Assembly (NCBI GenBank): GCA_958295895.1
Contig: CATQHI010000008.1
Location: 245,663 to 309,662 of the forward strand
Direction of reading: 5' to 3'
Length of the DNA stretch: 64,000 nucleotides
Source: Saprospiraceae bacterium
GTDB lineage: Bacteria > Bacteroidota > Bacteroidia > Chitinophagales > Saprospiraceae
A program made the translations under genes and the position numbers. Position 1 is the stretch's first letter; the number at the start of each line of letters is the position of its first letter. Below are positions 1 to 64,000 of this stretch, one piece after another. A model generated the notes under the pieces. The model was not told the origin of the DNA. It made no database searches and worked only from the letters and a program-made list of their open reading frames with translations.

Positions 1-482
1 TTTCTAAGGACTTCGGTATTTCCGGCCTGCGGGTGGGGCTGCTGTACAGTCGCAGTGACGATCTCGTGAGTGCCTACACTAACTTCAACGCGCCGCAGCA
101 GGTCAGCAATATCACCCAGTGGCTACTAAGCGAGCTGCTCCGGGAGGATGACTGGGTCACCACCTTCCAAGACCGAAATCGTGAGCTACTGACCGAGGCC
201 TACCTGACCGTCACCGATGCGCTGGACGAGCTGCAGGTGCCGTACACCGCAGCACGGGGGAGCCTCTTCGTATGGGCTGATTTCTCACAGTACCTCCCCA
301 AGCGTACGCGGGAGGCGGCGGAAGCCTGGTGGGAGCGGGTATTCGAGGAGACCGGGGTACTGCTCACCGCACCGGGAGGGTTGGGGCAGCCGGAGGTGGG
401 GTGGTTTCGGATCGTGTTTAGCGGGGTGAGTGCAGAGGCGTTATGGGAAGCAATGAGAAGGCTGATCACTTTCGCGCAATAG
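1..482 (+). CDS. PLP-dependent aminotransferase class I/II, C-terminal part (cut by window edge)
   Basis: The frame is open from base 3 at the left edge and ends at a TAG at 480-482. The first visible residues read SKDFGISGLRVG, which matches the Ser-x-x-Lys region around the PLP-binding lysine of fold-type I aminotransferases, especially the ACC synthase-like branch (Lys codon at 6-8). The remaining 159 residues fit the small C-terminal domain, including the late SLFVWADFS and GWFRIVFSG segments. The N-terminal two thirds lie outside the window. The internal GTG at 33 is only a valine codon, not a start. Substrate cannot be named. It is convergent with the next gene and they share one hairpin. 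Confidence 0.85.
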   Translation, partial: SKDFGISGLRVGLLYSRSDDLVSAYTNFNAPQQVSNITQWLLSELLREDDWVTTFQDRNRELLTEAYLTVTDALDELQVPYTAARGSLFVWADFSQYLPKRTREAAEAWWERVFEETGVLLTAPGGLGQPEVGWFRIVFSGVSAEALWEAMRRLITFAQ

Positions 483-544
483 GTCGAGGCGTTGTACGCC
501 GAGCACACACTGACCATACTCGGCGTACAACGCCTCGACCTATT
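478..544. terminator. Bidirectional terminator hairpin between convergent genes
   Basis: A perfect 26-bp inverted repeat (arms 478-503 and 519-544) with a 15-nt loop lies exactly between two converging stop codons. The left arm includes the stop codon of the aminotransferase. There is no clear T-run, but stem length and position make a shared terminator very likely. Confidence 0.8.
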
Positions 545-547
545 GGG

Positions 548-1726
548 TTACGCCGCCACGGCCACCGCAGCAGCCAGAGCCGCCTCTAGATCCTGTACCA
601 AATCCTCCCCATCCTCCACGCCCACACTTAGGCGGATCAGACTATCGGTCAGTCCCACACTCAACCGCTGCTCCCGCGGGATACTGGCGTGGGTCATCGA
701 GGCCGGGTGGCCGATGAGGCTTTCTACGCCGCCGAGGCTCTCGGCGAGCGTGAAGTAGTGCGTGTTTTTCATGACCTGGGTGGCGGCCTCCTGAGTATCC
801 TCCTTCAGATCAAAACTGACCATGGCCCCGAAGTCACGCATCTGCCGGGCGGCGATCTCGTGGCGGGGATGATCGGCTAGGCCCGGGTAGTACACATTGG
901 CCACCAGCTCGTTGTCCTGGAGTACCTCGACAATCTTGCGGGCATTCTCGCAGGCGCGTTGGACGCGTAGGTGCAGGGTTTTAATACCACGCAAGACTAA
1001 AAAACAGTCCTGGGGACCGGGTACGGCACCCACGGCATTTTGCAGGTAGTATAGCCGCTTAGCGAGCTCGTCATTGCGGGTGACGACCGCGCCCATGACC
1101 ACATCACTATGACCACCGAGGTACTTCGTGGCGCTGTGCAGGACCAGATCGGCACCGAGCTCCAGGGGCTGCTGGAGATAAGGACTAGCGAAGGTGTTAT
1201 CTACGCAGGTAAGGATACCTCGCTCCTTGGCTAGGTCGGTCAGCGCCTTGATGTCCACGATGTTGAGCATCGGATTAGTGGGCGTCTCGATCCAGAGCAA
1301 TTTGGTAGCATCGGTGATGGCGGCGTCGACCTTACTGGTATCGCGCATATCGACGAACTGGCTCTTGATGCCAAAGGTACCGAGCACGGCGGTCAGTAGC
1401 CGGTAGCTGCCCCCGTAGAGGTCATCGCTAGCAATGATCTCATCGCCCGGCTCGAAAAGACGGATGATGGTGTCCATCGCCGCCAATCCGCTGCTGAAGC
1501 AAACTCCATGCTTGCCCTTCTCGATGGCAGCTAGGTTCTTCTGTAGCGCCGTCCGCGTAGGATTACCCGTCCGCGCATACTCGTACCCCTTGTGCTCACC
1601 GGGCGATGACTGGGCGTAGGTGGAGGTCTGATAAATGGGCGTCATCACCGATCCGGTCTGGGGGTCGGGCTCCAGTCCACCGTGAATACACTGGGTAGCG
1701 AAGTTGGCATCGTTGCGGGCCTTCAT
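548..1726 (-). CDS. Cystathionine gamma-synthase / gamma-lyase family PLP enzyme
   Basis: A 392-residue trans-sulfuration enzyme of the Cys/Met metabolism PLP family. Visible marks are YEYARTGNPTR near residue 48 (phosphate and PLP contacts from the neighbouring subunit), the FSSGLAAM turn near 77, and SATKYLGGHSD with the PLP-binding Lys at 201. Length is normal for the family. The ATG at 1726 was chosen because homology begins there; the frame upstream is non-homologous and overlaps the divergent gene's leader. Sequence alone does not separate synthase (MetB) from lyase activity. The C-terminus ends in an alanine/valine-rich tail. Confidence 0.92.
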   Translation of the reverse strand: MKARNDANFATQCIHGGLEPDPQTGSVMTPIYQTSTYAQSSPGEHKGYEYARTGNPTRTALQKNLAAIEKGKHGVCFSSGLAAMDTIIRLFEPGDEIIASDDLYGGSYRLLTAVLGTFGIKSQFVDMRDTSKVDAAITDATKLLWIETPTNPMLNIVDIKALTDLAKERGILTCVDNTFASPYLQQPLELGADLVLHSATKYLGGHSDVVMGAVVTRNDELAKRLYYLQNAVGAVPGPQDCFLVLRGIKTLHLRVQRACENARKIVEVLQDNELVANVYYPGLADHPRHEIAARQMRDFGAMVSFDLKEDTQEAATQVMKNTHYFTLAESLGGVESLIGHPASMTHASIPREQRLSVGLTDSLIRLSVGVEDGEDLVQDLEAALAAAVAVAA

Positions 1727-1771
1727 ACGTTGGGGTTTGCCAATTAACGCCCCACCCCCCCTATGGTTGGT

Positions 1772-1829
1772 GTAGTGGGTAGTGCGAAGCTGCCTCTGGC
1801 AGCGCCATTGCCCGCAGCCTCCGGCTGCG
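1772..1829. promoter_or_regulatory. Divergent intergenic region with heptamer repeats and a GC hairpin
   Basis: This lies between the divergent starts at 1726 and 1853. It carries two direct copies of GTAGTGG/GTAGTGC (1772-1785) and a perfect hairpin CGCAGCC-TCC-GGCTGCG (1813-1829), 24 nt before the PQQ dehydrogenase ATG. The heptamer recurs as a tandem array before the NhaC gene, and the hairpin resembles those at 44333-44460. Function is unknown. Confidence 0.4.
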
Positions 1830-1852
1830 ACGGCTACCGTACCTTTAGCTAT

Positions 1853-4054
1853 ATGGGTACACAACTGCCTCTACATATTCTACTACTTCTAGCCGGCCTA
1901 GCCACCCTCCCCGCCTGCACCAATTCCCCCGGCTTACATGAGGGGCCCCTTCCCCTCATGACGCAAGACCCCGCCCCCGCCGACTGGCCCCACTACCTAG
2001 GCGACCCCGCCACCACCCAGTACAGCGCCCTCACCCAACTCGACACCACCAACGTAGCCCAACTCCAACTAGCCTGGAGCTACGCCTCCGGCGACCGCGA
2101 CACCCTCGACCGCAGCCAGATCCAGTGCAACCCGTTGGTGATCGACGGTACCCTCTACGGCACCAACCCCCAACTCAAGGCCTTCGCCCTCGATGCCGCT
2201 ACGGGGGAGGAACGCTGGACCTTTGACCCCGCCGTATTCAGCGACGAGCTGCTGGGTATGGGTACGAACCGGGGTCTGAGTTACTGGACTGACGGTACCG
2301 AGGCCCGCATCTACTACCCCGCCGGCCCCTTTCTCTACGCCCTTAACGCGGCCACCGGTACGCCGGTACAAAGCTTCGGCAGCGGCGGACGCATAGACCT
2401 ACACACCGGTCTCGGCGACGGCGCCCGGGAGCAATTCGTAATCTCCACTAGCCCCGGTGTGATCTTCGAGGACCTCATCATCATGGGCGGTCGGGTAAGT
2501 GAGGACCTTGGCGCCGCGCCCGGCCACATCCGCGCCTTCGATCTGCACACGGGGGAGCTGCGCTGGATCTTTCATACGCTTCCCGAACCGGGGCAGGCGG
2601 GGAGCGAGACCTGGCCCGACGAGCGTAGCCCCCTCACCGGCGGTGCCAACGCCTGGGCGGGACTCAGCCTAGACCCGGAGCGTGGCTACGTCTACGTCCC
2701 CACGGGCTCGGCGGCCTACGATTTTTACGGCGGCAACCGACCGGGCGACAACCTCTACGCCAACTGCGTGCTGGCCCTCGACGCCCGCAGCGGCGAAAAG
2801 ATCTGGCACTACCAGACCGTGCACCACGACCTCTGGGACCGTGACCACCCCGCTACCCCCGTACTCCTGACCGTGCAGCATGACGGTACCCCCCATGATG
2901 CCGTAGCCCAGGTAACCAAGGGGGGCTACCTCTTCCTGCTCGACCGCGATACCGGTGAGCCCCTCTTTCCGGTCGAGGAGCGTAGCTACCCGGTAAGTGA
3001 CCTAGCCGGCGAGGTGAGTAGTCCGACCCAGCCGATGCCCCTACTACCCCCGGCCTTCACGCGGCAGAAGCTTACCGAGGAGGATCTTTATCCCTTCGAT
3101 AGCGTGATGAACCGGGAGGCGCGGGAGCTACTGGCTACAAGTAAGCACGGCGGTCCATTCGTTCCGCCCAGTGAGGAGGGTACGGTGATGTTCCCCGGTT
3201 TCGACGGCGGGGCCGAATGGGGCGGGGCCTCCTACTCCCCGAGCGACCGGCTCTTCTTCGTCAACGCTAACGAGATGCCCTGGATGCTGAAGATGAATCC
3301 GGTAGCGGGGCTGGCCGGCGAGGATCCCGGCCGGGCGGTCTACGCCATCGCCTGTCAGGCCTGTCATGGTAGCAATCTACGGGGCGGCGGGGTGTTTCAG
3401 AGCCCCTCCCTGTTGGGTCTGGCCACGAGGCTCGACGGACCACAAATCTCCCACACCATCGTCAACGGTCGGGGTGCCATGCCGGCCATCAACTGGCTTA
3501 GCGACCAGCAGCGGCGTGACGTGACCGACTGGCTTCTGGCCCTACCCGCCGACGCCGAAATGAAGGAGATCCTAGCTACCACCGGCCAGAGCGACAAGGA
3601 GGAAGCCACCGGCGAGGGAGCCTGGCCCTACCCCTACATCATGGACGGCTACAAGCGCCTTAAGACCGGCGACGGCCACCCCATCACCGCCCCGCCCTGG
3701 GGCACGCTCACGGCGCTCGACCTGGACGCGGGCAGCATCCGCTGGCAGATCCCCCTGGGCACCTATCCCGACCTGGCGGCGCGTGGCATCGACGATACGG
3801 GCAGTGAGAACTACGGCGGCCCGGTGGCTACGGCGGGCGGCCTGGTGTTCATTGCCGCTACCCTGGACGAACGGATTCGGGCCTTCCGCAGCCGCGATGG
3901 CAAATTGCTGTGGGAAGCACAACTCCCGGCGGCCGGCTATGCTACTCCAGCAGTCTACGCCGTAGCGGGCAAGCAGTACGTCGTAGTGGCCTGTGGCGGG
4001 GGCAAGCTGGGCACCAGGTCGGGCGATCGGTACGTGGCCTTTGCCCTACCCTAG
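1853..4054 (+). CDS. PQQ-dependent dehydrogenase (glucose dehydrogenase type) with c-type cytochrome domain, lipoprotein
   Basis: A 733-residue exported quinoprotein. The ATG at 1853 gives a lipoprotein signal peptide ending LPAC at Cys23. Eight-bladed propeller features of membrane-type quinoprotein sugar/alcohol dehydrogenases follow, including the HHDLWDRDHPATP segment and a C-terminal GKQYVVVACGGG blade. A monohaem cytochrome c motif CQACH (501-505), with a downstream AMPAIN axial Met, interrupts the propeller before its last blades. It should oxidise a periplasmic sugar or alcohol with PQQ and pass electrons to its own haem. No PQQ synthesis genes lie nearby. An odd palindromic element (1931-1964) encodes the linker just after the lipid-bearing cysteine. 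Confidence 0.9.
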   Translation: MGTQLPLHILLLLAGLATLPACTNSPGLHEGPLPLMTQDPAPADWPHYLGDPATTQYSALTQLDTTNVAQLQLAWSYASGDRDTLDRSQIQCNPLVIDGTLYGTNPQLKAFALDAATGEERWTFDPAVFSDELLGMGTNRGLSYWTDGTEARIYYPAGPFLYALNAATGTPVQSFGSGGRIDLHTGLGDGAREQFVISTSPGVIFEDLIIMGGRVSEDLGAAPGHIRAFDLHTGELRWIFHTLPEPGQAGSETWPDERSPLTGGANAWAGLSLDPERGYVYVPTGSAAYDFYGGNRPGDNLYANCVLALDARSGEKIWHYQTVHHDLWDRDHPATPVLLTVQHDGTPHDAVAQVTKGGYLFLLDRDTGEPLFPVEERSYPVSDLAGEVSSPTQPMPLLPPAFTRQKLTEEDLYPFDSVMNREARELLATSKHGGPFVPPSEEGTVMFPGFDGGAEWGGASYSPSDRLFFVNANEMPWMLKMNPVAGLAGEDPGRAVYAIACQACHGSNLRGGGVFQSPSLLGLATRLDGPQISHTIVNGRGAMPAINWLSDQQRRDVTDWLLALPADAEMKEILATTGQSDKEEATGEGAWPYPYIMDGYKRLKTGDGHPITAPPWGTLTALDLDAGSIRWQIPLGTYPDLAARGIDDTGSENYGGPVATAGGLVFIAATLDERIRAFRSRDGKLLWEAQLPAAGYATPAVYAVAGKQYVVVACGGGKLGTRSGDRYVAFALP
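1931..1964 (+). repeat. 34-nt palindromic element inside the PQQ dehydrogenase linker
   Basis: The arms CATGAGGGG (1937-1945) and CCCCTCATG (1952-1960) form a perfect 9-bp stem. The whole 34-nt stretch matches 44402-44435 at 29 of 34 positions. It encodes part of the unstructured linker after the lipobox, so it reads as an in-frame insertion of a dispersed palindrome. Confidence 0.7.
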
Positions 4055-4102
4055 CGTCCACCATTTGCCGGCTGGGGTGTTAATGGGGTAAATCTACCGC
4101 CC

Positions 4103-4642
4103 GTGTTTCGTCTGCTTATACTATCCCTTTTCCTGACCGGCTGTTACGCAGAAGAGGTCCAACAGGAAATGCAGCGGGAGCCGTTTTTCGATCTCTCCGG
4201 CTACATGCAGGCCCAGATCGATAGCCTTACCGCGCTGCAACCCCCGGTGCGCAAGACCGTCATCCTCAACGGCACGGAAGAAACCAAGCAGCTTACCGAC
4301 CTCCGCTTTGCTACCGACCTGCGCATGTTCCGTGAGGCGGACATCAACAAACCGGCCTGGCTGGACAAATACACGGTAACCAACGAGAATGCGGGCGGTG
4401 GAGCGCAGGTGCAACGCTACGTAGCAACGGACAGCAGCCTACAGACTCGGCAGTTGGACATTACCCTTAGTAACGACAATACCCCCACTAAGATCGTCGT
4501 GTACCGCAAGACCGGCACCATTCTCTCCGACGGCGACCACGTCCTGACCTATGACCCCGCCGTGGGCTACGGCATCCGCACCGAGCAGGTCAACCGCTTT
4601 GGCGAGGACCTGGATGCCACCATCACGGTCCGCTGGGAATAA
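4103..4642 (+). CDS. Hypothetical lipoprotein
   Basis: A 179-residue protein starting at GTG 4103, with a short signal peptide and the lipobox FLTGC (Cys14), so it is probably lipid-anchored at the cell envelope. The mature part is acidic and lacks membrane segments. It has a repeated polar strand pattern (QTRQLDITLSNDN, TPTKIVVYRKTG) that suggests a small beta-rich fold. I do not recognise the family. It lies 48 bp after the PQQ dehydrogenase and is followed by a terminator-like hairpin, so the two may be co-transcribed. Confidence 0.8.
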   Translation: MFRLLILSLFLTGCYAEEVQQEMQREPFFDLSGYMQAQIDSLTALQPPVRKTVILNGTEETKQLTDLRFATDLRMFREADINKPAWLDKYTVTNENAGGGAQVQRYVATDSSLQTRQLDITLSNDNTPTKIVVYRKTGTILSDGDHVLTYDPAVGYGIRTEQVNRFGEDLDATITVRWE

Positions 4643-4646
4643 AAAA

Positions 4647-4673
4647 GAGGTAGTGCCACCACAGCACCACCTC
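4647..4673 (+). terminator. Terminator-like hairpin after the lipoprotein gene
   Basis: GAGGTAGTGC (4647-4656) pairs with GCACCACCTC (4664-4673) at 9 of 10 positions. It starts four bases after the stop codon and is preceded by six A residues. No T-run follows on the plus strand, so efficiency is uncertain. Confidence 0.6.
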
Positions 4674-5103
4674 AGCCCTAACCAAATAAAACCAAATTAA
4701 TCGCAACGCGGGGCCCCAGGAGCCGTACGTTGATTCAAATATAAGTCATATCCGGAGGGATTTTCATAGTCTCCGGACAAAAAAATTACAATTCCTTCAT
4801 TTTGCCACTTCCGGTCATAGGCAAATCATCCATAGGTAAGTACTAAAACGGTAGAATTTAAATGGCTTATTTGCCATGACAACGAATATATATCTTAGCT
4901 TCTTTGCTGGATTATTGGCTGCCTTCCCACGAGGATGGAACAAAATTTTGCGATTGCGCTGTCAGTCCCCCAATTGTTTCAATTTGGCCGGCAGGCATTC
5001 CTACACCCGTAGCGCGGCCCCTGACCAGTACAGCTGCGGTTGCCCTACCGGTGCGAGCCCACCGTGGCAATTTTTCGTTCCTTTAGCCCTCAGCATTTTT
5101 TCC
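4674..5103. other. AT-rich intergenic region before hpt
   Basis: About 430 bp without a supportable gene. It is markedly richer in A and T than its surroundings. It contains a 7-bp inverted repeat TCCGGAG/CTCCGGA (4751-4757, 4771-4777) and a TATATATC tract near 4895 that could belong to an hpt promoter. A reading frame from 4876 runs into hpt, but its first 76 residues look random, so I do not count them as protein. Confidence 0.5.
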
Positions 5104-5664
5104 ATGCCGCCCCCGCTTCCCGACCGCATCCGACTCCACGAGCACACCTTCCGGCCCTTTCTCGGGGAGGAGGAGATTCAGGCCCGCGTAGCCGTCCTCG
5201 GACGGGAGCTTAACGACCGACTTGCGGGCGGTGCCCCCAGCTTCGTGGTTATGCTTAAGGGAGCCTTCGTTTTTGCTGCCGACCTGGTACGGGCCAGCGG
5301 ACTGGCCGGGGAGGTCTGTTTCGTGCGTGCGAGCAGCTACGCGGGTACCGAGTCGGAAGGAAAGGTCAATTTGCTGCTTCCCCCCGAGGAAGAATTGGTC
5401 CGCGATCGGGACGTCGTACTCATCGAGGACATCGTGGACAGTGGACTCACCATGCAGGCTTTCCTGCCGGTGCTCGAAGCCCTAGGCCCCCGGTCCGTTA
5501 CCCTGGTTACCCTACTGCATAAGCCGGATGCCCAGCGGGTACCCGTGCGGATCGACCTGGTCGGCTTCACGATACCCACTAAATTTGTGGTGGGCTACGG
5601 GCTGGACTACGATGGGCTGGGCCGGCAACTGCCCGCTATCTACCAGCTGGCTGAGGACTATTAG
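5104..5664 (+). CDS. hpt: Hypoxanthine phosphoribosyltransferase
   Basis: A 186-residue purine salvage enzyme that joins hypoxanthine or guanine to PRPP. The PRPP-binding loop VLIEDIVDSGLTM lies near residues 105-117, VVMLKGAFVFAADLVR near 45-60, and the purine-site segment FTIPTKFVVGYGLDY near the C-terminus. All are typical of bacterial HPRT, and length is normal. The ATG at 5104 places homology at the N-terminus. A GNAT gene follows 39 bp after the stop. Confidence 0.93.
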   Translation: MPPPLPDRIRLHEHTFRPFLGEEEIQARVAVLGRELNDRLAGGAPSFVVMLKGAFVFAADLVRASGLAGEVCFVRASSYAGTESEGKVNLLLPPEEELVRDRDVVLIEDIVDSGLTMQAFLPVLEALGPRSVTLVTLLHKPDAQRVPVRIDLVGFTIPTKFVVGYGLDYDGLGRQLPAIYQLAEDY

Positions 5665-5703
5665 TGTATGCCTGCGCAGCTACAACTACAATCTAAAATA
5701 AAG

Positions 5704-6186
5704 ATGCTCACCCTCCGCCCCATCACCCCCACCGATAACCCTGTTGTAGCACACATCGTCCGCGCCGTCATGCCCGAGTTCGGCTGCGTCGGGGAGGGCT
5801 TCTCGATCAATGATCCGGAACTGGAAGACATGTACACCGCCTACCACCAGCCCCGCGCGGCATTCTATATACTCGAAGAAGATGGCACTCCCGTAGGCGT
5901 AGGAGGCTATGCTCCCCTGGCCGGCGGTGATGGCACCGTGTGCGAACTGCGTAAGATGTATCTAGTACCGGCCGCCCGGGGCAAGGGAGGCGGCAAACGC
6001 ATTATGGACGCCTGCCTATCCGGTGCCCAGCGTGATGGCTTTGCCGCCATGTACCTGGAGACCGTCACCGCCATGACCGCTGCCGCACAGGTGTATCGCA
6101 AGTACGGCTTCGAGCCCATTGCCGGGCCGATGGGCGCCACCGGTCACGGCGGCTGCGACCGCTTCATGCTCAAATCTTTTCGGTGA
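5704..6186 (+). CDS. GNAT family N-acetyltransferase
   Basis: A 160-residue single-domain GNAT protein. The acetyl-CoA pyrophosphate loop is ARGKGGGKRIMD near residues 95-106, preceded by the ELRKMYLVP strand. The tail AQVYRKYGFEPI is a typical end of the fold. I chose ATG 5704 because MLTLRPITPTD is the usual GNAT start; an in-frame ATG at 5668 would add 12 unconvincing residues. The acceptor substrate cannot be predicted. The 3' end overlaps the convergent gene by 17 bp. Confidence 0.85.
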   Translation: MLTLRPITPTDNPVVAHIVRAVMPEFGCVGEGFSINDPELEDMYTAYHQPRAAFYILEEDGTPVGVGGYAPLAGGDGTVCELRKMYLVPAARGKGGGKRIMDACLSGAQRDGFAAMYLETVTAMTAAAQVYRKYGFEPIAGPMGATGHGGCDRFMLKSFR

Positions 6187-6940
6187 GGTACTTCCAGTAG
6201 CGCTTAGGTACGTGCTGTAGGTGCAGCTTCAGGTTCTTGCGCTCCGGAATATCGACAGCCTTAAAGTAAGTCTGCCAGAGCTGCTGGTAGTCGGTCTCGG
6301 CCGCATCGAGCATCTCGGCGGACAGGCTACGTAGGTGGCCGTCCTGGTTAGAATCTAGCGTGATGAACTCCGCCCGCCTGGTCGCGCTGTTCCAGTGCAG
6401 GCCGTAGTGACGAGTAGTATCGTAGATCAGCCACTCCATGGCCGGGTACCGCGCCGCGAAGTGATCGCCGATGAGGGGTAGGCAGTTAAAATCGGGGTTG
6501 ACCAGGGCCACGTACATTCCATCCAGTGTGAGTTGGAAGCGGGTGAAGGCATGCATCCGGTGCACCTCGCGGCCCATCTGCTGCTTGAGTCGCAAAATGC
6601 GACGCACCTTTTCGTCACTGGCGTCTTTGCTGACATCGAGGGCGTGCACCGCCATTTGCCGCTGTACGAAGTGTAGGATTAGCCGTTCTACCTCCGGCTG
6701 CTCGGTTAGAAAGGCGTGGCGAAGGAGCTGAATGACCTGTGGATTGTCACTACGCTTTTTCAACCCCCGCCGCACCCGCGTGGCCCGCTCCTTATCCGTT
6801 GGTACGTGGATAGCTGCCGCAAAAAGCTGTTGTTGGTAGCGGTCCTCTGGAATGATGTCGAGCACCTCCGCCCGCAGCCGGAACGCTTCGAAGATGGCGG
6901 ATAGCAGCCCCGCGAACGAGCCGTCGTAGGTAAAGATCAC
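6170..6940 (-). CDS. TIGR03915-type putative DNA metabolism/repair protein
   Basis: A 256-residue protein that begins VIFTYDGSFAGLLSAIFEAF and carries the family core HRMHAFTRFQLT...PDFNCLPLI...WLIYD. This matches the TIGR03915 family, whose members usually sit beside a radical SAM partner (TIGR03916) and are sometimes fused to a uracil-DNA glycosylase-like domain. The start is GTG 6940, which overlaps the upstream epimerase stop as GTGA, so translation is probably coupled. The same frame upstream is a shadow of that epimerase. No radical SAM partner lies in this window. Molecular function is not established for the family. Confidence 0.8.
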   Translation of the reverse strand: MIFTYDGSFAGLLSAIFEAFRLRAEVLDIIPEDRYQQQLFAAAIHVPTDKERATRVRRGLKKRSDNPQVIQLLRHAFLTEQPEVERLILHFVQRQMAVHALDVSKDASDEKVRRILRLKQQMGREVHRMHAFTRFQLTLDGMYVALVNPDFNCLPLIGDHFAARYPAMEWLIYDTTRHYGLHWNSATRRAEFITLDSNQDGHLRSLSAEMLDAAETDYQQLWQTYFKAVDIPERKNLKLHLQHVPKRYWKYLTEKI

Positions 6941-7836
6941 CCCAGTAACTGTTCCAGGGCTTGGCTCAGCTCGGGGTAGGCAAAGCGGTAGCCGGCCCCC
7001 TCGATCCTGGCCGCCGAGCAGCGGGCGCTGTCGAGTACCGTGTGGCTCATCTCGCCCAGGGCTACCTTCAGCGCGGGTACGGGAGCGGACAGCACGACGG
7101 CCTTTTTCCCCATGGCCGGCCCGAGCGCCTCGGCGAAGTGTTTGTTGCGGACGGGGTGGGGGGCAGTTCCGTTGTAGATGCCGGTCAGTTGCTGTTCCAG
7201 CGCGTAGGTGTAGACTCCGATGAGGTCCTCGACGTGAATCCAACTGTAGTACTGCTGCCCGTTGCCGAAATAAGTTGAGGTCCACACCTTCAGGGGGATC
7301 AGCATCTTTTCCAGGGCCCCCTCGTCGGGGTGCAGCACGATGCCCGTCCGGTTGATGAACGTCGGTATGCCCAACTTACTGACTTCCTCCACCGATTGCT
7401 CCCACAGTACGCAGGACTCGCTCAGAAAGCCCGTGCCCGGCGCGTCCTGCTCCGTCAGCAGCTGCTCGCCCCGGTCGCCGTAGTAGCCAATGGCGCTGGC
7501 CGATAGGTACAATTTCGGCAGCACACCTAGACGCTCCAGGGAGCGGGCCAGCAGGCGGGTTGATTCCGTACGGCTCTGGATGATCACGTCCTTACGCGCA
7601 TCCGTCCACCGCTCATCTGCGATGCCCGCCCCCGTCAGGTTGACGACGTAATCGACGTCCGCAAAGGCGGCGTCGTCCACCGTACCGGCCACCACGTCCC
7701 ACTGGAAAGTAGGGAACTCGGCATCCGGCCGTTTACTTCGGCTCAGGTGCCTAACCGCATAGCCCTGCTGCCGCAGCCGCCGCGATAGGTGCATGCCTAC
7801 AAATCCGCTTCCCCCTCCGATCAGTACCGTTTCCAT
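6937..7836 (-). CDS. TIGR01777 (YfcH/SDR39U1-like) NAD-dependent epimerase family protein
   Basis: A 299-residue extended SDR protein. The N-terminal nucleotide-binding motif is IGGGSGFVGMHLSRRL (residues 5-20), followed by VNLTGAGIADERWT and LSASAIGYYGDRGE, both diagnostic of the TIGR01777 family. The C-terminal DUF1731-like end is YRFAYPELSQAL. Substrate is unknown across the family. It lies 3 bp after a 92-residue gene and overlaps the following gene by a GTGA junction, so the three minus-strand genes probably form an operon. Confidence 0.9.
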   Translation of the reverse strand: METVLIGGGSGFVGMHLSRRLRQQGYAVRHLSRSKRPDAEFPTFQWDVVAGTVDDAAFADVDYVVNLTGAGIADERWTDARKDVIIQSRTESTRLLARSLERLGVLPKLYLSASAIGYYGDRGEQLLTEQDAPGTGFLSESCVLWEQSVEEVSKLGIPTFINRTGIVLHPDEGALEKMLIPLKVWTSTYFGNGQQYYSWIHVEDLIGVYTYALEQQLTGIYNGTAPHPVRNKHFAEALGPAMGKKAVVLSAPVPALKVALGEMSHTVLDSARCSAARIEGAGYRFAYPELSQALEQLLG

Positions 7837-7839
7837 CGC

Positions 7840-8118
7840 TTAGGCGTGGGCGGGTACGAACTCGTAGTAGTAGGGGTCGTCGCCGTCTTCCTCGTAGGCC
7901 AGAGCCAGTTCCCGGTTCTGCATCTCAACAAAAAACACCTTCCAGCTCACCGGATTGATGTCGAAGCTGTCCGTATTATCCACCTCGTCGAAGTGAAAGC
8001 GCAGGGGTTGGCTGTTGTAGCCGTCCTCTACCTGGTCTACCATCGCCGGCAGTCCGTTGCGCGCCTCGGCGAAGGCTTTGATGAGGTTCTGGTCGATGGT
8101 TTTTACGGTCTTTGGCAT
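7840..8118 (-). CDS. Small conserved-looking hypothetical protein
   Basis: A 92-residue, strongly acidic soluble protein (PLRFHFDEVDN, YEEDGDDPYYYEF) without signal peptide or membrane segment. The start is ATG 8118. It is first in a minus-strand run with the TIGR01777 epimerase, separated by only 3 bp. Codon use looks like its neighbours, which supports a real gene. I do not recognise the family. Confidence 0.7.
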   Translation of the reverse strand: MPKTVKTIDQNLIKAFAEARNGLPAMVDQVEDGYNSQPLRFHFDEVDNTDSFDINPVSWKVFFVEMQNRELALAYEEDGDDPYYYEFVPAHA

Positions 8119-8175
8119 GGGGGGATGGGGTTTGATTAGTTTATAAGCAATAGTGTAGGTATTAGTTCGGAAGGA

Positions 8176-8217
8176 GTAGTGGGTAGTGGGTAGTGGGTAG
8201 TGGGTAGTGGGTAGTGG
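8176..8217 (+). repeat. Tandem array of six GTAGTGG heptamers
   Basis: Six perfect consecutive copies of GTAGTGG cover 42 bp, upstream of the NhaC gene (ATG 8260) and between two divergent genes. Two copies of the same heptamer lie before the PQQ dehydrogenase (1772-1785). It could be a slippage-prone spacer or a cluster of protein-binding sites. Confidence 0.9.
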
Positions 8218-8259
8218 CGTTACCTTACCTCTCTACCGATTACTCACTACCTCCTACCC

Positions 8260-9747
8260 ATGGCCGAGCAACTAGGCATCCTCACCCTCCTCCCCCCCGT
8301 CATCGCCATCATCCTGGCCATTGCGACGCGGCAGGTTTTCATCTCCCTGCTGGCGGGCATCTTTTTGGGTTACATTATTCTGGCCGGTGGCGATCCCTGG
8401 ATCGGCTTTCTGGATACCATGCAGGGGCTGGTGGACGTATTTGCCGATGCAGGCAACACCCGTACCATTATGTTTTGCGCGCTGGTGGGGGCGCTGATCG
8501 TATTCATGCAGCGCAGCGGGGGCGTAGCGGGCTTCATCGAGGCGATTGATGAGCGGCTACGGAGCTACGAGGAGCGCAGGGACGGGTCCAGCCGCACGGT
8601 GGTGCAGTTACTAGCCTGGTTTACCGGCGTGCTGATCTTCGTGGAGTCGAGCATCAGCGTACTCACGGTAGGCACCCTGTACCGGCCTATTTTCGATAAG
8701 CTCGGACTGAGCCGGGAAAAGCTGGCCTACATCGCCGATAGCTCCTCCGCCCCCAGCTCCATCCTCATCCCCTTCAATGGCTGGGGGGCCTTCATCATGA
8801 CCCTACTGGCCGCCCAGGGGTTCGACAATCCCTTCGGCACCATGATGCGGGCCATGGGGTACAACTTCTACGCCTTTGCGGCCATCCTGCTGGTACCCGT
8901 GGTAGTGCTTACGGGCATCGAGTGGGGGCCCATGCAACGCGCCGAACAGCGGGCCCGTCGGGGGCAAACCCTCAATGAAGGGGCCACCCCCGTCGTCGAC
9001 GAGGAGCTCACGAGTATCGAGGCCAAGGAGGGTATACCACCGCGGGCGGTCAATATGGTCATCCCCATCGCCGTCATGGTCTTCTTCATGCCCTTCATGC
9101 TGGCCTACACGGGCTGGGCGGAGGCACGCGAGGTACTGGGACCGGGCGCGGACGCAGGTGCAATGATCTTCCAGTCCATCGGCAGTGGTAGTGGATCTAC
9201 CGCCGTGCTCATCGCGGTGACCCTGTCCATCCTAGTGTCGATGGTATTCTATAAAGTGCAGGGCATCTTCGGCATTCGCGAGTCGGTGGATCTGGTGCTG
9301 AAGGGCATTGCCGGGCTGATCCCCCTGGCCCTGCTCATGCTGCTTGCCTTCGCCATCGGGGCGCTGTGCCGGCAACTGGAGACCGGGATTTACGTCTCGG
9401 AAGTAGCCCAGGGCTGGCTCTCTCCGGGGCTGGTCCCCTTCCTGGTGTTTCTGGTCACCTGCTTCATTGCCTTCAGTACCGGCACGAGCTGGGGCACCTT
9501 TGCGATCATGATCCCCATCGCCGTACCCATGGCCCGTGACATGGACGCCAACGTGCTGATGGCCGTAGCCGCGGTGCTCGGGGGCGGGGTGTTCGGCGAC
9601 CACTGCTCCCCCATCTCGGATACGACCATCCTGAGCAGCATGGCCTCCTCCACCGATCACATCGATCACGTGAAGACGCAGCTGCCGTACGCGGGGCTGG
9701 CGGGGGTGGTGGCTGCGGGGCTTTACCTAATACTAGGCTTGCTGTAG
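8260..9747 (+). CDS. NhaC-family Na+/H+ antiporter
   Basis: A 495-residue inner-membrane transporter with about eleven hydrophobic segments. The N-terminal ILTLLPPVIAIILAIATRQV, the central SSSAPSSILIPFNGWGAF and the late GDHCSPISDTTILSSMAS are diagnostic of the NhaC/YqkI-type antiporter family, which exchanges Na+ for protons (some members carry malate/lactate). Length is normal. It is read alone, divergent from the 92-residue gene and convergent with the GH3 gene. Confidence 0.88.
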   Translation: MAEQLGILTLLPPVIAIILAIATRQVFISLLAGIFLGYIILAGGDPWIGFLDTMQGLVDVFADAGNTRTIMFCALVGALIVFMQRSGGVAGFIEAIDERLRSYEERRDGSSRTVVQLLAWFTGVLIFVESSISVLTVGTLYRPIFDKLGLSREKLAYIADSSSAPSSILIPFNGWGAFIMTLLAAQGFDNPFGTMMRAMGYNFYAFAAILLVPVVVLTGIEWGPMQRAEQRARRGQTLNEGATPVVDEELTSIEAKEGIPPRAVNMVIPIAVMVFFMPFMLAYTGWAEAREVLGPGADAGAMIFQSIGSGSGSTAVLIAVTLSILVSMVFYKVQGIFGIRESVDLVLKGIAGLIPLALLMLLAFAIGALCRQLETGIYVSEVAQGWLSPGLVPFLVFLVTCFIAFSTGTSWGTFAIMIPIAVPMARDMDANVLMAVAAVLGGGVFGDHCSPISDTTILSSMASSTDHIDHVKTQLPYAGLAGVVAAGLYLILGLL

Positions 9748-9751
9748 GGCA

Positions 9752-9784
9752 GGACCTCGAACCTTTGAGCGTCCGGTCGAGTCC
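9752..9784. terminator. Hairpin between convergent NhaC and GH3 genes
   Basis: GGACCTCGA (9752-9760) pairs with TCGAGTCC (9777-9784) with one bulged C. The stem lies between the two stop codons. The loop belongs to a 24-nt element that recurs at 31181-31204. Confidence 0.6.
9759..9782 (+). repeat. 24-nt dispersed element, copy 1
   Basis: The stretch beginning GAACCTTTGAGCGTCCGGT is repeated at 31181-31204 with one difference in 24 (C against T). This copy sits between two convergent gene ends. Confidence 0.7.
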
Positions 9785-11311
9785 TTAGCCCAGAAAAGCC
9801 AGCAACTCTCCCAGCTGCTCCTCCCCCATCACCTTCGGAAACTTGATCTGCCCCCCCTTTTTCTTGGTCTGCTCTAGAAAAGCGTAGAGGCGGTCGGCGG
9901 GCACCACTTTGACACGTAGGTCCTTGAGCGCTTTCTTACGGGCTACGGCATAGTTTTTATTCACCTCCTGCAGGTGCTCATCGATCAGCTGCTTGGCTTG
10001 CTCGGCGTCGAGCTTACCGGTTTCCAGTCCGAGGACCCACTGGTGAATATACTCCCCGTCCTCGGCGCGCTTGGTTGCCCCCACCGCGAATTCTTTCACC
10101 TGCGACCCCGCCCGCTCGTTGAGGACCTGGATGGCCTTGTTGAGTTTTTCCTCGCTGAGCTGACTGCCGACTACGTTAAGGAAGTACTTGGTGCGGCCGG
10201 TGATGACGATCTCCATCTTCCGCTTGTCGACGAACCTGATGGTGTCGCCGATCATGTAGCGCCAGGCCCCGGCGGGGGTGGACACGATCAGGGCGTAATC
10301 AACCCCCTCCTCCACCTGTCGGAAATCGTACACCACGGGCTTCTCTAAAATGGTGCCGGTAGCGTCGAAGCCGCGCTCGTCGTGGGGCACGAATTCAAAG
10401 TACATGCCGTGATCGAGGGCCAGCTCCATGGCCATGGTATCGGGCCGGGCGTTGAAGGCAAAGAAGCCCTCGCTGGCTAGGTAGGTGTCCATGATGACGA
10501 TGGGGTGGTCCAGCAGCGACTCGAAGACCTCACGGTAGGGCTCGAAGGCCACCCCGCCGGTGGTGTAGACGCTCAGGTTGGGCCAGATGTCGTGGATGTT
10601 GTTGAGCCTGTTGTGCTTGATGACCTTACGGAGCATCATGACCATCCAGGAGGGAATGCCGGCCAGGCCCCCAACGTCCCAGGAGGGGGCCTCTTCGGCG
10701 ATGCGCTGTACGCGCTCGTCCCAGTCGGCGATTTGGGCGATCTCCAGGCCGGGCTTGTACACGCCTTCCATAAATTCGGGCATATTGCTGACGTTGATGC
10801 CGCTGATCTCGCCCTCCTTCCAGCCGTCTTTTTCGTCGAGGTCGGCCGAGCTGGTGAGCATCAGGATGTCCTTTTCGAAGAGCTCGGCGGGCAGGTCGAA
10901 GTTGGCCAGGCACTCGGCCTGGGCGCGACCCACGCGCTGGGTGCATTCGAGCATATTATCGGTGACGGGGATGCGCTTGCTCTTTTTACCGGTAGTACCG
11001 CTACTAAGGGCGAAGAACTCGGGGCGACCGGGCCAGGTGATGTCGGGGTTGCGGCGCTGCTGCTTCCACCACTGCTCGTTCATCGTGTGGTAGTCGTGCA
11101 GGGGTACGGCCTTCCGGTAGGCAACTCGTACATCCTCGGCTTCCAGTAGGCCGGCGAAGTTGTAGTATTTGCCAAAGGCGGTATTCCGGGCCGTTTCGAG
11201 CAGCTCGCGTAGCTGGGTTTCCTGGGCGGCACCCGGGTCACCGGGCTCGTGGGGCAGCAGGGCGTGCTTGGTCTGGATAAGGGCTTTGATGACGTGTCCG
11301 TAGAAGGCCAT
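9785..11311 (-). CDS. GH3 family acyl-acid-amido synthetase-like protein
   Basis: A 508-residue adenylate-forming enzyme of the GH3 auxin-responsive family. The ATP/AMP-binding signature is SSGTTGKKSKRIPVT near residue 110, followed by YTTGGVAFEPYR and the conserved YRMIGDT-like WRYMIGDTIRFVD segment. Plant homologues conjugate amino acids to acyl acids; bacterial members have no settled substrate. ATG 11311 starts at homology (MAFYGHVIKALIQ); the 20 codons before it are proline-rich and unlikely. It lies downstream of the barrel protein on the same strand with a 78-bp gap. Confidence 0.9.
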   Translation of the reverse strand: MAFYGHVIKALIQTKHALLPHEPGDPGAAQETQLRELLETARNTAFGKYYNFAGLLEAEDVRVAYRKAVPLHDYHTMNEQWWKQQRRNPDITWPGRPEFFALSSGTTGKKSKRIPVTDNMLECTQRVGRAQAECLANFDLPAELFEKDILMLTSSADLDEKDGWKEGEISGINVSNMPEFMEGVYKPGLEIAQIADWDERVQRIAEEAPSWDVGGLAGIPSWMVMMLRKVIKHNRLNNIHDIWPNLSVYTTGGVAFEPYREVFESLLDHPIVIMDTYLASEGFFAFNARPDTMAMELALDHGMYFEFVPHDERGFDATGTILEKPVVYDFRQVEEGVDYALIVSTPAGAWRYMIGDTIRFVDKRKMEIVITGRTKYFLNVVGSQLSEEKLNKAIQVLNERAGSQVKEFAVGATKRAEDGEYIHQWVLGLETGKLDAEQAKQLIDEHLQEVNKNYAVARKKALKDLRVKVVPADRLYAFLEQTKKKGGQIKFPKVMGEEQLGELLAFLG

Positions 11312-11389
11312 AGGGGTAGGCTGTGGTGAGGCGGGCAATACGGGTGGTGTAACGTGGGGTAAGCGCTGCACGTTCGCCCGTGGGGGTTG

Positions 11390-12085
11390 CTAGATAAATA
11401 ACCTACGGACGACCAGGCGCAGCCCTACTTGATAAAAGTTCCGATTGGCGATGGTGGTATCGCCGGGCCGCAAATTGCCATTGAGGAAGAACTGGAAGGT
11501 GGGCTGGAACCGGATGGCCCAGTCAGCACTTAGTTTACGGTCGTAGCCGATACCGGTGGTGAGGGAGGTGACGAAACCGCGGTAGTCTACGTCATCATCG
11601 GATACCTGCTCCGTACCTAACTCCTGCCCATCACGGAAGGTGGTCCGCTCCGTGCGGGTGCCCAAATGGTACTGCACCCCGGCGCCGAGGAAGAACATGA
11701 CCCGGTCGCGCTCCGTAGCATCCTGGTAGAAATTGAGCTCGAAGGGCAGGGCCAGGTAGTTGGCCGTTACCGCTTCGGAAAAGCTGCCCCCGGCCACTCC
11801 GGCCTCCGGCTGCTGGCTGGTGGAGTAGCCCAGGTGCGTAAAGCGCAGTCCGGTGGTATAGCCGATGCGATCGACCCGTGACTCGTACACCACCCCCAGT
11901 CCGTAACTAAAGCCCCCCCGCTCCAGACTGTCGAGCCGTTCGAGCTGACTGAAGGTGGCAGTGTTGGTGCCGGAGATGCGCTGGCTACCGTACTGGGGGG
12001 TGAGCTCCAGGCTGAAGCTGCGTTCCAGGGTTTGGGCGTTCACGAGGGAGGAGAGCAGCACAAATAGGCAGCACAGTCGATACAT
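11390..12085 (-). CDS. Outer membrane beta-barrel protein (PorT/OmpA-barrel type)
   Basis: A 231-residue protein with signal peptide MYRLCCLFVLLSSLVNAQ (cleavage near residue 18). The mature part has alternating hydrophobic strands (YGLGVVYESR, YTTGLRFTHLGY, NYLALPFELNFY, VMFFLGAGVQYHLG) and a final strand ending LRLVVRRLFI, as expected for an eight-stranded barrel. This resembles the PorT/outer membrane beta-barrel families common in Bacteroidetes. No ligand can be inferred. The start is ATG 12085; upstream sequence in the same frame is not homologous and overlaps rsmD. Confidence 0.82.
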   Translation of the reverse strand: MYRLCCLFVLLSSLVNAQTLERSFSLELTPQYGSQRISGTNTATFSQLERLDSLERGGFSYGLGVVYESRVDRIGYTTGLRFTHLGYSTSQQPEAGVAGGSFSEAVTANYLALPFELNFYQDATERDRVMFFLGAGVQYHLGTRTERTTFRDGQELGTEQVSDDDVDYRGFVTSLTTGIGYDRKLSADWAIRFQPTFQFFLNGNLRPGDTTIANRNFYQVGLRLVVRRLFI

Positions 12086-12269
12086 AAACCCGCAGTTTGC
12101 TAGGTAACGAATTTCGCCGGCGCTGTTGCATATAAGTTTTAACCCATAATCGCCGCTGGGCGAACCCTCCATTCCCCTTCTGTCCTGACGGCTCTGTGAA
12201 ACCTCTGAGCAGCCCTTTGTACAACCCGTAGGGCTATCTGTGGTAAATTGTCCCAGTAATAGTTGCTCG

Positions 12270-12812
12270 TCAAGTCTGAAAGAAGCTAAAAATAGTTTTC
12301 CCGTACTTCCGCACCTCCGTACACCGCCCATCCCCCGCAAAGTCATGGTGCGGGTTATGCTCCAGCACGAAAAGCCCCCCGGGTGCGAGCAGACCGGCCC
12401 CGAATACCAGATCGGGAAGCTCCGGAATGTTCGGTAGCGGATAGGGTGGACCGGCAAAGATGTAGCTGTAGGGCTCTGCGACCGGCCGTTCGATGAAGTT
12501 AAAAACGTCCATACGCCAGACCTGGATGCAGTCCTCGACGCCGAGGGTGGCAATAGTTTTTTTGACGAAAGCTACCGCCGGGGCGTGCTTATCGACGTAG
12601 GTGACGTCGCAGCAGCCCCGACTGATGAACTCGTAGTCGTGGCTACCCGTACCGCCGAACAGGTCGAGTACCCGCTGCTCTTCGAAGTACAGCCGGTTGT
12701 TGAGCAGATTGAAGAGCCCCTCCTTGGCGTAATCCGTCGTAGGGCGGGTGGGCCAGTTATCGGCCGGGGGGCTGAAGCGGCGTCCCTTGAACTTACCGGA
12801 GATGATGCGCAT
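12270..12812 (-). CDS. rsmD: 16S rRNA guanine-N2 methyltransferase RsmD
   Basis: A 180-residue RsmD-type methyltransferase that would modify G966 of 16S rRNA. The N-terminus MRIISGKFKGRRF and the RPTTDYAKEGLFN segment are family signatures, and the SAM-binding motif is DLFGGTGSHDYEFISRG (50-66). The catalytic motif IV, normally (D/N)PPY, reads GPPY at 121-124, from codon GGT where GAT or GAC is expected. That is a notable change in a catalytic residue. It is preceded 12 bp upstream by DUF3822, its usual Bacteroidetes neighbour. Confidence 0.9.
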   Translation of the reverse strand: MRIISGKFKGRRFSPPADNWPTRPTTDYAKEGLFNLLNNRLYFEEQRVLDLFGGTGSHDYEFISRGCCDVTYVDKHAPAVAFVKKTIATLGVEDCIQVWRMDVFNFIERPVAEPYSYIFAGPPYPLPNIPELPDLVFGAGLLAPGGLFVLEHNPHHDFAGDGRCTEVRKYGKTIFSFFQT

Positions 12813-12824
12813 CGGAGAATAGAA

Positions 12825-13673
12825 TTAGCCCAGGCAGAGCAGGTCGAAGTACTGCTGGGGCGGGAGGTCCTCCAGGGGGGGACTGAGTACGGGCGGCACG
12901 GGGTAGGTGCTAAACCGGATGTCCTCCACGTAGCGGTAGAACTGGTAGTAGAGTTCATCCGTGGTGGTAATCTCTCCGCTTAGGTAAAGGGCGGAACGAC
13001 TGGGCAGCAAGCCCGACTGGGTGTAGGCCAGCAGCAGGTAGTAGACGGCGTCCTGCGAGCTCTCCCAGTGGAAGGAATTGTAGTATACCAGTCTCCCGCT
13101 GCGGTGACCGGCCAGTAGCAGGCGGTTGCCCCGGACCGAGCAGGAGATAGCTTCGTGCTGGAGGCGCTGCGAGCGGGCGGCCCAGGCGGTAAGCAGGCCA
13201 CCGGCATAGTGCTGGATACGGCGCACTGCCAGGGTGGCCGTTGCTGCCACCAGGTCGTCGCGCCGGGCCCCGTAGACCAGGTGACCGCCGAGCGCCTGGT
13301 GGGCCTCGTGTCGTACCTCATCTTCCAGGCCGACGACGGTGAGTTGTTCGAGGTAGGTGCGGGCCTGCCCGGCGGCGAAGAGTTCGGCGGGTACCAGAGT
13401 GAAGGTGGGAGTATCCCAGGCCAGTTGCACGCTGCCGTAGGTGCGGCCGTGCAGGCGTAGGTCGCCGGCTACGAGGTCGGCCAGTCGGGCCGGCCAGTCG
13501 ACCGCTGCCACCGGCTGTAATTCGGCGCGGCGGTAGGCTAGGAGCTGATTCGTGAGCTGGTTGCGGATGATATACGCAAAACTGTCCACCCCCGTGAGGA
13601 TGGACAGTTCGTAATCAGCGGTGGCATCCGGGCGGAAGGCCGGTGCGGTACTATCGTAAGCGGCTACTCCCAA
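12825..13673 (-). CDS. DUF3822 family protein
   Basis: A 282-residue protein matching the Bacteroidetes DUF3822 family, which is commonly found beside rsmD. Visible marks are YELSILTGVDSFAYIIRN near the N-terminus and YNSFHWESSQDAVYYLLL near residue 200. Two tandem actin-like halves are possible but not demonstrated. No ATG fits; the best start is TTG 13673, which lies inside the last codons of the upstream gene (10-nt overlap). Together with that gene and rsmD it forms a tight minus-strand operon. Function is unknown. Confidence 0.85.
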   Translation of the reverse strand: MGVAAYDSTAPAFRPDATADYELSILTGVDSFAYIIRNQLTNQLLAYRRAELQPVAAVDWPARLADLVAGDLRLHGRTYGSVQLAWDTPTFTLVPAELFAAGQARTYLEQLTVVGLEDEVRHEAHQALGGHLVYGARRDDLVAATATLAVRRIQHYAGGLLTAWAARSQRLQHEAISCSVRGNRLLLAGHRSGRLVYYNSFHWESSQDAVYYLLLAYTQSGLLPSRSALYLSGEITTTDELYYQFYRYVEDIRFSTYPVPPVLSPPLEDLPPQQYFDLLCLG

Positions 13674-14245
13674 TTGCCGGCCAGGCTCGGTTTGCTTAGG
13701 TCGCCGAACTTCAGCGGTTTATTGGGGTCGTACATCTGGTCGTAGCGCTTGAAGCGCGCGTCGCCGAAGCGGTCCATGAATTCCTTACGGGCGATGCCTA
13801 CCTGTACCACGGGCACCTTCGTCGACTGGTAGTCGATGGTATCGGCGGCAATATCGAACGTCTTGTTATCGGTATAGGGGACGTATTCCAGGCGGTCCAG
13901 GTCGATGCCCAGGGAGCGTACGCTGTCGATGGCGGGCATGTAGGTAGTATCGTAGGCGGTTGAGGGGTCGAAGTTGGGATCGTCAGGATCGCCGATGATA
14001 CGCACCTCCGTGAAGCGCCCCTGGGTCAGTACCTGCTTGAGGGTATCGAAGTTGGGAGCAAACATACCGGTGATGTCGCGGTACATCTCCTGGGTAGTAC
14101 GGATGATCTTGAGCTGGTCGGCGACGGCATCTTCACGCACGGCCCGCTCATCGGCAAAGGTGATGGGTTCCTCGATACTGCGGTAGAGGAAGAAGGCCAG
14201 GACGAAGGCCAGGACCAAAAATGCCAGGCTGAATAGTTTGCGCAT
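13664..14245 (-). CDS. Membrane-anchored hypothetical protein
   Basis: A 193-residue protein with one N-terminal membrane segment (LFSLAFLVLAFVLAFFLYRSI, residues 4-24) and a soluble remainder that is probably periplasmic. The segment AVADQLKIIRTTQEMYRDITGMFAPNFDTL looks alpha-helical. Gene order (this gene, DUF3822, rsmD) is the likely operon; the stop overlaps the DUF3822 start. The family has no function that I know. The divergent neighbour is tsaD. Confidence 0.78.
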   Translation of the reverse strand: MRKLFSLAFLVLAFVLAFFLYRSIEEPITFADERAVREDAVADQLKIIRTTQEMYRDITGMFAPNFDTLKQVLTQGRFTEVRIIGDPDDPNFDPSTAYDTTYMPAIDSVRSLGIDLDRLEYVPYTDNKTFDIAADTIDYQSTKVPVVQVGIARKEFMDRFGDARFKRYDQMYDPNKPLKFGDLSKPSLAGNWE

Positions 14246-14328
14246 CGTGAGCAGTTGTGTGGTGCAAGTATAAAACAATTTCCCGGACCGGTCAGCGACC
14301 CCCGGCCATAAATATACGTTTTCCCACC

Positions 14329-15327
14329 ATGCCCACCCTTCTTGCGATAGAATCAAGCTGCGACGACACCTCCGCCGCCGTCGTACGCGACGGCACCGTG
14401 CTGAGTAACGTCACCGCCGCCCAGGCCATCCACGTCGAGTACGGCGGCGTGGTACCCGAGTACGCCAGCCGCGCCCACCAGCGCAACATCACCCCCACGG
14501 TCGCCGTCGCCCTACGCCGCGCGGGGGTCACCGAGCAGGATATCGAGGGCGTTGCCTTCACCCGCGGCCCCGGCCTCATCGGCTCGCTGATGGTGGGTGT
14601 TAGCTTCGCCAAGGCCTTTGCCCTGGCCCGTGGTATCCCCCTGATCGAGGTCGACCACATGCAGGCGCACGTCCTGGCCCATTTTGCCGAGCCGCCGTAC
14701 CCGGACTTCCCCTTCCTCTGCCTCACGGTATCCGGCGGGCATACCCAGCTGGTGGTCGTGCACAGTGCCCTGGAGCAGGAGATCATCGGCCGCACCATCG
14801 ACGACGCCGCCGGCGAAGCCTTCGATAAGTCCGGCAAACTACTCGGCCTGCCCTACCCCGCCGGCCCCGAGATCGACCGCCTGGCCCGGCGGGGTACGCC
14901 AGTACTGACATTCGCTCAGCCCGATCCGGGAGGGCTCGACTTCAGCTTCAGTGGCCTTAAGACCAGCATCCTCTATACCCTACAAAAAAAGGCCCGGGAG
15001 CAGCCCGACTACGTCGCAGGAAACCTCGCCGACATCTGCGCCTCCGTCCAGCAGGCTATTATTGATACGCTGCTGGGCAAACTCATCGCGGCGGCCGAGC
15101 AAACGGAGCTCACCCAGATTGCCCTGGCCGGTGGGGTAAGCGCGAATAGTGCCCTACGTCAGCGCCTGGAAAAGGAGGGCCGGCAGCGGGGCTGGACCAC
15201 CTTCGTGCCCCGCCTAGAATACTGCACGGATAATGCGGCTATGATCGGGGTGATGGCCACCTTTAAGCACGCGCAGCGGCTATTTGCCGAGCACACCGTA
15301 GCCCCCGCCGCCCGGCTCGGTAAGTAG
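14329..15327 (+). CDS. tsaD: tRNA N6-threonylcarbamoyladenosine transferase TsaD
   Basis: A 332-residue ASKHA-fold enzyme that transfers the threonylcarbamoyl group to A37 of ANN-decoding tRNAs, with TsaB and TsaE. It starts MPTLLAIESSCDDTSAAVV. The metal-binding HxxxH is DHMQAHVLAH (His110, His114), and GGHTQLV and ALAGGVSANSALR are diagnostic. Length is normal. The ATG at 14329 matches the family start; an upstream in-frame extension has no homology. It is transcribed alone, divergent from the DUF3822 operon. Confidence 0.97.
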   Translation: MPTLLAIESSCDDTSAAVVRDGTVLSNVTAAQAIHVEYGGVVPEYASRAHQRNITPTVAVALRRAGVTEQDIEGVAFTRGPGLIGSLMVGVSFAKAFALARGIPLIEVDHMQAHVLAHFAEPPYPDFPFLCLTVSGGHTQLVVVHSALEQEIIGRTIDDAAGEAFDKSGKLLGLPYPAGPEIDRLARRGTPVLTFAQPDPGGLDFSFSGLKTSILYTLQKKAREQPDYVAGNLADICASVQQAIIDTLLGKLIAAAEQTELTQIALAGGVSANSALRQRLEKEGRQRGWTTFVPRLEYCTDNAAMIGVMATFKHAQRLFAEHTVAPAARLGK

Positions 15328-15379
15328 CGATGGAAATTTATGGGATAAATCGCTGGAGCGCAACATCCGCAAAACATAA

Positions 15380-15408
15380 TTGTTAGACTTATCTAACTTC
15401 TTAGTTTG
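15380..15408 (+). promoter_or_regulatory. Candidate promoter and operator of the TonB receptor operon
   Basis: TTG at 15380-15382 and TTAGTTTG at 15401-15408 are 18 bp apart. They resemble the Bacteroidetes promoter (TTTG near -33, TAnnTTTG near -7). Between them lies a perfect 6-bp inverted repeat GTTAGActtaTCTAAC (15382-15397), well placed for a repressor. The TTAG half-sites recall DtxR/MntR-type boxes, but that is inference. Confidence 0.5.
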
Positions 15409-15442
15409 CGTTGCCGACCTCCTGCACCTGACCCGCTACCCC

Positions 15443-17749
15443 ATGAACTCACCCCTCTTCTTTTTGCTGTTATTATTTGGCCTTTCTCTTTCCGCCCAGC
15501 CGGTAGGACGTATTGCCGGCCACGTTACCTCCGCCGGCGAGCCCCTATCGTTTGCCACCGTGCAACTAGCAGGCACCGGCCAGGGTACTACCGCTGACCT
15601 CGACGGCTCCTACTTACTAGAGAATGTTGCGGCTGGTCCCCAAACCATCGAGGTGCGCTCCGTCGGCTACGGCGTGTTTCGTCAGGAGATACGGGTAGAA
15701 GCCGGACGCACAGTCACCCTCGATGCCGAGCTGACTGAAAATATGTCAGCCCTCGACCAGGTAGTGGTCACCGCCACCCGCACCGCCAAGCGTAAGATCG
15801 ATGCCCCCGTGATCGTCAACCTGGTCGACAGCAAGCAACTTGACCGGGTAGCGGCCAGCACCCTTTCCGAAGGGCTCAAATTTCAACCCGGACTTCGCGT
15901 CGAAACCGACTGTCAGACCTGCAACTACACCCAGCTGCGCATGAATGGCCTACAGGGTGGGTACTCCCAGATTCTCATCAACGGTCGGCCGATCTTCAGT
16001 CCGTTGACCGGACTGTACGGCATGGAGCAGATCCCCGTCAATATGATCGAGCGCATCGAGGTGGTCCGCGGCGGCGTTTCCGCCCTCTACGGGTCGAGTG
16101 CCATCGGTGGCACGGTCAACGTAATTACCAAGGTGCCCACCGAGAACGACTATAGTGTGTCCAATACCTACCAGTCGATCCGTGGCTCCTCGGACAACAT
16201 CCTGTCCGGCAACGCCACCCTGGTCAACGACGCCGCCAACGCCGGGGCCACCTTCTTCGTGAGCAACCGCAACCGGGATTTTTACGACGCCAATGGGGAT
16301 AACTTCTCCGAAATACCCAAGATCAAAAACAACTCCTTCGGTACCAACCTATTCTACCTCCCCGCCGAGAACCAGAAGCTGGAGGTCAGCCTAAGCAGCA
16401 TCCACGAGTACCGCTACGGGGGGGAGATGATCGACCGGGCGGCCTATCTCGCCCAGCAGTCGGAGGAGCGTACCCACGACGTACTCATGGGCAGCCTCGA
16501 CTACCAGATCAACTTCAATGAAGACCGCAACTCCCTCATTTTTTACTACGGCGGACAGCAGACCGACCGCACCCATTACACCGGTATCAAGCCCGACGAC
16601 ACCGAGGCGCTCATCGCCTTCCGGGCCGACCCGCCCTACGGCACCTCCGACGTGACCACCCACCAGGGGGGCGTGCAGTTTAACCACGGACTACCTACCT
16701 TCCTCGGCGGCAGGGCCGTGCTTACCCTCGGGGCCGAATACGTCTACGACGACGTTTTCGATGAGATCCCGGCCTACCGCTACCTCATCGATCAGACCAC
16801 GAAGGACCTGGGCACCTTCGTGCAGCACGATTGGGACATCACACCCCAGCTTTCCCTGCTCTCCGGGTTTCGCCTCGACAAGCACAACCTGATCGACCAT
16901 ACGATCTTCAGTCCACGCCTCTCATTACTCTATAAGCTAAAGGAAACTACCCAGTTTCGCCTGGGCTGGGGTACGGGTTTTCGGGCCCCGCAGGCCTTCG
17001 ATACTGACCTCCACATCGCCTTTGCCGCGGGCGGCGTCTCGCGCATTAGCCTGAGTAACAACCTGGGCGAAGAGCGGTCCAATAGCTTTACCGGTTCGGT
17101 CAACTACGATGGGGCCAGCGAACACTTCATCGCCGGCTTCACCCTCGAAGGTTTTTACACTCACCTCAACGATGCCTTCTACCAATTCCCCCTGGGCGAG
17201 GATGAGTTCGGGCAGCGGTTCGAAAAGCGTAACGGACCCGGAGCAACGGTCAGGGGTATCACCCTGGAAACCCGCGCTAATTTCGATTACGTACTGCAAC
17301 TGGAGGCCGGTTTCACCATACAGTCGAGCCAGTTCGCCCAGGCGGTGGCAAACATCGACGGGCTACCCGCCCGCCGCGATTTCCTACGCACCCCCAACGA
17401 TTACGGCTACGCTACCCTCACCTATAATCCGAGCCAGGACTGGAGCGTCACCACCAATGTCGTTTACACCGGTACCATGCAACTCGCCCACTTTGCCGGA
17501 GCGAACACCGGGCAGGAGGTGGATGAGTATGTCGATTCCCCGCAGTTCACCGAGGTCGGGCTAAGACTGGCCCATACCTTCGACCTGGTCAGGGAGAAGA
17601 CCGGACTGGAGCTATTCGGCGGCGTGAAAAACGCCCTCAATGCCTACCAGGATGACTTCGACACGGGCAAGAACCGCGACAGCAACTACATCTACGGGCC
17701 CGCCCTGCCCCGCACCCTCTACGTCGGCCTCCGCCTCAAATCGCTCTAG
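15443..17749 (+). CDS. TonB-dependent receptor with CarboxypepD-reg-like domain and CQTC motif
   Basis: A 768-residue outer-membrane receptor. Signal peptide residues 1-18 end LSLSAQ. A CarboxypepD-reg-like domain follows (GRIAGHVTSAGEPLSFATV, about 22-95), then a plug with the TonB-box-like SALDQVVVTATR (102-113), ERIEVVRGGVSALYGSSAIGG, and a 22-strand barrel ending YVGLRLKSL. The plug contains a redox-type CQTC (Cys157, Cys160), which is unusual for siderophore receptors. The next gene is a thioredoxin 4 bp downstream, so the Cys pair may be its substrate. The ligand may be a metal or metal complex; this is inference from the motif and the operator-like repeat. Confidence 0.92.
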   Translation: MNSPLFFLLLLFGLSLSAQPVGRIAGHVTSAGEPLSFATVQLAGTGQGTTADLDGSYLLENVAAGPQTIEVRSVGYGVFRQEIRVEAGRTVTLDAELTENMSALDQVVVTATRTAKRKIDAPVIVNLVDSKQLDRVAASTLSEGLKFQPGLRVETDCQTCNYTQLRMNGLQGGYSQILINGRPIFSPLTGLYGMEQIPVNMIERIEVVRGGVSALYGSSAIGGTVNVITKVPTENDYSVSNTYQSIRGSSDNILSGNATLVNDAANAGATFFVSNRNRDFYDANGDNFSEIPKIKNNSFGTNLFYLPAENQKLEVSLSSIHEYRYGGEMIDRAAYLAQQSEERTHDVLMGSLDYQINFNEDRNSLIFYYGGQQTDRTHYTGIKPDDTEALIAFRADPPYGTSDVTTHQGGVQFNHGLPTFLGGRAVLTLGAEYVYDDVFDEIPAYRYLIDQTTKDLGTFVQHDWDITPQLSLLSGFRLDKHNLIDHTIFSPRLSLLYKLKETTQFRLGWGTGFRAPQAFDTDLHIAFAAGGVSRISLSNNLGEERSNSFTGSVNYDGASEHFIAGFTLEGFYTHLNDAFYQFPLGEDEFGQRFEKRNGPGATVRGITLETRANFDYVLQLEAGFTIQSSQFAQAVANIDGLPARRDFLRTPNDYGYATLTYNPSQDWSVTTNVVYTGTMQLAHFAGANTGQEVDEYVDSPQFTEVGLRLAHTFDLVREKTGLELFGGVKNALNAYQDDFDTGKNRDSNYIYGPALPRTLYVGLRLKSL

Positions 17750-17753
17750 TCCC

Positions 17754-18230
17754 TTGTGCATTAAGCTCCTGATTGCTTTGTGTTGTTTCGTAGTCCACCG
17801 GCCGGCCGCCCAACCAGCGGCGGAGGCCGTCCGCTGGCTGAGTTTCGAGCAGCTTGATTCCGCGCTGGCGGCCGAGCCCCGCCCGGTATTCATCGACTTC
17901 TACGCTGACTGGTGTACGGCCTGCCGTAAAATGGACAGGGAAACGTACACCGATCCCTCCGTCGCAACGCTGCTGAACGATACATTTTACGCCGTCAGGA
18001 TGAATGTAGAGTCGCCCGATACGGTTAGGTTCGGCGGACAGACGTTCATCAATGAGCGCCGCAACAGGGTGAACCCCGTACACCAGATACCCCTGCTCAT
18101 GGCCTCCCGCCAAAACCGGCCGTTTTCCCTTCCGGCGATGGTCTTGCTCGATCGGAACTTCGTGGCCACCGATCGGTACTTCCAGTACCTTAGCCCCCAT
18201 CAGCTGCTCACCATTTTGGAGCAGCACTAA
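17754..18230 (+). CDS. Exported thioredoxin-family protein
   Basis: A 158-residue periplasmic thioredoxin-like protein. TTG 17754 lies 4 bp after the receptor stop and gives a signal peptide (CIKLLIALCCFVVHRPAAQ). The thioredoxin core follows: VFIDFYADWCTACRKM with active-site Cys54 and Cys57 (WCTAC), then LPAMVLLDRNF with the cis-proline. It resembles the DsbD C-terminal and DUF255-like exported reductases. An earlier in-frame start exists, but it would read through the receptor gene and give random residues. Coupling to the CQTC receptor suggests it maintains that receptor's cysteines. Confidence 0.82.
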   Translation: MCIKLLIALCCFVVHRPAAQPAAEAVRWLSFEQLDSALAAEPRPVFIDFYADWCTACRKMDRETYTDPSVATLLNDTFYAVRMNVESPDTVRFGGQTFINERRNRVNPVHQIPLLMASRQNRPFSLPAMVLLDRNFVATDRYFQYLSPHQLLTILEQH

Positions 18231-18233
18231 TCT

Positions 18234-19352
18234 TCACCTTCCCTTCCACGCCGCCTTGAAGCCCAGGAGGGCCGCACTACCGATCGCCACCAGGTAGAAC
18301 GGATAAATCAGCTGAGCCAAAATATACCAGCGCAGGGGGCGAGTGTACCCGTAGTGCTTACACACCGAGCGCAACAGCAGGTAATCCACCGCTCCCTTCA
18401 CCAGCCAGGCCAGTCCTGCATAGGCAAGAACCTGCGGAAAAACCACCCCCAGTACCAACCCGAGCAGTATCGCCGCCGAGGTCACGAAGGCAAGCGCCTG
18501 CGCCACCCTTAGGGTGCCACTAGCGTAAGCCCCCGCCTTACCCGCCCACCGCAGCCGCTGCCGCCACAGGGCTCCCCAACCCGCCACGGGCCGGGTGGTC
18601 ACCATGCCATCCACCGCCGTGGAATACACGATGCTAAAGCACCCCGCAGCGACAAACTTATGCAGCAGCAGTACATCGTCGCCCGACGGCAGGTGGTCGA
18701 TTCCGGCGTACCCTCCTACGCGCTCGAAGGCCGAACGCCGAAAGGCAAAGTGCGCTCCGTTGGCTAGCGCCGGGGTGCCCACTACGACGGTCGCTGCGGT
18801 AAAGAGCTGGTAGCCCGCCAGGTCAAGTGCCTGGAAGGCCGAGCAGAAGTCGGTCACTGGATCGATAAACACCGGCCCGAGTACCACGTCCGCCCCCGCC
18901 GCCATCCGCTCCCCGATCCGACGCAGCGCCCCCGGCGACCAGCTACAGTCAGCGTCCGTACTCACGATTACCCGCCCCGTCGCCCGGTTAATGCCTAGGC
19001 TCAGCGCGGCTTTTTTAAAGGCCACACACCCCTCCGGGTTCCCCCCGTCGGCGAGCCGGATGACCCTGGCATTTACGGGAAGCGTAGCACCCGCGGCCCC
19101 GCCATCTTCTGAATGATCGTCAACTAAAATAACCTCGTACCGGTCGCCGGGGTAATCCTGGGCGGCTAGGCTCGCTAGGAGTCGGCCCAAATTGTGCGCC
19201 TCGTTGCGGAAAGGAACGACGACGGAAACGTGCGGCAACCGCCCGCCCGCCGGGTCATCCCCCAGCGAAAATAGCCAGTAGGTATAGTTATAAAGCTGCC
19301 AGGCCGCATAGACGAAGGCGGTAAGCAGCGGTACGCCCACTAGCCACCCCAA
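18234..19352 (-). CDS. Family 2 glycosyltransferase, membrane-bound
   Basis: A 372-residue processive-type GT2 enzyme. An N-terminal membrane segment precedes the GT-A domain, with HVSVVVPFRNEAHNL near 40, VILVDDHSEDGG near 74, the DxD-like STDADCSW near 130, and the late QRLRWAGKAG (Q/RxxRW) motif. Two or three C-terminal membrane segments follow. It probably uses a nucleotide-sugar to build an envelope glycan or glycolipid. TTG 19352 directly follows the upstream stop codon. A GTG four codons in is an alternative start. Confidence 0.85.
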   Translation of the reverse strand: MGWLVGVPLLTAFVYAAWQLYNYTYWLFSLGDDPAGGRLPHVSVVVPFRNEAHNLGRLLASLAAQDYPGDRYEVILVDDHSEDGGAAGATLPVNARVIRLADGGNPEGCVAFKKAALSLGINRATGRVIVSTDADCSWSPGALRRIGERMAAGADVVLGPVFIDPVTDFCSAFQALDLAGYQLFTAATVVVGTPALANGAHFAFRRSAFERVGGYAGIDHLPSGDDVLLLHKFVAAGCFSIVYSTAVDGMVTTRPVAGWGALWRQRLRWAGKAGAYASGTLRVAQALAFVTSAAILLGLVLGVVFPQVLAYAGLAWLVKGAVDYLLLRSVCKHYGYTRPLRWYILAQLIYPFYLVAIGSAALLGFKAAWKGR

Positions 19353-19838
19353 CTACTTAAAGTACTCGTCGTAGCCCGGCTCGTCGCGCGTTTGCCGGGG
19401 GCGGGGCTCGGGTGGCGGGGGCAGCACCTCGATATCATCGACGTCCATGGGCTCGCTGGTGACTTCTTCGTAGTCGACCCACTTGCCGTTGCGGCGGATA
19501 TCGGCCTCCTTGCGTACCTCCTTCACCTTCCGTTTGAAGAGCGCTGCGCCAAGGAAGTACAGGAACACGAAGGGATAGAAAACGATGCTCAGCGCGGTAG
19601 CGGCCAGGCCGTAGACCCAGTTGCGCTGGAACAGATTTTTGATGCCGGTAAAGTAGCCGGTGACGACTTTATAGTCGATGACGAGGGCGGCCAGCAGGGC
19701 CAGCGGGGCCAGGCGGTAGAGCAGCGCGATGATCCAGCCTACGATGGAAAACAGCACGTAGAGCACGACCAGCGCCACCACGATACCCAGGGCGGTACGG
19801 AGCGGCGAGCGTTCGAAGGAAGAGCGATTGGACAGCAT
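19353..19838 (-). CDS. Hypothetical membrane protein
   Basis: A 161-residue protein with three or four hydrophobic segments (ALGIVVALVVLYVLFSIVGW, LAPLALLAALVIDYKVV, LAATALSIVFYPFVFLYFLGAAL), followed by a charged cytoplasmic tail that ends in a proline-rich stretch and YDEYFK. The start is ATG 19838. Its stop directly abuts the GT2 start, so the two are probably translated together. The family is unknown to me, but similar short proteins are common in Bacteroidetes. Confidence 0.78.
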   Translation of the reverse strand: MLSNRSSFERSPLRTALGIVVALVVLYVLFSIVGWIIALLYRLAPLALLAALVIDYKVVTGYFTGIKNLFQRNWVYGLAATALSIVFYPFVFLYFLGAALFKRKVKEVRKEADIRRNGKWVDYEEVTSEPMDVDDIEVLPPPPEPRPRQTRDEPGYDEYFK

Positions 19839-19934
19839 ACGGGGTGAACAGGCCCGGACCGCGGGGGGTTGGCAGCAGCATCCTGGGGGGCACCCTTTTT
19901 CGTCGGATGACGGCATTTTATCGGTCAATCTAGC

Positions 19935-19952
19935 GGGCGCGGCCGCCGGTGC
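19935..19952 (-). repeat. Dispersed 18-nt GC motif, variant copy
   Basis: Read on the minus strand this is GCACCGGCGGCCGCGCCC, two mismatches from the consensus GCACCTGCGGCCCCGCCC. It lies in the divergent region, 25 bp before the TlpA gene. Confidence 0.6.
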
Positions 19953-19977
19953 AGGGCTTATGGCGTAAATTCGTGGT

Positions 19978-21330
19978 ATGCTACGCCTGCTTCTACTGCT
20001 ATGCTGCACCCTGAGTGTGGTCAGTCTCTCGGCCCAACGGGAGGTCACCCTCACCGCCCAGCTCGGCGACTGCCCGAAAGCCCCCCAACTGTACCGCTTC
20101 ACCGGATTTGGGTTCGAGCCCCTGCGGCCCCTCGTACTACAGGACGATGGCTCCTACCGCGCAACCCTTACCGTAGAGGAGCCGGTGTTTCGCTACTTGG
20201 GTACCGACCCGTCCTCGGCCGTGCCGATCATTCTGGGTGGAGAAGACTCGCTGACCATCAGCGGCGACTGCGGCGCGCTGCGGCAGGCCGTCGTGAGCGG
20301 TAGCGCGATCAATACGGCGTACGGGGAGCTAAAGCAGGAGTTCGATGCCTTTAATGAGCGGTACACCACCCTGATCCAGGACATCCAGGTGGTCCAGGAC
20401 GAGCGGGTGAACCGCGAGGGCGAGGAGGCCATGCGGCAGTTGGACGAGGAAAAGCGGGAGCTGGTAGCGCGCATGGCGGTGGAGTACCCACTACTAGGCC
20501 GCGTCGCTAGTTTGAATACCTACCTGAGCTTCTACAGTGCCGACCAGGAACAGTACGCCGGTGAGGTGGACCACTATGTACGGACTTACTTCCAGTTCGT
20601 CGACTTCACCGATCCGGGCTACAACGATCTATCGTGGACTTTCGAGGGCAGCCGGAACTTCACCGCTACGCTGATCAAAGTACTGCCCGCCGGGGAGATT
20701 GCCGCAGTGGTGCTGGAACAAACCGGTAGCTGGCCGGCCGGCAGTAAGGCCCGTTACCTGGCACGTAGTGGGGCACTCGGGGCACTCATCCCGACCAAGC
20801 ACCCCGCTACCCTTTCCGTCGCCCAGGCCCTGATCGCCGAGTACGAAAGCACGGAGCTCGGTGCCATCGCCTTCGTGAAACAACAGACCGCCGGACTGGC
20901 CAGCTTTACCATCGGGGCACCCGCGCCGCTCTTCACGGGAGAGTCACCGGAGGGCGAGTCGATCAGCCTAGAGGACCTCCGCGGGCAGTACGTACTGCTC
21001 GACTTCTGGGCCAGCTGGTGCGGTCCCTGCCGACGCGAGAACCCCAACGTGGTGCGCATCTACCATAAGTACAAGGAGCTGGGCTTCGAGATACTTGGTA
21101 TCAGTCTTGACGAGCACCGCGAGCGCTGGGAGGGGGCCATCGCGGCCGATGAGCTGGACTGGCTACACGTCTCCGATCTACAGGGCTGGGCCAGCGAGTT
21201 TGGCCGGCTTTACGGGGTGACGGCTATACCGCAGACCGTACTACTGGACCGTGAAGGCAACATTGTAGCCCGCGACCTCCGCGGTGCCGATCTGGAGCGC
21301 AAGCTGGCCGAGGTGCTCGGGGCCCGCTAA
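19978..21330 (+). CDS. TlpA/ResA-like thioredoxin with DUF4369-type N-terminal domain
   Basis: A 450-residue exported protein with signal peptide LLLLLCCTLSVVSLSAQ. Residues about 20-120 form a beta-rich DUF4369-like domain, and a helical middle part (120-300) follows. The C-terminal AhpC/TlpA thioredoxin domain starts GAPAPLFTGESPEGE and carries WASWCGPCR (Cys348, Cys351) and the cis-Pro segment AIPQTVLLD. It probably reduces periplasmic disulfides. lspA begins 28 bp downstream, suggesting co-transcription. Confidence 0.9.
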   Translation: MLRLLLLLCCTLSVVSLSAQREVTLTAQLGDCPKAPQLYRFTGFGFEPLRPLVLQDDGSYRATLTVEEPVFRYLGTDPSSAVPIILGGEDSLTISGDCGALRQAVVSGSAINTAYGELKQEFDAFNERYTTLIQDIQVVQDERVNREGEEAMRQLDEEKRELVARMAVEYPLLGRVASLNTYLSFYSADQEQYAGEVDHYVRTYFQFVDFTDPGYNDLSWTFEGSRNFTATLIKVLPAGEIAAVVLEQTGSWPAGSKARYLARSGALGALIPTKHPATLSVAQALIAEYESTELGAIAFVKQQTAGLASFTIGAPAPLFTGESPEGESISLEDLRGQYVLLDFWASWCGPCRRENPNVVRIYHKYKELGFEILGISLDEHRERWEGAIAADELDWLHVSDLQGWASEFGRLYGVTAIPQTVLLDREGNIVARDLRGADLERKLAEVLGAR

Positions 21331-21357
21331 AGGGCTGGTGCGCTACCTTTGGGCTAT

Positions 21358-21858
21358 ATGAAGAATATGCGTTCCCGCTTACTGGTGGTATTTGCCGTGG
21401 TGGCCGTCTCGGTGGGCCTCGACCAGTGGACGAAGTACCTGGCTACCGTCTACCTACAGGGGGAACCCGATCAGTTTTACCTCGGCGGCATCCTGCGCCT
21501 CACCCACGTGCACAATACGGGAGCCTTCCTGAGCATCGGCTCCGGGCTCAACGACACCTGGCGGCCTATCCTGCTCAATGTGTTCCCGGCTCTGCTGCTG
21601 ATTGCTCTACTGTACTACATCTTCCGCGAGCGCTTCCTCAACGGCTGGCAGGTCGTGGCCCTTTCCCTCATTGTCGGCGGTGGCCTGAGTAATATCGTCG
21701 ATCGCCTCCTTTACGGCCACGTGGTGGATATGCTGCACCTCAAGGCGCTGGGATTGCAGACGGGGATCTTTAACGTGGCGGATATGGCGATTATGGGGGG
21801 GATGTTTATTATGCTCCCCTTCGCCCTCCGGCCGAGTAGACCGCCTTCTGGAGGGTAG
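21358..21858 (+). CDS. lspA: Lipoprotein signal peptidase (signal peptidase II)
   Basis: A 166-residue inner-membrane aspartyl protease that cleaves lipoprotein signal peptides after lipidation. Four membrane segments are visible, with DQWTKYLA (22-29), HVHNTGAFLSIG, GGGLSNIVDRL and FNVADMAIMGG. The last two contain the catalytic aspartates. ATG 21358 was preferred to the TTG three codons upstream. The many lipoproteins in this window are its expected substrates. It is convergent with queG; both stops lie in one palindrome. Confidence 0.95.
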   Translation: MKNMRSRLLVVFAVVAVSVGLDQWTKYLATVYLQGEPDQFYLGGILRLTHVHNTGAFLSIGSGLNDTWRPILLNVFPALLLIALLYYIFRERFLNGWQVVALSLIVGGGLSNIVDRLLYGHVVDMLHLKALGLQTGIFNVADMAIMGGMFIMLPFALRPSRPPSGG

Positions 21859-21870
21859 ACGCAGCGTCTA
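21856..21870. terminator. Palindrome holding both convergent stop codons
   Basis: TAGACGC-A-GCGTCTA is a perfect 7-bp inverted repeat. The lspA TAG is the left end and the queG TAG, read on the minus strand, is the right end. It is short for a terminator but positioned as one. Confidence 0.5.
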
Positions 21871-22794
21871 ACCCAGAAAGTCCAAATTTCTACGCAGCCC
21901 ACTAAATTTCGTCCGCTTCACCGCAGACTTCCGAAACACCCGCCGAAACACCTCCTCGGTCAGCTCCCGCCACTCGGGCTCACCCATGCTGGGGAGGTCG
22001 GGGTGGGGCAGGAAGGCCGGCTCCTGGTGGGGGGTGCTGAAGCGGTTCCAGGGGCAGACCTCCTGGCAAATGTCGCAGCCGAAGGCCCAGCCCTCCATGC
22101 GGCTGGCGAACTCCTCGGGGATGGCTTCGCGGAGCTCGATGGTGAGGTAGCTGATGCACTTGCTGCCGTCGACGACGTAGCCGGCCGGGCTGATGGCCTC
22201 CGTGGGGCAGGCCTCGATGCAGCGGGTGCAGGTGCCGCAGTGGTCGCGGATGCGAGAGTCGATGGCGGGGTCGAGGTCCGTGATGAGCTCAGCGAGGAAG
22301 AAGTAGCTGCCGGCTTTGGGGTTAAGCAGGAGAGTGTTCTTGCCCACCCAGCCGGTGCCGGCGCGGGCGGCCCAGTCGCGCTCTAGCACCGGTGCGCTAT
22401 CGACGAACACGCGGCCGTCGATGGGGTGAGCGAGGGATTCTTCGAGGCGATCGACGAGCTCACGGAGTTTGGCGCGGACCACCCGGTGGTAGTCTTCCCC
22501 GTAGGCGTAGCGGGCAATCTTGGGGGCCTCCTGGCTGGGGGTATCGTCGGCGGGGAAGTAGTTATAGAGTAACGATACGACCGACTTGGCTCCGGGAACG
22601 AGCTTGGTGGGATCGACGCGCTTGTCGAAGTAATTTTCCATCCACTGCATGGTGCCGTGGTGACCGGCGTCGAGCCAGGCTGCAAGGCGGCGCTCCTCGG
22701 GGTCCATGCGCTCGGCCCGGGCAATGCCGACGAAACCGAAGCCCAGGTCGTAGGCCGTCTGTTTGATGTGGGTAGCGAGCTGAGTGGGATTCAT
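21868..22794 (-). CDS. queG: Epoxyqueuosine reductase QueG
   Basis: A 308-residue cobalamin-dependent iron-sulfur enzyme that performs the last step of queuosine synthesis on tRNA. Marks are HHGTMQWMEN near 45, the catalytic VFVDSAPVLERDWAARAG region near 128-145, and two ferredoxin clusters: CGTCTRCIEACP near 185 and CDICQEVCPWN near 240. It is slightly short, lacking the HEAT-repeat tail that some QueG proteins carry. It is on the same strand as gldK but separated by a terminator. Confidence 0.94.
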   Translation of the reverse strand: MNPTQLATHIKQTAYDLGFGFVGIARAERMDPEERRLAAWLDAGHHGTMQWMENYFDKRVDPTKLVPGAKSVVSLLYNYFPADDTPSQEAPKIARYAYGEDYHRVVRAKLRELVDRLEESLAHPIDGRVFVDSAPVLERDWAARAGTGWVGKNTLLLNPKAGSYFFLAELITDLDPAIDSRIRDHCGTCTRCIEACPTEAISPAGYVVDGSKCISYLTIELREAIPEEFASRMEGWAFGCDICQEVCPWNRFSTPHQEPAFLPHPDLPSMGEPEWRELTEEVFRRVFRKSAVKRTKFSGLRRNLDFLG

Positions 22795-22806
22795 GGTAAA
22801 CGCAAA

Positions 22807-22835
22807 ACGGCCGCCCCGGGGATCGGAGCGGCCGT
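22807..22835 (-). terminator. Rho-independent terminator of the porP-gldK operon
   Basis: ACGGCCGC (22807-22814) pairs perfectly with GCGGCCGT (22828-22835). On the minus strand the stem is followed by TTTT. It lies 21 bp after the gldK stop codon. Confidence 0.8.
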
Positions 22836-22856
22836 CAAGGTAGGGAAGGGGGCTCC

Positions 22857-24089
22857 CTAGAAGTCGTTGATGGAGCGGCCGGTGAAGGACATCACGTTGC
22901 GGAAACCGATGTAAGACTTGGTGGTGTCCTGGTATTCGTAGGTGCGGGTACCGTTCTGGAGGTAGAAGCTGATGTCTTTCCAGCTACCGCCGCGGATCAC
23001 CTTGCGCTTATAGCTGATGGGATCGTCATCCTTCGCGTTGTAACGGATATCGGGGTTGAAGTCGTGGATGAAGCTGGTGGCGTTCTCCTGGAAGGCGGTG
23101 ATGGTCCACTCGGCTACGTTGCCGGCCATGTTGTACAGGCCGTAGTCGTTGGGGTAGTAGGCATCGACGGGGACGGTGTAGGAACCGCCGTCGTCGGCGT
23201 AGTTACCACGGCCGGGCTTGAAATTAGCCAGCAGACAGCCCTTGGAGTTGCGGGTATAGGGGCCTCCCCAGGGGTAGGGGGCATTTTCCTTGCCGCCGCG
23301 GGCGGCGTACTCGAATTCGTACTCGGTGGGCAGCCGGAAGTTCTCGATGAGGGCCTCCTGATTGTAGGTATTCCAGAGGGTGGTACGCCAGAAGCTGAAG
23401 GCGCGGGCCATATGCCAGTCGATACCGACTACGGGGTAGTTATCGTAGGCCGGGTGGCTGAAGTACACGCGGGCCATGGGCTCGTTGTAGGCGTAGGCGA
23501 AGTCACGTACCCAGACCAGGGTATCGGGATAGACGTTGACCGTCTTTTCGCTAATGTAGGGGGTGATGCCGTTACCGTCCTCACCGCGGGGGCGGGCTAA
23601 CGAAGCCTCGGTCCAGTCTACCTCAGAATAGGTATACTCGTACAGGTTGGTGTTAGTCTGCTTCTTACCGGCGTAGTACTCTTCGAGATAGAGCTCGCTG
23701 AGTGCCTCGTCGCCGTAGTCGATGGGTAGTTCCCAGTCGATATTACCGTTCTCGTCGACGTCCCCGAGGATGACGTGGGCGATGGAGTCACGGACCCAGT
23801 CCATGAACTGCCGGTACTCGTTATTGGAGATCTCCGTGTCATCCATGTAAAAACCGTTGATGGTAACGGCCTTCGGGCGCTGAATGAAGGTGCCGGTGAT
23901 GTCCTGATCGCTGTTGCCGACGTGGACGGTACCGGCCGGTACGTAGACCATACCGTAGGGCTGTACGCCCTTCCAGGTGGGGCGATCGAGGGAGCCGACG
24001 AGTTCGCCGGTTTCCTTGCTACCGCCGCAACTGGTAAATAGCAGAGCCAGTGCGGAAACAGCTAGTGCGGTGTGTAGAAAGTTTTTCAT
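22857..24089 (-). CDS. gldK: T9SS ring lipoprotein GldK/PorK
   Basis: A 410-residue outer-membrane lipoprotein with lipobox LLFTSC (Cys21). The body is an FGE-sulfatase fold: PYGMVYVPAGTVHVGNSDQD, FYMDDTEISNNEYRQFMDWVRDS, LPTEYEFEYAARGG, and GNVAEWT with VIRGGSWKD. This sequence set is typical of GldK, which forms the periplasmic ring of the type IX secretion system with GldN. Normally gldL, gldM and gldN follow; here queG follows instead. The upstream gene is porP. ATG 24089 gives the expected signal peptide. Confidence 0.9.
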   Translation of the reverse strand: MKNFLHTALAVSALALLFTSCGGSKETGELVGSLDRPTWKGVQPYGMVYVPAGTVHVGNSDQDITGTFIQRPKAVTINGFYMDDTEISNNEYRQFMDWVRDSIAHVILGDVDENGNIDWELPIDYGDEALSELYLEEYYAGKKQTNTNLYEYTYSEVDWTEASLARPRGEDGNGITPYISEKTVNVYPDTLVWVRDFAYAYNEPMARVYFSHPAYDNYPVVGIDWHMARAFSFWRTTLWNTYNQEALIENFRLPTEYEFEYAARGGKENAPYPWGGPYTRNSKGCLLANFKPGRGNYADDGGSYTVPVDAYYPNDYGLYNMAGNVAEWTITAFQENATSFIHDFNPDIRYNAKDDDPISYKRKVIRGGSWKDISFYLQNGTRTYEYQDTTKSYIGFRNVMSFTGRSINDF

Positions 24090-24239
24090 GCGGGAGGCCG
24101 TGGGATACGGCTTGGTTTTCAAAGGAGGGTAAGACTGTAGGGAAAACGAAGGTAAAAACATAGTTAGTACGTAGGGTGCGGCGTAGGGGTAAGTTTAACA
24201 ACTGCCAGTACTGGGAAGCGCGGCATCCCGACAAAGCCC

Positions 24240-25204
24240 CTACTGTTTGGTCCGGGGATTGTAGATCACCGGTGGCGGTACGCCGGCACCGATACGCTGA
24301 CGCAGGTTGTATTTGAGGCTGATCTCGTGGCTACCGTCCTGCACCGTGCGCAAGTCCGATAGTGTAAGATCGTACGCATACGCTACCGAAATTTTATCAC
24401 TTAGGTTCAATCCGGCCATAAGTACAATCGCATCCGAGGTAACCTTATTGTAGCCCCGGTAAGCCAGCCCGGCAAAAATGTTCTCATTGTAGCGGGCAAT
24501 GGCGCCGAAACTGAGCTGGTGCTGGATACCGTCGCTGACCGCAAAGAGCATAGGTGAAATATCCCAGGCGCGCAGCAGATCGAAACGGGCGCGAAGGTAG
24601 GCGTGGTACTGCTGGCGCAGCGGATAGTCTCTACCCGGATAGGAGATCGTGCCCTGATTAAAGTTGAGTACGGAGACTCCGCCTTCCAGTCGTTCTGCTT
24701 GATAGTAAGCACCCAGGGCTAGGGTGAATGTTCCCGCTCCCTCGGTACCGTCCGGAATCAGGTCGTCGTTGTGGATGATCACGCCCGGCTCGGGGTATTG
24801 TCCACCGGTCGCCCGTAGAATGGACCCATTCAGACTCATCTGTTGGTACCGGGCCGAAAGCCCCAGCGACCATACGGCGGTGGGGCGCACGAGCTGGTAG
24901 TTCCAGCTTGCACCGAAACGGTTCATGGTGCGCGCGCCAATCTCGTCCCGCTCCCCCTCGATGCCGAAGCCGCTGCTCAGAAAGTACACGGGTAGGTGAG
25001 CGCTGATGCGTTGTCCGCTGGGCTGTCCCTCCAGTCCGGTCCACTGTGCGCGGTAGCTGGCCGTAACGCTCAGGCTATTGTCCAGGCCGGCGTAGGCGGG
25101 ATTGAACTGTACGGGGTCGAGCCAGAAGAGGCTGTACTGCGCAAATTGCTGCGCACCCGCGGCCCCGGCCACTAATAGACAGACAAGAAGGAGCAGATGT
25201 CGGG

Positions 25205-25208
<4 letters not shown>
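24240..25208 (-). CDS. porP: PorP/SprF family T9SS outer-membrane protein
   Basis: A 322-residue barrel protein with signal peptide [21 protein letters not shown]. The [23 protein letters not shown] segment at 22-44 is the diagnostic PorP/SprF start, and many amphipathic strands follow, such as VSVLNFNQG and [11 protein letters not shown]. PorP-type proteins anchor or assist T9SS components or adhesins. The ATG overlaps the stop of the upstream DUF255 gene as ATGA, so translation is coupled. A GC-rich sequence like the dispersed 18-nt motif encodes the end of the signal peptide (25153-25170), possibly by chance. Confidence 0.9.
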
Positions 25209-27202
<1,994 letters not shown>

Positions 27203-27234
27203 GGGGCGGGGGCTTGAGGAGCGTCACTGGTGTA

Positions 27235-27265
27235 ACACACGGGCGGGGTCGCAGGTGCAGTGTGT
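27235..27265 (-). repeat. Dispersed 18-nt GC motif carried in the loop of a hairpin
   Basis: On the minus strand 27241-27258 reads GCACCTGCGACCCCGCCC, one mismatch from consensus. It is flanked by ACACAC (27235-27240) and GTGTGT (27260-27265), which can pair. It lies 38 bp before the DUF255 start in the same direction. Confidence 0.7.
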
Positions 27266-27311
27266 ACGAAGCGGTCTACGACCGCGCTGTTCCGCGCAGG
27301 CTCCGGCTGCG

Positions 27312-29549
27312 CTACATTCCCTTCTCTATCAGCTCAATAGCCCGCTCCAACAATTCATCCCGCCCATCACGCACTCCCTCCAGCGTCAGCGGCACCTCGA
27401 TATCCGGTACGATACCGACCCGCTGGGTAGGGGTACCGTCGGGGTAGAAGATGCCGATACCGGAGATACCCGACGATAGTCCGCCCGGCAGGAGTATGCT
27501 GGAATAGTTACCATCGGCCCCGGCGGTGGTGCTACCGATGATGGTGGTCAGGGGGCTAGCACGAAAAGCCATGGCGGTATACTCGGCCTGACTCTGGGTA
27601 AGCTCGTTGACCAGTACGACTACTTTTCCGGTATAGGGGTCGGGGGAGGCGGGGATCTCCAGGGGTTCGGTCCACTCGAATGCCCCTGGGTTGCTTATTG
27701 ATCCGTGGGTGAACTTGACGAAGGGTGTATCCTCTTTCAGCAGCCAGCCGCCGAGCGAGAAGGGTACAAACGTAGCGGGATAATTGCGGATGTCGACGAT
27801 GAGTCCTTTCACCTTGGCAAAGGTGTCCGGTAGTAGCTTGACGTCCTGCTCGGTGATGTTCTGCAGGCTTACGTAGCCGATATTGTCATCTAGCAATTCC
27901 AGGGCGGGGCGGGTGCGGGGGGCTGGGCCCCAGTACTGGTCGATTTGGTCTTGGGGAAATAGCGGCACGGTCAAATCGAGCGTACGTTCCGCGCGTTTTA
28001 CGGTCACTGCGAGCATATTCTCTTTGCTGCGCAGCAGGTTTCGGGCCATATCCCGGTACCGGGCGGCGTCATTACTAGCAGGATAGTCCGGCTTCCATTC
28101 GGCGACCAGATCCTCTAGGGGGCGGCCTTCCAGGTGAGTAATCACGTCCCCTATTTTTAGGCCGGTTGTATCGCTCAGTTCGTCGTTGTAGTAGTCGGCG
28201 ACCGTAAAGCCGGCCGCCAAATGACGCAAGTGGACAGCGGCGTAGCGGTTACCCCGGGCGTGATCTATCCACTCCGCCCCGGCTAGCTGGGCGTGGGTAT
28301 CGTTGATTTCAGCGATCAGGCGAAGTAGAGTGTACTCATACTCCGCCTGGTCATCGAGCTCCAAGAGTGGAGCAATGTAAGTGGGCAGCACCTCCTCCCA
28401 GTCGCGGTCGGTCTCCTCTACGTAGGGGAAGAAGTAATAGATTATATTCCAGTAGCGGTACAGGGTCAGTAACCGGTAGCCGGCATCGGGTAGGGTCATG
28501 GTGACGTAACCATCCTCGTGGCGAAAGTCCGGATTGCCCACCCCGGGGGCCAGACCGACGTAGTAATGCTGTCCTGCGTTGCGGTTGCGATAGATATGGC
28601 CTAGCTGCTCGACCAGCAATTCATTCGTAAGTAAGTTCGTCAGTGTAGTCAGTGGCACCGTTCGCACCGGATCCCTAAGGGCTTCGGCACAGGGATCGCA
28701 GGGAGCCACCGGGCCGAGCCGTTCGATCCAGCTCAGCAGTACCGTTTCGCTTTCCACCTGCGTCCCCGCCGCTAAGTAATCCGGCAGCACTCGGAAGAGC
28801 TCCGCGTCGAAGTTATGCTGCCCGGCCGCCACGGCGGGGTGGTGGTACTTAACAAAGCCCCATACACGGCCCAGCACGTCCAGCCTATCGACCACTTCCG
28901 GACTTACGGCCGGAAATTCAACGCGCGATCCGGTCAAAAATGCCGTGTCTCGTGCTGCTGCGTAGCTAGGGGGTGGGCGGGGCGTAAGTTGTCCGATAGG
29001 TTGGCCGTCAATGGTTACCGCGAAATTATCAAACCAGGCCTCCCCGGGGCCGTGCAAGATTCCCCCGACTGCGATTGCTTGGGCGTCACGTGGATAAGGT
29101 AGCGTGAGCTGCCGGTACGTCCATTCATCCTGGGTACTGGCGATGGATTGGTCAAAAGTATTGCCGTACTGTAGCGGTCCGTCGGGACCGTCTATTCGCA
29201 GGAGTAACGCGGCCATATTTTCGGTGATATCGCGCGTACGCAGCCATCCACTCAATGTGATAGAGTCACCGGCAAACTGCCCGGGAAGTATGCGAAGGGC
29301 TGCACCGAATTCAGCATCTTGTCCTTCTTGGTGCTGGGCGATATACAAGCTTCGTGTACCAGAATGTGCTTCAGTAGTACTGTCTCCTTCCAGCCTGTAT
29401 CCCTTCGGTCCTATTTGGCTCCAGTCAGTGGGTAGCGCTCGACCAGCGGTGGTAGTCTCGAAGTCCAGGTTATGGCTTACGTCTAGTGTCGGTGTTCTAG
29501 CACACGCAGCCAATAATATAAATAGGAGGGACGGGTAAAGAGCACGCAT
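27312..29549 (-). CDS. S41 family peptidase, lipoprotein
   Basis: A 745-residue exported protease with lipobox LLAAC (Cys16). After the anchor there is a carbohydrate-binding-like beta-sandwich (about 28-175, NLDFETTTAG...WFDNFAV), an alpha/beta region, a PDZ-like segment (LKIGDVITHLEGRPLEDLV near 480) and the tail-specific protease core. The catalytic serine is in NELTQSQAEYTAM (Ser653), followed by GADGNYSSILLPGG. It probably cleaves envelope proteins. It stands 55 bp after the MarR gene on the same strand, so it may be in that transcript. Confidence 0.88.
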   Translation of the reverse strand: MRALYPSLLFILLAACARTPTLDVSHNLDFETTTAGRALPTDWSQIGPKGYRLEGDSTTEAHSGTRSLYIAQHQEGQDAEFGAALRILPGQFAGDSITLSGWLRTRDITENMAALLLRIDGPDGPLQYGNTFDQSIASTQDEWTYRQLTLPYPRDAQAIAVGGILHGPGEAWFDNFAVTIDGQPIGQLTPRPPPSYAAARDTAFLTGSRVEFPAVSPEVVDRLDVLGRVWGFVKYHHPAVAAGQHNFDAELFRVLPDYLAAGTQVESETVLLSWIERLGPVAPCDPCAEALRDPVRTVPLTTLTNLLTNELLVEQLGHIYRNRNAGQHYYVGLAPGVGNPDFRHEDGYVTMTLPDAGYRLLTLYRYWNIIYYFFPYVEETDRDWEEVLPTYIAPLLELDDQAEYEYTLLRLIAEINDTHAQLAGAEWIDHARGNRYAAVHLRHLAAGFTVADYYNDELSDTTGLKIGDVITHLEGRPLEDLVAEWKPDYPASNDAARYRDMARNLLRSKENMLAVTVKRAERTLDLTVPLFPQDQIDQYWGPAPRTRPALELLDDNIGYVSLQNITEQDVKLLPDTFAKVKGLIVDIRNYPATFVPFSLGGWLLKEDTPFVKFTHGSISNPGAFEWTEPLEIPASPDPYTGKVVVLVNELTQSQAEYTAMAFRASPLTTIIGSTTAGADGNYSSILLPGGLSSGISGIGIFYPDGTPTQRVGIVPDIEVPLTLEGVRDGRDELLERAIELIEKGM

Positions 29550-29578
29550 TCCCCTAAGGTGCAGCTTTTTACGGATGT

Positions 29579-29595
29579 GGCGGGGCCGCAGGTGC
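29579..29595 (-). repeat. Dispersed 18-nt GC motif, exact 17-nt copy
   Basis: Read on the minus strand, GCACCTGCGGCCCCGCC is identical to the consensus over 17 nt. It lies 29 bp before the S41 peptidase start, in the same direction. Confidence 0.75.
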
Positions 29596-29603
29596 GCAGC
29601 AAC

Positions 29604-30257
29604 TCACAATAGGCGATTGACGTAGGTCGTGTGCAGCTCCGTAATGTCCTCCTCCCCGGAGGCGGCTACCCCGTTGTGTAATTCGTTGAGCAACCGCAGG
29701 TTGCGCAGCAGTTCGATCTGCTGGTCCTCATCGAAGTTAGCGACCATAAATTCGCTGAGTAGGGTGATCTGCTCCGAGATGTGGACGTATTCTTCCTGCC
29801 CCTTATCGGTGATAGTGACGAGTTTGACGCGGCCGTCGTTGGGGTCGGGTAGGATGCGGAGGAGGTTGTGGCCCAGCAGCCGGTCGATCACCTCGGTTCC
29901 GCTGGAGGGCTTTAACTGACTGTTCTCCAGTAGCTCCGATTTACGTAGGCCACGGCCCGCCGCGTGCAGTACGGTGAGTATGACCAGGTCGTCCCATTCA
30001 GCCAGTCTGCTGTGCCGTAGCAGGTTGCGGATGTAGCGGCGGTAGTGGTCGGAGAGCCACCCCAGCTCCCGCAGGATACGCATGGGTCGCGGTACCCGGG
30101 CGCTTTCCAGATCGACCTCCTCTTGCGGCGGCTCCTTGCCCCCACGTTGTAGGTAGCCCCCAAAAGCGATCAGGTCGCCGCCGGCGGCAGGGTGGCGGGC
30201 CACGTAGGCTCCGTAGGCCTCGATCAGGCGGACGACGTTGGGGGCTAGGAGGGCCAT
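29604..30257 (-). CDS. MarR family transcriptional regulator
   Basis: A 217-residue regulator. The winged helix is in the second half: WDDLVILTVLHAAGRGLRKSELLENSQLKPSSGTEVIDRLLGHNLL is the recognition region (about 85-135), and DPNDGRVKLVTITDKGQEEY is the wing. The first 85 residues are a longer helical N-terminus than in most MarR proteins. The ATG at 30257 overlaps the stop of the sterol desaturase gene by 13 nt, so the two are translationally linked and it may regulate that gene. Confidence 0.88.
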   Translation of the reverse strand: MALLAPNVVRLIEAYGAYVARHPAAGGDLIAFGGYLQRGGKEPPQEEVDLESARVPRPMRILRELGWLSDHYRRYIRNLLRHSRLAEWDDLVILTVLHAAGRGLRKSELLENSQLKPSSGTEVIDRLLGHNLLRILPDPNDGRVKLVTITDKGQEEYVHISEQITLLSEFMVANFDEDQQIELLRNLRLLNELHNGVAASGEEDITELHTTYVNRLL

Positions 30258-31117
30258 ACCTGGGGGACGGTTACCCTTCGCGTTGGCACCGTCCCGTCGG
30301 GGAGGGCCCAGGGGCGGATATCGTCCGCCGGCATGGTGTGTAGCTTGAGTACCGTTAATTCTTCCGGATCGCGCCAGGCGGGTAACCCGATGGTGATCGC
30401 CTCCTGGGGTACATCCATGCGGTGGGTGCCGTGGAGGCGGTCCCAGAAGTCAAACACTACGCCGTAGTTGGCATCAAACTCTTCGCGCACGATGCTGTGG
30501 TGAATGCCGTGGGCGCGGGGGGTGATCATGACCCTGGCCAGGATGTTCTCAACGGCCTCGGGAAGACGCAAATTACTGTGGTGAAAGGCCGTACACCCCT
30601 CGAAGACGGCTTCGTAACTAAGTACCAGATCGGCCGGGGCACCGATGAGGGCGATCATGCCGCCGCGGTACACGATCGAAAAGACCTGCTCGCCGAGGTG
30701 AAAGCGAAAACCGGTGGTGACGTCCATATCCAGGTCGGAGTGGTGCACCCGGTGGAAGCGGTAGAGAAAGGACACGCGGTGGGTGAGGGTGTGCCAGCGG
30801 TAGTTCGTGTAGTCGAGCAGCAACGCCCCAGCGGCGTAGCGGGCCCAGCGCGGCAGCGGCAGCCACTGGATGAGGCCGAAGCGGCGGCGGTCGGCCCACT
30901 CCCCGGCGTAGACCATGATGGGCAGCAGTAGCAAGCGGGCTACGGTGAAGCCGCTGGCGGCCACGGCGGTATTGGTGACGGTGCGCCCGGCCTTACCGTG
31001 GTGCTGTTCGCGCAGGGTGAAGACCTCTTCGAGGAGGTAGAGTCCGGCGACGACGGCGGCCAGGACGGGGAAGGCCCGGCGGTCGAACCAGGGGAAGGAG
31101 AGGCGGAGGTTGGGCAT
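30245..31117 (-). CDS. Sterol desaturase / fatty acid hydroxylase family protein
   Basis: A 290-residue di-iron membrane enzyme. The histidine boxes are WHTLTH and HRVHH near residues 125-142, then HHSNLR near 195 and HGIHHS near 218. Several membrane segments precede them. This is the bacterial sterol desaturase superfamily (lipid hydroxylase or desaturase, e.g. carotenoid or alkylglycerol substrates); the substrate is not readable. ATG 31117 (MPNLRLSFPWFDRR) was chosen over an upstream start whose extra 35 residues look random. It overlaps the MarR gene downstream. Confidence 0.88.
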   Translation of the reverse strand: MPNLRLSFPWFDRRAFPVLAAVVAGLYLLEEVFTLREQHHGKAGRTVTNTAVAASGFTVARLLLLPIMVYAGEWADRRRFGLIQWLPLPRWARYAAGALLLDYTNYRWHTLTHRVSFLYRFHRVHHSDLDMDVTTGFRFHLGEQVFSIVYRGGMIALIGAPADLVLSYEAVFEGCTAFHHSNLRLPEAVENILARVMITPRAHGIHHSIVREEFDANYGVVFDFWDRLHGTHRMDVPQEAITIGLPAWRDPEELTVLKLHTMPADDIRPWALPDGTVPTRRVTVPQVWPS

Positions 31118-31180
31118 GGGGGCAGGCTGACGGGGGCAATGCAAAAGGACCCCGAAGAGTTCCGTGGACGTGAGCCCTTG

Positions 31181-31204
31181 GAACCTTTGAGCGTCCGGTT
31201 GAGT
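31181..31204 (+). repeat. 24-nt dispersed element, copy 2
   Basis: It matches 9759-9782 at 23 of 24 positions. It lies in the 108-bp gap between a lipoprotein gene end and the sterol desaturase start. GGACG (31166-31170) and CGTCC (31192-31196) flank part of it and can pair. Confidence 0.7.
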
Positions 31205-31225
31205 TGCGGTGCGGGCAACCAACGG

Positions 31226-33046
31226 TTACCGCAGTGCGATCACTTCTATACCCGTAACGCCACCGAATTCCTCCGCCTGACTCAGACAGATCAGGACCCC
31301 ATCTTTATAATCGATGAAGAGGGGAAACCCACGTGTCAAGATCTCATCGCTTCGCGTCAGGGCCGGATAGCTGCCGATCTGGATAGAGGCACGATTACGG
31401 GTAGCGGCGTAGATCACTTCTCCATCCGGGCTAAAGGCAAAGTCGGCGTACTCCAGGGCTCCCCGTTGCAGCTGTCCGCGGTATTCCATGCTGGAGTTCG
31501 CAGAGTATACCGCACCCTGGTTACTCGTAATTACGTAGTCTCCCTGGGGGGAGATGCGGAAGATACTCGGGTCCAGCGGGTGGTCGCCATGGTACTGATC
31601 GTCGGCGTGCAGGGTAATCATGCCCGCGCCGTCGAGCTCGAAGTATTCCATATCAATGGGGCTTACACTCTGGCTGATGGAGATAATCTTGTTCTGGTTA
31701 GGGAACATACGGAGTCGGTCACCGTCGAAGTCACCGTTCCCATCCAGGTTCAGCCCGGTGGCCCGGCTGTAAGTACGTACGGGCTGCTCCCACCAGGGAC
31801 TCGGGCGCAGGGCTACGATGACGTGCCCGAGGCCGTTGACCACCACGCTGGCGTTGGGCAGTCCGGTACTGATGGAAGTTTTCAGTTCCAGGTCGTCGGC
31901 ACCGTAGACGTAGACCCAGCCGTCTTCGCTCGGGACGTAGAGCTCGAGACCAAAGCCGCTGTCCCCCAGCGCACAGTAGCCTACCTGTCCTTCTACATCG
32001 ATGACACCCGTCTGCTCCTGGGTGGTGTAGTTGTAGCGGATGATCCGTTGGCCTCCCCGGTCCAGCAGAAAGACCTCATCGCGATCGGGATGCAGGAGAA
32101 AATCATCGGCCACGAAATTAAACACCGGACCGCTGGGGTCATCCACGGTCAGGGCGTTGCTGCGGCGGCTTCGTCCGTCGTCGGTAGTGACCTCTACGTA
32201 GTAGCACACCCGGTTGGCGAAGGGTACCTGGCTATCGGTGTAGGTCGTGCTATCTGCTGTGGATAACTGAGCGATTAGTTGGCGGCTCTCGTCGGCGCAG
32301 TCCCGATCGGCGCGGTAGACGCGGTAGCTCCCGAAATTTGCCTGACCGTAGGTCGACCACTTCAGACTGACGCCGGCGGCCGTAGAGACGGCCTCATCCA
32401 GGGTGATGGCCTGGGGGGCGTCAGTGCGCACCTCGAAGGAGATTACGGCAGAGAAATCGTCCCCATCCTTCACCGTGAGGGTGATTTGGTGTACCCCCTG
32501 GCTCAGACCGGTCGTGCTGAAGGTCGTGGTGCCGTCTGCCGCGGCTGCCTCGTCGTGTAGCAGCCCGTCCAGATCGCTTTCCCACCTTACCGAAAGGTCA
32601 GCCGCAGCAGTCTGATCGTCACTGACGGTTGCTCGGAACACTACCTCCTCGCCGGGAGCGAAGGAGGCAGGCTGGACGGGGAAGAGCAACTCGATAGTTG
32701 GAGCCAAGCCTACGCTTACCCCCTCTTCTACTACTATGGTAGCGGAGCTCAGCTCATCGGTCTGAATATTGACGGTGGCCTTCCCACTGCCGTATCCGGC
32801 TAGCTCGGCATAGACCTCGTAACTGCCCTTGGGAAGTTCCCTGAGCAGTGCGGTGCCAAACTCGTCGGTCGTACCGATCACGGTAGCTGGCTGGGTATAG
32901 ACGGACGCCCCGTCGACGCGGTCGCCAAACTGGGTAATGACCGTCACGGTTAGGTCGCCGAGTTCTCTTATTTCGATAGCGTCCTCATCAGATTTGCAGG
33001 CGGGTAGAAGAAGCAGGCATAGCCAAAACAGGTGGAGGTATCGCAT
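31226..33046 (-). CDS. Large lipoprotein with CarboxypepD-reg, PKD-like, FN3-like and propeller regions
   Basis: A 606-residue surface-type lipoprotein with lipobox LLLLPAC (Cys17). Order: a CarboxypepD-reg-like domain (about 28-110, TVTVITQFGDRVDGASVY), a PKD/Ig-like domain (115-210, VVFRATVSDDQTAAADLSVRWESD), a fibronectin III-like domain (215-305, VSLKWSTYGQANFGSYRVYR), and a C-terminal beta-propeller (310-606) with strands such as FRISPQGDYVITSNQGAVY and FAFSPDGEVIYAATRN. Binding or scaffolding at the cell surface is likely; no enzyme signature is seen. Confidence 0.85.
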   Translation of the reverse strand: MRYLHLFWLCLLLLPACKSDEDAIEIRELGDLTVTVITQFGDRVDGASVYTQPATVIGTTDEFGTALLRELPKGSYEVYAELAGYGSGKATVNIQTDELSSATIVVEEGVSVGLAPTIELLFPVQPASFAPGEEVVFRATVSDDQTAAADLSVRWESDLDGLLHDEAAAADGTTTFSTTGLSQGVHQITLTVKDGDDFSAVISFEVRTDAPQAITLDEAVSTAAGVSLKWSTYGQANFGSYRVYRADRDCADESRQLIAQLSTADSTTYTDSQVPFANRVCYYVEVTTDDGRSRRSNALTVDDPSGPVFNFVADDFLLHPDRDEVFLLDRGGQRIIRYNYTTQEQTGVIDVEGQVGYCALGDSGFGLELYVPSEDGWVYVYGADDLELKTSISTGLPNASVVVNGLGHVIVALRPSPWWEQPVRTYSRATGLNLDGNGDFDGDRLRMFPNQNKIISISQSVSPIDMEYFELDGAGMITLHADDQYHGDHPLDPSIFRISPQGDYVITSNQGAVYSANSSMEYRGQLQRGALEYADFAFSPDGEVIYAATRNRASIQIGSYPALTRSDEILTRGFPLFIDYKDGVLICLSQAEEFGGVTGIEVIALR

Positions 33047-33061
33047 GGGGTGTCAAAAAAA

Positions 33062-33098
33062 ATTTAGCAAATATGTGAGGTTCCGCAGTAAATAATTA
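33062..33098 (-). promoter_or_regulatory. Candidate promoter of the large lipoprotein gene
   Basis: On the minus strand, CATATTTG (33068-33075) matches the Bacteroidetes -7 consensus TAnnTTTG at 7 of 8 positions, 22 nt before the ATG. The surrounding 60 bp are unusually AT-rich. No good -33 TTG is seen, so this is tentative. Confidence 0.35.
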
Positions 33099-33228
33099 CG
33101 CTTTTTTCGGGGCGGCAGGTACCCTTTAACATATTAATCTCCTATAGCCCTGCGATACCCCGCCTGACACTCCTCCATCCCCCGGGATGAGGCAACGCTT
33201 CTGGCATCTCCGTTGCGAATCATACACT

Positions 33229-33246
33229 GCACCCGCGGCCCCGCCC
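33229..33246 (+). repeat. Dispersed 18-nt GC motif, one mismatch
   Basis: GCACCCGCGGCCCCGCCC differs from the consensus at one position. It lies 6 bp downstream of the stop of an outer-membrane protein remnant, in the opposite direction to that frame. Confidence 0.7.
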
Positions 33247-33252
33247 ACTTAC

Positions 33253-33561
33253 TTACAGCCGCAAACCAACGCCTAAAGTGAGCCCCTGGCTATAAGGAGG
33301 GGTACCTACGGGTCCAAGCACGACAGGAACAAAATCTCCGGCACCCGGCGTAGGCTGAGGAAAGAGGTAGGAATACCGGAACCGGTGGCACTCGTAACAA
33401 AGTATGATCTGTGGACGGGAGGTATACCGTTTTAAGGCCACCGTCAGACCTACCCCCACAAATCCACCACCCTGCTGAAAGCGTACCACGGAAGAACTGC
33501 CGTTACCGAATTGCTGCTCGTACCACTGGTGCCCACCACGACCATTTACGCTCGGGTCGAT
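33253..33561 (-). pseudogene. Remnant of an outer-membrane-type protein, C-terminal end only
   Basis: The minus-strand frame ending at 33253 gives strand-like segments (GGGFVGVGLTVALKRYTS, FRYSYLF, YSQGLTLGVGLRL) and ends on a barrel-style hydrophobic strand. It runs back without a proper start (the nearest GTG is at 33489) through a Gly/Gln-rich stretch into the 3' end of the HbpS gene, where similarity is lost. I read it as the C-terminus of a barrel protein left after a deletion. The region 33047-33252 holds nothing else but an AT-rich leader and one dispersed motif. It could also be a chance frame. Confidence 0.4.
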
Positions 33562-33974
33562 TGACCCTGATACGAAATATCGAACGCCGCCGCCCCGGCC
33601 TCCGCCACCGCATGGTCGTTCTCCACCACGCTACCGCTCACGCCGATGGCCCCGATGACCTCGTCCCCGTTTTTGAGCACGACCCCGCCCGGGAAGGTGA
33701 TCAGACCGCCGTTGCTGTGCTCGATCTGGTAGAGGCTCTCGCCGGGCTGTACGAGGGGGCTTAGGGCCTGGGTGTCCATCATGAACCAGGCGGCGGTGCG
33801 GGCCTTCTTGATGGCGATGTCGACGGAGCCGATCCAGGCACCGTCCATGCGGGCAAAGGCCACCAGGTTGCTGCCGGCGTCGACTACGCAGATGTCCATC
33901 TTGGTGTCGATCTCGGTGGCTTTCTTTTTGGCGGCGGCGATGATGGTTTCAGCCTGGGCTAGGGTGACGTTCAT
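33546..33974 (-). CDS. GlcG/HbpS (DUF336) heme-binding-like protein
   Basis: A 142-residue protein matching the GlcG/HbpS family: [65 protein letters not shown] and the C-terminal [11 protein letters not shown]. Members bind heme or small ligands or act in catabolic operons; the role here is open. ATG 33974 fits the family start. No signal peptide is seen. It is divergent from the RND efflux operon. Confidence 0.9.
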
Positions 33975-34132
33975 AGGGAGGTTTTGCTGTGTAAATGACT
34001 TTAGGCCGGGCTTGTTCTGCCTGAGGTACCGGAACCGGCCCACCAACTTTGCCCCAGACAAGGCGTTAGCCCTGCTAGTAGTGTCCATACGGCCAAGCCC
34101 GCCGCCCCGAGAACCAACCCCCGCTCACCGCC

Positions 34133-35257
34133 ATGAATGTGCTCGCTTACCTCCTCACCTCCCTACTGGGGGTGATGCTCTGGTCGTGTACCGGCAACGA
34201 GGCCGCCGCACCCGCCGGACCGCCGCCCGGACCGCCCCCCACGGCCGTGACTACCGTGCCCACCCAGACCGTCACCGCCTACACCAGCTACCCCGCCCGG
34301 CTGACGGGCATCGTCACCAGCCAGGTGCGGGCCAAGATCAGCGGCTACATCACCGAGGTGCTGGCCGACGAGGGGCAGTACGTGCGCCGGGGCCAACCCC
34401 TGTTCCGCCTCGAAACCCAGACGCTGACCCAGGATGCCGCCGCGGCCCGCGCCAACGTGCTCGCCGCCCAGGTGGAGGTCGATAAGTTGGAGCCGCTGGT
34501 CGCCAAGGACATCATCAGCAACGTACAGCTGGAGACCGCCAGGGCCCGCCTACAGCAGGCACAGAGCGGACTGGACGCCATCGACGCCAACATCAATTAC
34601 GGCCGCATCACCAGTCCCATTGATGGCTACCTCGGTAAGATCGCGTCGCGGGAGGGTGCCCTGGTGAGTCCCACCAGCCAGCAACCGCTGACCACCGTTT
34701 CCGACATCAGTAAGGTGTACGGCTACTTCTCCATGAATGAGGGGGAATACCTGGACTTCATTCAGAAGGCGGAGGGCAGCAACATGCGCGAGCGCATCAA
34801 GAACCTGCCCAGGGTGAGCCTGGTGCTCAGCAACGGCAGCACCTACGGGGAGGAGGGGCAGATCGAGACGATCATCAATCAGGTGAACGACCAGACCGGC
34901 ACGATCCAGTTTCGGGCCGTATTCGATAATCCGGCCGGACTACTCAGCAGTGGCGGCAGCGGCACTATCCGCGTTCCCCAGGAGTATACCGATGCCGTAG
35001 TAGTACCCAAAACGGCGACCTACGACCAGCAGGGTACGGTGTACGTGTACAAGGTGGGCGAGGACAGTACGGCCGTGGCCGCGCCCATCGACATCCGCTC
35101 GGAGGTGGATAACCTCTACGTTGTAGCCTCCGGGCTACAGGCCGGCGACCGCATCGTGGCTACGGGCGTCAGTAAGCTGAAGGGCGGGACCAAAGTCAGC
35201 CCGCTGCCGATGGCCTTCGACAGTATCGCCCAGCCCCTCCCCACGGTATTCCGCTAA
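34133..35257 (+). CDS. RND efflux periplasmic adaptor (membrane fusion protein)
   Basis: A 374-residue AcrA/MexA-type adaptor with lipobox LWSC (Cys19), then a proline-rich linker. The barrel-sandwich halves flank a helical hairpin: SGYITEVLADEGQYVRRGQPLFRL near 65-88, a coiled hairpin at 95-150, and SPIDGYLGKIASREGALV near 160. The C-terminal membrane-proximal domain ends GTKVSPLPMAF. It bridges the inner-membrane pump and the outer-membrane channel. It is first in a three-gene efflux operon (9-bp and 3-bp gaps). Confidence 0.95.
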   Translation: MNVLAYLLTSLLGVMLWSCTGNEAAAPAGPPPGPPPTAVTTVPTQTVTAYTSYPARLTGIVTSQVRAKISGYITEVLADEGQYVRRGQPLFRLETQTLTQDAAAARANVLAAQVEVDKLEPLVAKDIISNVQLETARARLQQAQSGLDAIDANINYGRITSPIDGYLGKIASREGALVSPTSQQPLTTVSDISKVYGYFSMNEGEYLDFIQKAEGSNMRERIKNLPRVSLVLSNGSTYGEEGQIETIINQVNDQTGTIQFRAVFDNPAGLLSSGGSGTIRVPQEYTDAVVVPKTATYDQQGTVYVYKVGEDSTAVAAPIDIRSEVDNLYVVASGLQAGDRIVATGVSKLKGGTKVSPLPMAFDSIAQPLPTVFR

Positions 35258-35266
35258 GCCGACGCC

Positions 35267-38200
35267 ATGCTAGAGACATTTATCAACCGGCCCGTACTGT
35301 CCACGGTGATCTCGATCATCCTACTGATCCTGGGCGTGCTGGGGCTACTACAGCTGCCCATCACGCAGTACCCCGACATCGCGCCGCCCACGATCACGGT
35401 GGCCGCCAGCTATCCGGGGGCCAACGCCGAGACGATCCTGGAGAGCGTCGTCGTGCCCATCGAGGAACAGATCAACGGGGTGGAGGGCATGACTTACCTG
35501 ACCTCCACGGCCACCAATAGCGGTACAGCCACCATCACCGTCTTCTTCGACCAGAACGTGGACCAGGACATCGCCGCGGTGAACGTGCAGAACCGCGTAG
35601 CGCGCGCCAATCCCCTGCTGCCCCAGGCGGTGCTACAGACCGGCGTGACCGTGCAGAAGCAGCAGACGAGCGCGCTGATGTTCATCTCCTTCTTCAGCAC
35701 CAACCCCGACTACGACGATATCTTCATCCAGAACTACCTACGGATCAACGTGATCCCGGAGCTACAGCGCGTCAACGGGGTGGGTGACGTGAACGTCTTC
35801 GGGGCCAAGGACTACGCCATGCGCATCTGGTTGTTGCCGGATAAGCTGGCGGCCTACGACCTGATCCCCACTGACGTGGCCGCCGCCCTGCGGGAGCAGA
35901 GTCTGGAGGCCGCCGCCGGTGCCCTGGGGGAGAATAACGGCGAGGCCTTCAGCTATACCATCAAGTACAGCGGCCGCTTCAAGACCGAGGAGGAGTACCG
36001 CAACATCATCATCAAGGCCCTGCCCAACGGAGAGCTGCTGCGGCTGGCGGACGTGGCGGAGGTGGAGCTGGGGGCCCAGTCGTACCTGGCCAGCTCCTTT
36101 ACCGGGGGAAATCCGGCGGTGAACCTGGGGGTCTTCCAGGTGAAGGGGTCCAATGCGCGCGACATCATCACCGAGATCGAGGGGGAGTTGGACCAGATCG
36201 AGGCCGAACTGCCGGAGGGCATGGAGATCTTCGTACCCTATAACACCAACAACTTCCTCAACGCCTCCATCGAAAAGGTGGTGGATACGCTGGTGGAGGC
36301 TTTCCTGCTGGTCTTTCTGGTGGTGTTCATCTTTCTGCAGGACTTCCGTTCCACGCTCATCCCGGCCATTGCGGTGCCGGTATCGATCGTCGGCACCTTC
36401 TTTTTTCTCAATCTGTTCGGCTACTCGATCAATCTGCTGACCCTCTTCGCTCTGGTGCTGGCCATCGGTATCGTAGTCGATGACGCCATCGTGGTGGTGG
36501 AGGCGGTGCACGCCAAGATCGACGCGGGCGAGGACGATCCGAAGCGGGCCACCAAGGAGGCCATGCAGGAGATCAGTGGGGCCATTATTTCCATCACCCT
36601 GGTCATGGCCGCGGTATTTATTCCGGTCACCTTCGTGCAGGGGCCGACGGGGGTATTTTACCAACAGTTCGGGGTCACGCTGATCGTGGCCATCATGATC
36701 TCGGCGGTGAACGCGCTCACGCTGAGCCCCGCCCTCTGCGCGCTGTTCCTGAAGGGGCACGAGAAGGAGGAACCGGGCAAGAAAAAGAAGTTCAGTCAGC
36801 GGTTCTTCGGGGCCTTCAACCGGGGCTTCGACGCGACGGTAAACCGTTACGGCCGCTCGGTGCATTTCCTGTACCGCCACAAGTGGGTGACCGCCCTGAT
36901 CCTGCTGCTGGCCGTGGGCGGCATCTGGTGGTCGTCGGGGCAGGTGCGGACGGGCTTCGTACCCGACGAGGACCGCGGCATCGTATTCATCAACGTAGAG
37001 CTGCCCGCCGGAGCCTCCCTCGACCGTACGCACCAGGTCAACGTGGAGCTGTACAACAAGATCAAGGACATCCCGGGCGTGCTGCAGGGCTCGCTCATCG
37101 AGGGGCGGAGCTTTCTGGGGGGCGCCGGCAACAACTTCGGGCTGGGCTTTATCCGCCTGCAGGACTGGGACGAGCGGGGGGCCGACTCGGTGTCGCTGAA
37201 GTCCATCACCGCCAGGATGTTTGCCGCGGCCGCCCAGATTCCGGAGGCCAGCATCATCTTCTTTGCTCCACCCAGTATACCCGGCTTCGGGCAGGCGGCC
37301 GGGGCGGAGGTCAATCTGCTGGACCGCTCCGGGGGCAGCTTCGAGGAGCTCGACCGGGTCAACCAGGAGTTTATCGCGGCCCTTACCGCGCGGCCGGAGA
37401 TCCGCTTTGCGCAGTCGTCCTATAATACCGTCTACCCCCAGTACGAGCTACAGATCAACGCGCCGCTGGCCAAGCAGATGGGGGTGCCGATCAGCAGTAT
37501 CTTCTCCACCCTGCAGGGGTACATCGGCAGTCTATTCGCCTCCGATTTCTCCCGCTTCGGCAAGCAGTACCGGGTGTACATCCAGGCCCTGCCCGAGGAC
37601 CGGGCGGACGTAGCCGACCTCAACAACATCTACGTGCGCACGGGCAGCAACGAGATGGCCCCGATCACGGAGTACGTGTCGCTCCAGCGGGTGTACGGGC
37701 CGCAGTTCGTCTCCCGCTTCAACCTGTTCAACTCCGCCAAGATCACGGCGGCGACCAACCCCGGCTACAGCTCGGGCGATGCCATCGCCGCGGTGCAGGC
37801 CGTGGCCGCTACGCTGCCGGCTAACTACAGCACCGACTTTTCCGGTCTGACGCGGGAGGAGGTCAATGCCGGCAACCAGACCACCACCATCTTCCTGCTC
37901 TCGCTCGTATTCGTGTACTTCCTACTCGCGGCCCAGTACGAGAGCTACCTGATCCCCCTGGCGGTGCTGGGCTCGCTGCCGCTGGGCGTGCTGGGCGCCT
38001 ATGCTTCCACCATGGTAGCGGGGCTGGAGAATAACATCTACTTCCAGATCGCCCTCATCATGCTGGTCGGGCTACTGGCCAAGAACGCCATCCTGATTGT
38101 AGAATTCGCGGTGCAGCGGCGGCGGCACGGGGAGTCGATCGTGGACGCGGCCATCGATGGGGCCGAGAGCCGTCTGCGGCCCATTCTGATGACCTCCTTC

Positions 38201-38416
38201 GCCTTCATCCTGGGCCTGATGCCCCTGGTGCTGGCCAGCGGTGTGGGCGCGGAGGGCAACCGGTCCATCGGCACGGGCGCGGTGGGCGGACTGCTGATCG
38301 GTACGGTATTCGGGGTCTTTGTGATTCCTATACTTTTCATGTTCTTCCAGTGGTTGCAGGAGAAGATCGTGGGCCCGCCCGACTTCCAGCCCATCGTCCA
38401 ACGCGAAGAAGAGTAG
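35267..38416 (+). CDS. RND multidrug efflux permease (HAE1 family, AcrB-like)
   Basis: A 1049-residue inner-membrane proton-driven pump. It starts MLETFINRPVLSTVISIILL and shows twelve membrane segments with two large periplasmic loops. TM4 carries the proton-relay pair in ALVLAIGIVVDDAIVVVE, which is diagnostic of HAE1 pumps. Late AQYESYLIPLAVLGSLPLG and LLAKNAILIVEFA are also typical. Length is normal and there is no frame defect. Likely substrates are hydrophobic drugs, dyes or bile-like compounds. Confidence 0.97.
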   Translation: MLETFINRPVLSTVISIILLILGVLGLLQLPITQYPDIAPPTITVAASYPGANAETILESVVVPIEEQINGVEGMTYLTSTATNSGTATITVFFDQNVDQDIAAVNVQNRVARANPLLPQAVLQTGVTVQKQQTSALMFISFFSTNPDYDDIFIQNYLRINVIPELQRVNGVGDVNVFGAKDYAMRIWLLPDKLAAYDLIPTDVAAALREQSLEAAAGALGENNGEAFSYTIKYSGRFKTEEEYRNIIIKALPNGELLRLADVAEVELGAQSYLASSFTGGNPAVNLGVFQVKGSNARDIITEIEGELDQIEAELPEGMEIFVPYNTNNFLNASIEKVVDTLVEAFLLVFLVVFIFLQDFRSTLIPAIAVPVSIVGTFFFLNLFGYSINLLTLFALVLAIGIVVDDAIVVVEAVHAKIDAGEDDPKRATKEAMQEISGAIISITLVMAAVFIPVTFVQGPTGVFYQQFGVTLIVAIMISAVNALTLSPALCALFLKGHEKEEPGKKKKFSQRFFGAFNRGFDATVNRYGRSVHFLYRHKWVTALILLLAVGGIWWSSGQVRTGFVPDEDRGIVFINVELPAGASLDRTHQVNVELYNKIKDIPGVLQGSLIEGRSFLGGAGNNFGLGFIRLQDWDERGADSVSLKSITARMFAAAAQIPEASIIFFAPPSIPGFGQAAGAEVNLLDRSGGSFEELDRVNQEFIAALTARPEIRFAQSSYNTVYPQYELQINAPLAKQMGVPISSIFSTLQGYIGSLFASDFSRFGKQYRVYIQALPEDRADVADLNNIYVRTGSNEMAPITEYVSLQRVYGPQFVSRFNLFNSAKITAATNPGYSSGDAIAAVQAVAATLPANYSTDFSGLTREEVNAGNQTTTIFLLSLVFVYFLLAAQYESYLIPLAVLGSLPLGVLGAYASTMVAGLENNIYFQIALIMLVGLLAKNAILIVEFAVQRRRHGESIVDAAIDGAESRLRPILMTSFAFILGLMPLVLASGVGAEGNRSIGTGAVGGLLIGTVFGVFVIPILFMFFQWLQEKIVGPPDFQPIVQREEE

Positions 38417-38419
38417 GCC

Positions 38420-39823
38420 ATGACCGCACCGTACCTACACCGTTACCTGCTTTTACTCGGCTTTCCGCTGCTGCTCGCCTCCTGCTACTCCGCCCGGCAG
38501 TACGTGCGGCCGGAGGCGGAGATCGTCACGGCCCGCTACTACCGCACCGACAGTCTGGACCGGGATAGCAGCTCCCTGGCCCTGCTTTCCTGGCGGGAAC
38601 TCTTCACGGATCCTTACCTGCAGGGCTACATCACGGAGGGCCTCGGTAACAACATCGATATCCGGGTGGCGCTACGGCAGATCGACATCGCCAACGCCTA
38701 CCTGCTCCAGGCCAACGTACGCATCCGCCCCACCGTGGGCGGCACCCTGCAGTACAGCCGTTCGGAGCTATCGAAGAATAGCCAGTTCGGGGCCCAGTTC
38801 AGCACCCTCAACCAGTATCAGCTCAGCGGTACGCTTTCCTGGGAGGCGGACGTCTGGGACAAAATCAGCAGTGCCCGGCGGGCGCAGGAGGCGCTTTACC
38901 TGCAGTCCGTGGCCGCCCACACCGCCGTGAAGAGCCGCCTGGTGGCCAACATCGCCAGCACCTACTATGACCTACTGGCGGTAGACGAGCAGCGCCGCAT
39001 CGCCGAGCAGACCATCGCCAACCGCCGCAACAGCTTGGAAACTACCCAGGCCCTGAAGGAGGCGGGCAACGTCACCGAGGTAGGCGTGAAGCAGACCGAG
39101 GCCCAGATTTACACCGCCGAGGCCATCCTGATCGACCTTAGGCTGCGCGCCCACCTGCTGGAGAATACGCTCTCGATCCTGCTGGGTACCGATCCGCGGG
39201 AGTTCGCCCGGTCGAGCCTGGAGGCTCAGCAATTGACCACCGAGCTGCGCACCGGCGTCCCCGCCCAGTTGCTGGCCAACCGACCGGACGTGATCGCGGC
39301 CGAGTATGCGCTGGTGAATGCCTTTGAACTGACCAATGTGGCGCGGGCCGACTTCTACCCCTCCTTCACCATTTCGGCCACGGCGGGGCTACAGAGTCTG
39401 ACGCTTGGCAAGTTTCTCGACCCAAGCTCCTTTTTCGCTACCCTGGTGGGGGGGGCCGCCCGTCCGCTCATCAACGGACGCCGGATCAGGACGCAGTACG
39501 CTGTCTCGGAGCTGGAGCAGGAGCAGGCCACGCTGGATTTCCGCTCCGCCGTGCTCACTGCCGGTAAAGAGGTGGCCGACGCCCTCTACGGCTACGAGGC
39601 GGCCACCGAAAAGATCGACGTGAAGCAGCGCGAGTTCGCCGCCTACGAGCTGGCGACCGAATACTCCGAGGAGCTCCTGGCCAATGGCTACGCCAATTAC
39701 CTGGAGGTACTACGGGCGCGGGAGAACGCGCTGAATTCCAGCCTGGACATCGTCACGGCCAGAAACAACCGGCTGCAAGCCATCGTAAACCTGTACGAGG
39801 CGCTGGGGGGCGGGTGGCGGTAA
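38420..39823 (+). CDS. RND efflux outer-membrane channel lipoprotein (TolC/OprM/NodT family)
   Basis: A 467-residue outer-membrane factor with lipobox LLLASC. Two repeated OEP domains are visible, with long helices (ALRQIDIANAYLLQANVRIRP near 77 and the QEQATLDFRSAVLTAGKEVADALY region near 365) and the NRPDVIAAEYALV signature. It completes the efflux operon, 3 bp after the permease. The AcrA-AcrB-OprM order and absence of a local regulator suggest constitutive or distantly controlled expression. Confidence 0.95.
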   Translation: MTAPYLHRYLLLLGFPLLLASCYSARQYVRPEAEIVTARYYRTDSLDRDSSSLALLSWRELFTDPYLQGYITEGLGNNIDIRVALRQIDIANAYLLQANVRIRPTVGGTLQYSRSELSKNSQFGAQFSTLNQYQLSGTLSWEADVWDKISSARRAQEALYLQSVAAHTAVKSRLVANIASTYYDLLAVDEQRRIAEQTIANRRNSLETTQALKEAGNVTEVGVKQTEAQIYTAEAILIDLRLRAHLLENTLSILLGTDPREFARSSLEAQQLTTELRTGVPAQLLANRPDVIAAEYALVNAFELTNVARADFYPSFTISATAGLQSLTLGKFLDPSSFFATLVGGAARPLINGRRIRTQYAVSELEQEQATLDFRSAVLTAGKEVADALYGYEAATEKIDVKQREFAAYELATEYSEELLANGYANYLEVLRARENALNSSLDIVTARNNRLQAIVNLYEALGGGWR

Positions 39824-39837
39824 GCCCAAGCGGGTTT
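39822..39837. terminator. Short hairpin between convergent efflux and esterase genes
   Basis: AAGCCC (39822-39827) can pair with GGGTTT (39832-39837) with one G-T wobble. Both stop codons lie at its edges. Confidence 0.35.
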
Positions 39838-41434
39838 AGTTTCCCGTCGAATAGTAGCCATCCAGGCCCCGGTACCGATCCTCCACGCCGCTGGCCTCCA
39901 GGCGGCTCTCGGTATCGAGGTGCATCACGTTAGGCGTATCGGCGGTCATGGGCTTCCACTCGGGCAGCTCCCCCCCGTTCGGGTCGCCGGTCTTGACGAA
40001 GTTGACTAGGTAGGAGGAAATGGTAGTGGCAGCCTTGCGGTCGTCCTCGTCCCAGGCGTAGGCATCCGACTTAGCCAGCGTATTCATGAAGTACTCGATG
40101 TCGGTGGCGTGGCCGGCCCCGAAGGGCTCCCTGTCACGCGGCCGCTCCTTCAGGGCCGGGCGCACCCGGTCGAAGCGGTAGCGGTACACGGGCTGCTCGC
40201 TGGTACGGTCGTGGAGTTGGGCCCATTTCCAGGTGCTGAATACGATCCAGTTATCGGAGCGCAGGTCGACGGCCGTGCGGTGCAGGTCATCGCTGTCGCT
40301 GGGGTAAAGCGCCAGTAGCTCCTCGGCCCGGTCGCCGAACTGCTCGCGCACCTGCTCCTCGTAGCTAGCCGCACTTTCCGGTGCGGGGGCCCAGGCCGAT
40401 TCGGCGCTCGTCCAGCCCACCAGTAGCGGAATCTGCGCCTGCTCGCCGGCCGCCAGGATCTCGGCGGGCGATTTGGACAGCAGGTAGTCATCGATCACCA
40501 GCCCGCCGCGGTAGCGGTAGTCCTGGTTCCGTACGGCGGTCTCGTAGATCACGCGCGTGGGGGTCTGGCGTAGCCCAGCCAGGGAAGTGACGCCCAGTTG
40601 TTCGGCAAACTCAGTGCCGGTTGCCTCGGCCTCCGCCAGGGGCACCGGTGCGTAGGTCGGATTGATGGCAGCCCCACTCTCCCCTACCGCCCCGGCCAGC
40701 AGATCGCGCGATAGCGGCGAGGTCATCAGTACACTCACATCGATACTGCCGGCACTCTCCCCGGCAATGGTGATGCGGTCGGGATCGCCGCCGAAGGCCG
40801 CAATGTTATCGCGCACCCACTCCAGGGCCTTCACCTGGTCCAGCAGGCCATAGTTGCCGCTGTGCCCCCCCTGCTCGGCCGTCAGTTCCGGGTGGGCGAA
40901 GAAGCCAAATACGCCCAGCCGGTAGTTGGGCGTGACGACGATGATGCCGTCCTCGGCCAGCTTCTCACCGTCGTAGCGCAGCTCGTCGCCACTGCCGGTC
41001 GTATTGCCGCCGCCGTGGAAGTACACCAGCACGGGCAGGTCGGTCGTGCCCTGGCGGGCGGGCGTCCATACGTTCAGGTACAGACAGTCCTCACTGGCCA
41101 TGGGGGAGCGGAAGCGCATATCGTCGTACACGTAGCGCTGGATGGCGCGGGGACCGAATTCGGTAGCCATTCTGACCCCCTCCCAGTTCTCGGCATCCTG
41201 CGGCGGCTGCCAGCGTAGTTCACCTACGGGCGGGGCGGCGAAGGGGATGCCGAAGTAGGTCTGTACGCCGGTCTGGGTGCTGTAGCGACCTTCTAGGGTG
41301 CCCTGCGCTACGTTTACCTGCACGGGGAAGCCCATATTGTCCGTCGTCTGGGCGCGGCCGCGGGTGCTGAGCAGTAGGAAAAGCCCTATTCCAGGCCGAT
41401 GCTTAGGACTAGATTGGGGCGGAAGCGTGAACAT
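39836..41434 (-). CDS. Exported carboxylesterase/lipase family protein
   Basis: A 532-residue alpha/beta hydrolase of the type-B carboxylesterase family. The nucleophile elbow is GESAGS (Ser about 230), the oxyanion loop is YFHGGG, and the early SEDCLYLNVWTP is a family signature. The catalytic His is expected in GAGHATDIEYFMN. ATG 41434 gives a plausible signal peptide (GIGLFLLLSTRGRAQ). It probably hydrolyses short-chain or aromatic esters in the periplasm or outside the cell. Confidence 0.9.
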   Translation of the reverse strand: MFTLPPQSSPKHRPGIGLFLLLSTRGRAQTTDNMGFPVQVNVAQGTLEGRYSTQTGVQTYFGIPFAAPPVGELRWQPPQDAENWEGVRMATEFGPRAIQRYVYDDMRFRSPMASEDCLYLNVWTPARQGTTDLPVLVYFHGGGNTTGSGDELRYDGEKLAEDGIIVVTPNYRLGVFGFFAHPELTAEQGGHSGNYGLLDQVKALEWVRDNIAAFGGDPDRITIAGESAGSIDVSVLMTSPLSRDLLAGAVGESGAAINPTYAPVPLAEAEATGTEFAEQLGVTSLAGLRQTPTRVIYETAVRNQDYRYRGGLVIDDYLLSKSPAEILAAGEQAQIPLLVGWTSAESAWAPAPESAASYEEQVREQFGDRAEELLALYPSDSDDLHRTAVDLRSDNWIVFSTWKWAQLHDRTSEQPVYRYRFDRVRPALKERPRDREPFGAGHATDIEYFMNTLAKSDAYAWDEDDRKAATTISSYLVNFVKTGDPNGGELPEWKPMTADTPNVMHLDTESRLEASGVEDRYRGLDGYYSTGN

Positions 41435-41485
41435 GGCATAGTTGAGTGGATTGGGCGCAGACAAGGTAGGGCACCGGAACCACTT

Positions 41486-41517
41486 CGTTGCACCTGCGGC
41501 CCCGCCCCCCTGCAACG
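41486..41517 (+). repeat. Dispersed 18-nt GC motif, exact copy, inside a hairpin
   Basis: GCACCTGCGGCCCCGCCC (41490-41507) lies between CGTTGCA (41486-41492) and TGCAACG (41511-41517), a perfect 7-bp inverted repeat. It sits in the divergent region, 53 bp before the next plus-strand start. Confidence 0.8.
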
Positions 41518-41560
41518 ACGTACAAGAATAATGTATCTTCCACACCCAATTCGTCGCATC

Positions 41561-42510
41561 ATGTCAGAACACATCACCCACATTGCCGTCGGCGAAGATA
41601 GCCTGCGCGTGGTCAGTCAGCGGGAGGGATTCAGCAGGCGTATTGCCGGGGCCGTTGCCGCCTACCCCGATGCCTTTCGGCTGGGCAGCTGTACGCGCTC
41701 GGGGGATACCTTCATCCTGCCCCTACTGACCCAGTGGAAGGAGACCTGGAAGGGGGATGCCACGCAGCAGGAACAACTCGCCTACACCATCGGCTGGATG
41801 GGCCACCTGGCCGGCGACCGCACCTTTAAGCCAGTGTTTCGCATTACGGACCTGGCCTACTATACGCGGGGCTACCCGGGCCCGGCCCACGCCAGTATTT
41901 ACCACGACGCGGCGACCTTCAACCGGGTCTTTGCCGACGGCACCGAGCCGCCCTTCCACCCCGCGACCCTATCGCATAAGCTGAGCGACCACCCGGCCGC
42001 CGCCTTCCTCCCGGTAGACGCGCTCGAGGGCCCCCTGGCCATGCAGTTTGCCGATCGGCTGGCGACCTTTAAAACCTTTCTGCCGGCCACGGTCGACGAC
42101 TGGGAAAAGCAGTGGGAGACGCTGGACGAGGAGCGACAGAGCTTTTACGTCGAGATCGAGCGGTACACCGAGGCCTACCAGTCTCCCCAACCCGCACGTA
42201 CGCGGCAGTACCTCATCGACCCCAACTTCTACGACGAAGCCGACCCCATTATCCGCCTGGCCCGCGCGGTGCAGCACGGCGACCACGTAGCAATACGGTG
42301 GAGGAGGCCCTGGAGGGCACCGAAAACCAGAGCCTCTACGCCCAGAGCCTGAAGCTGGGCCATGACTTCATGTGGGCCTGTAGTGAGTACCTGGAAGGGA
42401 ATATCGACCTGGCACAGGCCAAGAAGGATACCCGGCAGTTCGAGGCGCACAAGCAGAGCCTGGAGTACTACGTGGAGCAGGCCAAGTTGCAGGAAAAAGC
42501 CGGTAAGTAA
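41561..42510 (+). pseudogene. Zinc-dependent phospholipase C-like fold protein, frameshifted near its end
   Basis: About 316 residues if repaired. The helix YPDAFRLGSCT, the LAYTIGWMGHLAGDRTF segment and HASIYHD resemble the zinc-dependent phospholipase C/nuclease-like helical fold; this is a weak assignment. At 42288-42293 the frame shifts as if one base were missing; the last 72 residues (NTVEEALEGTENQSLYAQ onward) continue in another frame. Start is ATG 41561; an in-frame ATG at 41531 is possible. The C-terminal part QYLIDPNFYDEADPII matches the next gene (RYVLEPGFYDPENAPIV), so the two are paralogs. It is read as a broken gene or an assembly error. Confidence 0.6.
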
Positions 42511-42528
42511 GTTTAAACTAGTTCGACC

Positions 42529-43431
42529 ATGACCAACATCCCCACCCGCCGCGATTTTCTCAGGTCCTCCCTGCTGCTCGGTCTCGGGGCCAGTAGTTTC
42601 GGGGCCTACGCCGGAATCCCGTCTTCCGGCCTCTTCAGCGCGGCCAAGCTAGCGGGGCCCGGCGGATTGGCCCCCTTCATCGCCGAAGATGACCTACTAC
42701 GGCTCGTAGCACTGAGTGACCTACCAAAATCTGTACGTCAGGCCCTGACCGTCAACCGGGAGGTATTCCACCTCGGCCGGGCCTGGACGGTGGACCCGGC
42801 CGGGCTGCAAACGGTACTCGACGAGTCGCGCCGGCTGTGGAAGGCCGAGCAGGGGCAGGACCGCGGCTTCACCCAGTTTGCGCTGGCCGCCGGTCACCTG
42901 GCCGCCCGCGCTGTAGATGATGCACTGGGTGTAGAAGAGACCGACGCGGAGGCAAGCCGCTACCGCGACACCTACCTCTTCAAGCAACTACAGAATGCCA
43001 AACCCCACGCCCGGCGGGTGGCCGTGGACGGTGCTGTACCGGAGGTCACGCCGACCGGAGTAGCCGAGCTGCTCCATCTCATGCAGCAGCGCAATCTGAT
43101 CCGGATGCATACGCTGCGACCGGAGTTCGGCGACATCGGGACCTGGCTGACGGACTTTCTCGGCTACTACTCCGAGATGAAGGCGGAGAACCTGCGCTAC
43201 GGCGAGGTGTACTGCGCCCCGGAAGCAGAGAAGCTACAGCGGTACGTGTTGGAGCCTGGTTTTTACGATCCGGAGAATGCACCGATCGTAGCCGCCCGGC
43301 AACTAGCGAATGGAGAAATCGTGGGTAGGGTGACGCTGGACTTAACCAACGCTAGCTCGCAGTACGGTCGGGCCCTACTCAGAGGAATGGATGTCCTGGG
43401 TGTGATAAGTAATCGGGTAACGGGTGCCTGA
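42529..43431 (+). CDS. Tat-exported hypothetical protein, paralog of the preceding gene
   Basis: A 300-residue protein with a twin-arginine signal TRRDFLRSSLLLGLGASSFGA (residues 6-26), so it is exported folded. It shares the order of motifs with the preceding gene: GHLAARAVD against GHLAGDRTF, SRYRDTYLFKQ against SIYHDAATFNR, and RYVLEPGFYDPENAPIV against QYLIDPNFYDEADPII. The histidines of the first copy are partly replaced here, suggesting loss of metal binding or a change of role. Family function is unknown to me. It starts 18 bp after the preceding frame. Confidence 0.75.
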   Translation: MTNIPTRRDFLRSSLLLGLGASSFGAYAGIPSSGLFSAAKLAGPGGLAPFIAEDDLLRLVALSDLPKSVRQALTVNREVFHLGRAWTVDPAGLQTVLDESRRLWKAEQGQDRGFTQFALAAGHLAARAVDDALGVEETDAEASRYRDTYLFKQLQNAKPHARRVAVDGAVPEVTPTGVAELLHLMQQRNLIRMHTLRPEFGDIGTWLTDFLGYYSEMKAENLRYGEVYCAPEAEKLQRYVLEPGFYDPENAPIVAARQLANGEIVGRVTLDLTNASSQYGRALLRGMDVLGVISNRVTGA

Positions 43432-43455
43432 TCACTCCACCCGCAGGTGTAGGTC

Positions 43456-43749
43456 TCACCGGCAACCAGTGGAGAAGGTGGTGACGAGCTCGGTGTGCTG
43501 CATGTTGAGCTGCTGCTGAAGGTCATCGCTGATGCCCGCCCCGATGCGGCGGCCGTCCACGTCGGGGTTCCTATTCATGTGGTTGAACGTCTTGGGGATA
43601 TTGGAGCCGCGACCGCGCTGGTAGTTGTCGTAGATGCCGTTGGCGACCGTGATGCCGTAATAGTTGGCGGGGTCGATATGGGTGGCGGTGATGGTCCACC
43701 GGGCGGGCACGCAGGTGCTGTAGAGGAGTAGGATAAAAAAGATGCGCAT
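43456..43749 (-). pseudogene. Remnant of a GH65 family glycoside hydrolase/phosphorylase N-terminal domain
   Basis: A 97-residue frame. It starts with a weak signal peptide (MRIFFILLLYSTCVPA) and continues WTITATHIDPANYYGITVANG, the N-terminal signature of Bacteroidetes GH65 proteins. The text then jumps to IYDNYQRGRGSNIPKTFNHMN, skipping about 20 residues expected in GH65, and stops near HTELVTTF, where the real enzyme would run several hundred residues more. Both the internal deletion and the missing catalytic part mark it as a relic. It is convergent with the Tat-exported gene. Confidence 0.65.
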
Positions 43750-43831
43750 GCTGAAGACTTTAAGTCAAAGTATGGGGGGGGGGTACGGGGTTACCTTAAA
43801 CTGCAACGAAGGCAAACCACTTCATCAGGTT

Positions 43832-43857
43832 CATTTGTATAACGCGTTATACAAATG
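43832..43857. repeat. 26-nt perfect palindrome at the start codon of an AAA ATPase
   Basis: Each half reads CATTTGTATAACG on its own strand. The right end is the ATG start codon of the ATPase frame; the left end is CAT, so the start codon is mirrored. A second ATPase in this window has the same layout at 51075-51138. Confidence 0.85.
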
Positions 43858-44325
43858 GAGTCCCTTTTTCTTCGAAGCAAGTCTGCCGTAGCCGCCGTAA
43901 GCGCCGACTACCAGCGTGCGCTGATGCAGGAAGTACACTGGTTAGACCCGCTTATTTTTATCCTAGGGCCCCGGGGGGTCGGCAAGACCACCCTGCTGTT
44001 GCAGCGTCTGCGGGCCCTTGAGCTTCCACCCCGGCAGGCGCTGTACGTAGACCTCGGGATGTATACTTCCAGGCCCACCAGCAGGTCAATCTCGGCACGC
44101 TGCGGGAGACCTTCTTTATGAATCAGCTCGCCCAGTTGACGTACAGCAAAGCGCTCGTGCCGCCAGAGATTAAGCTGCCGGAGTCGGGTGATTTTGTGTT
44201 CCTTACGCCGCAACGCCGTTTACTCTTTGAGGTGGGGGGGGCGGAATAAGTCGTTCAAGCAGATCGGGGAGGCACCGGGGCATTCTGGGCGGGTGCCGCT
44301 GTGGTTGTTTGGGTTCCTTTACTAA
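43855..44325 (+). pseudogene. AAA ATPase (DUF4143-type), internally deleted and frameshifted
   Basis: The N-terminus carries Walker A in LGPRGVGKTTLLLQRL and ends at LYVDLG. Near 44060-44080 the frame changes to a C-terminal DUF4143-like end: QQVNLGTLRETFFMNQL, LPESGDFVFLT, LLFEVGG. About half of a normal protein (Walker B, helical region) is missing. A run of eight G at 44234-44241, where seven are expected, shifts the frame again; skipping one G restores RNKSFKQI to a TAA at 44323-44325. The start codon lies in a 26-nt palindrome. This is a decayed copy of the family represented at 51136. Confidence 0.75.
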
Positions 44326-44332
44326 GTACAAT

Positions 44333-44460
44333 GCGGCCTCCGGCCGCGCCAGCAACATGCAGCCTCTGGCTGCGCTGGTAGGGTTAGAAGCGCAGCCAGA
44401 GGGCTTACACCAGGGGCCCCTCCCCCTGCTGACGCGGTTACTACCGCTGCCGGAGGCAGC
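44333..44460. repeat. Noncoding cluster of GC hairpins
   Basis: The gap 44326-44537 has no supportable gene. It holds GCGGCC-TCC-GGCCGC (44333-44347), GCAGCC-TCT-GGCTGC (44359-44373), a larger perfect 14-bp inverted repeat (44363-44376 with 44389-44402), the 34-nt element (44402-44435), and GCTGCC-GGA-GGCAGC (44446-44460). A 68-residue frame across it is probably an artefact of the repeats. Confidence 0.75.
44402..44435 (+). repeat. 34-nt palindromic element, intergenic copy
   Basis: It matches 1931-1964 at 29 of 34 positions. One stem pair changes from G-C to C-G between the copies, which keeps the pairing; another is lost. It sits inside the hairpin cluster before the helicase gene. Confidence 0.7.
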
Positions 44461-44537
44461 ATTGTCCTGGTCGAGCCTGGCCTGGCACCCGTCGAGCTAC
44501 CTTAGTCTCTCCTAGTGGAGCGCCCTATCTTCCCCAC

Positions 44538-47475
44538 ATGACCCTGCCCCAGTTAAGCTTCAAGTACCCCTGGCGGGACTACCAGGCGCGCATCCTCGAC
44601 CGGCTGGAACTGTACCGTGAGGACCGCAAGATCCACGTCGTAGCACCCCCCGGCGCCGGCAAGACCGTGCTCGGGCTGGAGATCATGCGACGACTCGGCA
44701 AACGCACCCTGGTACTGGCCCCGAGCCTCACCATTCGGGCACAGTGGACGGAGCGCTTCGTGCAGGACTTCGGCGCTGACGAGGCCCTCATCTCCAACGA
44801 CCTCTACGCCCCGGCCGATCTGACTATCGTCACCTACCAGGCCATGTTCGCCTACCACCAGAAGATGGGCACCGACGGGCTCGACTGGGTAGAAGCTCTC
44901 GTAGTCGATGAGTGCCACCACCTGCGCCGCGAGTGGTGGCGGGTGCTGGACGGGGTCATGGACCGCTACCAGCCCGAGCTCGTGGCCCTTACCGCTACCC
45001 CACCCTACGACGTCAGCGGCGTGGAGTGGCGGCGCTACCACAGCTTCTGTGGCGAAATCGACGAGGAGATCAGTATCCCGGAACTAGTGGCCAGCGGCGA
45101 CCTGTGTCCGCACCAGGACTTCATCTACCCCATCCTGCCCCCGCCCGGGGAATCACGCCTCATCACCGAGTGGCAGGAGCGGAAGGATGCCCTGCTCGAA
45201 CTGGCCCACACCCGCTCCGAGCTCGTTTACTACCTGCGCGAGCACCCCTGGCTGGCCGATCCCGAGCCACACTACGAGGACATCTTCGGTACGCCGGAGT
45301 ACTTCACGGCCCTGCTGAGTATGCTGCGGGCCCAGGGTAGCGAGCCGCCCGCCGCCGCCCTTGGGGTACTGCACGGGGAGGCTACCCTGGCCCCGGCCCT
45401 CGATGATCATTGGCTGACGCTCTTCCTACAGCGGGCCCTACGCGACGATGTGTACTTCACCACCGAAAAGGGCCGCGAACTCCTGCGCCCATACAAGCGG
45501 GCCCTTTCCACCATGGGGGCCTGGCACGACAGTAAGCTCCACTTCGACAGCGCGCTGCCCCCCGCTTCCGGGGCCGAAGCCGAGGAGCTAGCTAGCCCCC
45601 AGGCCAAACTCGATGCCCTGACCGAGATCGCCGCCTTTGAGAGCGACGCCCTGGTGGATGAGCTACGCATGGTCATCCTAACCGACAACATCTACGATGA
45701 GTTCCTTCCCACCACCGAGCACGATCGCCGTGCCATCACCAAGGTCGGTACCGTGCCGGTCTTCGAGACCCTGCGCCGGCAGGAGGGAGCCTATTACCAG
45801 AACAAGCTCTGTATACTGAGCGGCTCCCTGGTCGTGATCCCGCAAGCGGCCGAGCGCCGTCTGCTCGAGATCGCCTACGATCAATTGCCCGACGAGCGGG
45901 TCATTAAGACTCAACCCCTGTTTAAGGGCTCCGACTACGTGGTGGTAGACACGGGCACACTGGCCAATAAGTATGCCGTCAGCTGGCTCACCCAGCTCTT
46001 CACGGAGGGCCACATGACCGTGATCGTCGGCACCAAATCCCTGCTCGGCGAGGGTTGGGATGCTCCCGTGGTCAATAGCCTCGTGCTAGCTAACCGCGTC
46101 GGCAGCTTCGTGCTCAGCAACCAGATGCGCGGCCGGGCCATCCGCACCGTGCGCGGCAAGCCCGGTAAGACCGCCAACATCTGGCACCCCATGGTCGTGC
46201 ACCCTACCGTGCGCCGCGGCGGACCTGACGTAGACCGCCTGCGCCGTCGCTTCCGGGGCTTCGCGGGGCCACGACTGGACGGTAAGCCCGCTATTCAGAA
46301 TGGTTTGGAGCGCTTTAGTCTGCAATTCTCCGCACCTGCGACCCTGCCCACGCAGACGCCCCAGCACCTCCTGCCCGCCGGCCGCTCCTACAGCACGACC
46401 GACGCCGAGGCCATGGTCGCCCTACGCCGCGATAGCCTGCAGCGGGCCACCGAGCGGCCCCAACTCGCCGGAGCGCTGGACCGAGGCCCTCGGCACCGGC
46501 ACCCAACTCGTGGAGGCAATCAAACCGCCGCAGGAACGCTACTACGAGCGTAAGGATCCCCTTACGCTGCACTACCGCGAATCGATCGACCGCCACATTG
46601 AGGAGCAGTACCGGCTGCTGCTACTCAACATGAAGGTAGCCACTATGGCTGCCCTGGTAGGGGGGATGCTTGGGGGGGTGCTGCTAGGCCAGTTGGCCCT
46701 CCCCGCGCTACTGATCGGAGCCCTGCTGGGCGCGGTGGCCGCAGGGGCCGGAACCTACTTCTATACCCATTTCCGCACCCTACGCTGGCAGGTCGCGGGC
46801 CGCCTCAGCGACCCCGACCGTAACCCCGCCTTCGATGCAGAGTTGAATCTGACCCCTTACTTCATCATGCCGCTGCTGTTTGCCCTGGTCTTGTTGTCGG
46901 TGAGCTGGCTGGCTCCGCTGGTCTTCGCGGTCGTGTACGCCGGCTGGATGGCCGTCTGCGCCCTACGCTCCCCCGTGCAGCAGCGCGACGAGGCCGTGCG
47001 CCGCCACACCCTGCTGGCCAATACCCGCGAGCGCCTACTGAGCTACGGTAAGGCTCTGGCCACTGCCCTGGGTACGGGCAAGCACTTCCACGTCGCTACC
47101 CCCGAGCAGCTCAAGCTGGAGGAGGAGGGCGACGAGCAGTTCCTCTACCTCAGCGACGCCGAGCACCACGACAGCCAGCTCTTCGCCTCATCACTGGCCG
47201 AGCTCATGTCGCCCATCGACAACCCCCGTTACCTGCTACGCCTCAAACTGCCCGACGACTGGACCCGCGGCGAGTACTACCTAGCTGTACCGAACACCCT
47301 CGGCACCCGCAAAGACGCCGATGCCCTGGCCCTTACCCTCGGCGAGACCGTTAATCAGGAGTTCGAGGCCGTCTACACCCGCGAGCCCGCCGGCCGCCTG
47401 CATCTGCTCACCGCCCGCCTCCAGGCCAGCTCCAAGACCGGAGAGCTCGCCAAGCGCGAAATGCTCTGGCGATGA
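44538..47475 (+). CDS. Membrane-anchored SF2 (DEAD/DEAH) helicase, with one apparent frameshift
   Basis: About 978 residues if the frame is repaired. Helicase motifs: PPGAGKT (37-43), DECHH (124-128), TATPP (152-156), GEGWDAP (about 503) and QMRGRAIRT (about 528). A large insertion separates the two RecA domains. At 46458-46461 a CCCC run, where CCC is expected, moves the frame by one base. The continuation (PERWTEALGTGTQLVEAI) has no start of its own and carries four likely membrane segments (about 700-745 and 774-820), then a soluble tail ending EMLWR. A helicase tethered to the membrane is unusual. Its stop overlaps the next start (ATGA). The shift could be an assembly error, decay or recoding. 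Confidence 0.75.
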
Positions 47476-48173
47476 TCGGTATCATCGTAGCCCTGCTGGT
47501 TTTTCTCCTGGTCGCCTACCGCTTCCTGCGCCGCGTGGGGCAAGAAGCCCGTCGGCAGCGTACCCTCACCTGGCCCCGCGCTACGGCCGTCCTGGAGCCC
47601 GGTACCGCCGCCCTGGAGCCCGCTGCCACCAATAAGTATGGCGAGGTGCTTTTCTACCGGGCTCAACTGCAGGAGCCCTACGCCTTCTACGCCCGCGGCG
47701 AGAAATTTACCGGCCAGCGCCTGGCTCCCGAGCTCGAGCGCCTGAATCCCGAGGAGACTAAGCTGCTCCTGCGCGCCCTGCAGAAGCACGAGCGCTACCA
47801 GGTCTGCTACGATCCCCACGATCCGGAAAACAATTACCTCTCGGTGGGACGCCACCTGCTCAGTAATCACAGTCTGCTGTTGTATGCGTTCTTTGGATTG
47901 ATCTTTCCGCTGCTGGTCGGGTACTTTGGCTACTGGGCCGCTCAGGCGTCGCTACAGGCGGAACTGATGGTCACCGGAGCGTTTCTGGCCGGGGCGATCA
48001 TCTTTTTGGCTGCCTACTATGCCTCGAAGTCCGTACTTAACGTCGGCACTTACCTTATCCCCACCCCCACTCCACCGGTAGAAAACGAAGCCCCGCCGCA
48101 CGACGAGCTCTTAGAAAGTTTGCAGGAACGCGTCGCCGCACCCGCGACCCCGCAAAAACTGTCCCGCTCATGA
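47472..48173 (+). CDS. DUF3592-type membrane protein, first copy
   Basis: A 233-residue protein with an N-terminal membrane helix (MIGIIVALLVFLLVAYRFL), a DUF3592-like extracytoplasmic domain (TWPRATAVLEP, LQEPYAFYARGEKFTGQ, YQVCYDPHDPENNYL) and two further membrane segments near 133-155 and 165-187, then a proline-rich tail. The ATG overlaps the helicase stop (ATGA) and its own stop overlaps the next ATG, so the three are translated in series. The tail reads APATPQ where a fragment of the dispersed GC motif lies (48138-48153). Function is unknown. Confidence 0.8.
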   Translation: MIGIIVALLVFLLVAYRFLRRVGQEARRQRTLTWPRATAVLEPGTAALEPAATNKYGEVLFYRAQLQEPYAFYARGEKFTGQRLAPELERLNPEETKLLLRALQKHERYQVCYDPHDPENNYLSVGRHLLSNHSLLLYAFFGLIFPLLVGYFGYWAAQASLQAELMVTGAFLAGAIIFLAAYYASKSVLNVGTYLIPTPTPPVENEAPPHDELLESLQERVAAPATPQKLSRS

Positions 48174-48595
48174 CCGTATTCCTGCTCAGCGTGTACTACA
48201 CCGCCCTCCTGATCTTCATCGTCCCCCGCATCCGCACGGCCCACAACCGGCAGCGCGTGCTCACCTGGCCGCAGACGAAGGCCATCCTGGAACCCCGCGT
48301 GACTTTACAGAAAGAAAGGGCGGGGACGCAGGGGCATCTCCAGGAGCCCTATGCCTACTACGTGGGCGGTCAAAAATACGAGGGCCAGCAGGTCGAACCC
48401 GGCTTCGAGCGGCAGCACCGGCACTACCGTAATATGGCGCGCTTTTACCTGATGCGACGCACGCCAACCGTCTTCTTCAACCCCCAGAATCCTACGGAGG
48501 CGTACCTGCAGCCGGGGCAGGATCCGCTGAGCTGGCGGGTGATCGGGTGGGGAGGGTTGGTGCTGGGGGCGTGGCCGGTGTTGCTGCTATTTTAG
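48170..48595 (+). CDS. DUF3592-type membrane protein, second copy
   Basis: A 141-residue protein with an N-terminal helix (FLLSVYYTALLIFIVPRI), the DUF3592-like block (TWPQTKAILEPRV, LQEPYAYYVGGQKYEGQQV, TVFFNPQNPTEAYL), and a C-terminal helix ending AWPVLLLF. It is a shorter paralog of the gene before it and starts in an ATGA overlap. Two related membrane proteins coupled to a membrane-anchored helicase suggest a complex. No homologous system is known to me. Confidence 0.8.
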   Translation: MTVFLLSVYYTALLIFIVPRIRTAHNRQRVLTWPQTKAILEPRVTLQKERAGTQGHLQEPYAYYVGGQKYEGQQVEPGFERQHRHYRNMARFYLMRRTPTVFFNPQNPTEAYLQPGQDPLSWRVIGWGGLVLGAWPVLLLF

Positions 48596-48645
48596 CCCAA
48601 CCCTGCCTGTTCGGTAGGCGTTTTGATCCCAAACAAATCTTATTT

Positions 48646-51011
48646 ATGGGCGCCGACCTCCAAACGAACACCACTACCACCCCCGGCATACAGGCGATGC
48701 TACCGTTTTTGTACGCCGCCTGGTCGGACCGCCATCTGAGTGTGCCGGAGATCGAGTCGCTCCGTAAGGAGGCAGGCGCACTGGAGTTTCTTTCCGCCGA
48801 GGATCGCCGCGTGTTGCAAGAATGGAGCGACCCAGTACGCCCCCCCCAGTCGCGAGCGGTACCAGCAGTGGCTAAGCAGCGGGCGGCAGGCGGCCGAAAG
48901 TCTACCGGAAGTCAAACCGGCGAGTCTGGCGGAACTGGCCGTCGTGTTGGCCCTGGCCGCAGAGGAGGATCCGGCGGCGCGACTGGACTACTGGAATCAG
49001 CAGCTGACTGCGCTACGTAGCATTGAAGAGGGACTGGGGGGGGTACGCGAGGATACTTACCGAAGCCTTTTCCCTCTGTACGACCAGCGCGAGAAGCTCT
49101 TCGAGGCTATCACGGAGGGCAGCGTCGACCCGGCTGAGCTCCAACGCGTGCTGGATGGGGAGCACGCCGAGGTGATCGCCCGGACGAAAGAAATCTTGTT
49201 ACGTCCCAGCTTCGAGCGGCCCACCCTACGCATCAAGGAGGGACTACCGCGAGCAGGTGCTGCGCTGGTGCAAAGAACTGGCCCGGGAGGGTATCGGAGC
49301 CCTCTCCTACCCCGTGGAGTACGGTGGCCACAACAGCATGGCCGAATACGCCGCCGCCTTCGAGACCATCGCCTACCACGACCTGAGCCTGACCATTAAG
49401 TTCGGCGTACAGTTCGGGCTCTGGGGCGGGGCGGTGTACAACCTGGGCACGAAGCGCCACCACGATGCCTACCTGCGGGCCACCGGTACCCTGGAACTGC
49501 CGGGCTGCTTCGCAATGACCGAAACCGGCCACGGCAGCAACGTCCGCGGACTGGAGACCACCGCCGTCTACGACCACGACAATCGCGAGCTCATCGTCCA
49601 CTCTCCTAGCGTGGCGGCCGGCAAGGAGTACATCGGCAACGCCATGCACGCCCGTATGGCCGCGGTGTTCTGTCAGCTCATCGTGAACGGGGAGAGCCAC
49701 GGGGTACACGCCGTGGTGGTGCCAATTCGTAGCACCGACGGGCTTACCCTGCCCGGCATCCGCGTTGAGGATAATGGCTACAAAATGGGACTTAACGGCG
49801 TGGACAACGGTCGCCTCTGGTTCGACCATGTGCGGGTACCGGTTGGTAATCTGCTCGATAAGTATGGCGGCATCACGGAAGAGGGTACCTATACTAGCCC
49901 GATTGAGAGTCCTACGCGCCGCTTCTTCACCATGCTCGGTACGCTGGTTGGTGGCCGCGTCTTCGTACCCCGGGCGGGCCTGAGCGCGGCAAAGTCGGCC
50001 CTCACCATTGCCGTCCGCTACGGGCTGCGCCGCCGGCAGTTCCCCTCGGAGTCAATGCGCTCCGAGACCATCATCCTCGACTACCCTAACCAGCAGCGCC
50101 GGTTGATCCCGCTGGTGGCTAAGGCCTACGCCGTGCAGTTCGGTCTCGATCACCTACTGGACCGCTACGTCAACCGCACCGAGGAGCAGATGCGCGAGAT
50201 CGAGGCCATGGCTGCGGGGCTGAAGTCCTACGCTACCTGGTTCGCTACGGCCGCCATTCAGGAGTGCCGCGAGGCCACCGGCGGCAAGGGCTACCTGGCC
50301 GAGAACCGCTTTGCCGACCTCAAGGGCGATACCGACATCTTTACCACCTTCGAGGGTGACAACACGGTGCTGATGCAATTGCTTGCCAAAAGCTTGCTGA
50401 CCGAGTTCAAAAAGTCCTTTCAGGAAGATGGCAACTTCGCCGTGCTCAAATTCATCGGTCGCCGCGTGGGCACCATCGTTACCGAGCAGAACCCTTACGT
50501 AGTGCGGCAGACCGACCGCGAGCACCTCGAAAGTCGCAGCTTTTACCTCTCCGCCTTCCAGTTCCGTGCCCGCCGCTTAGTAAGCACCCTCGGTAGCCGG
50601 CTACGCGCCTACATCAAGGAGGGTATGAGCAGCTACCAGGCCGGCCTGCTCTGCCAGACCCACATGATCGAGGCGGCCGAGGCCTACGTGGAGTTGCTGG
50701 TACTGGAGGCTAGTCTGGCACGGGTCGATGCGCTAGGCGACGGTCGTCTGCCGAGTTCCGCTCGCGCAGCGAGCGACTCGTCCGCCGACTTACCCGATCT
50801 ACTCCAAAAAGTCATCCTCCTCTACGCCCACCACACCATCGAGCAGCACCGCGGCTGGTACCTGGAAAGCGACTACATCAGCGGGCAGAAGAGTAAGGCC
50901 ATCCGCAAGCTGGTGGATAAGCTGTGCGCTGAGCTCCGGCCGGAGGTAGGGGCACTGGTGGATGGGTTTGGGATACCGGATAAGTTGCTGGGGGCGCCGA
51001 TTGCGCTGTAG
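48646..51011 (+). pseudogene. Acyl-CoA oxidase, with two apparent frameshifts in the N-terminal part
   Basis: About 787 residues if repaired. The C-terminal 585 residues are intact and typical of peroxisomal-type acyl-CoA oxidase: CFAMTETGHGSNVRGLET, GVDNGRLWFDHVRVP, GGKGYLAENRFADLKGDTDIFTTFEGDN. It would oxidise acyl-CoA in a FAD-dependent way. The frame shifts at a C8 run (48840-48847; seven C expected) and at GGG 49240-49242 (two G expected). Both are extra bases in homopolymers, so an assembly error is as likely as decay. ATG 48646 begins the first frame. An in-frame palindrome near 50752-50780 encodes SSARAASDSS, which looks inserted. Confidence 0.75.
50752..50780 (+). repeat. In-frame palindrome inside the acyl-CoA oxidase
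   Basis: CGAGT (50752-50756) and ACTCG (50776-50780) enclose CGCTCGC-GCA-GCGAGCG (50759-50775). It encodes a Ser/Ala-rich stretch in a predicted loop, consistent with insertion of a palindromic element that keeps the frame. Confidence 0.6.
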
Positions 51012-51030
51012 CTGATCATCGCTGGTCGTT

Positions 51031-51073
51031 CGTTGGACGAGCCACTGGCTACGCTCGTGGAACTCGGCCAACG
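51031..51073 (+). terminator. Hairpin after the acyl-CoA oxidase gene
   Basis: CGTTGG (51031-51036) pairs with CCAACG (51068-51073), and CGAGC (51038-51042) with GCTCG (51053-51057) inside it. It starts 19 bp after the stop codon. Confidence 0.45.
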
Positions 51074-51074
51074 A

Positions 51075-51138
51075 CATTAGACCTAATCCCAACATTTGAT
51101 TGAATTTACGGATTACGATCCGTAAATTTGGTCTAATG
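51075..51138. repeat. Nested inverted repeats ending on the start codon of an AAA ATPase
   Basis: The outer arms CATTAGACC (51075-51083) and GGTCTAATG (51130-51138) are perfect and the right one ends with the ATPase ATG. Inside lies AATTTACGGAT-tacg-ATCCGTAAATT (51103-51128). The mirrored start codon matches the layout at 43832-43857. Confidence 0.8.
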
Positions 51139-52278
51139 ATTGGAAGAATAACCGAAGGACTGATACGGCAGGATCTCTGGCGCGGAAAAGTCATAGTCGT
51201 ACTGGGACCCCGACAGGTAGGCAAAACTACTTTAGTACGTGGTCTGGCGGCTTCAGTAGTCGTGATAGGGACTATCTCTACCTAAACGGTGACCTTTCTA
51301 GTGTACAGGACCTACTAGCAAGTAGAAGCTACGAAAACTTGGCCGCAGTAATCGGTCAAAGAAGGTTGGTGGTGATCGATGAGGGCACAACGAATCGACG
51401 AGATTGGGTTAAAATTGAAAATTCTGATCGACACTCAACCCGAAACACAATTGTTAGTAACTGGATCCTCCTCCCTCGAACTTTCCTTTGGTGTAAACGA
51501 GTCGCTGACCGGACGGAAGTTTCAGCATTTTATGTACCCCTTAAGCTTCGAAGAAATAAGTCATAGTCAGGGGCAGGCGCAGGCATTGGATGGTCTAGAA
51601 CTTCGCCTATTGTACGGCAGCTACCCCGAAGTCGTCAATCAAGCAGGTAGTGAGCGCAGGTACCTCGACCTTATTGTAGATAGTTACCTGTATAAAGATC
51701 TGCTTTATCAGGAAACGGTACGAAGGGTAGATCTACTAAAGAAGATTTTACAGGCCCTAGCACTACAGCTAGGTAGTGAGGTATCGTACAATGAAGTCGC
51801 CAAAACCGTCGGAGCCGACCCTGCTACGGTAGAACATTACATTAGTTTGCTCGAGCAGGCTTTCGTCATCTTCCGATTGCCAAGTTTGAGCCGTAATCTG
51901 CGTAGTGAGATTAAAAGAGGTCGTAAGATTTACTTCTGGGACAATGGCGTGCGCAACGCCCTAATCGCCAACTTCAGTCCACTACACCTTCGCCAGGATA
52001 AGGGCGCGCTCTGGGAGAACTTCTTAGTAAGTGAGCGGCAGAAGATAAAGCAGTACCATCAACGGTATTCCAATGACTACTTCTGGCGCACCTATACCCA
52101 ACAGAAAATTGACTACATTGAAGAGTCCGACGGCTTGCTGCATGCCTTTGAATTCAAATGGAATCCCCGCAAGCGCGCTTCCTTTCCAAAGAGCTTCCGG
52201 GAGGCCTATCCCGATGCGGAAACTCAGACGATCAGTCAAGATAATTTTATTCCGTTCCTCAGCGGCGACCGGGTTTGA
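51136..52278 (+). pseudogene. AAA ATPase (DUF4143/COG1373 type), two apparent frameshifts
   Basis: About 380 residues if repaired, a full-length member of the Bacteroidetes/archaeal ATPase family. Walker A is LGPRQVGKTTLVRGL (residues about 24-38), Walker B LVVIDEAQRID, and then TGSSSLELS and the C-terminal DUF4143 region with ALWENFLVSERQK, YFWRTYTQQKIDYIEE and FEFKWNPRK. The frame shifts near 51252-51262 (one base missing) and at GGG 51383-51385 (one base extra). It is noticeably AT-richer than its neighbours, suggesting acquisition by transfer. Nested inverted repeats precede it and include its start codon. Confidence 0.78.
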
Positions 52279-52314
52279 CTTTACTTAAGTCCGCCGACTT
52301 TCTCGCGGTTATTC

Positions 52315-52332
52315 GCACCTGCGGCCCCGCCC
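52315..52332 (+). repeat. Dispersed 18-nt GC motif, exact copy
   Basis: GCACCTGCGGCCCCGCCC lies 33 bp before the OYE reductase start, in the same direction. Confidence 0.8.
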
Positions 52333-52365
52333 CTGGTTGGGACTAAACTATAGAAACCAGAACCC

Positions 52366-53457
52366 ATGCTAGACCACCTCCTCTCCCCCCACACCCTAGG
52401 CCCCATCACCCTAAAGAACCGCGTAGTCATGGCCCCCATGACCCGCTCGCGCGCCGAGGGCAACGTGCCCAACGAAATGATGGCCACCTACTACGCCAAC
52501 CGCGCCAGTGCCGGACTCATCATCACCGAGGGGACCTCGCCGAGCTTTAATGGGCTAGGCTACCCACGTATCCCAGGGGTGTTTACACCCGAAATGCTGC
52601 ACGGCTGGCAGTTGGTGACCGATGCGGTGCACAAGCAGGACGGTAAGATATTTCTGCAGATCATGCACACGGGCCGCGTGAGTCACCCCGATAACCTCTG
52701 GACCGGCGGCCGGGTACTGGCCCCCAGCTCGGTGGAGATGACGCAAACCAAGATGTACGTCGACGGCAAGGGCGAGCAGCCCATCCCCCTGGCCCAGGAG
52801 ATGACCGAGGACGATATCCAGGACGCCACGGCTGAGTACGCCATGGCCGCTAAGGTGGCCATCGATGCCGGCTTTGACGGGGTGGAGCTGCACGCCGCGA
52901 ATGGCTACTTACTGGAGCAGTTCATCCACCCGAAGACCAACCTCCGTACGGATCAGTTCGGTGGTAGTGTCGAGAACCGGCTGCGCTTCCTTCGTGACGT
53001 AGCCGAGGCTACCGTAGCCGCTGTAGGGGCCGACCGGGTGGGAATGCGCGTGAGTCCCTACGGAGCATTCGGAGAGCTGGGTGAGTTTGAGGGCATTACC
53101 GAGACCTACCGCCGGCTGACGGAGATCATCAACGAAATAGGTCTAGTATACCTCCATCTGGTGGATCACGAGGCGATGGGTGCCCCCCACGTTCCAGAGG
53201 AGATGCGTAAGCTGCTGCGGGATAACTTCAGGGGCACCTTCATCCTCAGCGGAGGCTACGATGCCCACGAGGCAGACCGGCAGTTAGCGGACGGTAACGG
53301 CGATTTAGTAGCCTTCGGACGGCCCTTCATTGCTAATCCCGACTTAGTGGAGCGTTTTCGGCAGGAAGCGGAGCTGGCTATTCCGGACCAGCGTACGTTT
53401 TATACGCCGGGAGCGGAGGGGTATCTCACGTATCCTAAGCTGACTGCGAAGGTGTAA
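52366..53457 (+). CDS. Old yellow enzyme family alkene reductase
   Basis: A 363-residue FMN-binding TIM-barrel NAD(P)H oxidoreductase. Typical segments are LKNRVVMAPMTRSRA near 18, TEGTSPSFNGLGYP near 54, LQIMHTGRVSHP near 101, the HAANGYLLEQFIHP substrate-site motif, and RTDQFGGSVENR. It resembles N-ethylmaleimide reductase/2,4-dienoyl reductase relatives that reduce activated C=C bonds. Length is normal. It is preceded by a dispersed GC motif and convergent with the MBL-rhodanese gene. Confidence 0.93.
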   Translation: MLDHLLSPHTLGPITLKNRVVMAPMTRSRAEGNVPNEMMATYYANRASAGLIITEGTSPSFNGLGYPRIPGVFTPEMLHGWQLVTDAVHKQDGKIFLQIMHTGRVSHPDNLWTGGRVLAPSSVEMTQTKMYVDGKGEQPIPLAQEMTEDDIQDATAEYAMAAKVAIDAGFDGVELHAANGYLLEQFIHPKTNLRTDQFGGSVENRLRFLRDVAEATVAAVGADRVGMRVSPYGAFGELGEFEGITETYRRLTEIINEIGLVYLHLVDHEAMGAPHVPEEMRKLLRDNFRGTFILSGGYDAHEADRQLADGNGDLVAFGRPFIANPDLVERFRQEAELAIPDQRTFYTPGAEGYLTYPKLTAKV

Positions 53458-53459
53458 TG

Positions 53460-53475
53460 TGTAGCGACGGCTACA
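53460..53475. terminator. Hairpin between convergent OYE and MBL-rhodanese genes
   Basis: TGTAGC-gacg-GCTACA is a perfect 6-bp stem located in the 19-bp gap between the two stops. Confidence 0.5.
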
Positions 53476-53476
53476 G

Positions 53477-55024
53477 CTAGCGCGAGGCTTTGAAGTCCTT
53501 GATGTGCTCGCCGAGGTCGTACACCGGCACCTTCCCCTTCAGATTCTTGCGTAGCAGGCTGGCACCGATGGCCGACTGGTAGCCGCCACCGCAGTGCACC
53601 ACAATCGGGCGGTCCTGGGGCACTTCTTTCCAGCGGTCGCGCAGCGTCCAGACGGGGATGTTGATGGCGCCGTAGAAGCGGGTGTCCTCGATGGCCGGTG
53701 TTTCGGGGCGCACATCCACCACGGTATACTTGCCGATGTGGTGCTCGCGGAAATCCTCCAGGTCGAGGGGTGTTTCCATCAGCTCGGCCAGGTCGCCGAC
53801 CCACTGCGTAGCGCCGGTCACCTGCCGGTCGTAGCCGATCTTGGCGATACTCTGTGCGGTTTGGTAGGCAGCTTCTTCGGAGTCCACGATTACGTATAGT
53901 TCCTCACCGGGCTTCACCATGGCCCCGAGCCAGAGGGCAAATTCTCCCTTCGCCTGTATGTTGATGGCATTGCGGGGGTGGCCGGCCTTAAAGTCGTCGG
54001 CGGGCCGGGTATCAATTAGCCAGGTGTTGGTGCCTAACGGTAGGGCAACGGGCGGGGCCGCCGGTGCAGGGTTGATAGCGGGGGCGGTTTCCTCCTCTAG
54101 GATGACGACGTTGCCGTGGGCCTCAACGACGCGCTCGGTGGTCACGGTTGGTGTGGTTTTCGGCATGGTGGCGGTAGTAGCATCATCGTCGCCCACGGGT
54201 TGCATGTCATCTTTATGCATGCCGGTGAGGAGGTGGCGGAAGGGAGACATGGCCCGTTCCCAGCGGTGGTAGCCCTCCTGATTACCCTCCAGGCAGCCGT
54301 AGACGTAGGCGGGTACGAAGGGGTAGTCTTCCGTCAGCCAGTCGGCGAACTGATCGGCGTTTTTGATCTTCTTGTCGAAGACGGGGCTTTCGTCCTGCGC
54401 CTCCGTGAGGTTGAAACGGCCGTGGGTAGCATCACCCATCTTACTGAAGTGAGCCTCCTCCCCAAATCCGGCGTAAACCGTAGCCCGCTGGTCGAAGCCG
54501 CGGATGATGCCGTAGATGCTCTCGTAGCTTTCCTTGGCGTAGGTGCGCTCGTTGTGCAGGGGGTTCTTGTCCTCGGGGCGTGGCAGGGGGTAGCCAGCAC
54601 CATCCTGAAGCAGGGTATTGCCGGTGAAGATGCCCTCTACGTTACCGTCGGCGTTCATGGCTAATAGGCTTATGCTATCGGCCGTATATCCGGGGGTGAG
54701 TTGGGTTTGGATGTGGCAGCCTTCTCCGAACTCGATCATGGTGGCCCGGCCAGCCTTCACGAACTGCCCCTCGCCGTGAAAATGATAGGTGGTAGCTCCG
54801 ACCATATCGGCACCCGTTACCTCGCGCAACTCGGCCCAGCCACTGGCGAAAGCCCCCGGGCAGTGGGTCATGACGATGGCGCGCAGGCGAAGTTTATTCT
54901 CCGCCAGGTAGTCTAGGTAGGGCTTGATGCGGCGGGTTGGGTCTACGGCCACGGCCTCGCCCCCGTCGGTGATGAGGTAGGAATACTGGTCGATGGTCTC
55001 GTCGTGGAAGCGCTGTACGGTCAT
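53477..55024 (-). CDS. MBL-fold/double-rhodanese fusion with metal ligands replaced
   Basis: A 515-residue protein shaped like bacterial persulfide dioxygenase-rhodanese fusions. The N-terminal MBL domain keeps the fold (YLITDGGEAVAVDPT, IFTGNTLL) but has lost the metal ligands: HxHxDH is HCPGAF (54-59), the usual TPGHT is TPGYT (110-114), GDT is GNT (135-137) and the late GHG is GFG (186-188). Two rhodanese domains follow; only the second has the cysteine, in VHCGGGYQS (Cys478). The linker between them reads APAAPP where the dispersed GC motif lies. It probably acts in sulfur handling as a rhodanese with a non-metal MBL scaffold. ATG 55024 was chosen by homology. Confidence 0.85.
   Translation of the reverse strand: MTVQRFHDETIDQYSYLITDGGEAVAVDPTRRIKPYLDYLAENKLRLRAIVMTHCPGAFASGWAELREVTGADMVGATTYHFHGEGQFVKAGRATMIEFGEGCHIQTQLTPGYTADSISLLAMNADGNVEGIFTGNTLLQDGAGYPLPRPEDKNPLHNERTYAKESYESIYGIIRGFDQRATVYAGFGEEAHFSKMGDATHGRFNLTEAQDESPVFDKKIKNADQFADWLTEDYPFVPAYVYGCLEGNQEGYHRWERAMSPFRHLLTGMHKDDMQPVGDDDATTATMPKTTPTVTTERVVEAHGNVVILEEETAPAINPAPAAPPVALPLGTNTWLIDTRPADDFKAGHPRNAINIQAKGEFALWLGAMVKPGEELYVIVDSEEAAYQTAQSIAKIGYDRQVTGATQWVGDLAELMETPLDLEDFREHHIGKYTVVDVRPETPAIEDTRFYGAINIPVWTLRDRWKEVPQDRPIVVHCGGGYQSAIGASLLRKNLKGKVPVYDLGEHIKDFKASR
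54050..54067 (-). repeat. Dispersed 18-nt GC motif inside the MBL-rhodanese gene
   Basis: On the coding strand it reads GCACCGGCGGCCCCGCCC, one mismatch from consensus, and encodes APAAPP in the interdomain linker. Confidence 0.7.
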
Positions 55025-55080
55025 GGTCGGGAATTGATTAGATAGTCTACCGCTGTAACCGTAGCCGGGCCCCCGCATGT

Positions 55081-55344
55081 TTAGTACCGCCGGCTGATCA
55101 GGGGCGAGTGGGTACCGGGGCCGCCGGGGCGTTTGCGCAGTTCGTCGAGCCGGTCGCGGCACTGCTCGCAGGTAGCCAGGTGCTCGCTGATCTGGCGGTA
55201 GGCGGAGCGGTCCTCGGTCTTGGTGATGTCGTTCCAGTAGTCGAGCAGCTCCTCATCTTCGGGATGGCGGAAACTGCCCACGACCTCGCGGCCGATGCGG
55301 TAGATGATGGCCGCAGCGACGGCGGCGATGAGGTAAGTACCCAT
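55081..55344 (-). CDS. Small membrane protein with zinc-finger-like HxxxCxxC motif
   Basis: An 87-residue protein with an N-terminal membrane segment (TYLIAAVAAAIIYRIG, residues 3-18) and a soluble part with EHLATCEQCRDRLDEL (His55, Cys59, Cys62), the motif found in zinc-binding anti-sigma domains. A sigma factor is not visible nearby. The ATG at 55344 is 97 bp from the divergent LytS kinase. The orientation of the membrane helix before the zinc motif is the reverse of classical anti-sigma factors, so it could be a different kind of adaptor. Confidence 0.75.
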   Translation of the reverse strand: MGTYLIAAVAAAIIYRIGREVVGSFRHPEDEELLDYWNDITKTEDRSAYRQISEHLATCEQCRDRLDELRKRPGGPGTHSPLISRRY

Positions 55345-55440
55345 GGGATCAGATAACGCGTGGTGCGGGTGGTGGGTTGCTTCCCGCCATTCGTCGAAAA
55401 CCGAACAGCTTTCCTACCGGCCTGCCCTTACCTTACGGCG

Positions 55441-56520
55441 ATGTCCGTCGCCCGTACCCCGACCGCACCCCTCCGCAGCCTGACCGACCGCCTGGGCCAG
55501 ACCCTGATGCGACGGCCACTCTACCACGGCATCGGGTGGCTGGTATTCTTCGGTATTCTGGTCGTGCTACAACTACAGGCCGGGGAGTACAGCATCGGAC
55601 TGGTACTGATCAACGAGCTCATCACGGTAGGCGTGTTTGCCGTGGTGGTGTACACTAACCTGTTTCTACTTTTTCCGATCTACCTTAAACGCGGCCGCTA
55701 CTGGATTTACCTGGGGGCCCTGATCGGCCTATCGGTACTCTTCACGCCGATGGAGCTGGTGATTAAGTACTTCCTCTTCTCCTCCAAGGAATCCGTACAG
55801 ATCGACCTGCTGGACAATATGGAGGCCTACTTCCTGGGCAATTTCCTCATCGGCGGCGTCAGCTCCGTAGGCAAGATCATGACCGACTGGATCGCCGAGA
55901 ACCGCAAAAAGCAGGAGGTGGAGAATGAGACCATGCAGTCGGAGCTGCGCTTCCTCAAGTCGCAGATCAACCCCCACTTCCTCTTCAACACCCTCAACAG
56001 CCTCTACGCCCTGACGCTGAAGAAGAGCGATAAGGCCCCCGATATCGTCATTAAGCTCTCCGAGATGATGCGCTACATGCTCTACGAGTGCAACGAGCCC
56101 GAGGTGCCCCTGCGCAAGGAGATCAACTACCTGCGCAACTACCTCGACCTGGAGCGGCTGCGCCAGCGGGAGGGCATCGACATCACGCTTGACGTCAAGG
56201 GCTCGGTGGTGGACCAGCAGATCGCCCCGCTCCTACTCATTCCCTTTCTCGAAAACAGCTTCAAGCACGGTATTAATGCGGCGCTAAAGGGCGGCTTCGT
56301 GCACGCTACCCTGGAGGTGGAGCACCGGGCCATTCGCTTCGACCTCGAAAACACCAAGGGCGACACCATGCCCCGCTCCCCCGACGCGGCCCGCCCCAGC
56401 GGCGGCATCGGCCTGGTGAACGTGCGCCGGCGGCTGGAGCTGCTCTACCCGCAGCGCTACGAGCTGGAGATCCGCGAGACGCCGGGAACCTATGCGGTGC
56501 GACTGGCGCTGGAGTTGTAG
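55441..56520 (+). CDS. LytS/YpdA-type sensor histidine kinase
   Basis: A 359-residue membrane kinase. Four hydrophobic segments occupy about residues 28-150 (HGIGWLVFFGILVVLQLQ, VGVFAVVVYTNLFLLFPIYL, YWIYLGALIGLSVLF and one near 138). A His_kinase domain follows, with the phosphoacceptor box LKSQINPHFLFNTLNSLYALTL near 180 and ATPase boxes PLLLIPFLENSFKHG and GGIGLVNVRRRLELLYP. It pairs with the LytTR regulator that follows 138 bp later. The stimulus is unknown. Confidence 0.93.
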   Translation: MSVARTPTAPLRSLTDRLGQTLMRRPLYHGIGWLVFFGILVVLQLQAGEYSIGLVLINELITVGVFAVVVYTNLFLLFPIYLKRGRYWIYLGALIGLSVLFTPMELVIKYFLFSSKESVQIDLLDNMEAYFLGNFLIGGVSSVGKIMTDWIAENRKKQEVENETMQSELRFLKSQINPHFLFNTLNSLYALTLKKSDKAPDIVIKLSEMMRYMLYECNEPEVPLRKEINYLRNYLDLERLRQREGIDITLDVKGSVVDQQIAPLLLIPFLENSFKHGINAALKGGFVHATLEVEHRAIRFDLENTKGDTMPRSPDAARPSGGIGLVNVRRRLELLYPQRYELEIRETPGTYAVRLALEL

Positions 56521-56568
56521 TCCCCCCATTCGTGCCGTGAAGCAGCTCGCTGGTCGTATTTTTTCTTT

Positions 56569-56586
56569 GCACCTGCGGCCCCGCCC
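56569..56586 (+). repeat. Dispersed 18-nt GC motif, exact copy
   Basis: GCACCTGCGGCCCCGCCC lies in the 138-bp gap between the kinase and regulator genes, 72 bp before the regulator start and in the same direction. The gap has no other recognisable feature. Confidence 0.8.
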
Positions 56587-56658
56587 GATATTACACCTAT
56601 AAACGCCTCCAACACCCGCACCAACACAACAACCGAAAACGCAACAACTCACCCCCCC

Positions 56659-57384
56659 ATGATCAACGCCATCATCGTCGACGACGAACCCCTCGCCCAG
56701 GACATCCTCGAGACCTACCTGGAACGTATCCCCGAGATCGAGCTCGTGGCCAAGTGCGCCAATGCCTTCGAGGCCAATGAGGTACTCAATAAGGAAGATG
56801 TGGACCTGATGTTCCTCGACATCAACATGCCGCAGCTTACCGGCACCGACTTCCTCCGTGGACTGACCGACCCGCCCGTGACCATCTTTACCACCGCCTA
56901 CCCCAACTACGCCCTGGATGGGTTCGAGCTCAATGCGCTGGACTACTTGGTGAAGCCCATTAGCATGGACCGCTTCCTGCAGGCCTGTAACCGGGCCGTA
57001 GAGCAGGCCGAGCTACAGCAGAAGGCCAAGGCGCTACCCGTACAGGACGGCGGACCGGGCTACTTCTTCGTCAAGGCCGACAAGAAGCTCGTGCGCGTCA
57101 ACATCGACGAGATCGTATACATCGAGGGGCTGAAGGATTACGTCATCATCCGCCTACCCAATGACCGCGTCATCACCCTACAGACTATGAAGTCACTCGA
57201 GGAGAAGCTACCGACCAGCGACTTCCAGCGCATCCACCGCAGCTACATCGTGAACCTGGAACGGATCGAGGCCCTGCAGGGCAATATGGTGGAGGTGAAG
57301 GAGAAGGGAAAGATTACGACTTTGCCTGTAGGAAAGAGTTACCGGGATACTTTGGCGGAGCGGATTGAAAAGCTGAAGCTGTAG
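56659..57384 (+). CDS. LytTR-family response regulator
   Basis: A 241-residue regulator. The receiver domain has the acidic pair VDDEP (8-11), phosphoacceptor Asp54 in DLMFLDINMP, and the Thr/Lys switch TTAYPNYALDGF...DYLVKP. The C-terminal LytTR DNA-binding domain starts YFFVKADKKLVRVN and includes DIVYIEGLKDY-like and HRSYIVNLERIEAL segments. It probably acts on promoters after phosphorylation by the adjacent kinase. A long imperfect hairpin ends the transcript. Confidence 0.96.
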   Translation: MINAIIVDDEPLAQDILETYLERIPEIELVAKCANAFEANEVLNKEDVDLMFLDINMPQLTGTDFLRGLTDPPVTIFTTAYPNYALDGFELNALDYLVKPISMDRFLQACNRAVEQAELQQKAKALPVQDGGPGYFFVKADKKLVRVNIDEIVYIEGLKDYVIIRLPNDRVITLQTMKSLEEKLPTSDFQRIHRSYIVNLERIEALQGNMVEVKEKGKITTLPVGKSYRDTLAERIEKLKL

Positions 57385-57451
57385 TAGATCGCCTTTGGCT
57401 CGTTAGATGATCTAACCAGCGCAGCGTCTAATGAGCCGATAGGCGATCTAC
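57384..57451. terminator. Long imperfect hairpin between convergent regulator and macroglobulin genes
   Basis: Arms 57384-57407 and 57427-57451 (about 24 bp, beginning GTAGATCGCCT) pair with few mismatches. Both stop codons lie at its ends, so it probably terminates both transcripts. Confidence 0.7.
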
Positions 57452-60400
57452 TCGACGGAAACTCTATTTCCGGAGCTATTCCCGCCAAACTCCGGTGCAT
57501 ACATACACTCCACCCGCCCCAGTCCACTGCTGAAGCTCCCTACGTAGGTCGCAAACAGGTCGTACTCAAGCGTATACGTACCCCGCGGCAGGTGGTCGAT
57601 GAAGAAGTTCGTGGCTAGGTCGCCGGGGGTGAAGTAGTAACCCAATCCATTTTGGTACTGGTAGCCGGACAGCGCGTCGACGGGCTCAAAGGTGGCGGCG
57701 CGGCGGTCCTTGACGTGTACGTAGTCCATGGCGCGGTCGCTGCGCAGGGTGAGGCGGACGGTAATACGGTCGCCGGGGTGAAGCGGGGCGTCTTCCGTGA
57801 TCGGTTGGAGCTGGTCGCCTACTTTCTTGTAGAGGGTGCGTTCGAGGCTGAGGGGCCCGGTGTGGCTGGCTTCGACGCGGTCGGCGAGCTCGGTGTACTG
57901 CCAGAAGACGCCGCCCCAGACGAGGTCGTTACCGGGGTTTGCGATGGTCGTGGTAGCTAGGTCGCTGCTGACTTGCTCGGCCGGCACGCGGAGGGTGAAC
58001 TCGCCCGTAGCTGCTTCCGCCGTTTCCTGGAGGGCGCGGACGCGGGTGCTGAGTGCTTTGGTCGTGCGGCCGGGCCAGCTTGCCGTGATCGGCTGGGTGG
58101 GTTGATCGATGGTGAAGGTTTCTCCAGAATTAAGGATAGCGTAGACGGCCGCGGCGGTAGCCTTGGTGGTCGGCCAGGCGGTAGTGCGCTTGTTGGTCAG
58201 TAGGTAGAGGCGCATCTCATCGAGCTCCTCCGGGCGGGGGTCGATGGTACGGAAGGCTTCGAGGAGGCGGGTGTGGGTCTCGATGGGTAGCTCGTTCCAG
58301 CTGTAGCCCTGCTCATACTTCCAGTACATACCGAACTCATCCTTGTGCAGGGCACGCTCGCGGAGGCTGGCGAGGATGACCTCCCCCCGGCCCCTTCCGG
58401 CGGAGGGGGAATGCGCCATGGTGATGGCGATTAGCGCCTGCTCGTACAGTCCGTAGGACAGCCATTCGGCAAAAGCGCGCTCGCGGTAGAAGTCAAAGGC
58501 CTTAGTGCTGGGTGCAGAAGCCTCCTCGATTAAAGTGCGCGCGTAGAGGTAGTGGAGCTGCAGCGGAGTGGGCTGGTAGTCTTGCCGCAGCTGAGTAGAA
58601 TCTTTGGTTTCAGCTAGTAGCTGCTTATAATCTTCCTCCAGTTGCCGGTCTAGGTAGCGGAGGGCGGCGGTAGTGATCTGGTCCACCGTAGCGCGCTGAG
58701 CGGGGTCGATAACGCCGAGCTGCTGCATACGGGCGATGGTCTCCACCACATACTGCGTCATGTAGCGATCGGAGGGGCCGCCGGGGAACCAACTGTAGGC
58801 CCCGTCGCTTTCCTGGCGGGCGGCCAGTTTGGCGAGGTCCTTTTGCTGCTCGCGGGCCAGTCGTTCAAGCTGGAAGAGTTCGCCGATACGGGCGCGCTGC
58901 TCGGCCTCGGACTGGGCAGCGCGTACCCAGGGCGTCTCGGTGAGCAGGGCGGTTTTGAGGTCCTGGTTCTTTTCCAGTTCGCTCAGCAGGGCGGTGGAGT
59001 CGGCCTCCCATTGGTTGAAGACTTCCTTTAGCACCGGCTTCGTGGACACCGTCTGGTAGGCCAGCTGGTTGGCGAAGTAGCGGTTGGCGAGCTGCTCGGT
59101 GCAGTCGTAGGGGTACTCCATCAGGTACGGCAGGGCCTTGAGGGCGAGCCAGGCGGGGTTGGTGGTGGCCTGGAGGGTGTAGCTGATGGGAGCTAGGGAG
59201 GGGGAGACGGGGGATGAAGGGAGTAGCCCGGGGAGGATGACTTCCTTGGTTTCGCCGCGCCGGAGGTAAAAGGGTTGGGAGACGGTGAGGAGGGTGCGAT
59301 CGGAGAGGATGGGCACGACATTTTCCTCCCCGTCGCTGAAGCTTCCGCTCCGGGCGATGATGCGGTAGCCCAGCGGTCCATCCAGCGAGGCACCGTCGGG
59401 CACGGAGATGGGGAAGCGTACGGTAGCCGAGCTACTATCTTCCAGACGCAACAATTCACTAGCACCACTACTCTCTACGCGTACTACCTCGCTCCCGTCA
59501 GGATTAAATAGTTCCAGATCGATGCGCACGTCCATCGCTAGGTCCGTTAGGTTAGACACCTTAGCAGTAAGCTCCATCTGATCACCCTCCCGGAGGAAGC
59601 GCGGTGCGTTGGGTAGAACCATCAGCTCCTTTTGGGTCATAACCTCGCGCTGGGAGATCACGTAGTTCAGCGCCTTATCGTGGGCGAAGAGACGGAACTT
59701 CCAGGCAGTGAGTGCCTCGGGACTGGTAAAGGTGACCCGCAGCGAGCCATCGGGGCCGGCGGTCAGGTCAGGTAGCCAGAAGGCAGTCTCCTGTAGGTTG
59801 GTGCGTAGGTCGACGGGCGGCTCGGCGGAAATGGGCGGGGCCGCAGGTGCAGCGGAAGTTGGTGAAGGTTCATCGGCTTCGGCATAACCCGTGATTACGA
59901 CCTCACTCAGGGCGGCGTCTTGCACTTCGGGAGCAGCATTTTCCGGCATGGTCATCCGACTACGCAGGCTTATGCTCGCTGCTTTACCCCTAAGCTGGTT
60001 CGTGAGATTGCTCGTGGTCAAGTTCAAATAGGGCAGTTGCGGAATGGTATCCTGCGGCGTACCAGCGGAGTTGCCGTAGGACTCCCCAAACGCACTCCCA
60101 AAACTAGCGTTCTCCACCAGCGATCCACTACCCCCGTACACCGGATACGGCGAAAACTGCCACCCCTGTCCGGCGTAGAGCTGATCCAGACTGGCATCGT
60201 ACATCGTGGCGAGAGCTGCCGCGGCGGCCGGTAGGCTATCGTTGGACTTAAGCTGCAGCGTCCACTCCTCGGGGGTGCCGGGGCGGAGCTTGCTGCGAAA
60301 GGTGGCGTAGGTAACGTGCAGTGCCTTGTTCTCCCACGGCAGGGGCAGCTGCCGGCTTTCCTGAAATACTCGGTTCAGGCGCACGAAGGCGAGCTGGTGG

Positions 60401-63400
60401 AACAGTCCACCACGGTCGGCCTCCGTAGGGGTGTAGCGTAGCGTGAGGCGGCGGGCGGTGGTACTGTCGCGCTCCAGGACCAGTCCGCTACGACTCTCCC
60501 AGCGGCTGAGCACGAGGGGGAGGTCGAGGGCGGAGAGAAGGGTAAAGTTAATGGGCTCGTCTACGCGCACGCTGTCGGGTACATCGGTGAACTGGTAAAG
60601 GGTACCGGCAGGCAGCTCAGCGGTGGCGGAGTTGTACACGCTGAAGGCGGCCGGTGCCCCGGCGATGCCATCAGCGTAGCGCCAGTCGATGCGGTAGTGA
60701 CCTGCGGGGAAGTCGGCCGGTAGGGAGACGGTGGCAGTGCCCTGGCGTAGGGTGGCCGTGGTTTGGTATACCGAATCTCCATCAGTCGGCCATTCCGCGA
60801 GCTCCGGCACGGCGGCGTAGCTCAGGTAGGGGAAGTGGTCTACAAAGCTGTCGCGCTCGATCACCGGCCGGTCGGGTACGGGCCAGTCGCGCTCGAGGAG
60901 GCTGGCGTTGGGCTTGGTGACCGGGGTAATCCGTAGCTGGATGGCTAAGGTAGTGTCGCGCTGGTCGGTCTGAGCGCGGATGGTGAGGCTATCGCCGCGA
61001 TCTAAAGTCTCCTTGCTGACGGTAACCACGACCGCCGGCCGTTCCCCCCGGATACCGACCGTAGTAGTGGCGGTATGCGTCTCCCCGGTCTGATCGGCTA
61101 CGTCAGTTTCGATCACGTAGCGGTAGCTGGGGTAGCCGGTGGTGCCTAGGGAGGCCGATGGGGTAAAGGTCAGGTTGAATTCGCCCTGCTCACCGGAGGT
61201 CGTTTCGCCGCTGGTGACCAGTTCGCGCTCGCCGCCGCCGCCATCGCCGCCGTACCCCCGGTAGAAGTACCAGCGGACTTCCTCCAGGTACACGCGGTAG
61301 TTTACCCGTGCATCAGTCACCGGTGGCCCTGCGTAGGTCAGCGCCTCTCCCCGTACAGTTACCGGCTGACCGGGCACCGCGGCCTCGGGGGCTTCCAGCG
61401 TGACTTCGAAACGGGGCCGTTTATACTCCTCCACGCGGATTGCGGCATTCCCGTTATCGGTCTGGATGCTGAACTCACCGGTAAGCCCGCTCTCCGGTAG
61501 CTCAAAATCTACGCTAAAACGGCCGTACGCATCGGTAATCGCCTGCTGCTGGGCTACCTCCTGGTAGTTAGCGTCGCGGAGGATAACCGTAACTGTTACC
61601 TCGGGAAGGATGGAAGGTAGCTGGTCTACGCCGGTTTGGTACTGCAGGCCGTAGACGTGCACTAGCTGCCCCGGACGGTAGAGGGGGCGGTCGGTAAGTA
61701 AGGTGGTGTAGGTCTGAGTGAGTGACCCCCCGCTTCGATTGTTGTAGGTATATAGGTTGGTCACCAACCGGTCACCGGTCGAAGCGTGGGTAAGGACGAG
61801 GCGGTACTGCGCGTAGTCCTTCGGTGCGGGGAGGGTGAAGACACCATCATCATCGCTGCGGCGGGTGTAAACCAGGCGGTAATCCTGATCGCGGCGGTTG
61901 CTGCGGTATACCTCGACGCGTACGTCCGCCACGGCGGCCCCGGTAGTACGGTCGACGACCTGGACAGGGCCACCCGTTTCGCTACTGACTTTCAGCGTAC
62001 TTAGATCGGTGACCTGAAAGTCAGATACGGTAAAAGTACCGGCTTCAGGATCGAAGTTCTCGCTGTCGGACACCACCAGGTAGTAGCCCCCGGCTGGTAG
62101 GGTGGCAAGGTCGAGCTCGGTGGTGTGCTGACTGTAGTCATCATTGGGGGCCAGGCGCTGGTTACCACTACCAACCAGCTCACCCTGCTGAATCTCCGCC
62201 AGTCGCTCGGAGACGTCGCGGATATAATCGGCCGGCCGGGCGGGGTCGTAGCTATACAATCGGTAGTAGACCTGCTCCACGTTACGGTAGATCAGGTAGA
62301 CGAGGAGGTGCTCGCCGCGGGGGTAGTGACTGTGGGTCTGAGTGCTAAGGGTAGCAGCGGTGATACTAGCGCGTAGCTGTACGGCCTCCACCCGGGCGAC
62401 TTCGTCCTCCTCTCCCACCCGCTCCAGCAACGCAAGGGCACGCACGCGGGGTAATTCACCGAGTGAGACGTCGTCGCGGTCCAGCAGTCGGGCCATCTCC
62501 ACCAGGAACCGGTCGCGCTCGGGGAGTGCGGTGTAACGTTCGTAGGCCTGCTCCAGCGCCCGGATGTACAGGGAGTCTGCCGCCCCGAGCTGGTGGACGT
62601 ACCGCAGGCGTTCCAGGTCCGCGTACAGTAGTGCGGGGGTAACCTCGTTCAGGTGGAAGGAAATCCACTCCTGGTATAGCAGCAGCTTACGGGGGGTGGC
62701 CTGGGTGGTGTCGTAGCGGGCGGCTAGGTTCAGATCGCAGAAATCACCTGCGGGTACCAACAGTTCAGCGGCGTCGAGTGGCCGGTCGTCGGTCAGGGAG
62801 CCCAGCGAGCTACTGAGCAAGTCCATAGCCCGGCCCACGAGCAGGTCGTAGAGCGTGGGGAGCTCATCGCGGCGCGTCTCACCACCTACCACCAGCGCCG
62901 GTATCTCGGCCAGTCGGGTCTGCTGCTCCCGGGCCAGGGTGAGACTGTGGTAGAGGTGATTGCGGCCCGCGGCAAGGAGCTGCTGCAGGGTATAGTCGGC
63001 CAGTGGTAGACTATCGCTTACCTCCTGCCCCGCTACTTCCGTCACCTGACTGAGTCGGTACTGATTTTGCTGAGCATAGTTGGAGTACACCTCCCCCAAC
63101 ATCAGGTGGGTGAGAGCGGCCACCACCGGGTCCTGACCCTGGGTGGAGAGGGCTTCCCGCAGCACCCCGAGTGCCGCCTCCTGCTCGTCCTCCGCCAGCA
63201 ACTGCGTCAGCGTGACCCGCTCCCCTAGCGCCCGCAGTAGTTCATCGGACTGCCCACCGCGCGCCGCCCGGGCGTAGATGCTATCGGCTATCGTCAGCGC
63301 ACTTTGGTACTTACCGGCTTCGACGTAGGCCTTGAGCTTTGCGTAGTCGGCAGGGTCGGTCTGGGCCACCAGGGCGGCGGTCAATGTCAGGAGTAGGAGG

Positions 63401-63417
63401 GCGAGGAGGTAGCGCAT
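57448..63417 (-). CDS. Bacterial alpha-2-macroglobulin family protein
   Basis: A 1989-residue envelope protein with signal peptide MRYLLALLLLTLTAALVAQ. A helical N-terminal part (20-360) precedes MG domains (from about 480; TLLTDRPLYRPGQLVHVYG, VTDAYGRFSVDFELP). The alpha-2-macroglobulin core follows, with the thioester motif YPYDCTEQLANR (Cys1439 to Gln1442), and a toroid and receptor-like C-terminus (57-59 kb). It would trap proteases at the envelope. A TonB-plug-like SEVVITGY lies near 1170, next to an AAPAAPP linker encoded by the dispersed GC motif. A GC palindrome at 58383-58409 encodes SPSAGRGRG. No pbpC follows; the usual E. coli partner is absent here. Confidence 0.93.
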   Translation of the reverse strand: MRYLLALLLLTLTAALVAQTDPADYAKLKAYVEAGKYQSALTIADSIYARAARGGQSDELLRALGERVTLTQLLAEDEQEAALGVLREALSTQGQDPVVAALTHLMLGEVYSNYAQQNQYRLSQVTEVAGQEVSDSLPLADYTLQQLLAAGRNHLYHSLTLAREQQTRLAEIPALVVGGETRRDELPTLYDLLVGRAMDLLSSSLGSLTDDRPLDAAELLVPAGDFCDLNLAARYDTTQATPRKLLLYQEWISFHLNEVTPALLYADLERLRYVHQLGAADSLYIRALEQAYERYTALPERDRFLVEMARLLDRDDVSLGELPRVRALALLERVGEEDEVARVEAVQLRASITAATLSTQTHSHYPRGEHLLVYLIYRNVEQVYYRLYSYDPARPADYIRDVSERLAEIQQGELVGSGNQRLAPNDDYSQHTTELDLATLPAGGYYLVVSDSENFDPEAGTFTVSDFQVTDLSTLKVSSETGGPVQVVDRTTGAAVADVRVEVYRSNRRDQDYRLVYTRRSDDDGVFTLPAPKDYAQYRLVLTHASTGDRLVTNLYTYNNRSGGSLTQTYTTLLTDRPLYRPGQLVHVYGLQYQTGVDQLPSILPEVTVTVILRDANYQEVAQQQAITDAYGRFSVDFELPESGLTGEFSIQTDNGNAAIRVEEYKRPRFEVTLEAPEAAVPGQPVTVRGEALTYAGPPVTDARVNYRVYLEEVRWYFYRGYGGDGGGGERELVTSGETTSGEQGEFNLTFTPSASLGTTGYPSYRYVIETDVADQTGETHTATTTVGIRGERPAVVVTVSKETLDRGDSLTIRAQTDQRDTTLAIQLRITPVTKPNASLLERDWPVPDRPVIERDSFVDHFPYLSYAAVPELAEWPTDGDSVYQTTATLRQGTATVSLPADFPAGHYRIDWRYADGIAGAPAAFSVYNSATAELPAGTLYQFTDVPDSVRVDEPINFTLLSALDLPLVLSRWESRSGLVLERDSTTARRLTLRYTPTEADRGGLFHQLAFVRLNRVFQESRQLPLPWENKALHVTYATFRSKLRPGTPEEWTLQLKSNDSLPAAAAALATMYDASLDQLYAGQGWQFSPYPVYGGSGSLVENASFGSAFGESYGNSAGTPQDTIPQLPYLNLTTSNLTNQLRGKAASISLRSRMTMPENAAPEVQDAALSEVVITGYAEADEPSPTSAAPAAPPISAEPPVDLRTNLQETAFWLPDLTAGPDGSLRVTFTSPEALTAWKFRLFAHDKALNYVISQREVMTQKELMVLPNAPRFLREGDQMELTAKVSNLTDLAMDVRIDLELFNPDGSEVVRVESSGASELLRLEDSSSATVRFPISVPDGASLDGPLGYRIIARSGSFSDGEENVVPILSDRTLLTVSQPFYLRRGETKEVILPGLLPSSPVSPSLAPISYTLQATTNPAWLALKALPYLMEYPYDCTEQLANRYFANQLAYQTVSTKPVLKEVFNQWEADSTALLSELEKNQDLKTALLTETPWVRAAQSEAEQRARIGELFQLERLAREQQKDLAKLAARQESDGAYSWFPGGPSDRYMTQYVVETIARMQQLGVIDPAQRATVDQITTAALRYLDRQLEEDYKQLLAETKDSTQLRQDYQPTPLQLHYLYARTLIEEASAPSTKAFDFYRERAFAEWLSYGLYEQALIAITMAHSPSAGRGRGEVILASLRERALHKDEFGMYWKYEQGYSWNELPIETHTRLLEAFRTIDPRPEELDEMRLYLLTNKRTTAWPTTKATAAAVYAILNSGETFTIDQPTQPITASWPGRTTKALSTRVRALQETAEAATGEFTLRVPAEQVSSDLATTTIANPGNDLVWGGVFWQYTELADRVEASHTGPLSLERTLYKKVGDQLQPITEDAPLHPGDRITVRLTLRSDRAMDYVHVKDRRAATFEPVDALSGYQYQNGLGYYFTPGDLATNFFIDHLPRGTYTLEYDLFATYVGSFSSGLGRVECMYAPEFGGNSSGNRVSVE
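59833..59850 (-). repeat. Dispersed 18-nt GC motif inside the macroglobulin gene
   Basis: On the coding strand it is an exact GCACCTGCGGCCCCGCCC and encodes APAAPP in a linker between the TonB-plug-like segment and the next macroglobulin domain. Confidence 0.8.
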
Positions 63418-63474
63418 ACGGTGGCGAAGTTCGGGGTTTCTCCTACTTGATGCAGCTTTCCCCCGAATTGCACA

Positions 63475-63492
63475 GCACCTGCGCCCCCGCCC
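63475..63492 (+). repeat. Dispersed 18-nt GC motif, one mismatch
   Basis: GCACCTGCGCCCCCGCCC lies immediately after the stop of the T9SS cargo gene (minus strand) and 57 bp before the macroglobulin start, opposite in direction to both. Confidence 0.7.
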
Positions 63493-64000
63493 CTATTCCT
63501 TTAGGATGCGCGTACTGACCTGCGTCTCACCGGCACCTAGCACCAGGGTATACATGCCCCGCGGCCAGGTAGCAGTAGCGATGGTAGGCTGGGGCCCCGG
63601 CGCGAGGGTAAGGGTCGTGAGCCGCTGCCCCGTGAAACCGAATACCGTGACGTTGACCGGCTCCCCCTCCAGGCCGGCGGGTACAGTGAGGGTAAGTCGG
63701 TCGGTGACTGGGTTGGGGAAGATGCCCCAGGGTGCCGCGCTTCGCTCATTGGCGGTAATGGAGGTGGTGGTCGTCAGCGACTCACCCACCGGATGGATGA
63801 AGAATTCACTGAAGCCGGCCACGCCGATATCCACGTAGTAACCATCGCCAAAGCGCCCCGCGCCGCGAAACCGCACGGACTTTCCACCGCCAGGATAGGC
63901 CGCAGAACAAACCGCGGCCGGTACCTTCGTCACATCGAGCTCTCCGGCGGCCGTAATGGCCCCGCTGCTGATGAGGGTGGCTACGTCATCGGCACTCAGG
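63493..64000 (-). CDS. T9SS-secreted protein, C-terminal part (cut by window edge)
   Basis: The frame is open to the right edge. The visible 168 residues include a beta-rich segment (KSVRFRGAGRFGDGYYVDIGVAGFSEFF) and a type A sorting domain: GIFPNPVTDRLTLTVPAG, VNVTVFGFTGQRLTTLT and a final MYTLVLGAGETQVSTRILKE. This domain sends proteins through the type IX secretion system, for which gldK and porP lie in the same window. The function of the cargo part cannot be told. It may share a transcript with the macroglobulin gene downstream (75-bp gap). Confidence 0.88.
   Translation of the reverse strand, partial: LSADDVATLISSGAITAAGELDVTKVPAAVCSAAYPGGGKSVRFRGAGRFGDGYYVDIGVAGFSEFFIHPVGESLTTTTSITANERSAAPWGIFPNPVTDRLTLTVPAGLEGEPVNVTVFGFTGQRLTTLTLAPGPQPTIATATWPRGMYTLVLGAGETQVSTRILKE

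What the first reader, a model, noticed from the sequence alone, without database searches (positions are those of the whole stretch)
19935..63492. A dispersed 18-nt GC motif recurs between genes, mostly 25-75 nt before starts
GCACCTGCGGCCCCGCCC or a near copy lies at 19935, 27241, 29579, 33229, 41490, 52315, 56569 and 63475 between genes. Four of these (29579, 41490, 52315, 56569) are exact over 17-18 nt. In five copies (27241, 29579, 41490, 52315, 56569) it reads in the direction of a gene that starts 25-75 nt further on. An 18-mer repeated this often in 64 kb cannot be chance. It matches no motif I can name. It may be a regulatory site, a leader RNA element or a small mobile sequence.
Basis: partly seen in the sequence, partly recalled or inferred. 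Interest (0 to 1): 0.8.

Follow-up and report, generated by a model that had tools for sequence, protein, structure and literature searches.

The report
Genome-wide DNA uptake-like tag in Neolewinella
A short DNA word is sprinkled hundreds of times through the genomes of Neolewinella bacteria, is largely kept between species even inside genes, and has different versions in different species, which is how the 'self' tags behave that a few other bacteria use to recognise and take up DNA from their own kind.

Summary
The repeat is real: 23 copies within 3 mismatches in the window against 0.40 expected, 12 of the 20 closest inside genes. The host genome, a Neolewinella (Bacteroidota), has 205 exact and 632 relaxed copies; reversed controls are 0 and 1. 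Outside the genus it is nearly absent: 3 of 147 family genomes have one hit each.

Copies are not insertions and mostly not promoter sites. In a sister species, fixed bases are 93% identical in 47 ungapped sites (89.5% in all 61 aligned) where flanks are 67-70%; third codon positions are 88.5% identical inside the motif against 51% beside it, in both orientations. Related species carry dialects, and one has an unrelated word (867 copies). Sites avoid a 73-kb island and are otherwise evenly spaced.

This is the genomic signature of a DNA uptake sequence, reported so far in Neisseriaceae and Pasteurellaceae. The genus has ComEC and DprA but apparently no type IV pilus motor, so the receptor would be new. 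Uptake itself is untested.

The parts
9144..9161 (-). motif copy, 2 mismatches; inside a gene (antisense), encodes PGADAGA
   Evidence: the G009 ortholog keeps 1 mismatch to the relaxed consensus
10096..10113 (+). motif copy, 2 mismatches; inside a gene (antisense)
14558..14575 (+). weak match, 3 mismatches; probably a coincidence of a conserved protein motif (TsaD-like, recalled, not tested)
19087..19104 (+). motif copy, 2 mismatches; inside a gene (antisense)
19935..19952 (-). motif copy in a divergent intergenic region; the G009 ortholog is a full match to the relaxed consensus but differs at the three variable positions (6, 10, 13)
25153..25170 (+). motif copy, 2 mismatches; antisense in the N-terminal signal-peptide-like part of a gene; gapped in the G009 alignment
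26664..26681 (+). motif copy, 1 mismatch; inside a DsbH-like gene (antisense), encodes GGDAGA; not kept in G009
27241..27258 (-). motif copy, 1 mismatch; intergenic, 38 nt before the DsbH-like gene
28754..28771 (+). weak match, 3 mismatches
29578..29595 (-). motif copy, 1 mismatch (first 17 of 18 exact); intergenic, about 29 nt before the ORF 27312-29549
33229..33246 (+). motif copy, 1 mismatch; intergenic
39249..39266 (+). motif copy, 2 mismatches; inside a gene (sense)
41350..41367 (-). motif copy, 2 mismatches; sense, signal-peptide-like region of a carboxylesterase gene (LLLSTRGRAQ)
41490..41507 (+). exact motif copy; divergent intergenic region, 53 nt before the gene start called here
43701..43718 (-). 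motif copy, 2 mismatches; sense, signal-peptide-like region (LLLYSTCVPA)
46332..46349 (+). motif copy, 2 mismatches; inside a gene (sense)
48318..48335 (-). motif copy, 2 mismatches; inside a gene (antisense); gapped in the G009 alignment
52315..52332 (+). exact motif copy; intergenic, 33 nt before an FMN oxidoreductase gene
54050..54067 (-). motif copy, 1 mismatch; sense, APAAPP linker; a copy at what looks (by eye) like the same protein site in G009, G017, G004 and G020, with position 13 = G in all four
56569..56586 (+). exact motif copy; intergenic, 72 nt before a LytTR response-regulator gene
58032..58049 (-). motif copy, exact to the relaxed consensus (position 13 = G form); inside the alpha-2-macroglobulin-like gene (sense)
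63475..63492 (+). motif copy, 1 mismatch; intergenic

Best explanation
The motif (YTGCACC[T/C]GCGNCC[C/G]CGCCC, with weak flanking preferences) is most likely a self-recognition signal for natural transformation in Neolewinella, working like the DUS of Neisseria and the USS of Haemophilus. A surface receptor would bind double-stranded DNA that carries the motif. DNA of the same kind would be taken up, one strand passed through ComEC, protected by DprA, and recombined. Because fragments with the motif enter more often, recombination steadily restores and spreads it wherever the local sequence can bear it: gaps between genes, signal peptides, Ala/Pro/Gly linkers. Receptor changes in different lineages would then produce dialects, which isolate species genetically. 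Shown here: abundance, genus restriction, conservation at the DNA level, no strand bias inside genes as a whole, dialects (one shared by sister species), even spacing, absence from one island, presence of ComEC and DprA genes. Inferred: competence, biased uptake, the receptor (probably not a type IV pilin, since no full-length pilus motor was found) and the drive.
For: Abundance and strands: 205 exact copies (88+/117-) and 632 relaxed (301+/331-), reversed controls 0 and 1. Genus only: relaxed pattern in 21 of 21 genus genomes (two with 1-2 hits); 3 of 147 other family genomes with one hit each. Mismatch spectrum: 88 perfect, 56 one-off, 44 two-off in 861 kb (reversed 1, 8, 31), the excess of perfect copies described for USS (PMC1626085 passages). 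DNA-level conservation against G009: in 47 ungapped of 61 alignable of 144 sites, 15 fixed positions 93% identical, 3 variable positions 63%, flanks 67%; in all 61, fixed 819/915, variable 116/183, flanks 5104/7288, third codon positions 201/227 against 773/1512 in flanks (sense 110/119 against 392/791, antisense 91/108 against 381/721); shuffled-motif control 47% against 52% over 25 sites. The T pair and C at -3 recur in all four site classes. Dialects: position 13 G; position 12 A in G013 (687 copies, 2 in own); a longer form in sisters G001/G007 (412, 384); an unrelated motif in G011 (867, 3 in the other 20 genomes). Even spacing outside the island (CV 0.81 against 1.02, P = 0.0017) and a 72.8-kb gap with 12.4 sites expected. 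ComEC in 21 of 21 and DprA in 16 of 17 genus genomes.
Against: My searches found no uptake or transformation report for the genus. A full-length type IV pilus/T2SS motor (PF00437) was not found, whereas the known systems use type IV pili. ComEC and DprA also occur in relatives without the motif, so they do not discriminate. Density (0.13-0.17 per kb) is about a sixth to an eighth of the roughly 1 per kb reported for Neisseria and Haemophilus. Copies in own and G009 gaps favour the sense direction upstream of genes, and coding copies within 150 nt of a start are also mostly sense (22 to 11 own, 14 to 5 G009); a pure uptake tag does not predict that. In G009 perfect copies only equal one-off copies (53 and 53). 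14 of 61 aligned sites are gapped inside the motif. The 8 perfect antisense coding copies are less conserved (fixed 96/120, flanks 685/960). The G011 motif shares no core with the others. Unshared DNA outside the big island is not poorer in sites (all 19 sites of 158 kb unshared DNA lie outside the 73-kb island).
Confidence: 0.7

Rival explanations
1. The motif is the binding site of an intracellular chromosome protein (nucleoid organiser, segregation or recombination/repair factor) that needs many sites spread over the chromosome, in genes and between them.
For: Conservation at the DNA level in both orientations, even spacing, preference for gaps before genes.
Against: Different main forms in sisters G013 and G019 and full replacement in G011 would be unusual for such sites (my judgement). 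There is no strand bias as in Chi or KOPS (59+/64- on C3; comparison recalled), and the motif is much longer than those. Perfect copies outnumber one-off copies in own, unlike ordinary protein sites (PMC1626085 passage), though not in G009. One island lacks sites.
Confidence: 0.18
2. A transcription or leader-RNA element: a regulator binds 25-75 nt before genes.
For: Own density is highest in divergent (0.76/kb) and co-directional gaps (0.51/kb) against 0.12 in genes and 0.23 in convergent gaps; co-directional gaps 20 sense and 5 antisense. A mild bump of -7-like words at +20 to +29 (11, other bins 1-8).
Against: 90 of 144 copies lie in genes, 46 sense and 44 antisense; antisense coding copies are also conserved at third codon positions; neighbouring genes scanned share no family; no fixed offset to the Bacteroidota -7 element; no sense bias in small samples of G001, G007, G011 and G013.
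Confidence: 0.06
3. A small mobile or copied element (REP, MITE or similar) that inserts itself.
For: Very many near-identical copies; 14 of 61 aligned sites have gaps inside the motif.
Against: Conservation stops within about 16 nt of the core; sites are orthologous between species and 47 of 61 aligned sites are ungapped; position 13 changes at sites that are kept.
Confidence: 0.03
4. A by-product of coding: favoured Ala/Pro/Gly linkers and signal peptides in a GC-rich genome.
For: Coding copies often encode APA[A/S/T]PP, GGDAGA or signal-peptide-like stretches.
Against: Copies are about four times denser in gaps than in genes, use several frames and both strands, and hold third codon positions. 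The reversed pattern, with equal composition, gives 0-1.
Confidence: 0.02

Closest known systems
DUS of Neisseriaceae (Frye et al. 2013, PMC3630211; abstract and DUS-dialects section read)
   Same: Hundreds to thousands of short non-palindromic copies, species dialects distributed by phylogeny, two dialects coexisting in one genome, restriction to a group.
   Different: [quoted passage not shown] Here the core is 18-20 nt at 0.13-0.17 per kb, in another phylum, without a detected pilus motor, and one species has an unrelated motif.
USS of Pasteurellaceae (PMC1626085, PMC7811141, PMC12616744; passages read)
   Same: Strong consensus with more perfect than one-off copies (met in own, not in G009), weaker flanking preferences, not insertions, stable at orthologous sites, evenly spread, rare in new DNA, types by clade.
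   Different: Sequence unrelated; USS sites are often inverted pairs acting as terminators, whereas here convergent gaps are the poorest of the gap types. USS systems have type IV pili.
Self-preference in Riemerella columbina (PMC7965970, uptake section read)
   Same: A Bacteroidota species in which its own DNA competes best in transformation; ComEC and DprA are needed in its relative R. anatipestifer (PMC8459023 abstract).
   Different: No convincing motif was found there; the authors list only A/T-rich k-mers of up to 10 nt.
Chi, KOPS and HIP1 (recalled)
   Same: Over-represented dispersed chromosomal words.
   Different: Chi and KOPS are short and strand-biased; HIP1 is a palindromic octamer. 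None fits an 18-20 nt non-palindromic word with dialects.

Membership tests
DNA uptake sequences (DUS/USS) | Far more copies than chance, on both strands equally | tested here: met
   632 relaxed copies, 301+/331-, reversed control 1
DNA uptake sequences (DUS/USS) | Strong consensus: perfect copies outnumber one-off copies | tested here: met
   Own 88, 56, 44 (reversed 1, 8, 31); in G009 only equal, 53, 53, 35 (reversed 0, 10, 50)
DNA uptake sequences (DUS/USS) | Arise by substitution, not insertion; stable at orthologous sites | tested here: met
   47 of 61 alignable sites ungapped, 43 of 47 within 2 mismatches; 14 gapped. Redfield's gap test against motif-free outgroups was not done
DNA uptake sequences (DUS/USS) | Distinct dialects in different species | tested here: met
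   genome-wide counts and profiles
DNA uptake sequences (DUS/USS) | Dialects distributed by clade | tested here: inconclusive
   By eye on two single-gene trees: sisters G001/G007 share the longer form and own/G009 the position-13 C form, but sisters G013/G019 differ in main form; no formal test
DNA uptake sequences (DUS/USS) | A core shared by all dialects of the group | tested here: not met
   The GC dialects share CC[T/C]GCG, but the G011 motif CTANCAAAGTAGCARTG does not
DNA uptake sequences (DUS/USS) | Under-represented in newly acquired DNA | tested here: met
   0 sites in a 72.8-kb island, 12.4 expected; but other unshared DNA is not poorer; one contig only
DNA uptake sequences (DUS/USS) | Evenly spaced | tested here: met
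   CV 0.81 with the island cut out, P = 0.0017 weighted, 0.012 uniform; 1.18 with it; one contig only
DNA uptake sequences (DUS/USS) | About one copy per kb | tested here: not met
   0.13-0.17 per kb
DNA uptake sequences (DUS/USS) | Often inverted pairs doubling as terminators | tested here: not met
   Convergent gaps 0.23 per kb, the lowest of the three gap types
DNA uptake sequences (DUS/USS) | Type IV pilus machinery with a minor-pilin receptor | tested here: not met
   PF00437: only partial hits of 19.0-25.5 bits in 18 of 19 genus genomes (ten of them just reach the 24.9-bit cut-off) and none in one, against 410-423 bits in two other genera; pilins and secretin not searched
DNA uptake sequences (DUS/USS) | DNA carrying the motif is taken up or transforms preferentially | not testable with these tools
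   needs an experiment
Transcription-factor regulon | Sites confined to promoter regions of related genes | tested here: not met
   90 of 144 copies inside genes; 10 neighbours scanned share no family
Mobile repeat (REP/MITE) | Larger unit or insertion at new places | tested here: not met

The most novel reading that the evidence does not exclude
A DNA self-recognition code for natural transformation evolved independently in the Bacteroidota, read by a receptor that is not a type IV pilin. In this one genus it has split into at least four forms and has been replaced outright by an unrelated word in one species, so the genus offers a living series of how uptake specificity changes and isolates species.
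Probability: 0.6. Interest if true: 0.92.

Novelty: new variant of a known kind. Interest (0 to 1): 0.86.

Why it matters
A strong uptake preference for short motifs has been reported in two proteobacterial families (PMC7811141 introduction passage), and how Bacteroidota bring DNA across the outer membrane is poorly known: a Riemerella screen found four essential proteins of unknown function (PMC8459023 abstract). If right, this is a third origin of the trait, in a group where no pilus motor was found. It supplies 21 held genomes with mapped forms of the word in which to seek the receptor by co-variation, and a possible tag for transforming these bacteria. Even if uptake is wrong, a word conserved at third codon positions in both orientations and replaced between species would point to an unknown genome-wide DNA-binding system.

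Tried and rejected
Promoter link: TANNTTTG and its reverse complement show no fixed offset to intergenic copies; the one mild bump is 11 words at +20 to +29. Replication strand bias: exact copies on contig C3 look skewed in the list (19 minus of 26), but the larger relaxed set is 64 minus and 59 plus. A motif in other genera: word searches on 20 kb each of G021, G022, G023 and G024 gave no dispersed word beyond tandem or weakly enriched ones; more of G023 was fetched but not analysed, so dialects in other genera stay open. G001's first top words came from one tandem array; its dispersed form appeared when words were counted by distinct place. First trees were wrong because minus-strand genes were read on the wrong strand; they were redone. 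Shared versus unshared DNA as a whole is a weak test (0.158 against 0.120 per kb); only the large island is clear. The one viral-contig hit (L285) carries three copies in 14.7 kb and did not match my samples of own and G009 at 1e-20, so its nature is open. The receptor was not sought. The gene caller is my own simple script, so starts and gap lengths are approximate.
Full report
What is there. The window holds 23 copies of GCACCTGCGGCCCCGCCC within 3 mismatches, against 0.40 expected and at most 2 in 100 shuffles. Four are exact: 41490, 52315, 56569 and 59833. With my gene calls, 8 of the 20 copies within 2 mismatches lie between genes and 12 inside genes. The window belongs to a 4.77-Mb genome of 35 contigs. 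The whole genome has 205 exact copies (88 plus, 117 minus; reversed control 0) and 632 of the relaxed form GCACCNGCGNCCNCGCCC (301 plus, 331 minus; reversed control 1).

Range. The exact word occurs in 16 of 40 genomes searched, all 16 among the 21 of the genus. The relaxed word occurs in 21 of 21 genus genomes, with counts from 904 down to 2 and 1. In a draw of 150 family genomes, the three genus members have 208 to 632 hits, and 3 of the other 147 have one hit each.

Anatomy. On contig C3 (797 kb) the logo of 148 copies (up to 3 mismatches) shows a core with variable positions 6, 10 and 13, two pyrimidines before it (mostly T), and weak preferences further upstream (C at -10, A at -8, C at -3). 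Split into intergenic, sense near gene starts, sense elsewhere and antisense coding sites, all four classes show the T pair and C at -3, with mild T-richness downstream. Recognition therefore seems to follow the DNA, not the gene. In 861 kb of own sequence there are 88 perfect, 56 one-off and 44 two-off copies of the relaxed word, against 1, 8 and 31 for the reversed word; in 674 kb of G009 the numbers are 53, 53 and 35 against 0, 10 and 50. More perfect than one-off copies is the pattern noted for USS (PMC1626085, passages seen); own shows it, G009 does not.

Placement. Per kb, own copies (relaxed, up to one mismatch, n = 144) lie at 0.12 in genes, 0.51 in co-directional gaps, 0.76 in divergent gaps and 0.23 in convergent gaps. 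Inside genes 46 are sense and 44 antisense; within 150 nt of the start 22 and 11, elsewhere 24 and 33. In co-directional gaps 20 are sense and 5 antisense (P = 0.004); G009 shows 10 and 3 (P = 0.09). This bias near gene starts is not explained by an uptake tag. Small samples of other species lean the other way or neither: co-directional sense/antisense 2/5 in G007, 1/3 in G013, 2/2 in G011, 0/2 in G001. Of ten genes near window copies scanned, nine have a Pfam family and none is shared. No Bacteroidota -7 element sits at a fixed offset. Coding copies often fall in Ala/Pro or Gly/Ala linkers and signal-peptide-like starts.

Conservation. Contig C3 and the window were aligned with 674 kb of G009. 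Of 144 own sites, 83 had no alignment in the part fetched; of 61 aligned, 14 had gaps inside the motif and 47 did not. In the 47, fixed positions are 93.0% identical, the three variable positions 63%, and flanks 67%; 43 of 47 keep at most 2 mismatches. From the G009 side (39 ungapped, 7 gapped, 60 without alignment) the figures are 96.6, 62 and 67%. With the gapped sites counted, all 61 give 89.5, 63 and 70%; intergenic sites (18) 87.0 against 69.2% in flanks, sense coding (23) 94.2 against 69.2%, antisense coding (20) 86.3 against 71.8%. Third codon positions inside the motif are 201/227 identical against 773/1512 in flanks; sense 110/119 against 392/791; antisense 91/108 against 381/721. The eight perfect antisense copies are weaker (fixed 96/120 against flanks 685/960; third positions 33/41 against 153/293). 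Sixty shuffled motifs gave 25 alignable control sites with 47% inside and 52% beside at third positions. Selection or drive thus acts on the DNA word itself, also where it is read backwards in a gene. At kept sites position 13 goes from C to G eleven times and from G to C once, own to G009. At the linker site 54050 four other species carry the G form.

Dialects. Profiles from 20 to 797 kb per genome give position 13 mostly G in G006 and G019, mixed C/G in G009, G014 and G005, and mixed A, G and T in G015; G013 has GCACCTGCGGCAGCGCCC. Genome-wide the G013 form has 687 copies there, 2 in own and 0-112 elsewhere. G001 and G007, sisters in two gene trees (100/100 and 86/95), share a form two bases longer by eye (412 and 384 copies; own 48; 148, 106, 103 and 92 in G012, G017, G016 and G004, which therefore carry both forms; at most 67 elsewhere; trees). 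Sisters G013 and G019 differ in their main form. G011, the longest branch in one tree, has CTANCAAAGTAGCARTG: 867 copies with one mismatch allowed, against 3 in the other 20 genomes together. Apart from G000 and G009, the profiles rest on 3 to 26 sites each, but the genome-wide counts are whole.

Spread. On C3 with the island cut out, gaps between sites are more even than random placement weighted by coding density (CV 0.81 against 1.02, P = 0.0017; uniform P = 0.012); with the island in, the raw CV is 1.18. One 72.8-kb stretch has none where 12.4 are expected (about 5e-4 after counting all gaps). That stretch is almost wholly absent from the G009 sample and holds a type I methylase, a transposase, a TonB-dependent receptor and sugar-use genes among ten scanned. 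Other unshared DNA is not poorer: all 19 unshared sites of the 493-kb span lie outside it.

Machinery. ComEC is in 21 of 21 genus genomes (37 of 40 searched) and DprA in 16 of 17 (23 of 26 searched; the genus miss is 55% complete); both are also common in relatives without the motif. The type IV pilus/T2SS motor family gives only partial hits of 19.0-25.5 bits in 18 of 19 genus genomes, ten of which the tool counts as just over the 24.9-bit cut-off, and none in one; two other genera give 410-423 bits. I infer that the weak hits are other P-loop proteins. Pilin and secretin families were not searched.

Reading. These are properties listed for uptake sequences: a strong consensus, no orientation bias, origin by substitution, stability at orthologous places, dialects, even spread and scarcity in new DNA (passages of PMC1626085, PMC7811141, PMC12616744; abstract and one section of PMC3630211). 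Against plain membership stand the pilus motor not found, the lower density, the lack of terminator pairs and the unrelated G011 word. I therefore say it works like a DUS/USS but do not file it as either. In Bacteroidota, Riemerella columbina prefers its own DNA without a known motif (PMC7965970 section), and R. anatipestifer needs ComEC, DprA, ComF, RecA and four unknown proteins (PMC8459023 abstract). My literature searches listed no report of such a motif in Lewinella, Neolewinella or Bacteroidota (listings only); the library is partial.

Confidence. That the word is a genus-wide system conserved at the DNA level, with dialects: about 0.95. That it serves DNA uptake: 0.7. The chief rival is an intracellular genome-wide DNA-binding protein (0.18).

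Noticed in passing
own genome G000 C3:229974-302797 (loci L028-L032): A 73-kb stretch without any motif copy and almost wholly absent from the G009 sample, with HsdM, a transposase, a TonB-dependent receptor and rhamnosidase genes: a likely acquired island.
   Followed up: partly
G000 C3:525516(-)/525662(+) and G009 C1:1985301(-)/1985447(+): An inverted pair of exact motif copies with the same 146-nt spacing in two species.
   Followed up: no
G000 C2:226251 and G016 C16:280735: Exact motif copies about 530 and 550 nt before the ComEC domain of comEC in two species.
   Followed up: no
L058:3705-5509 (G001): A tandem array of about 93-nt units rich in GGAGCTCCAG inverted repeats.
   Followed up: no
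L285 (viral contig IMGVR_UViG_3300040801_004178), positions 6885, 10014, 14678: The only viral-collection contig with an exact 18-nt copy; it has two more copies (one with 2 mismatches to the relaxed word) and 60% GC, so it may be host DNA or a provirus edge.
   Followed up: partly
G012, G016, G017, G004 genomes: Two forms of the word (18-nt and 20-nt) coexist in moderate numbers, like the two DUS dialects reported in Simonsiella muelleri.
   Followed up: no
signal-peptide-like gene starts, e.g. window 41350 and 43701; several on G000 C3: Several coding copies fall in signal-peptide-like regions and encode CTC[G/V]PA- or RAQ-like stretches, so a DNA word may shape secretion signals here.
   Followed up: no
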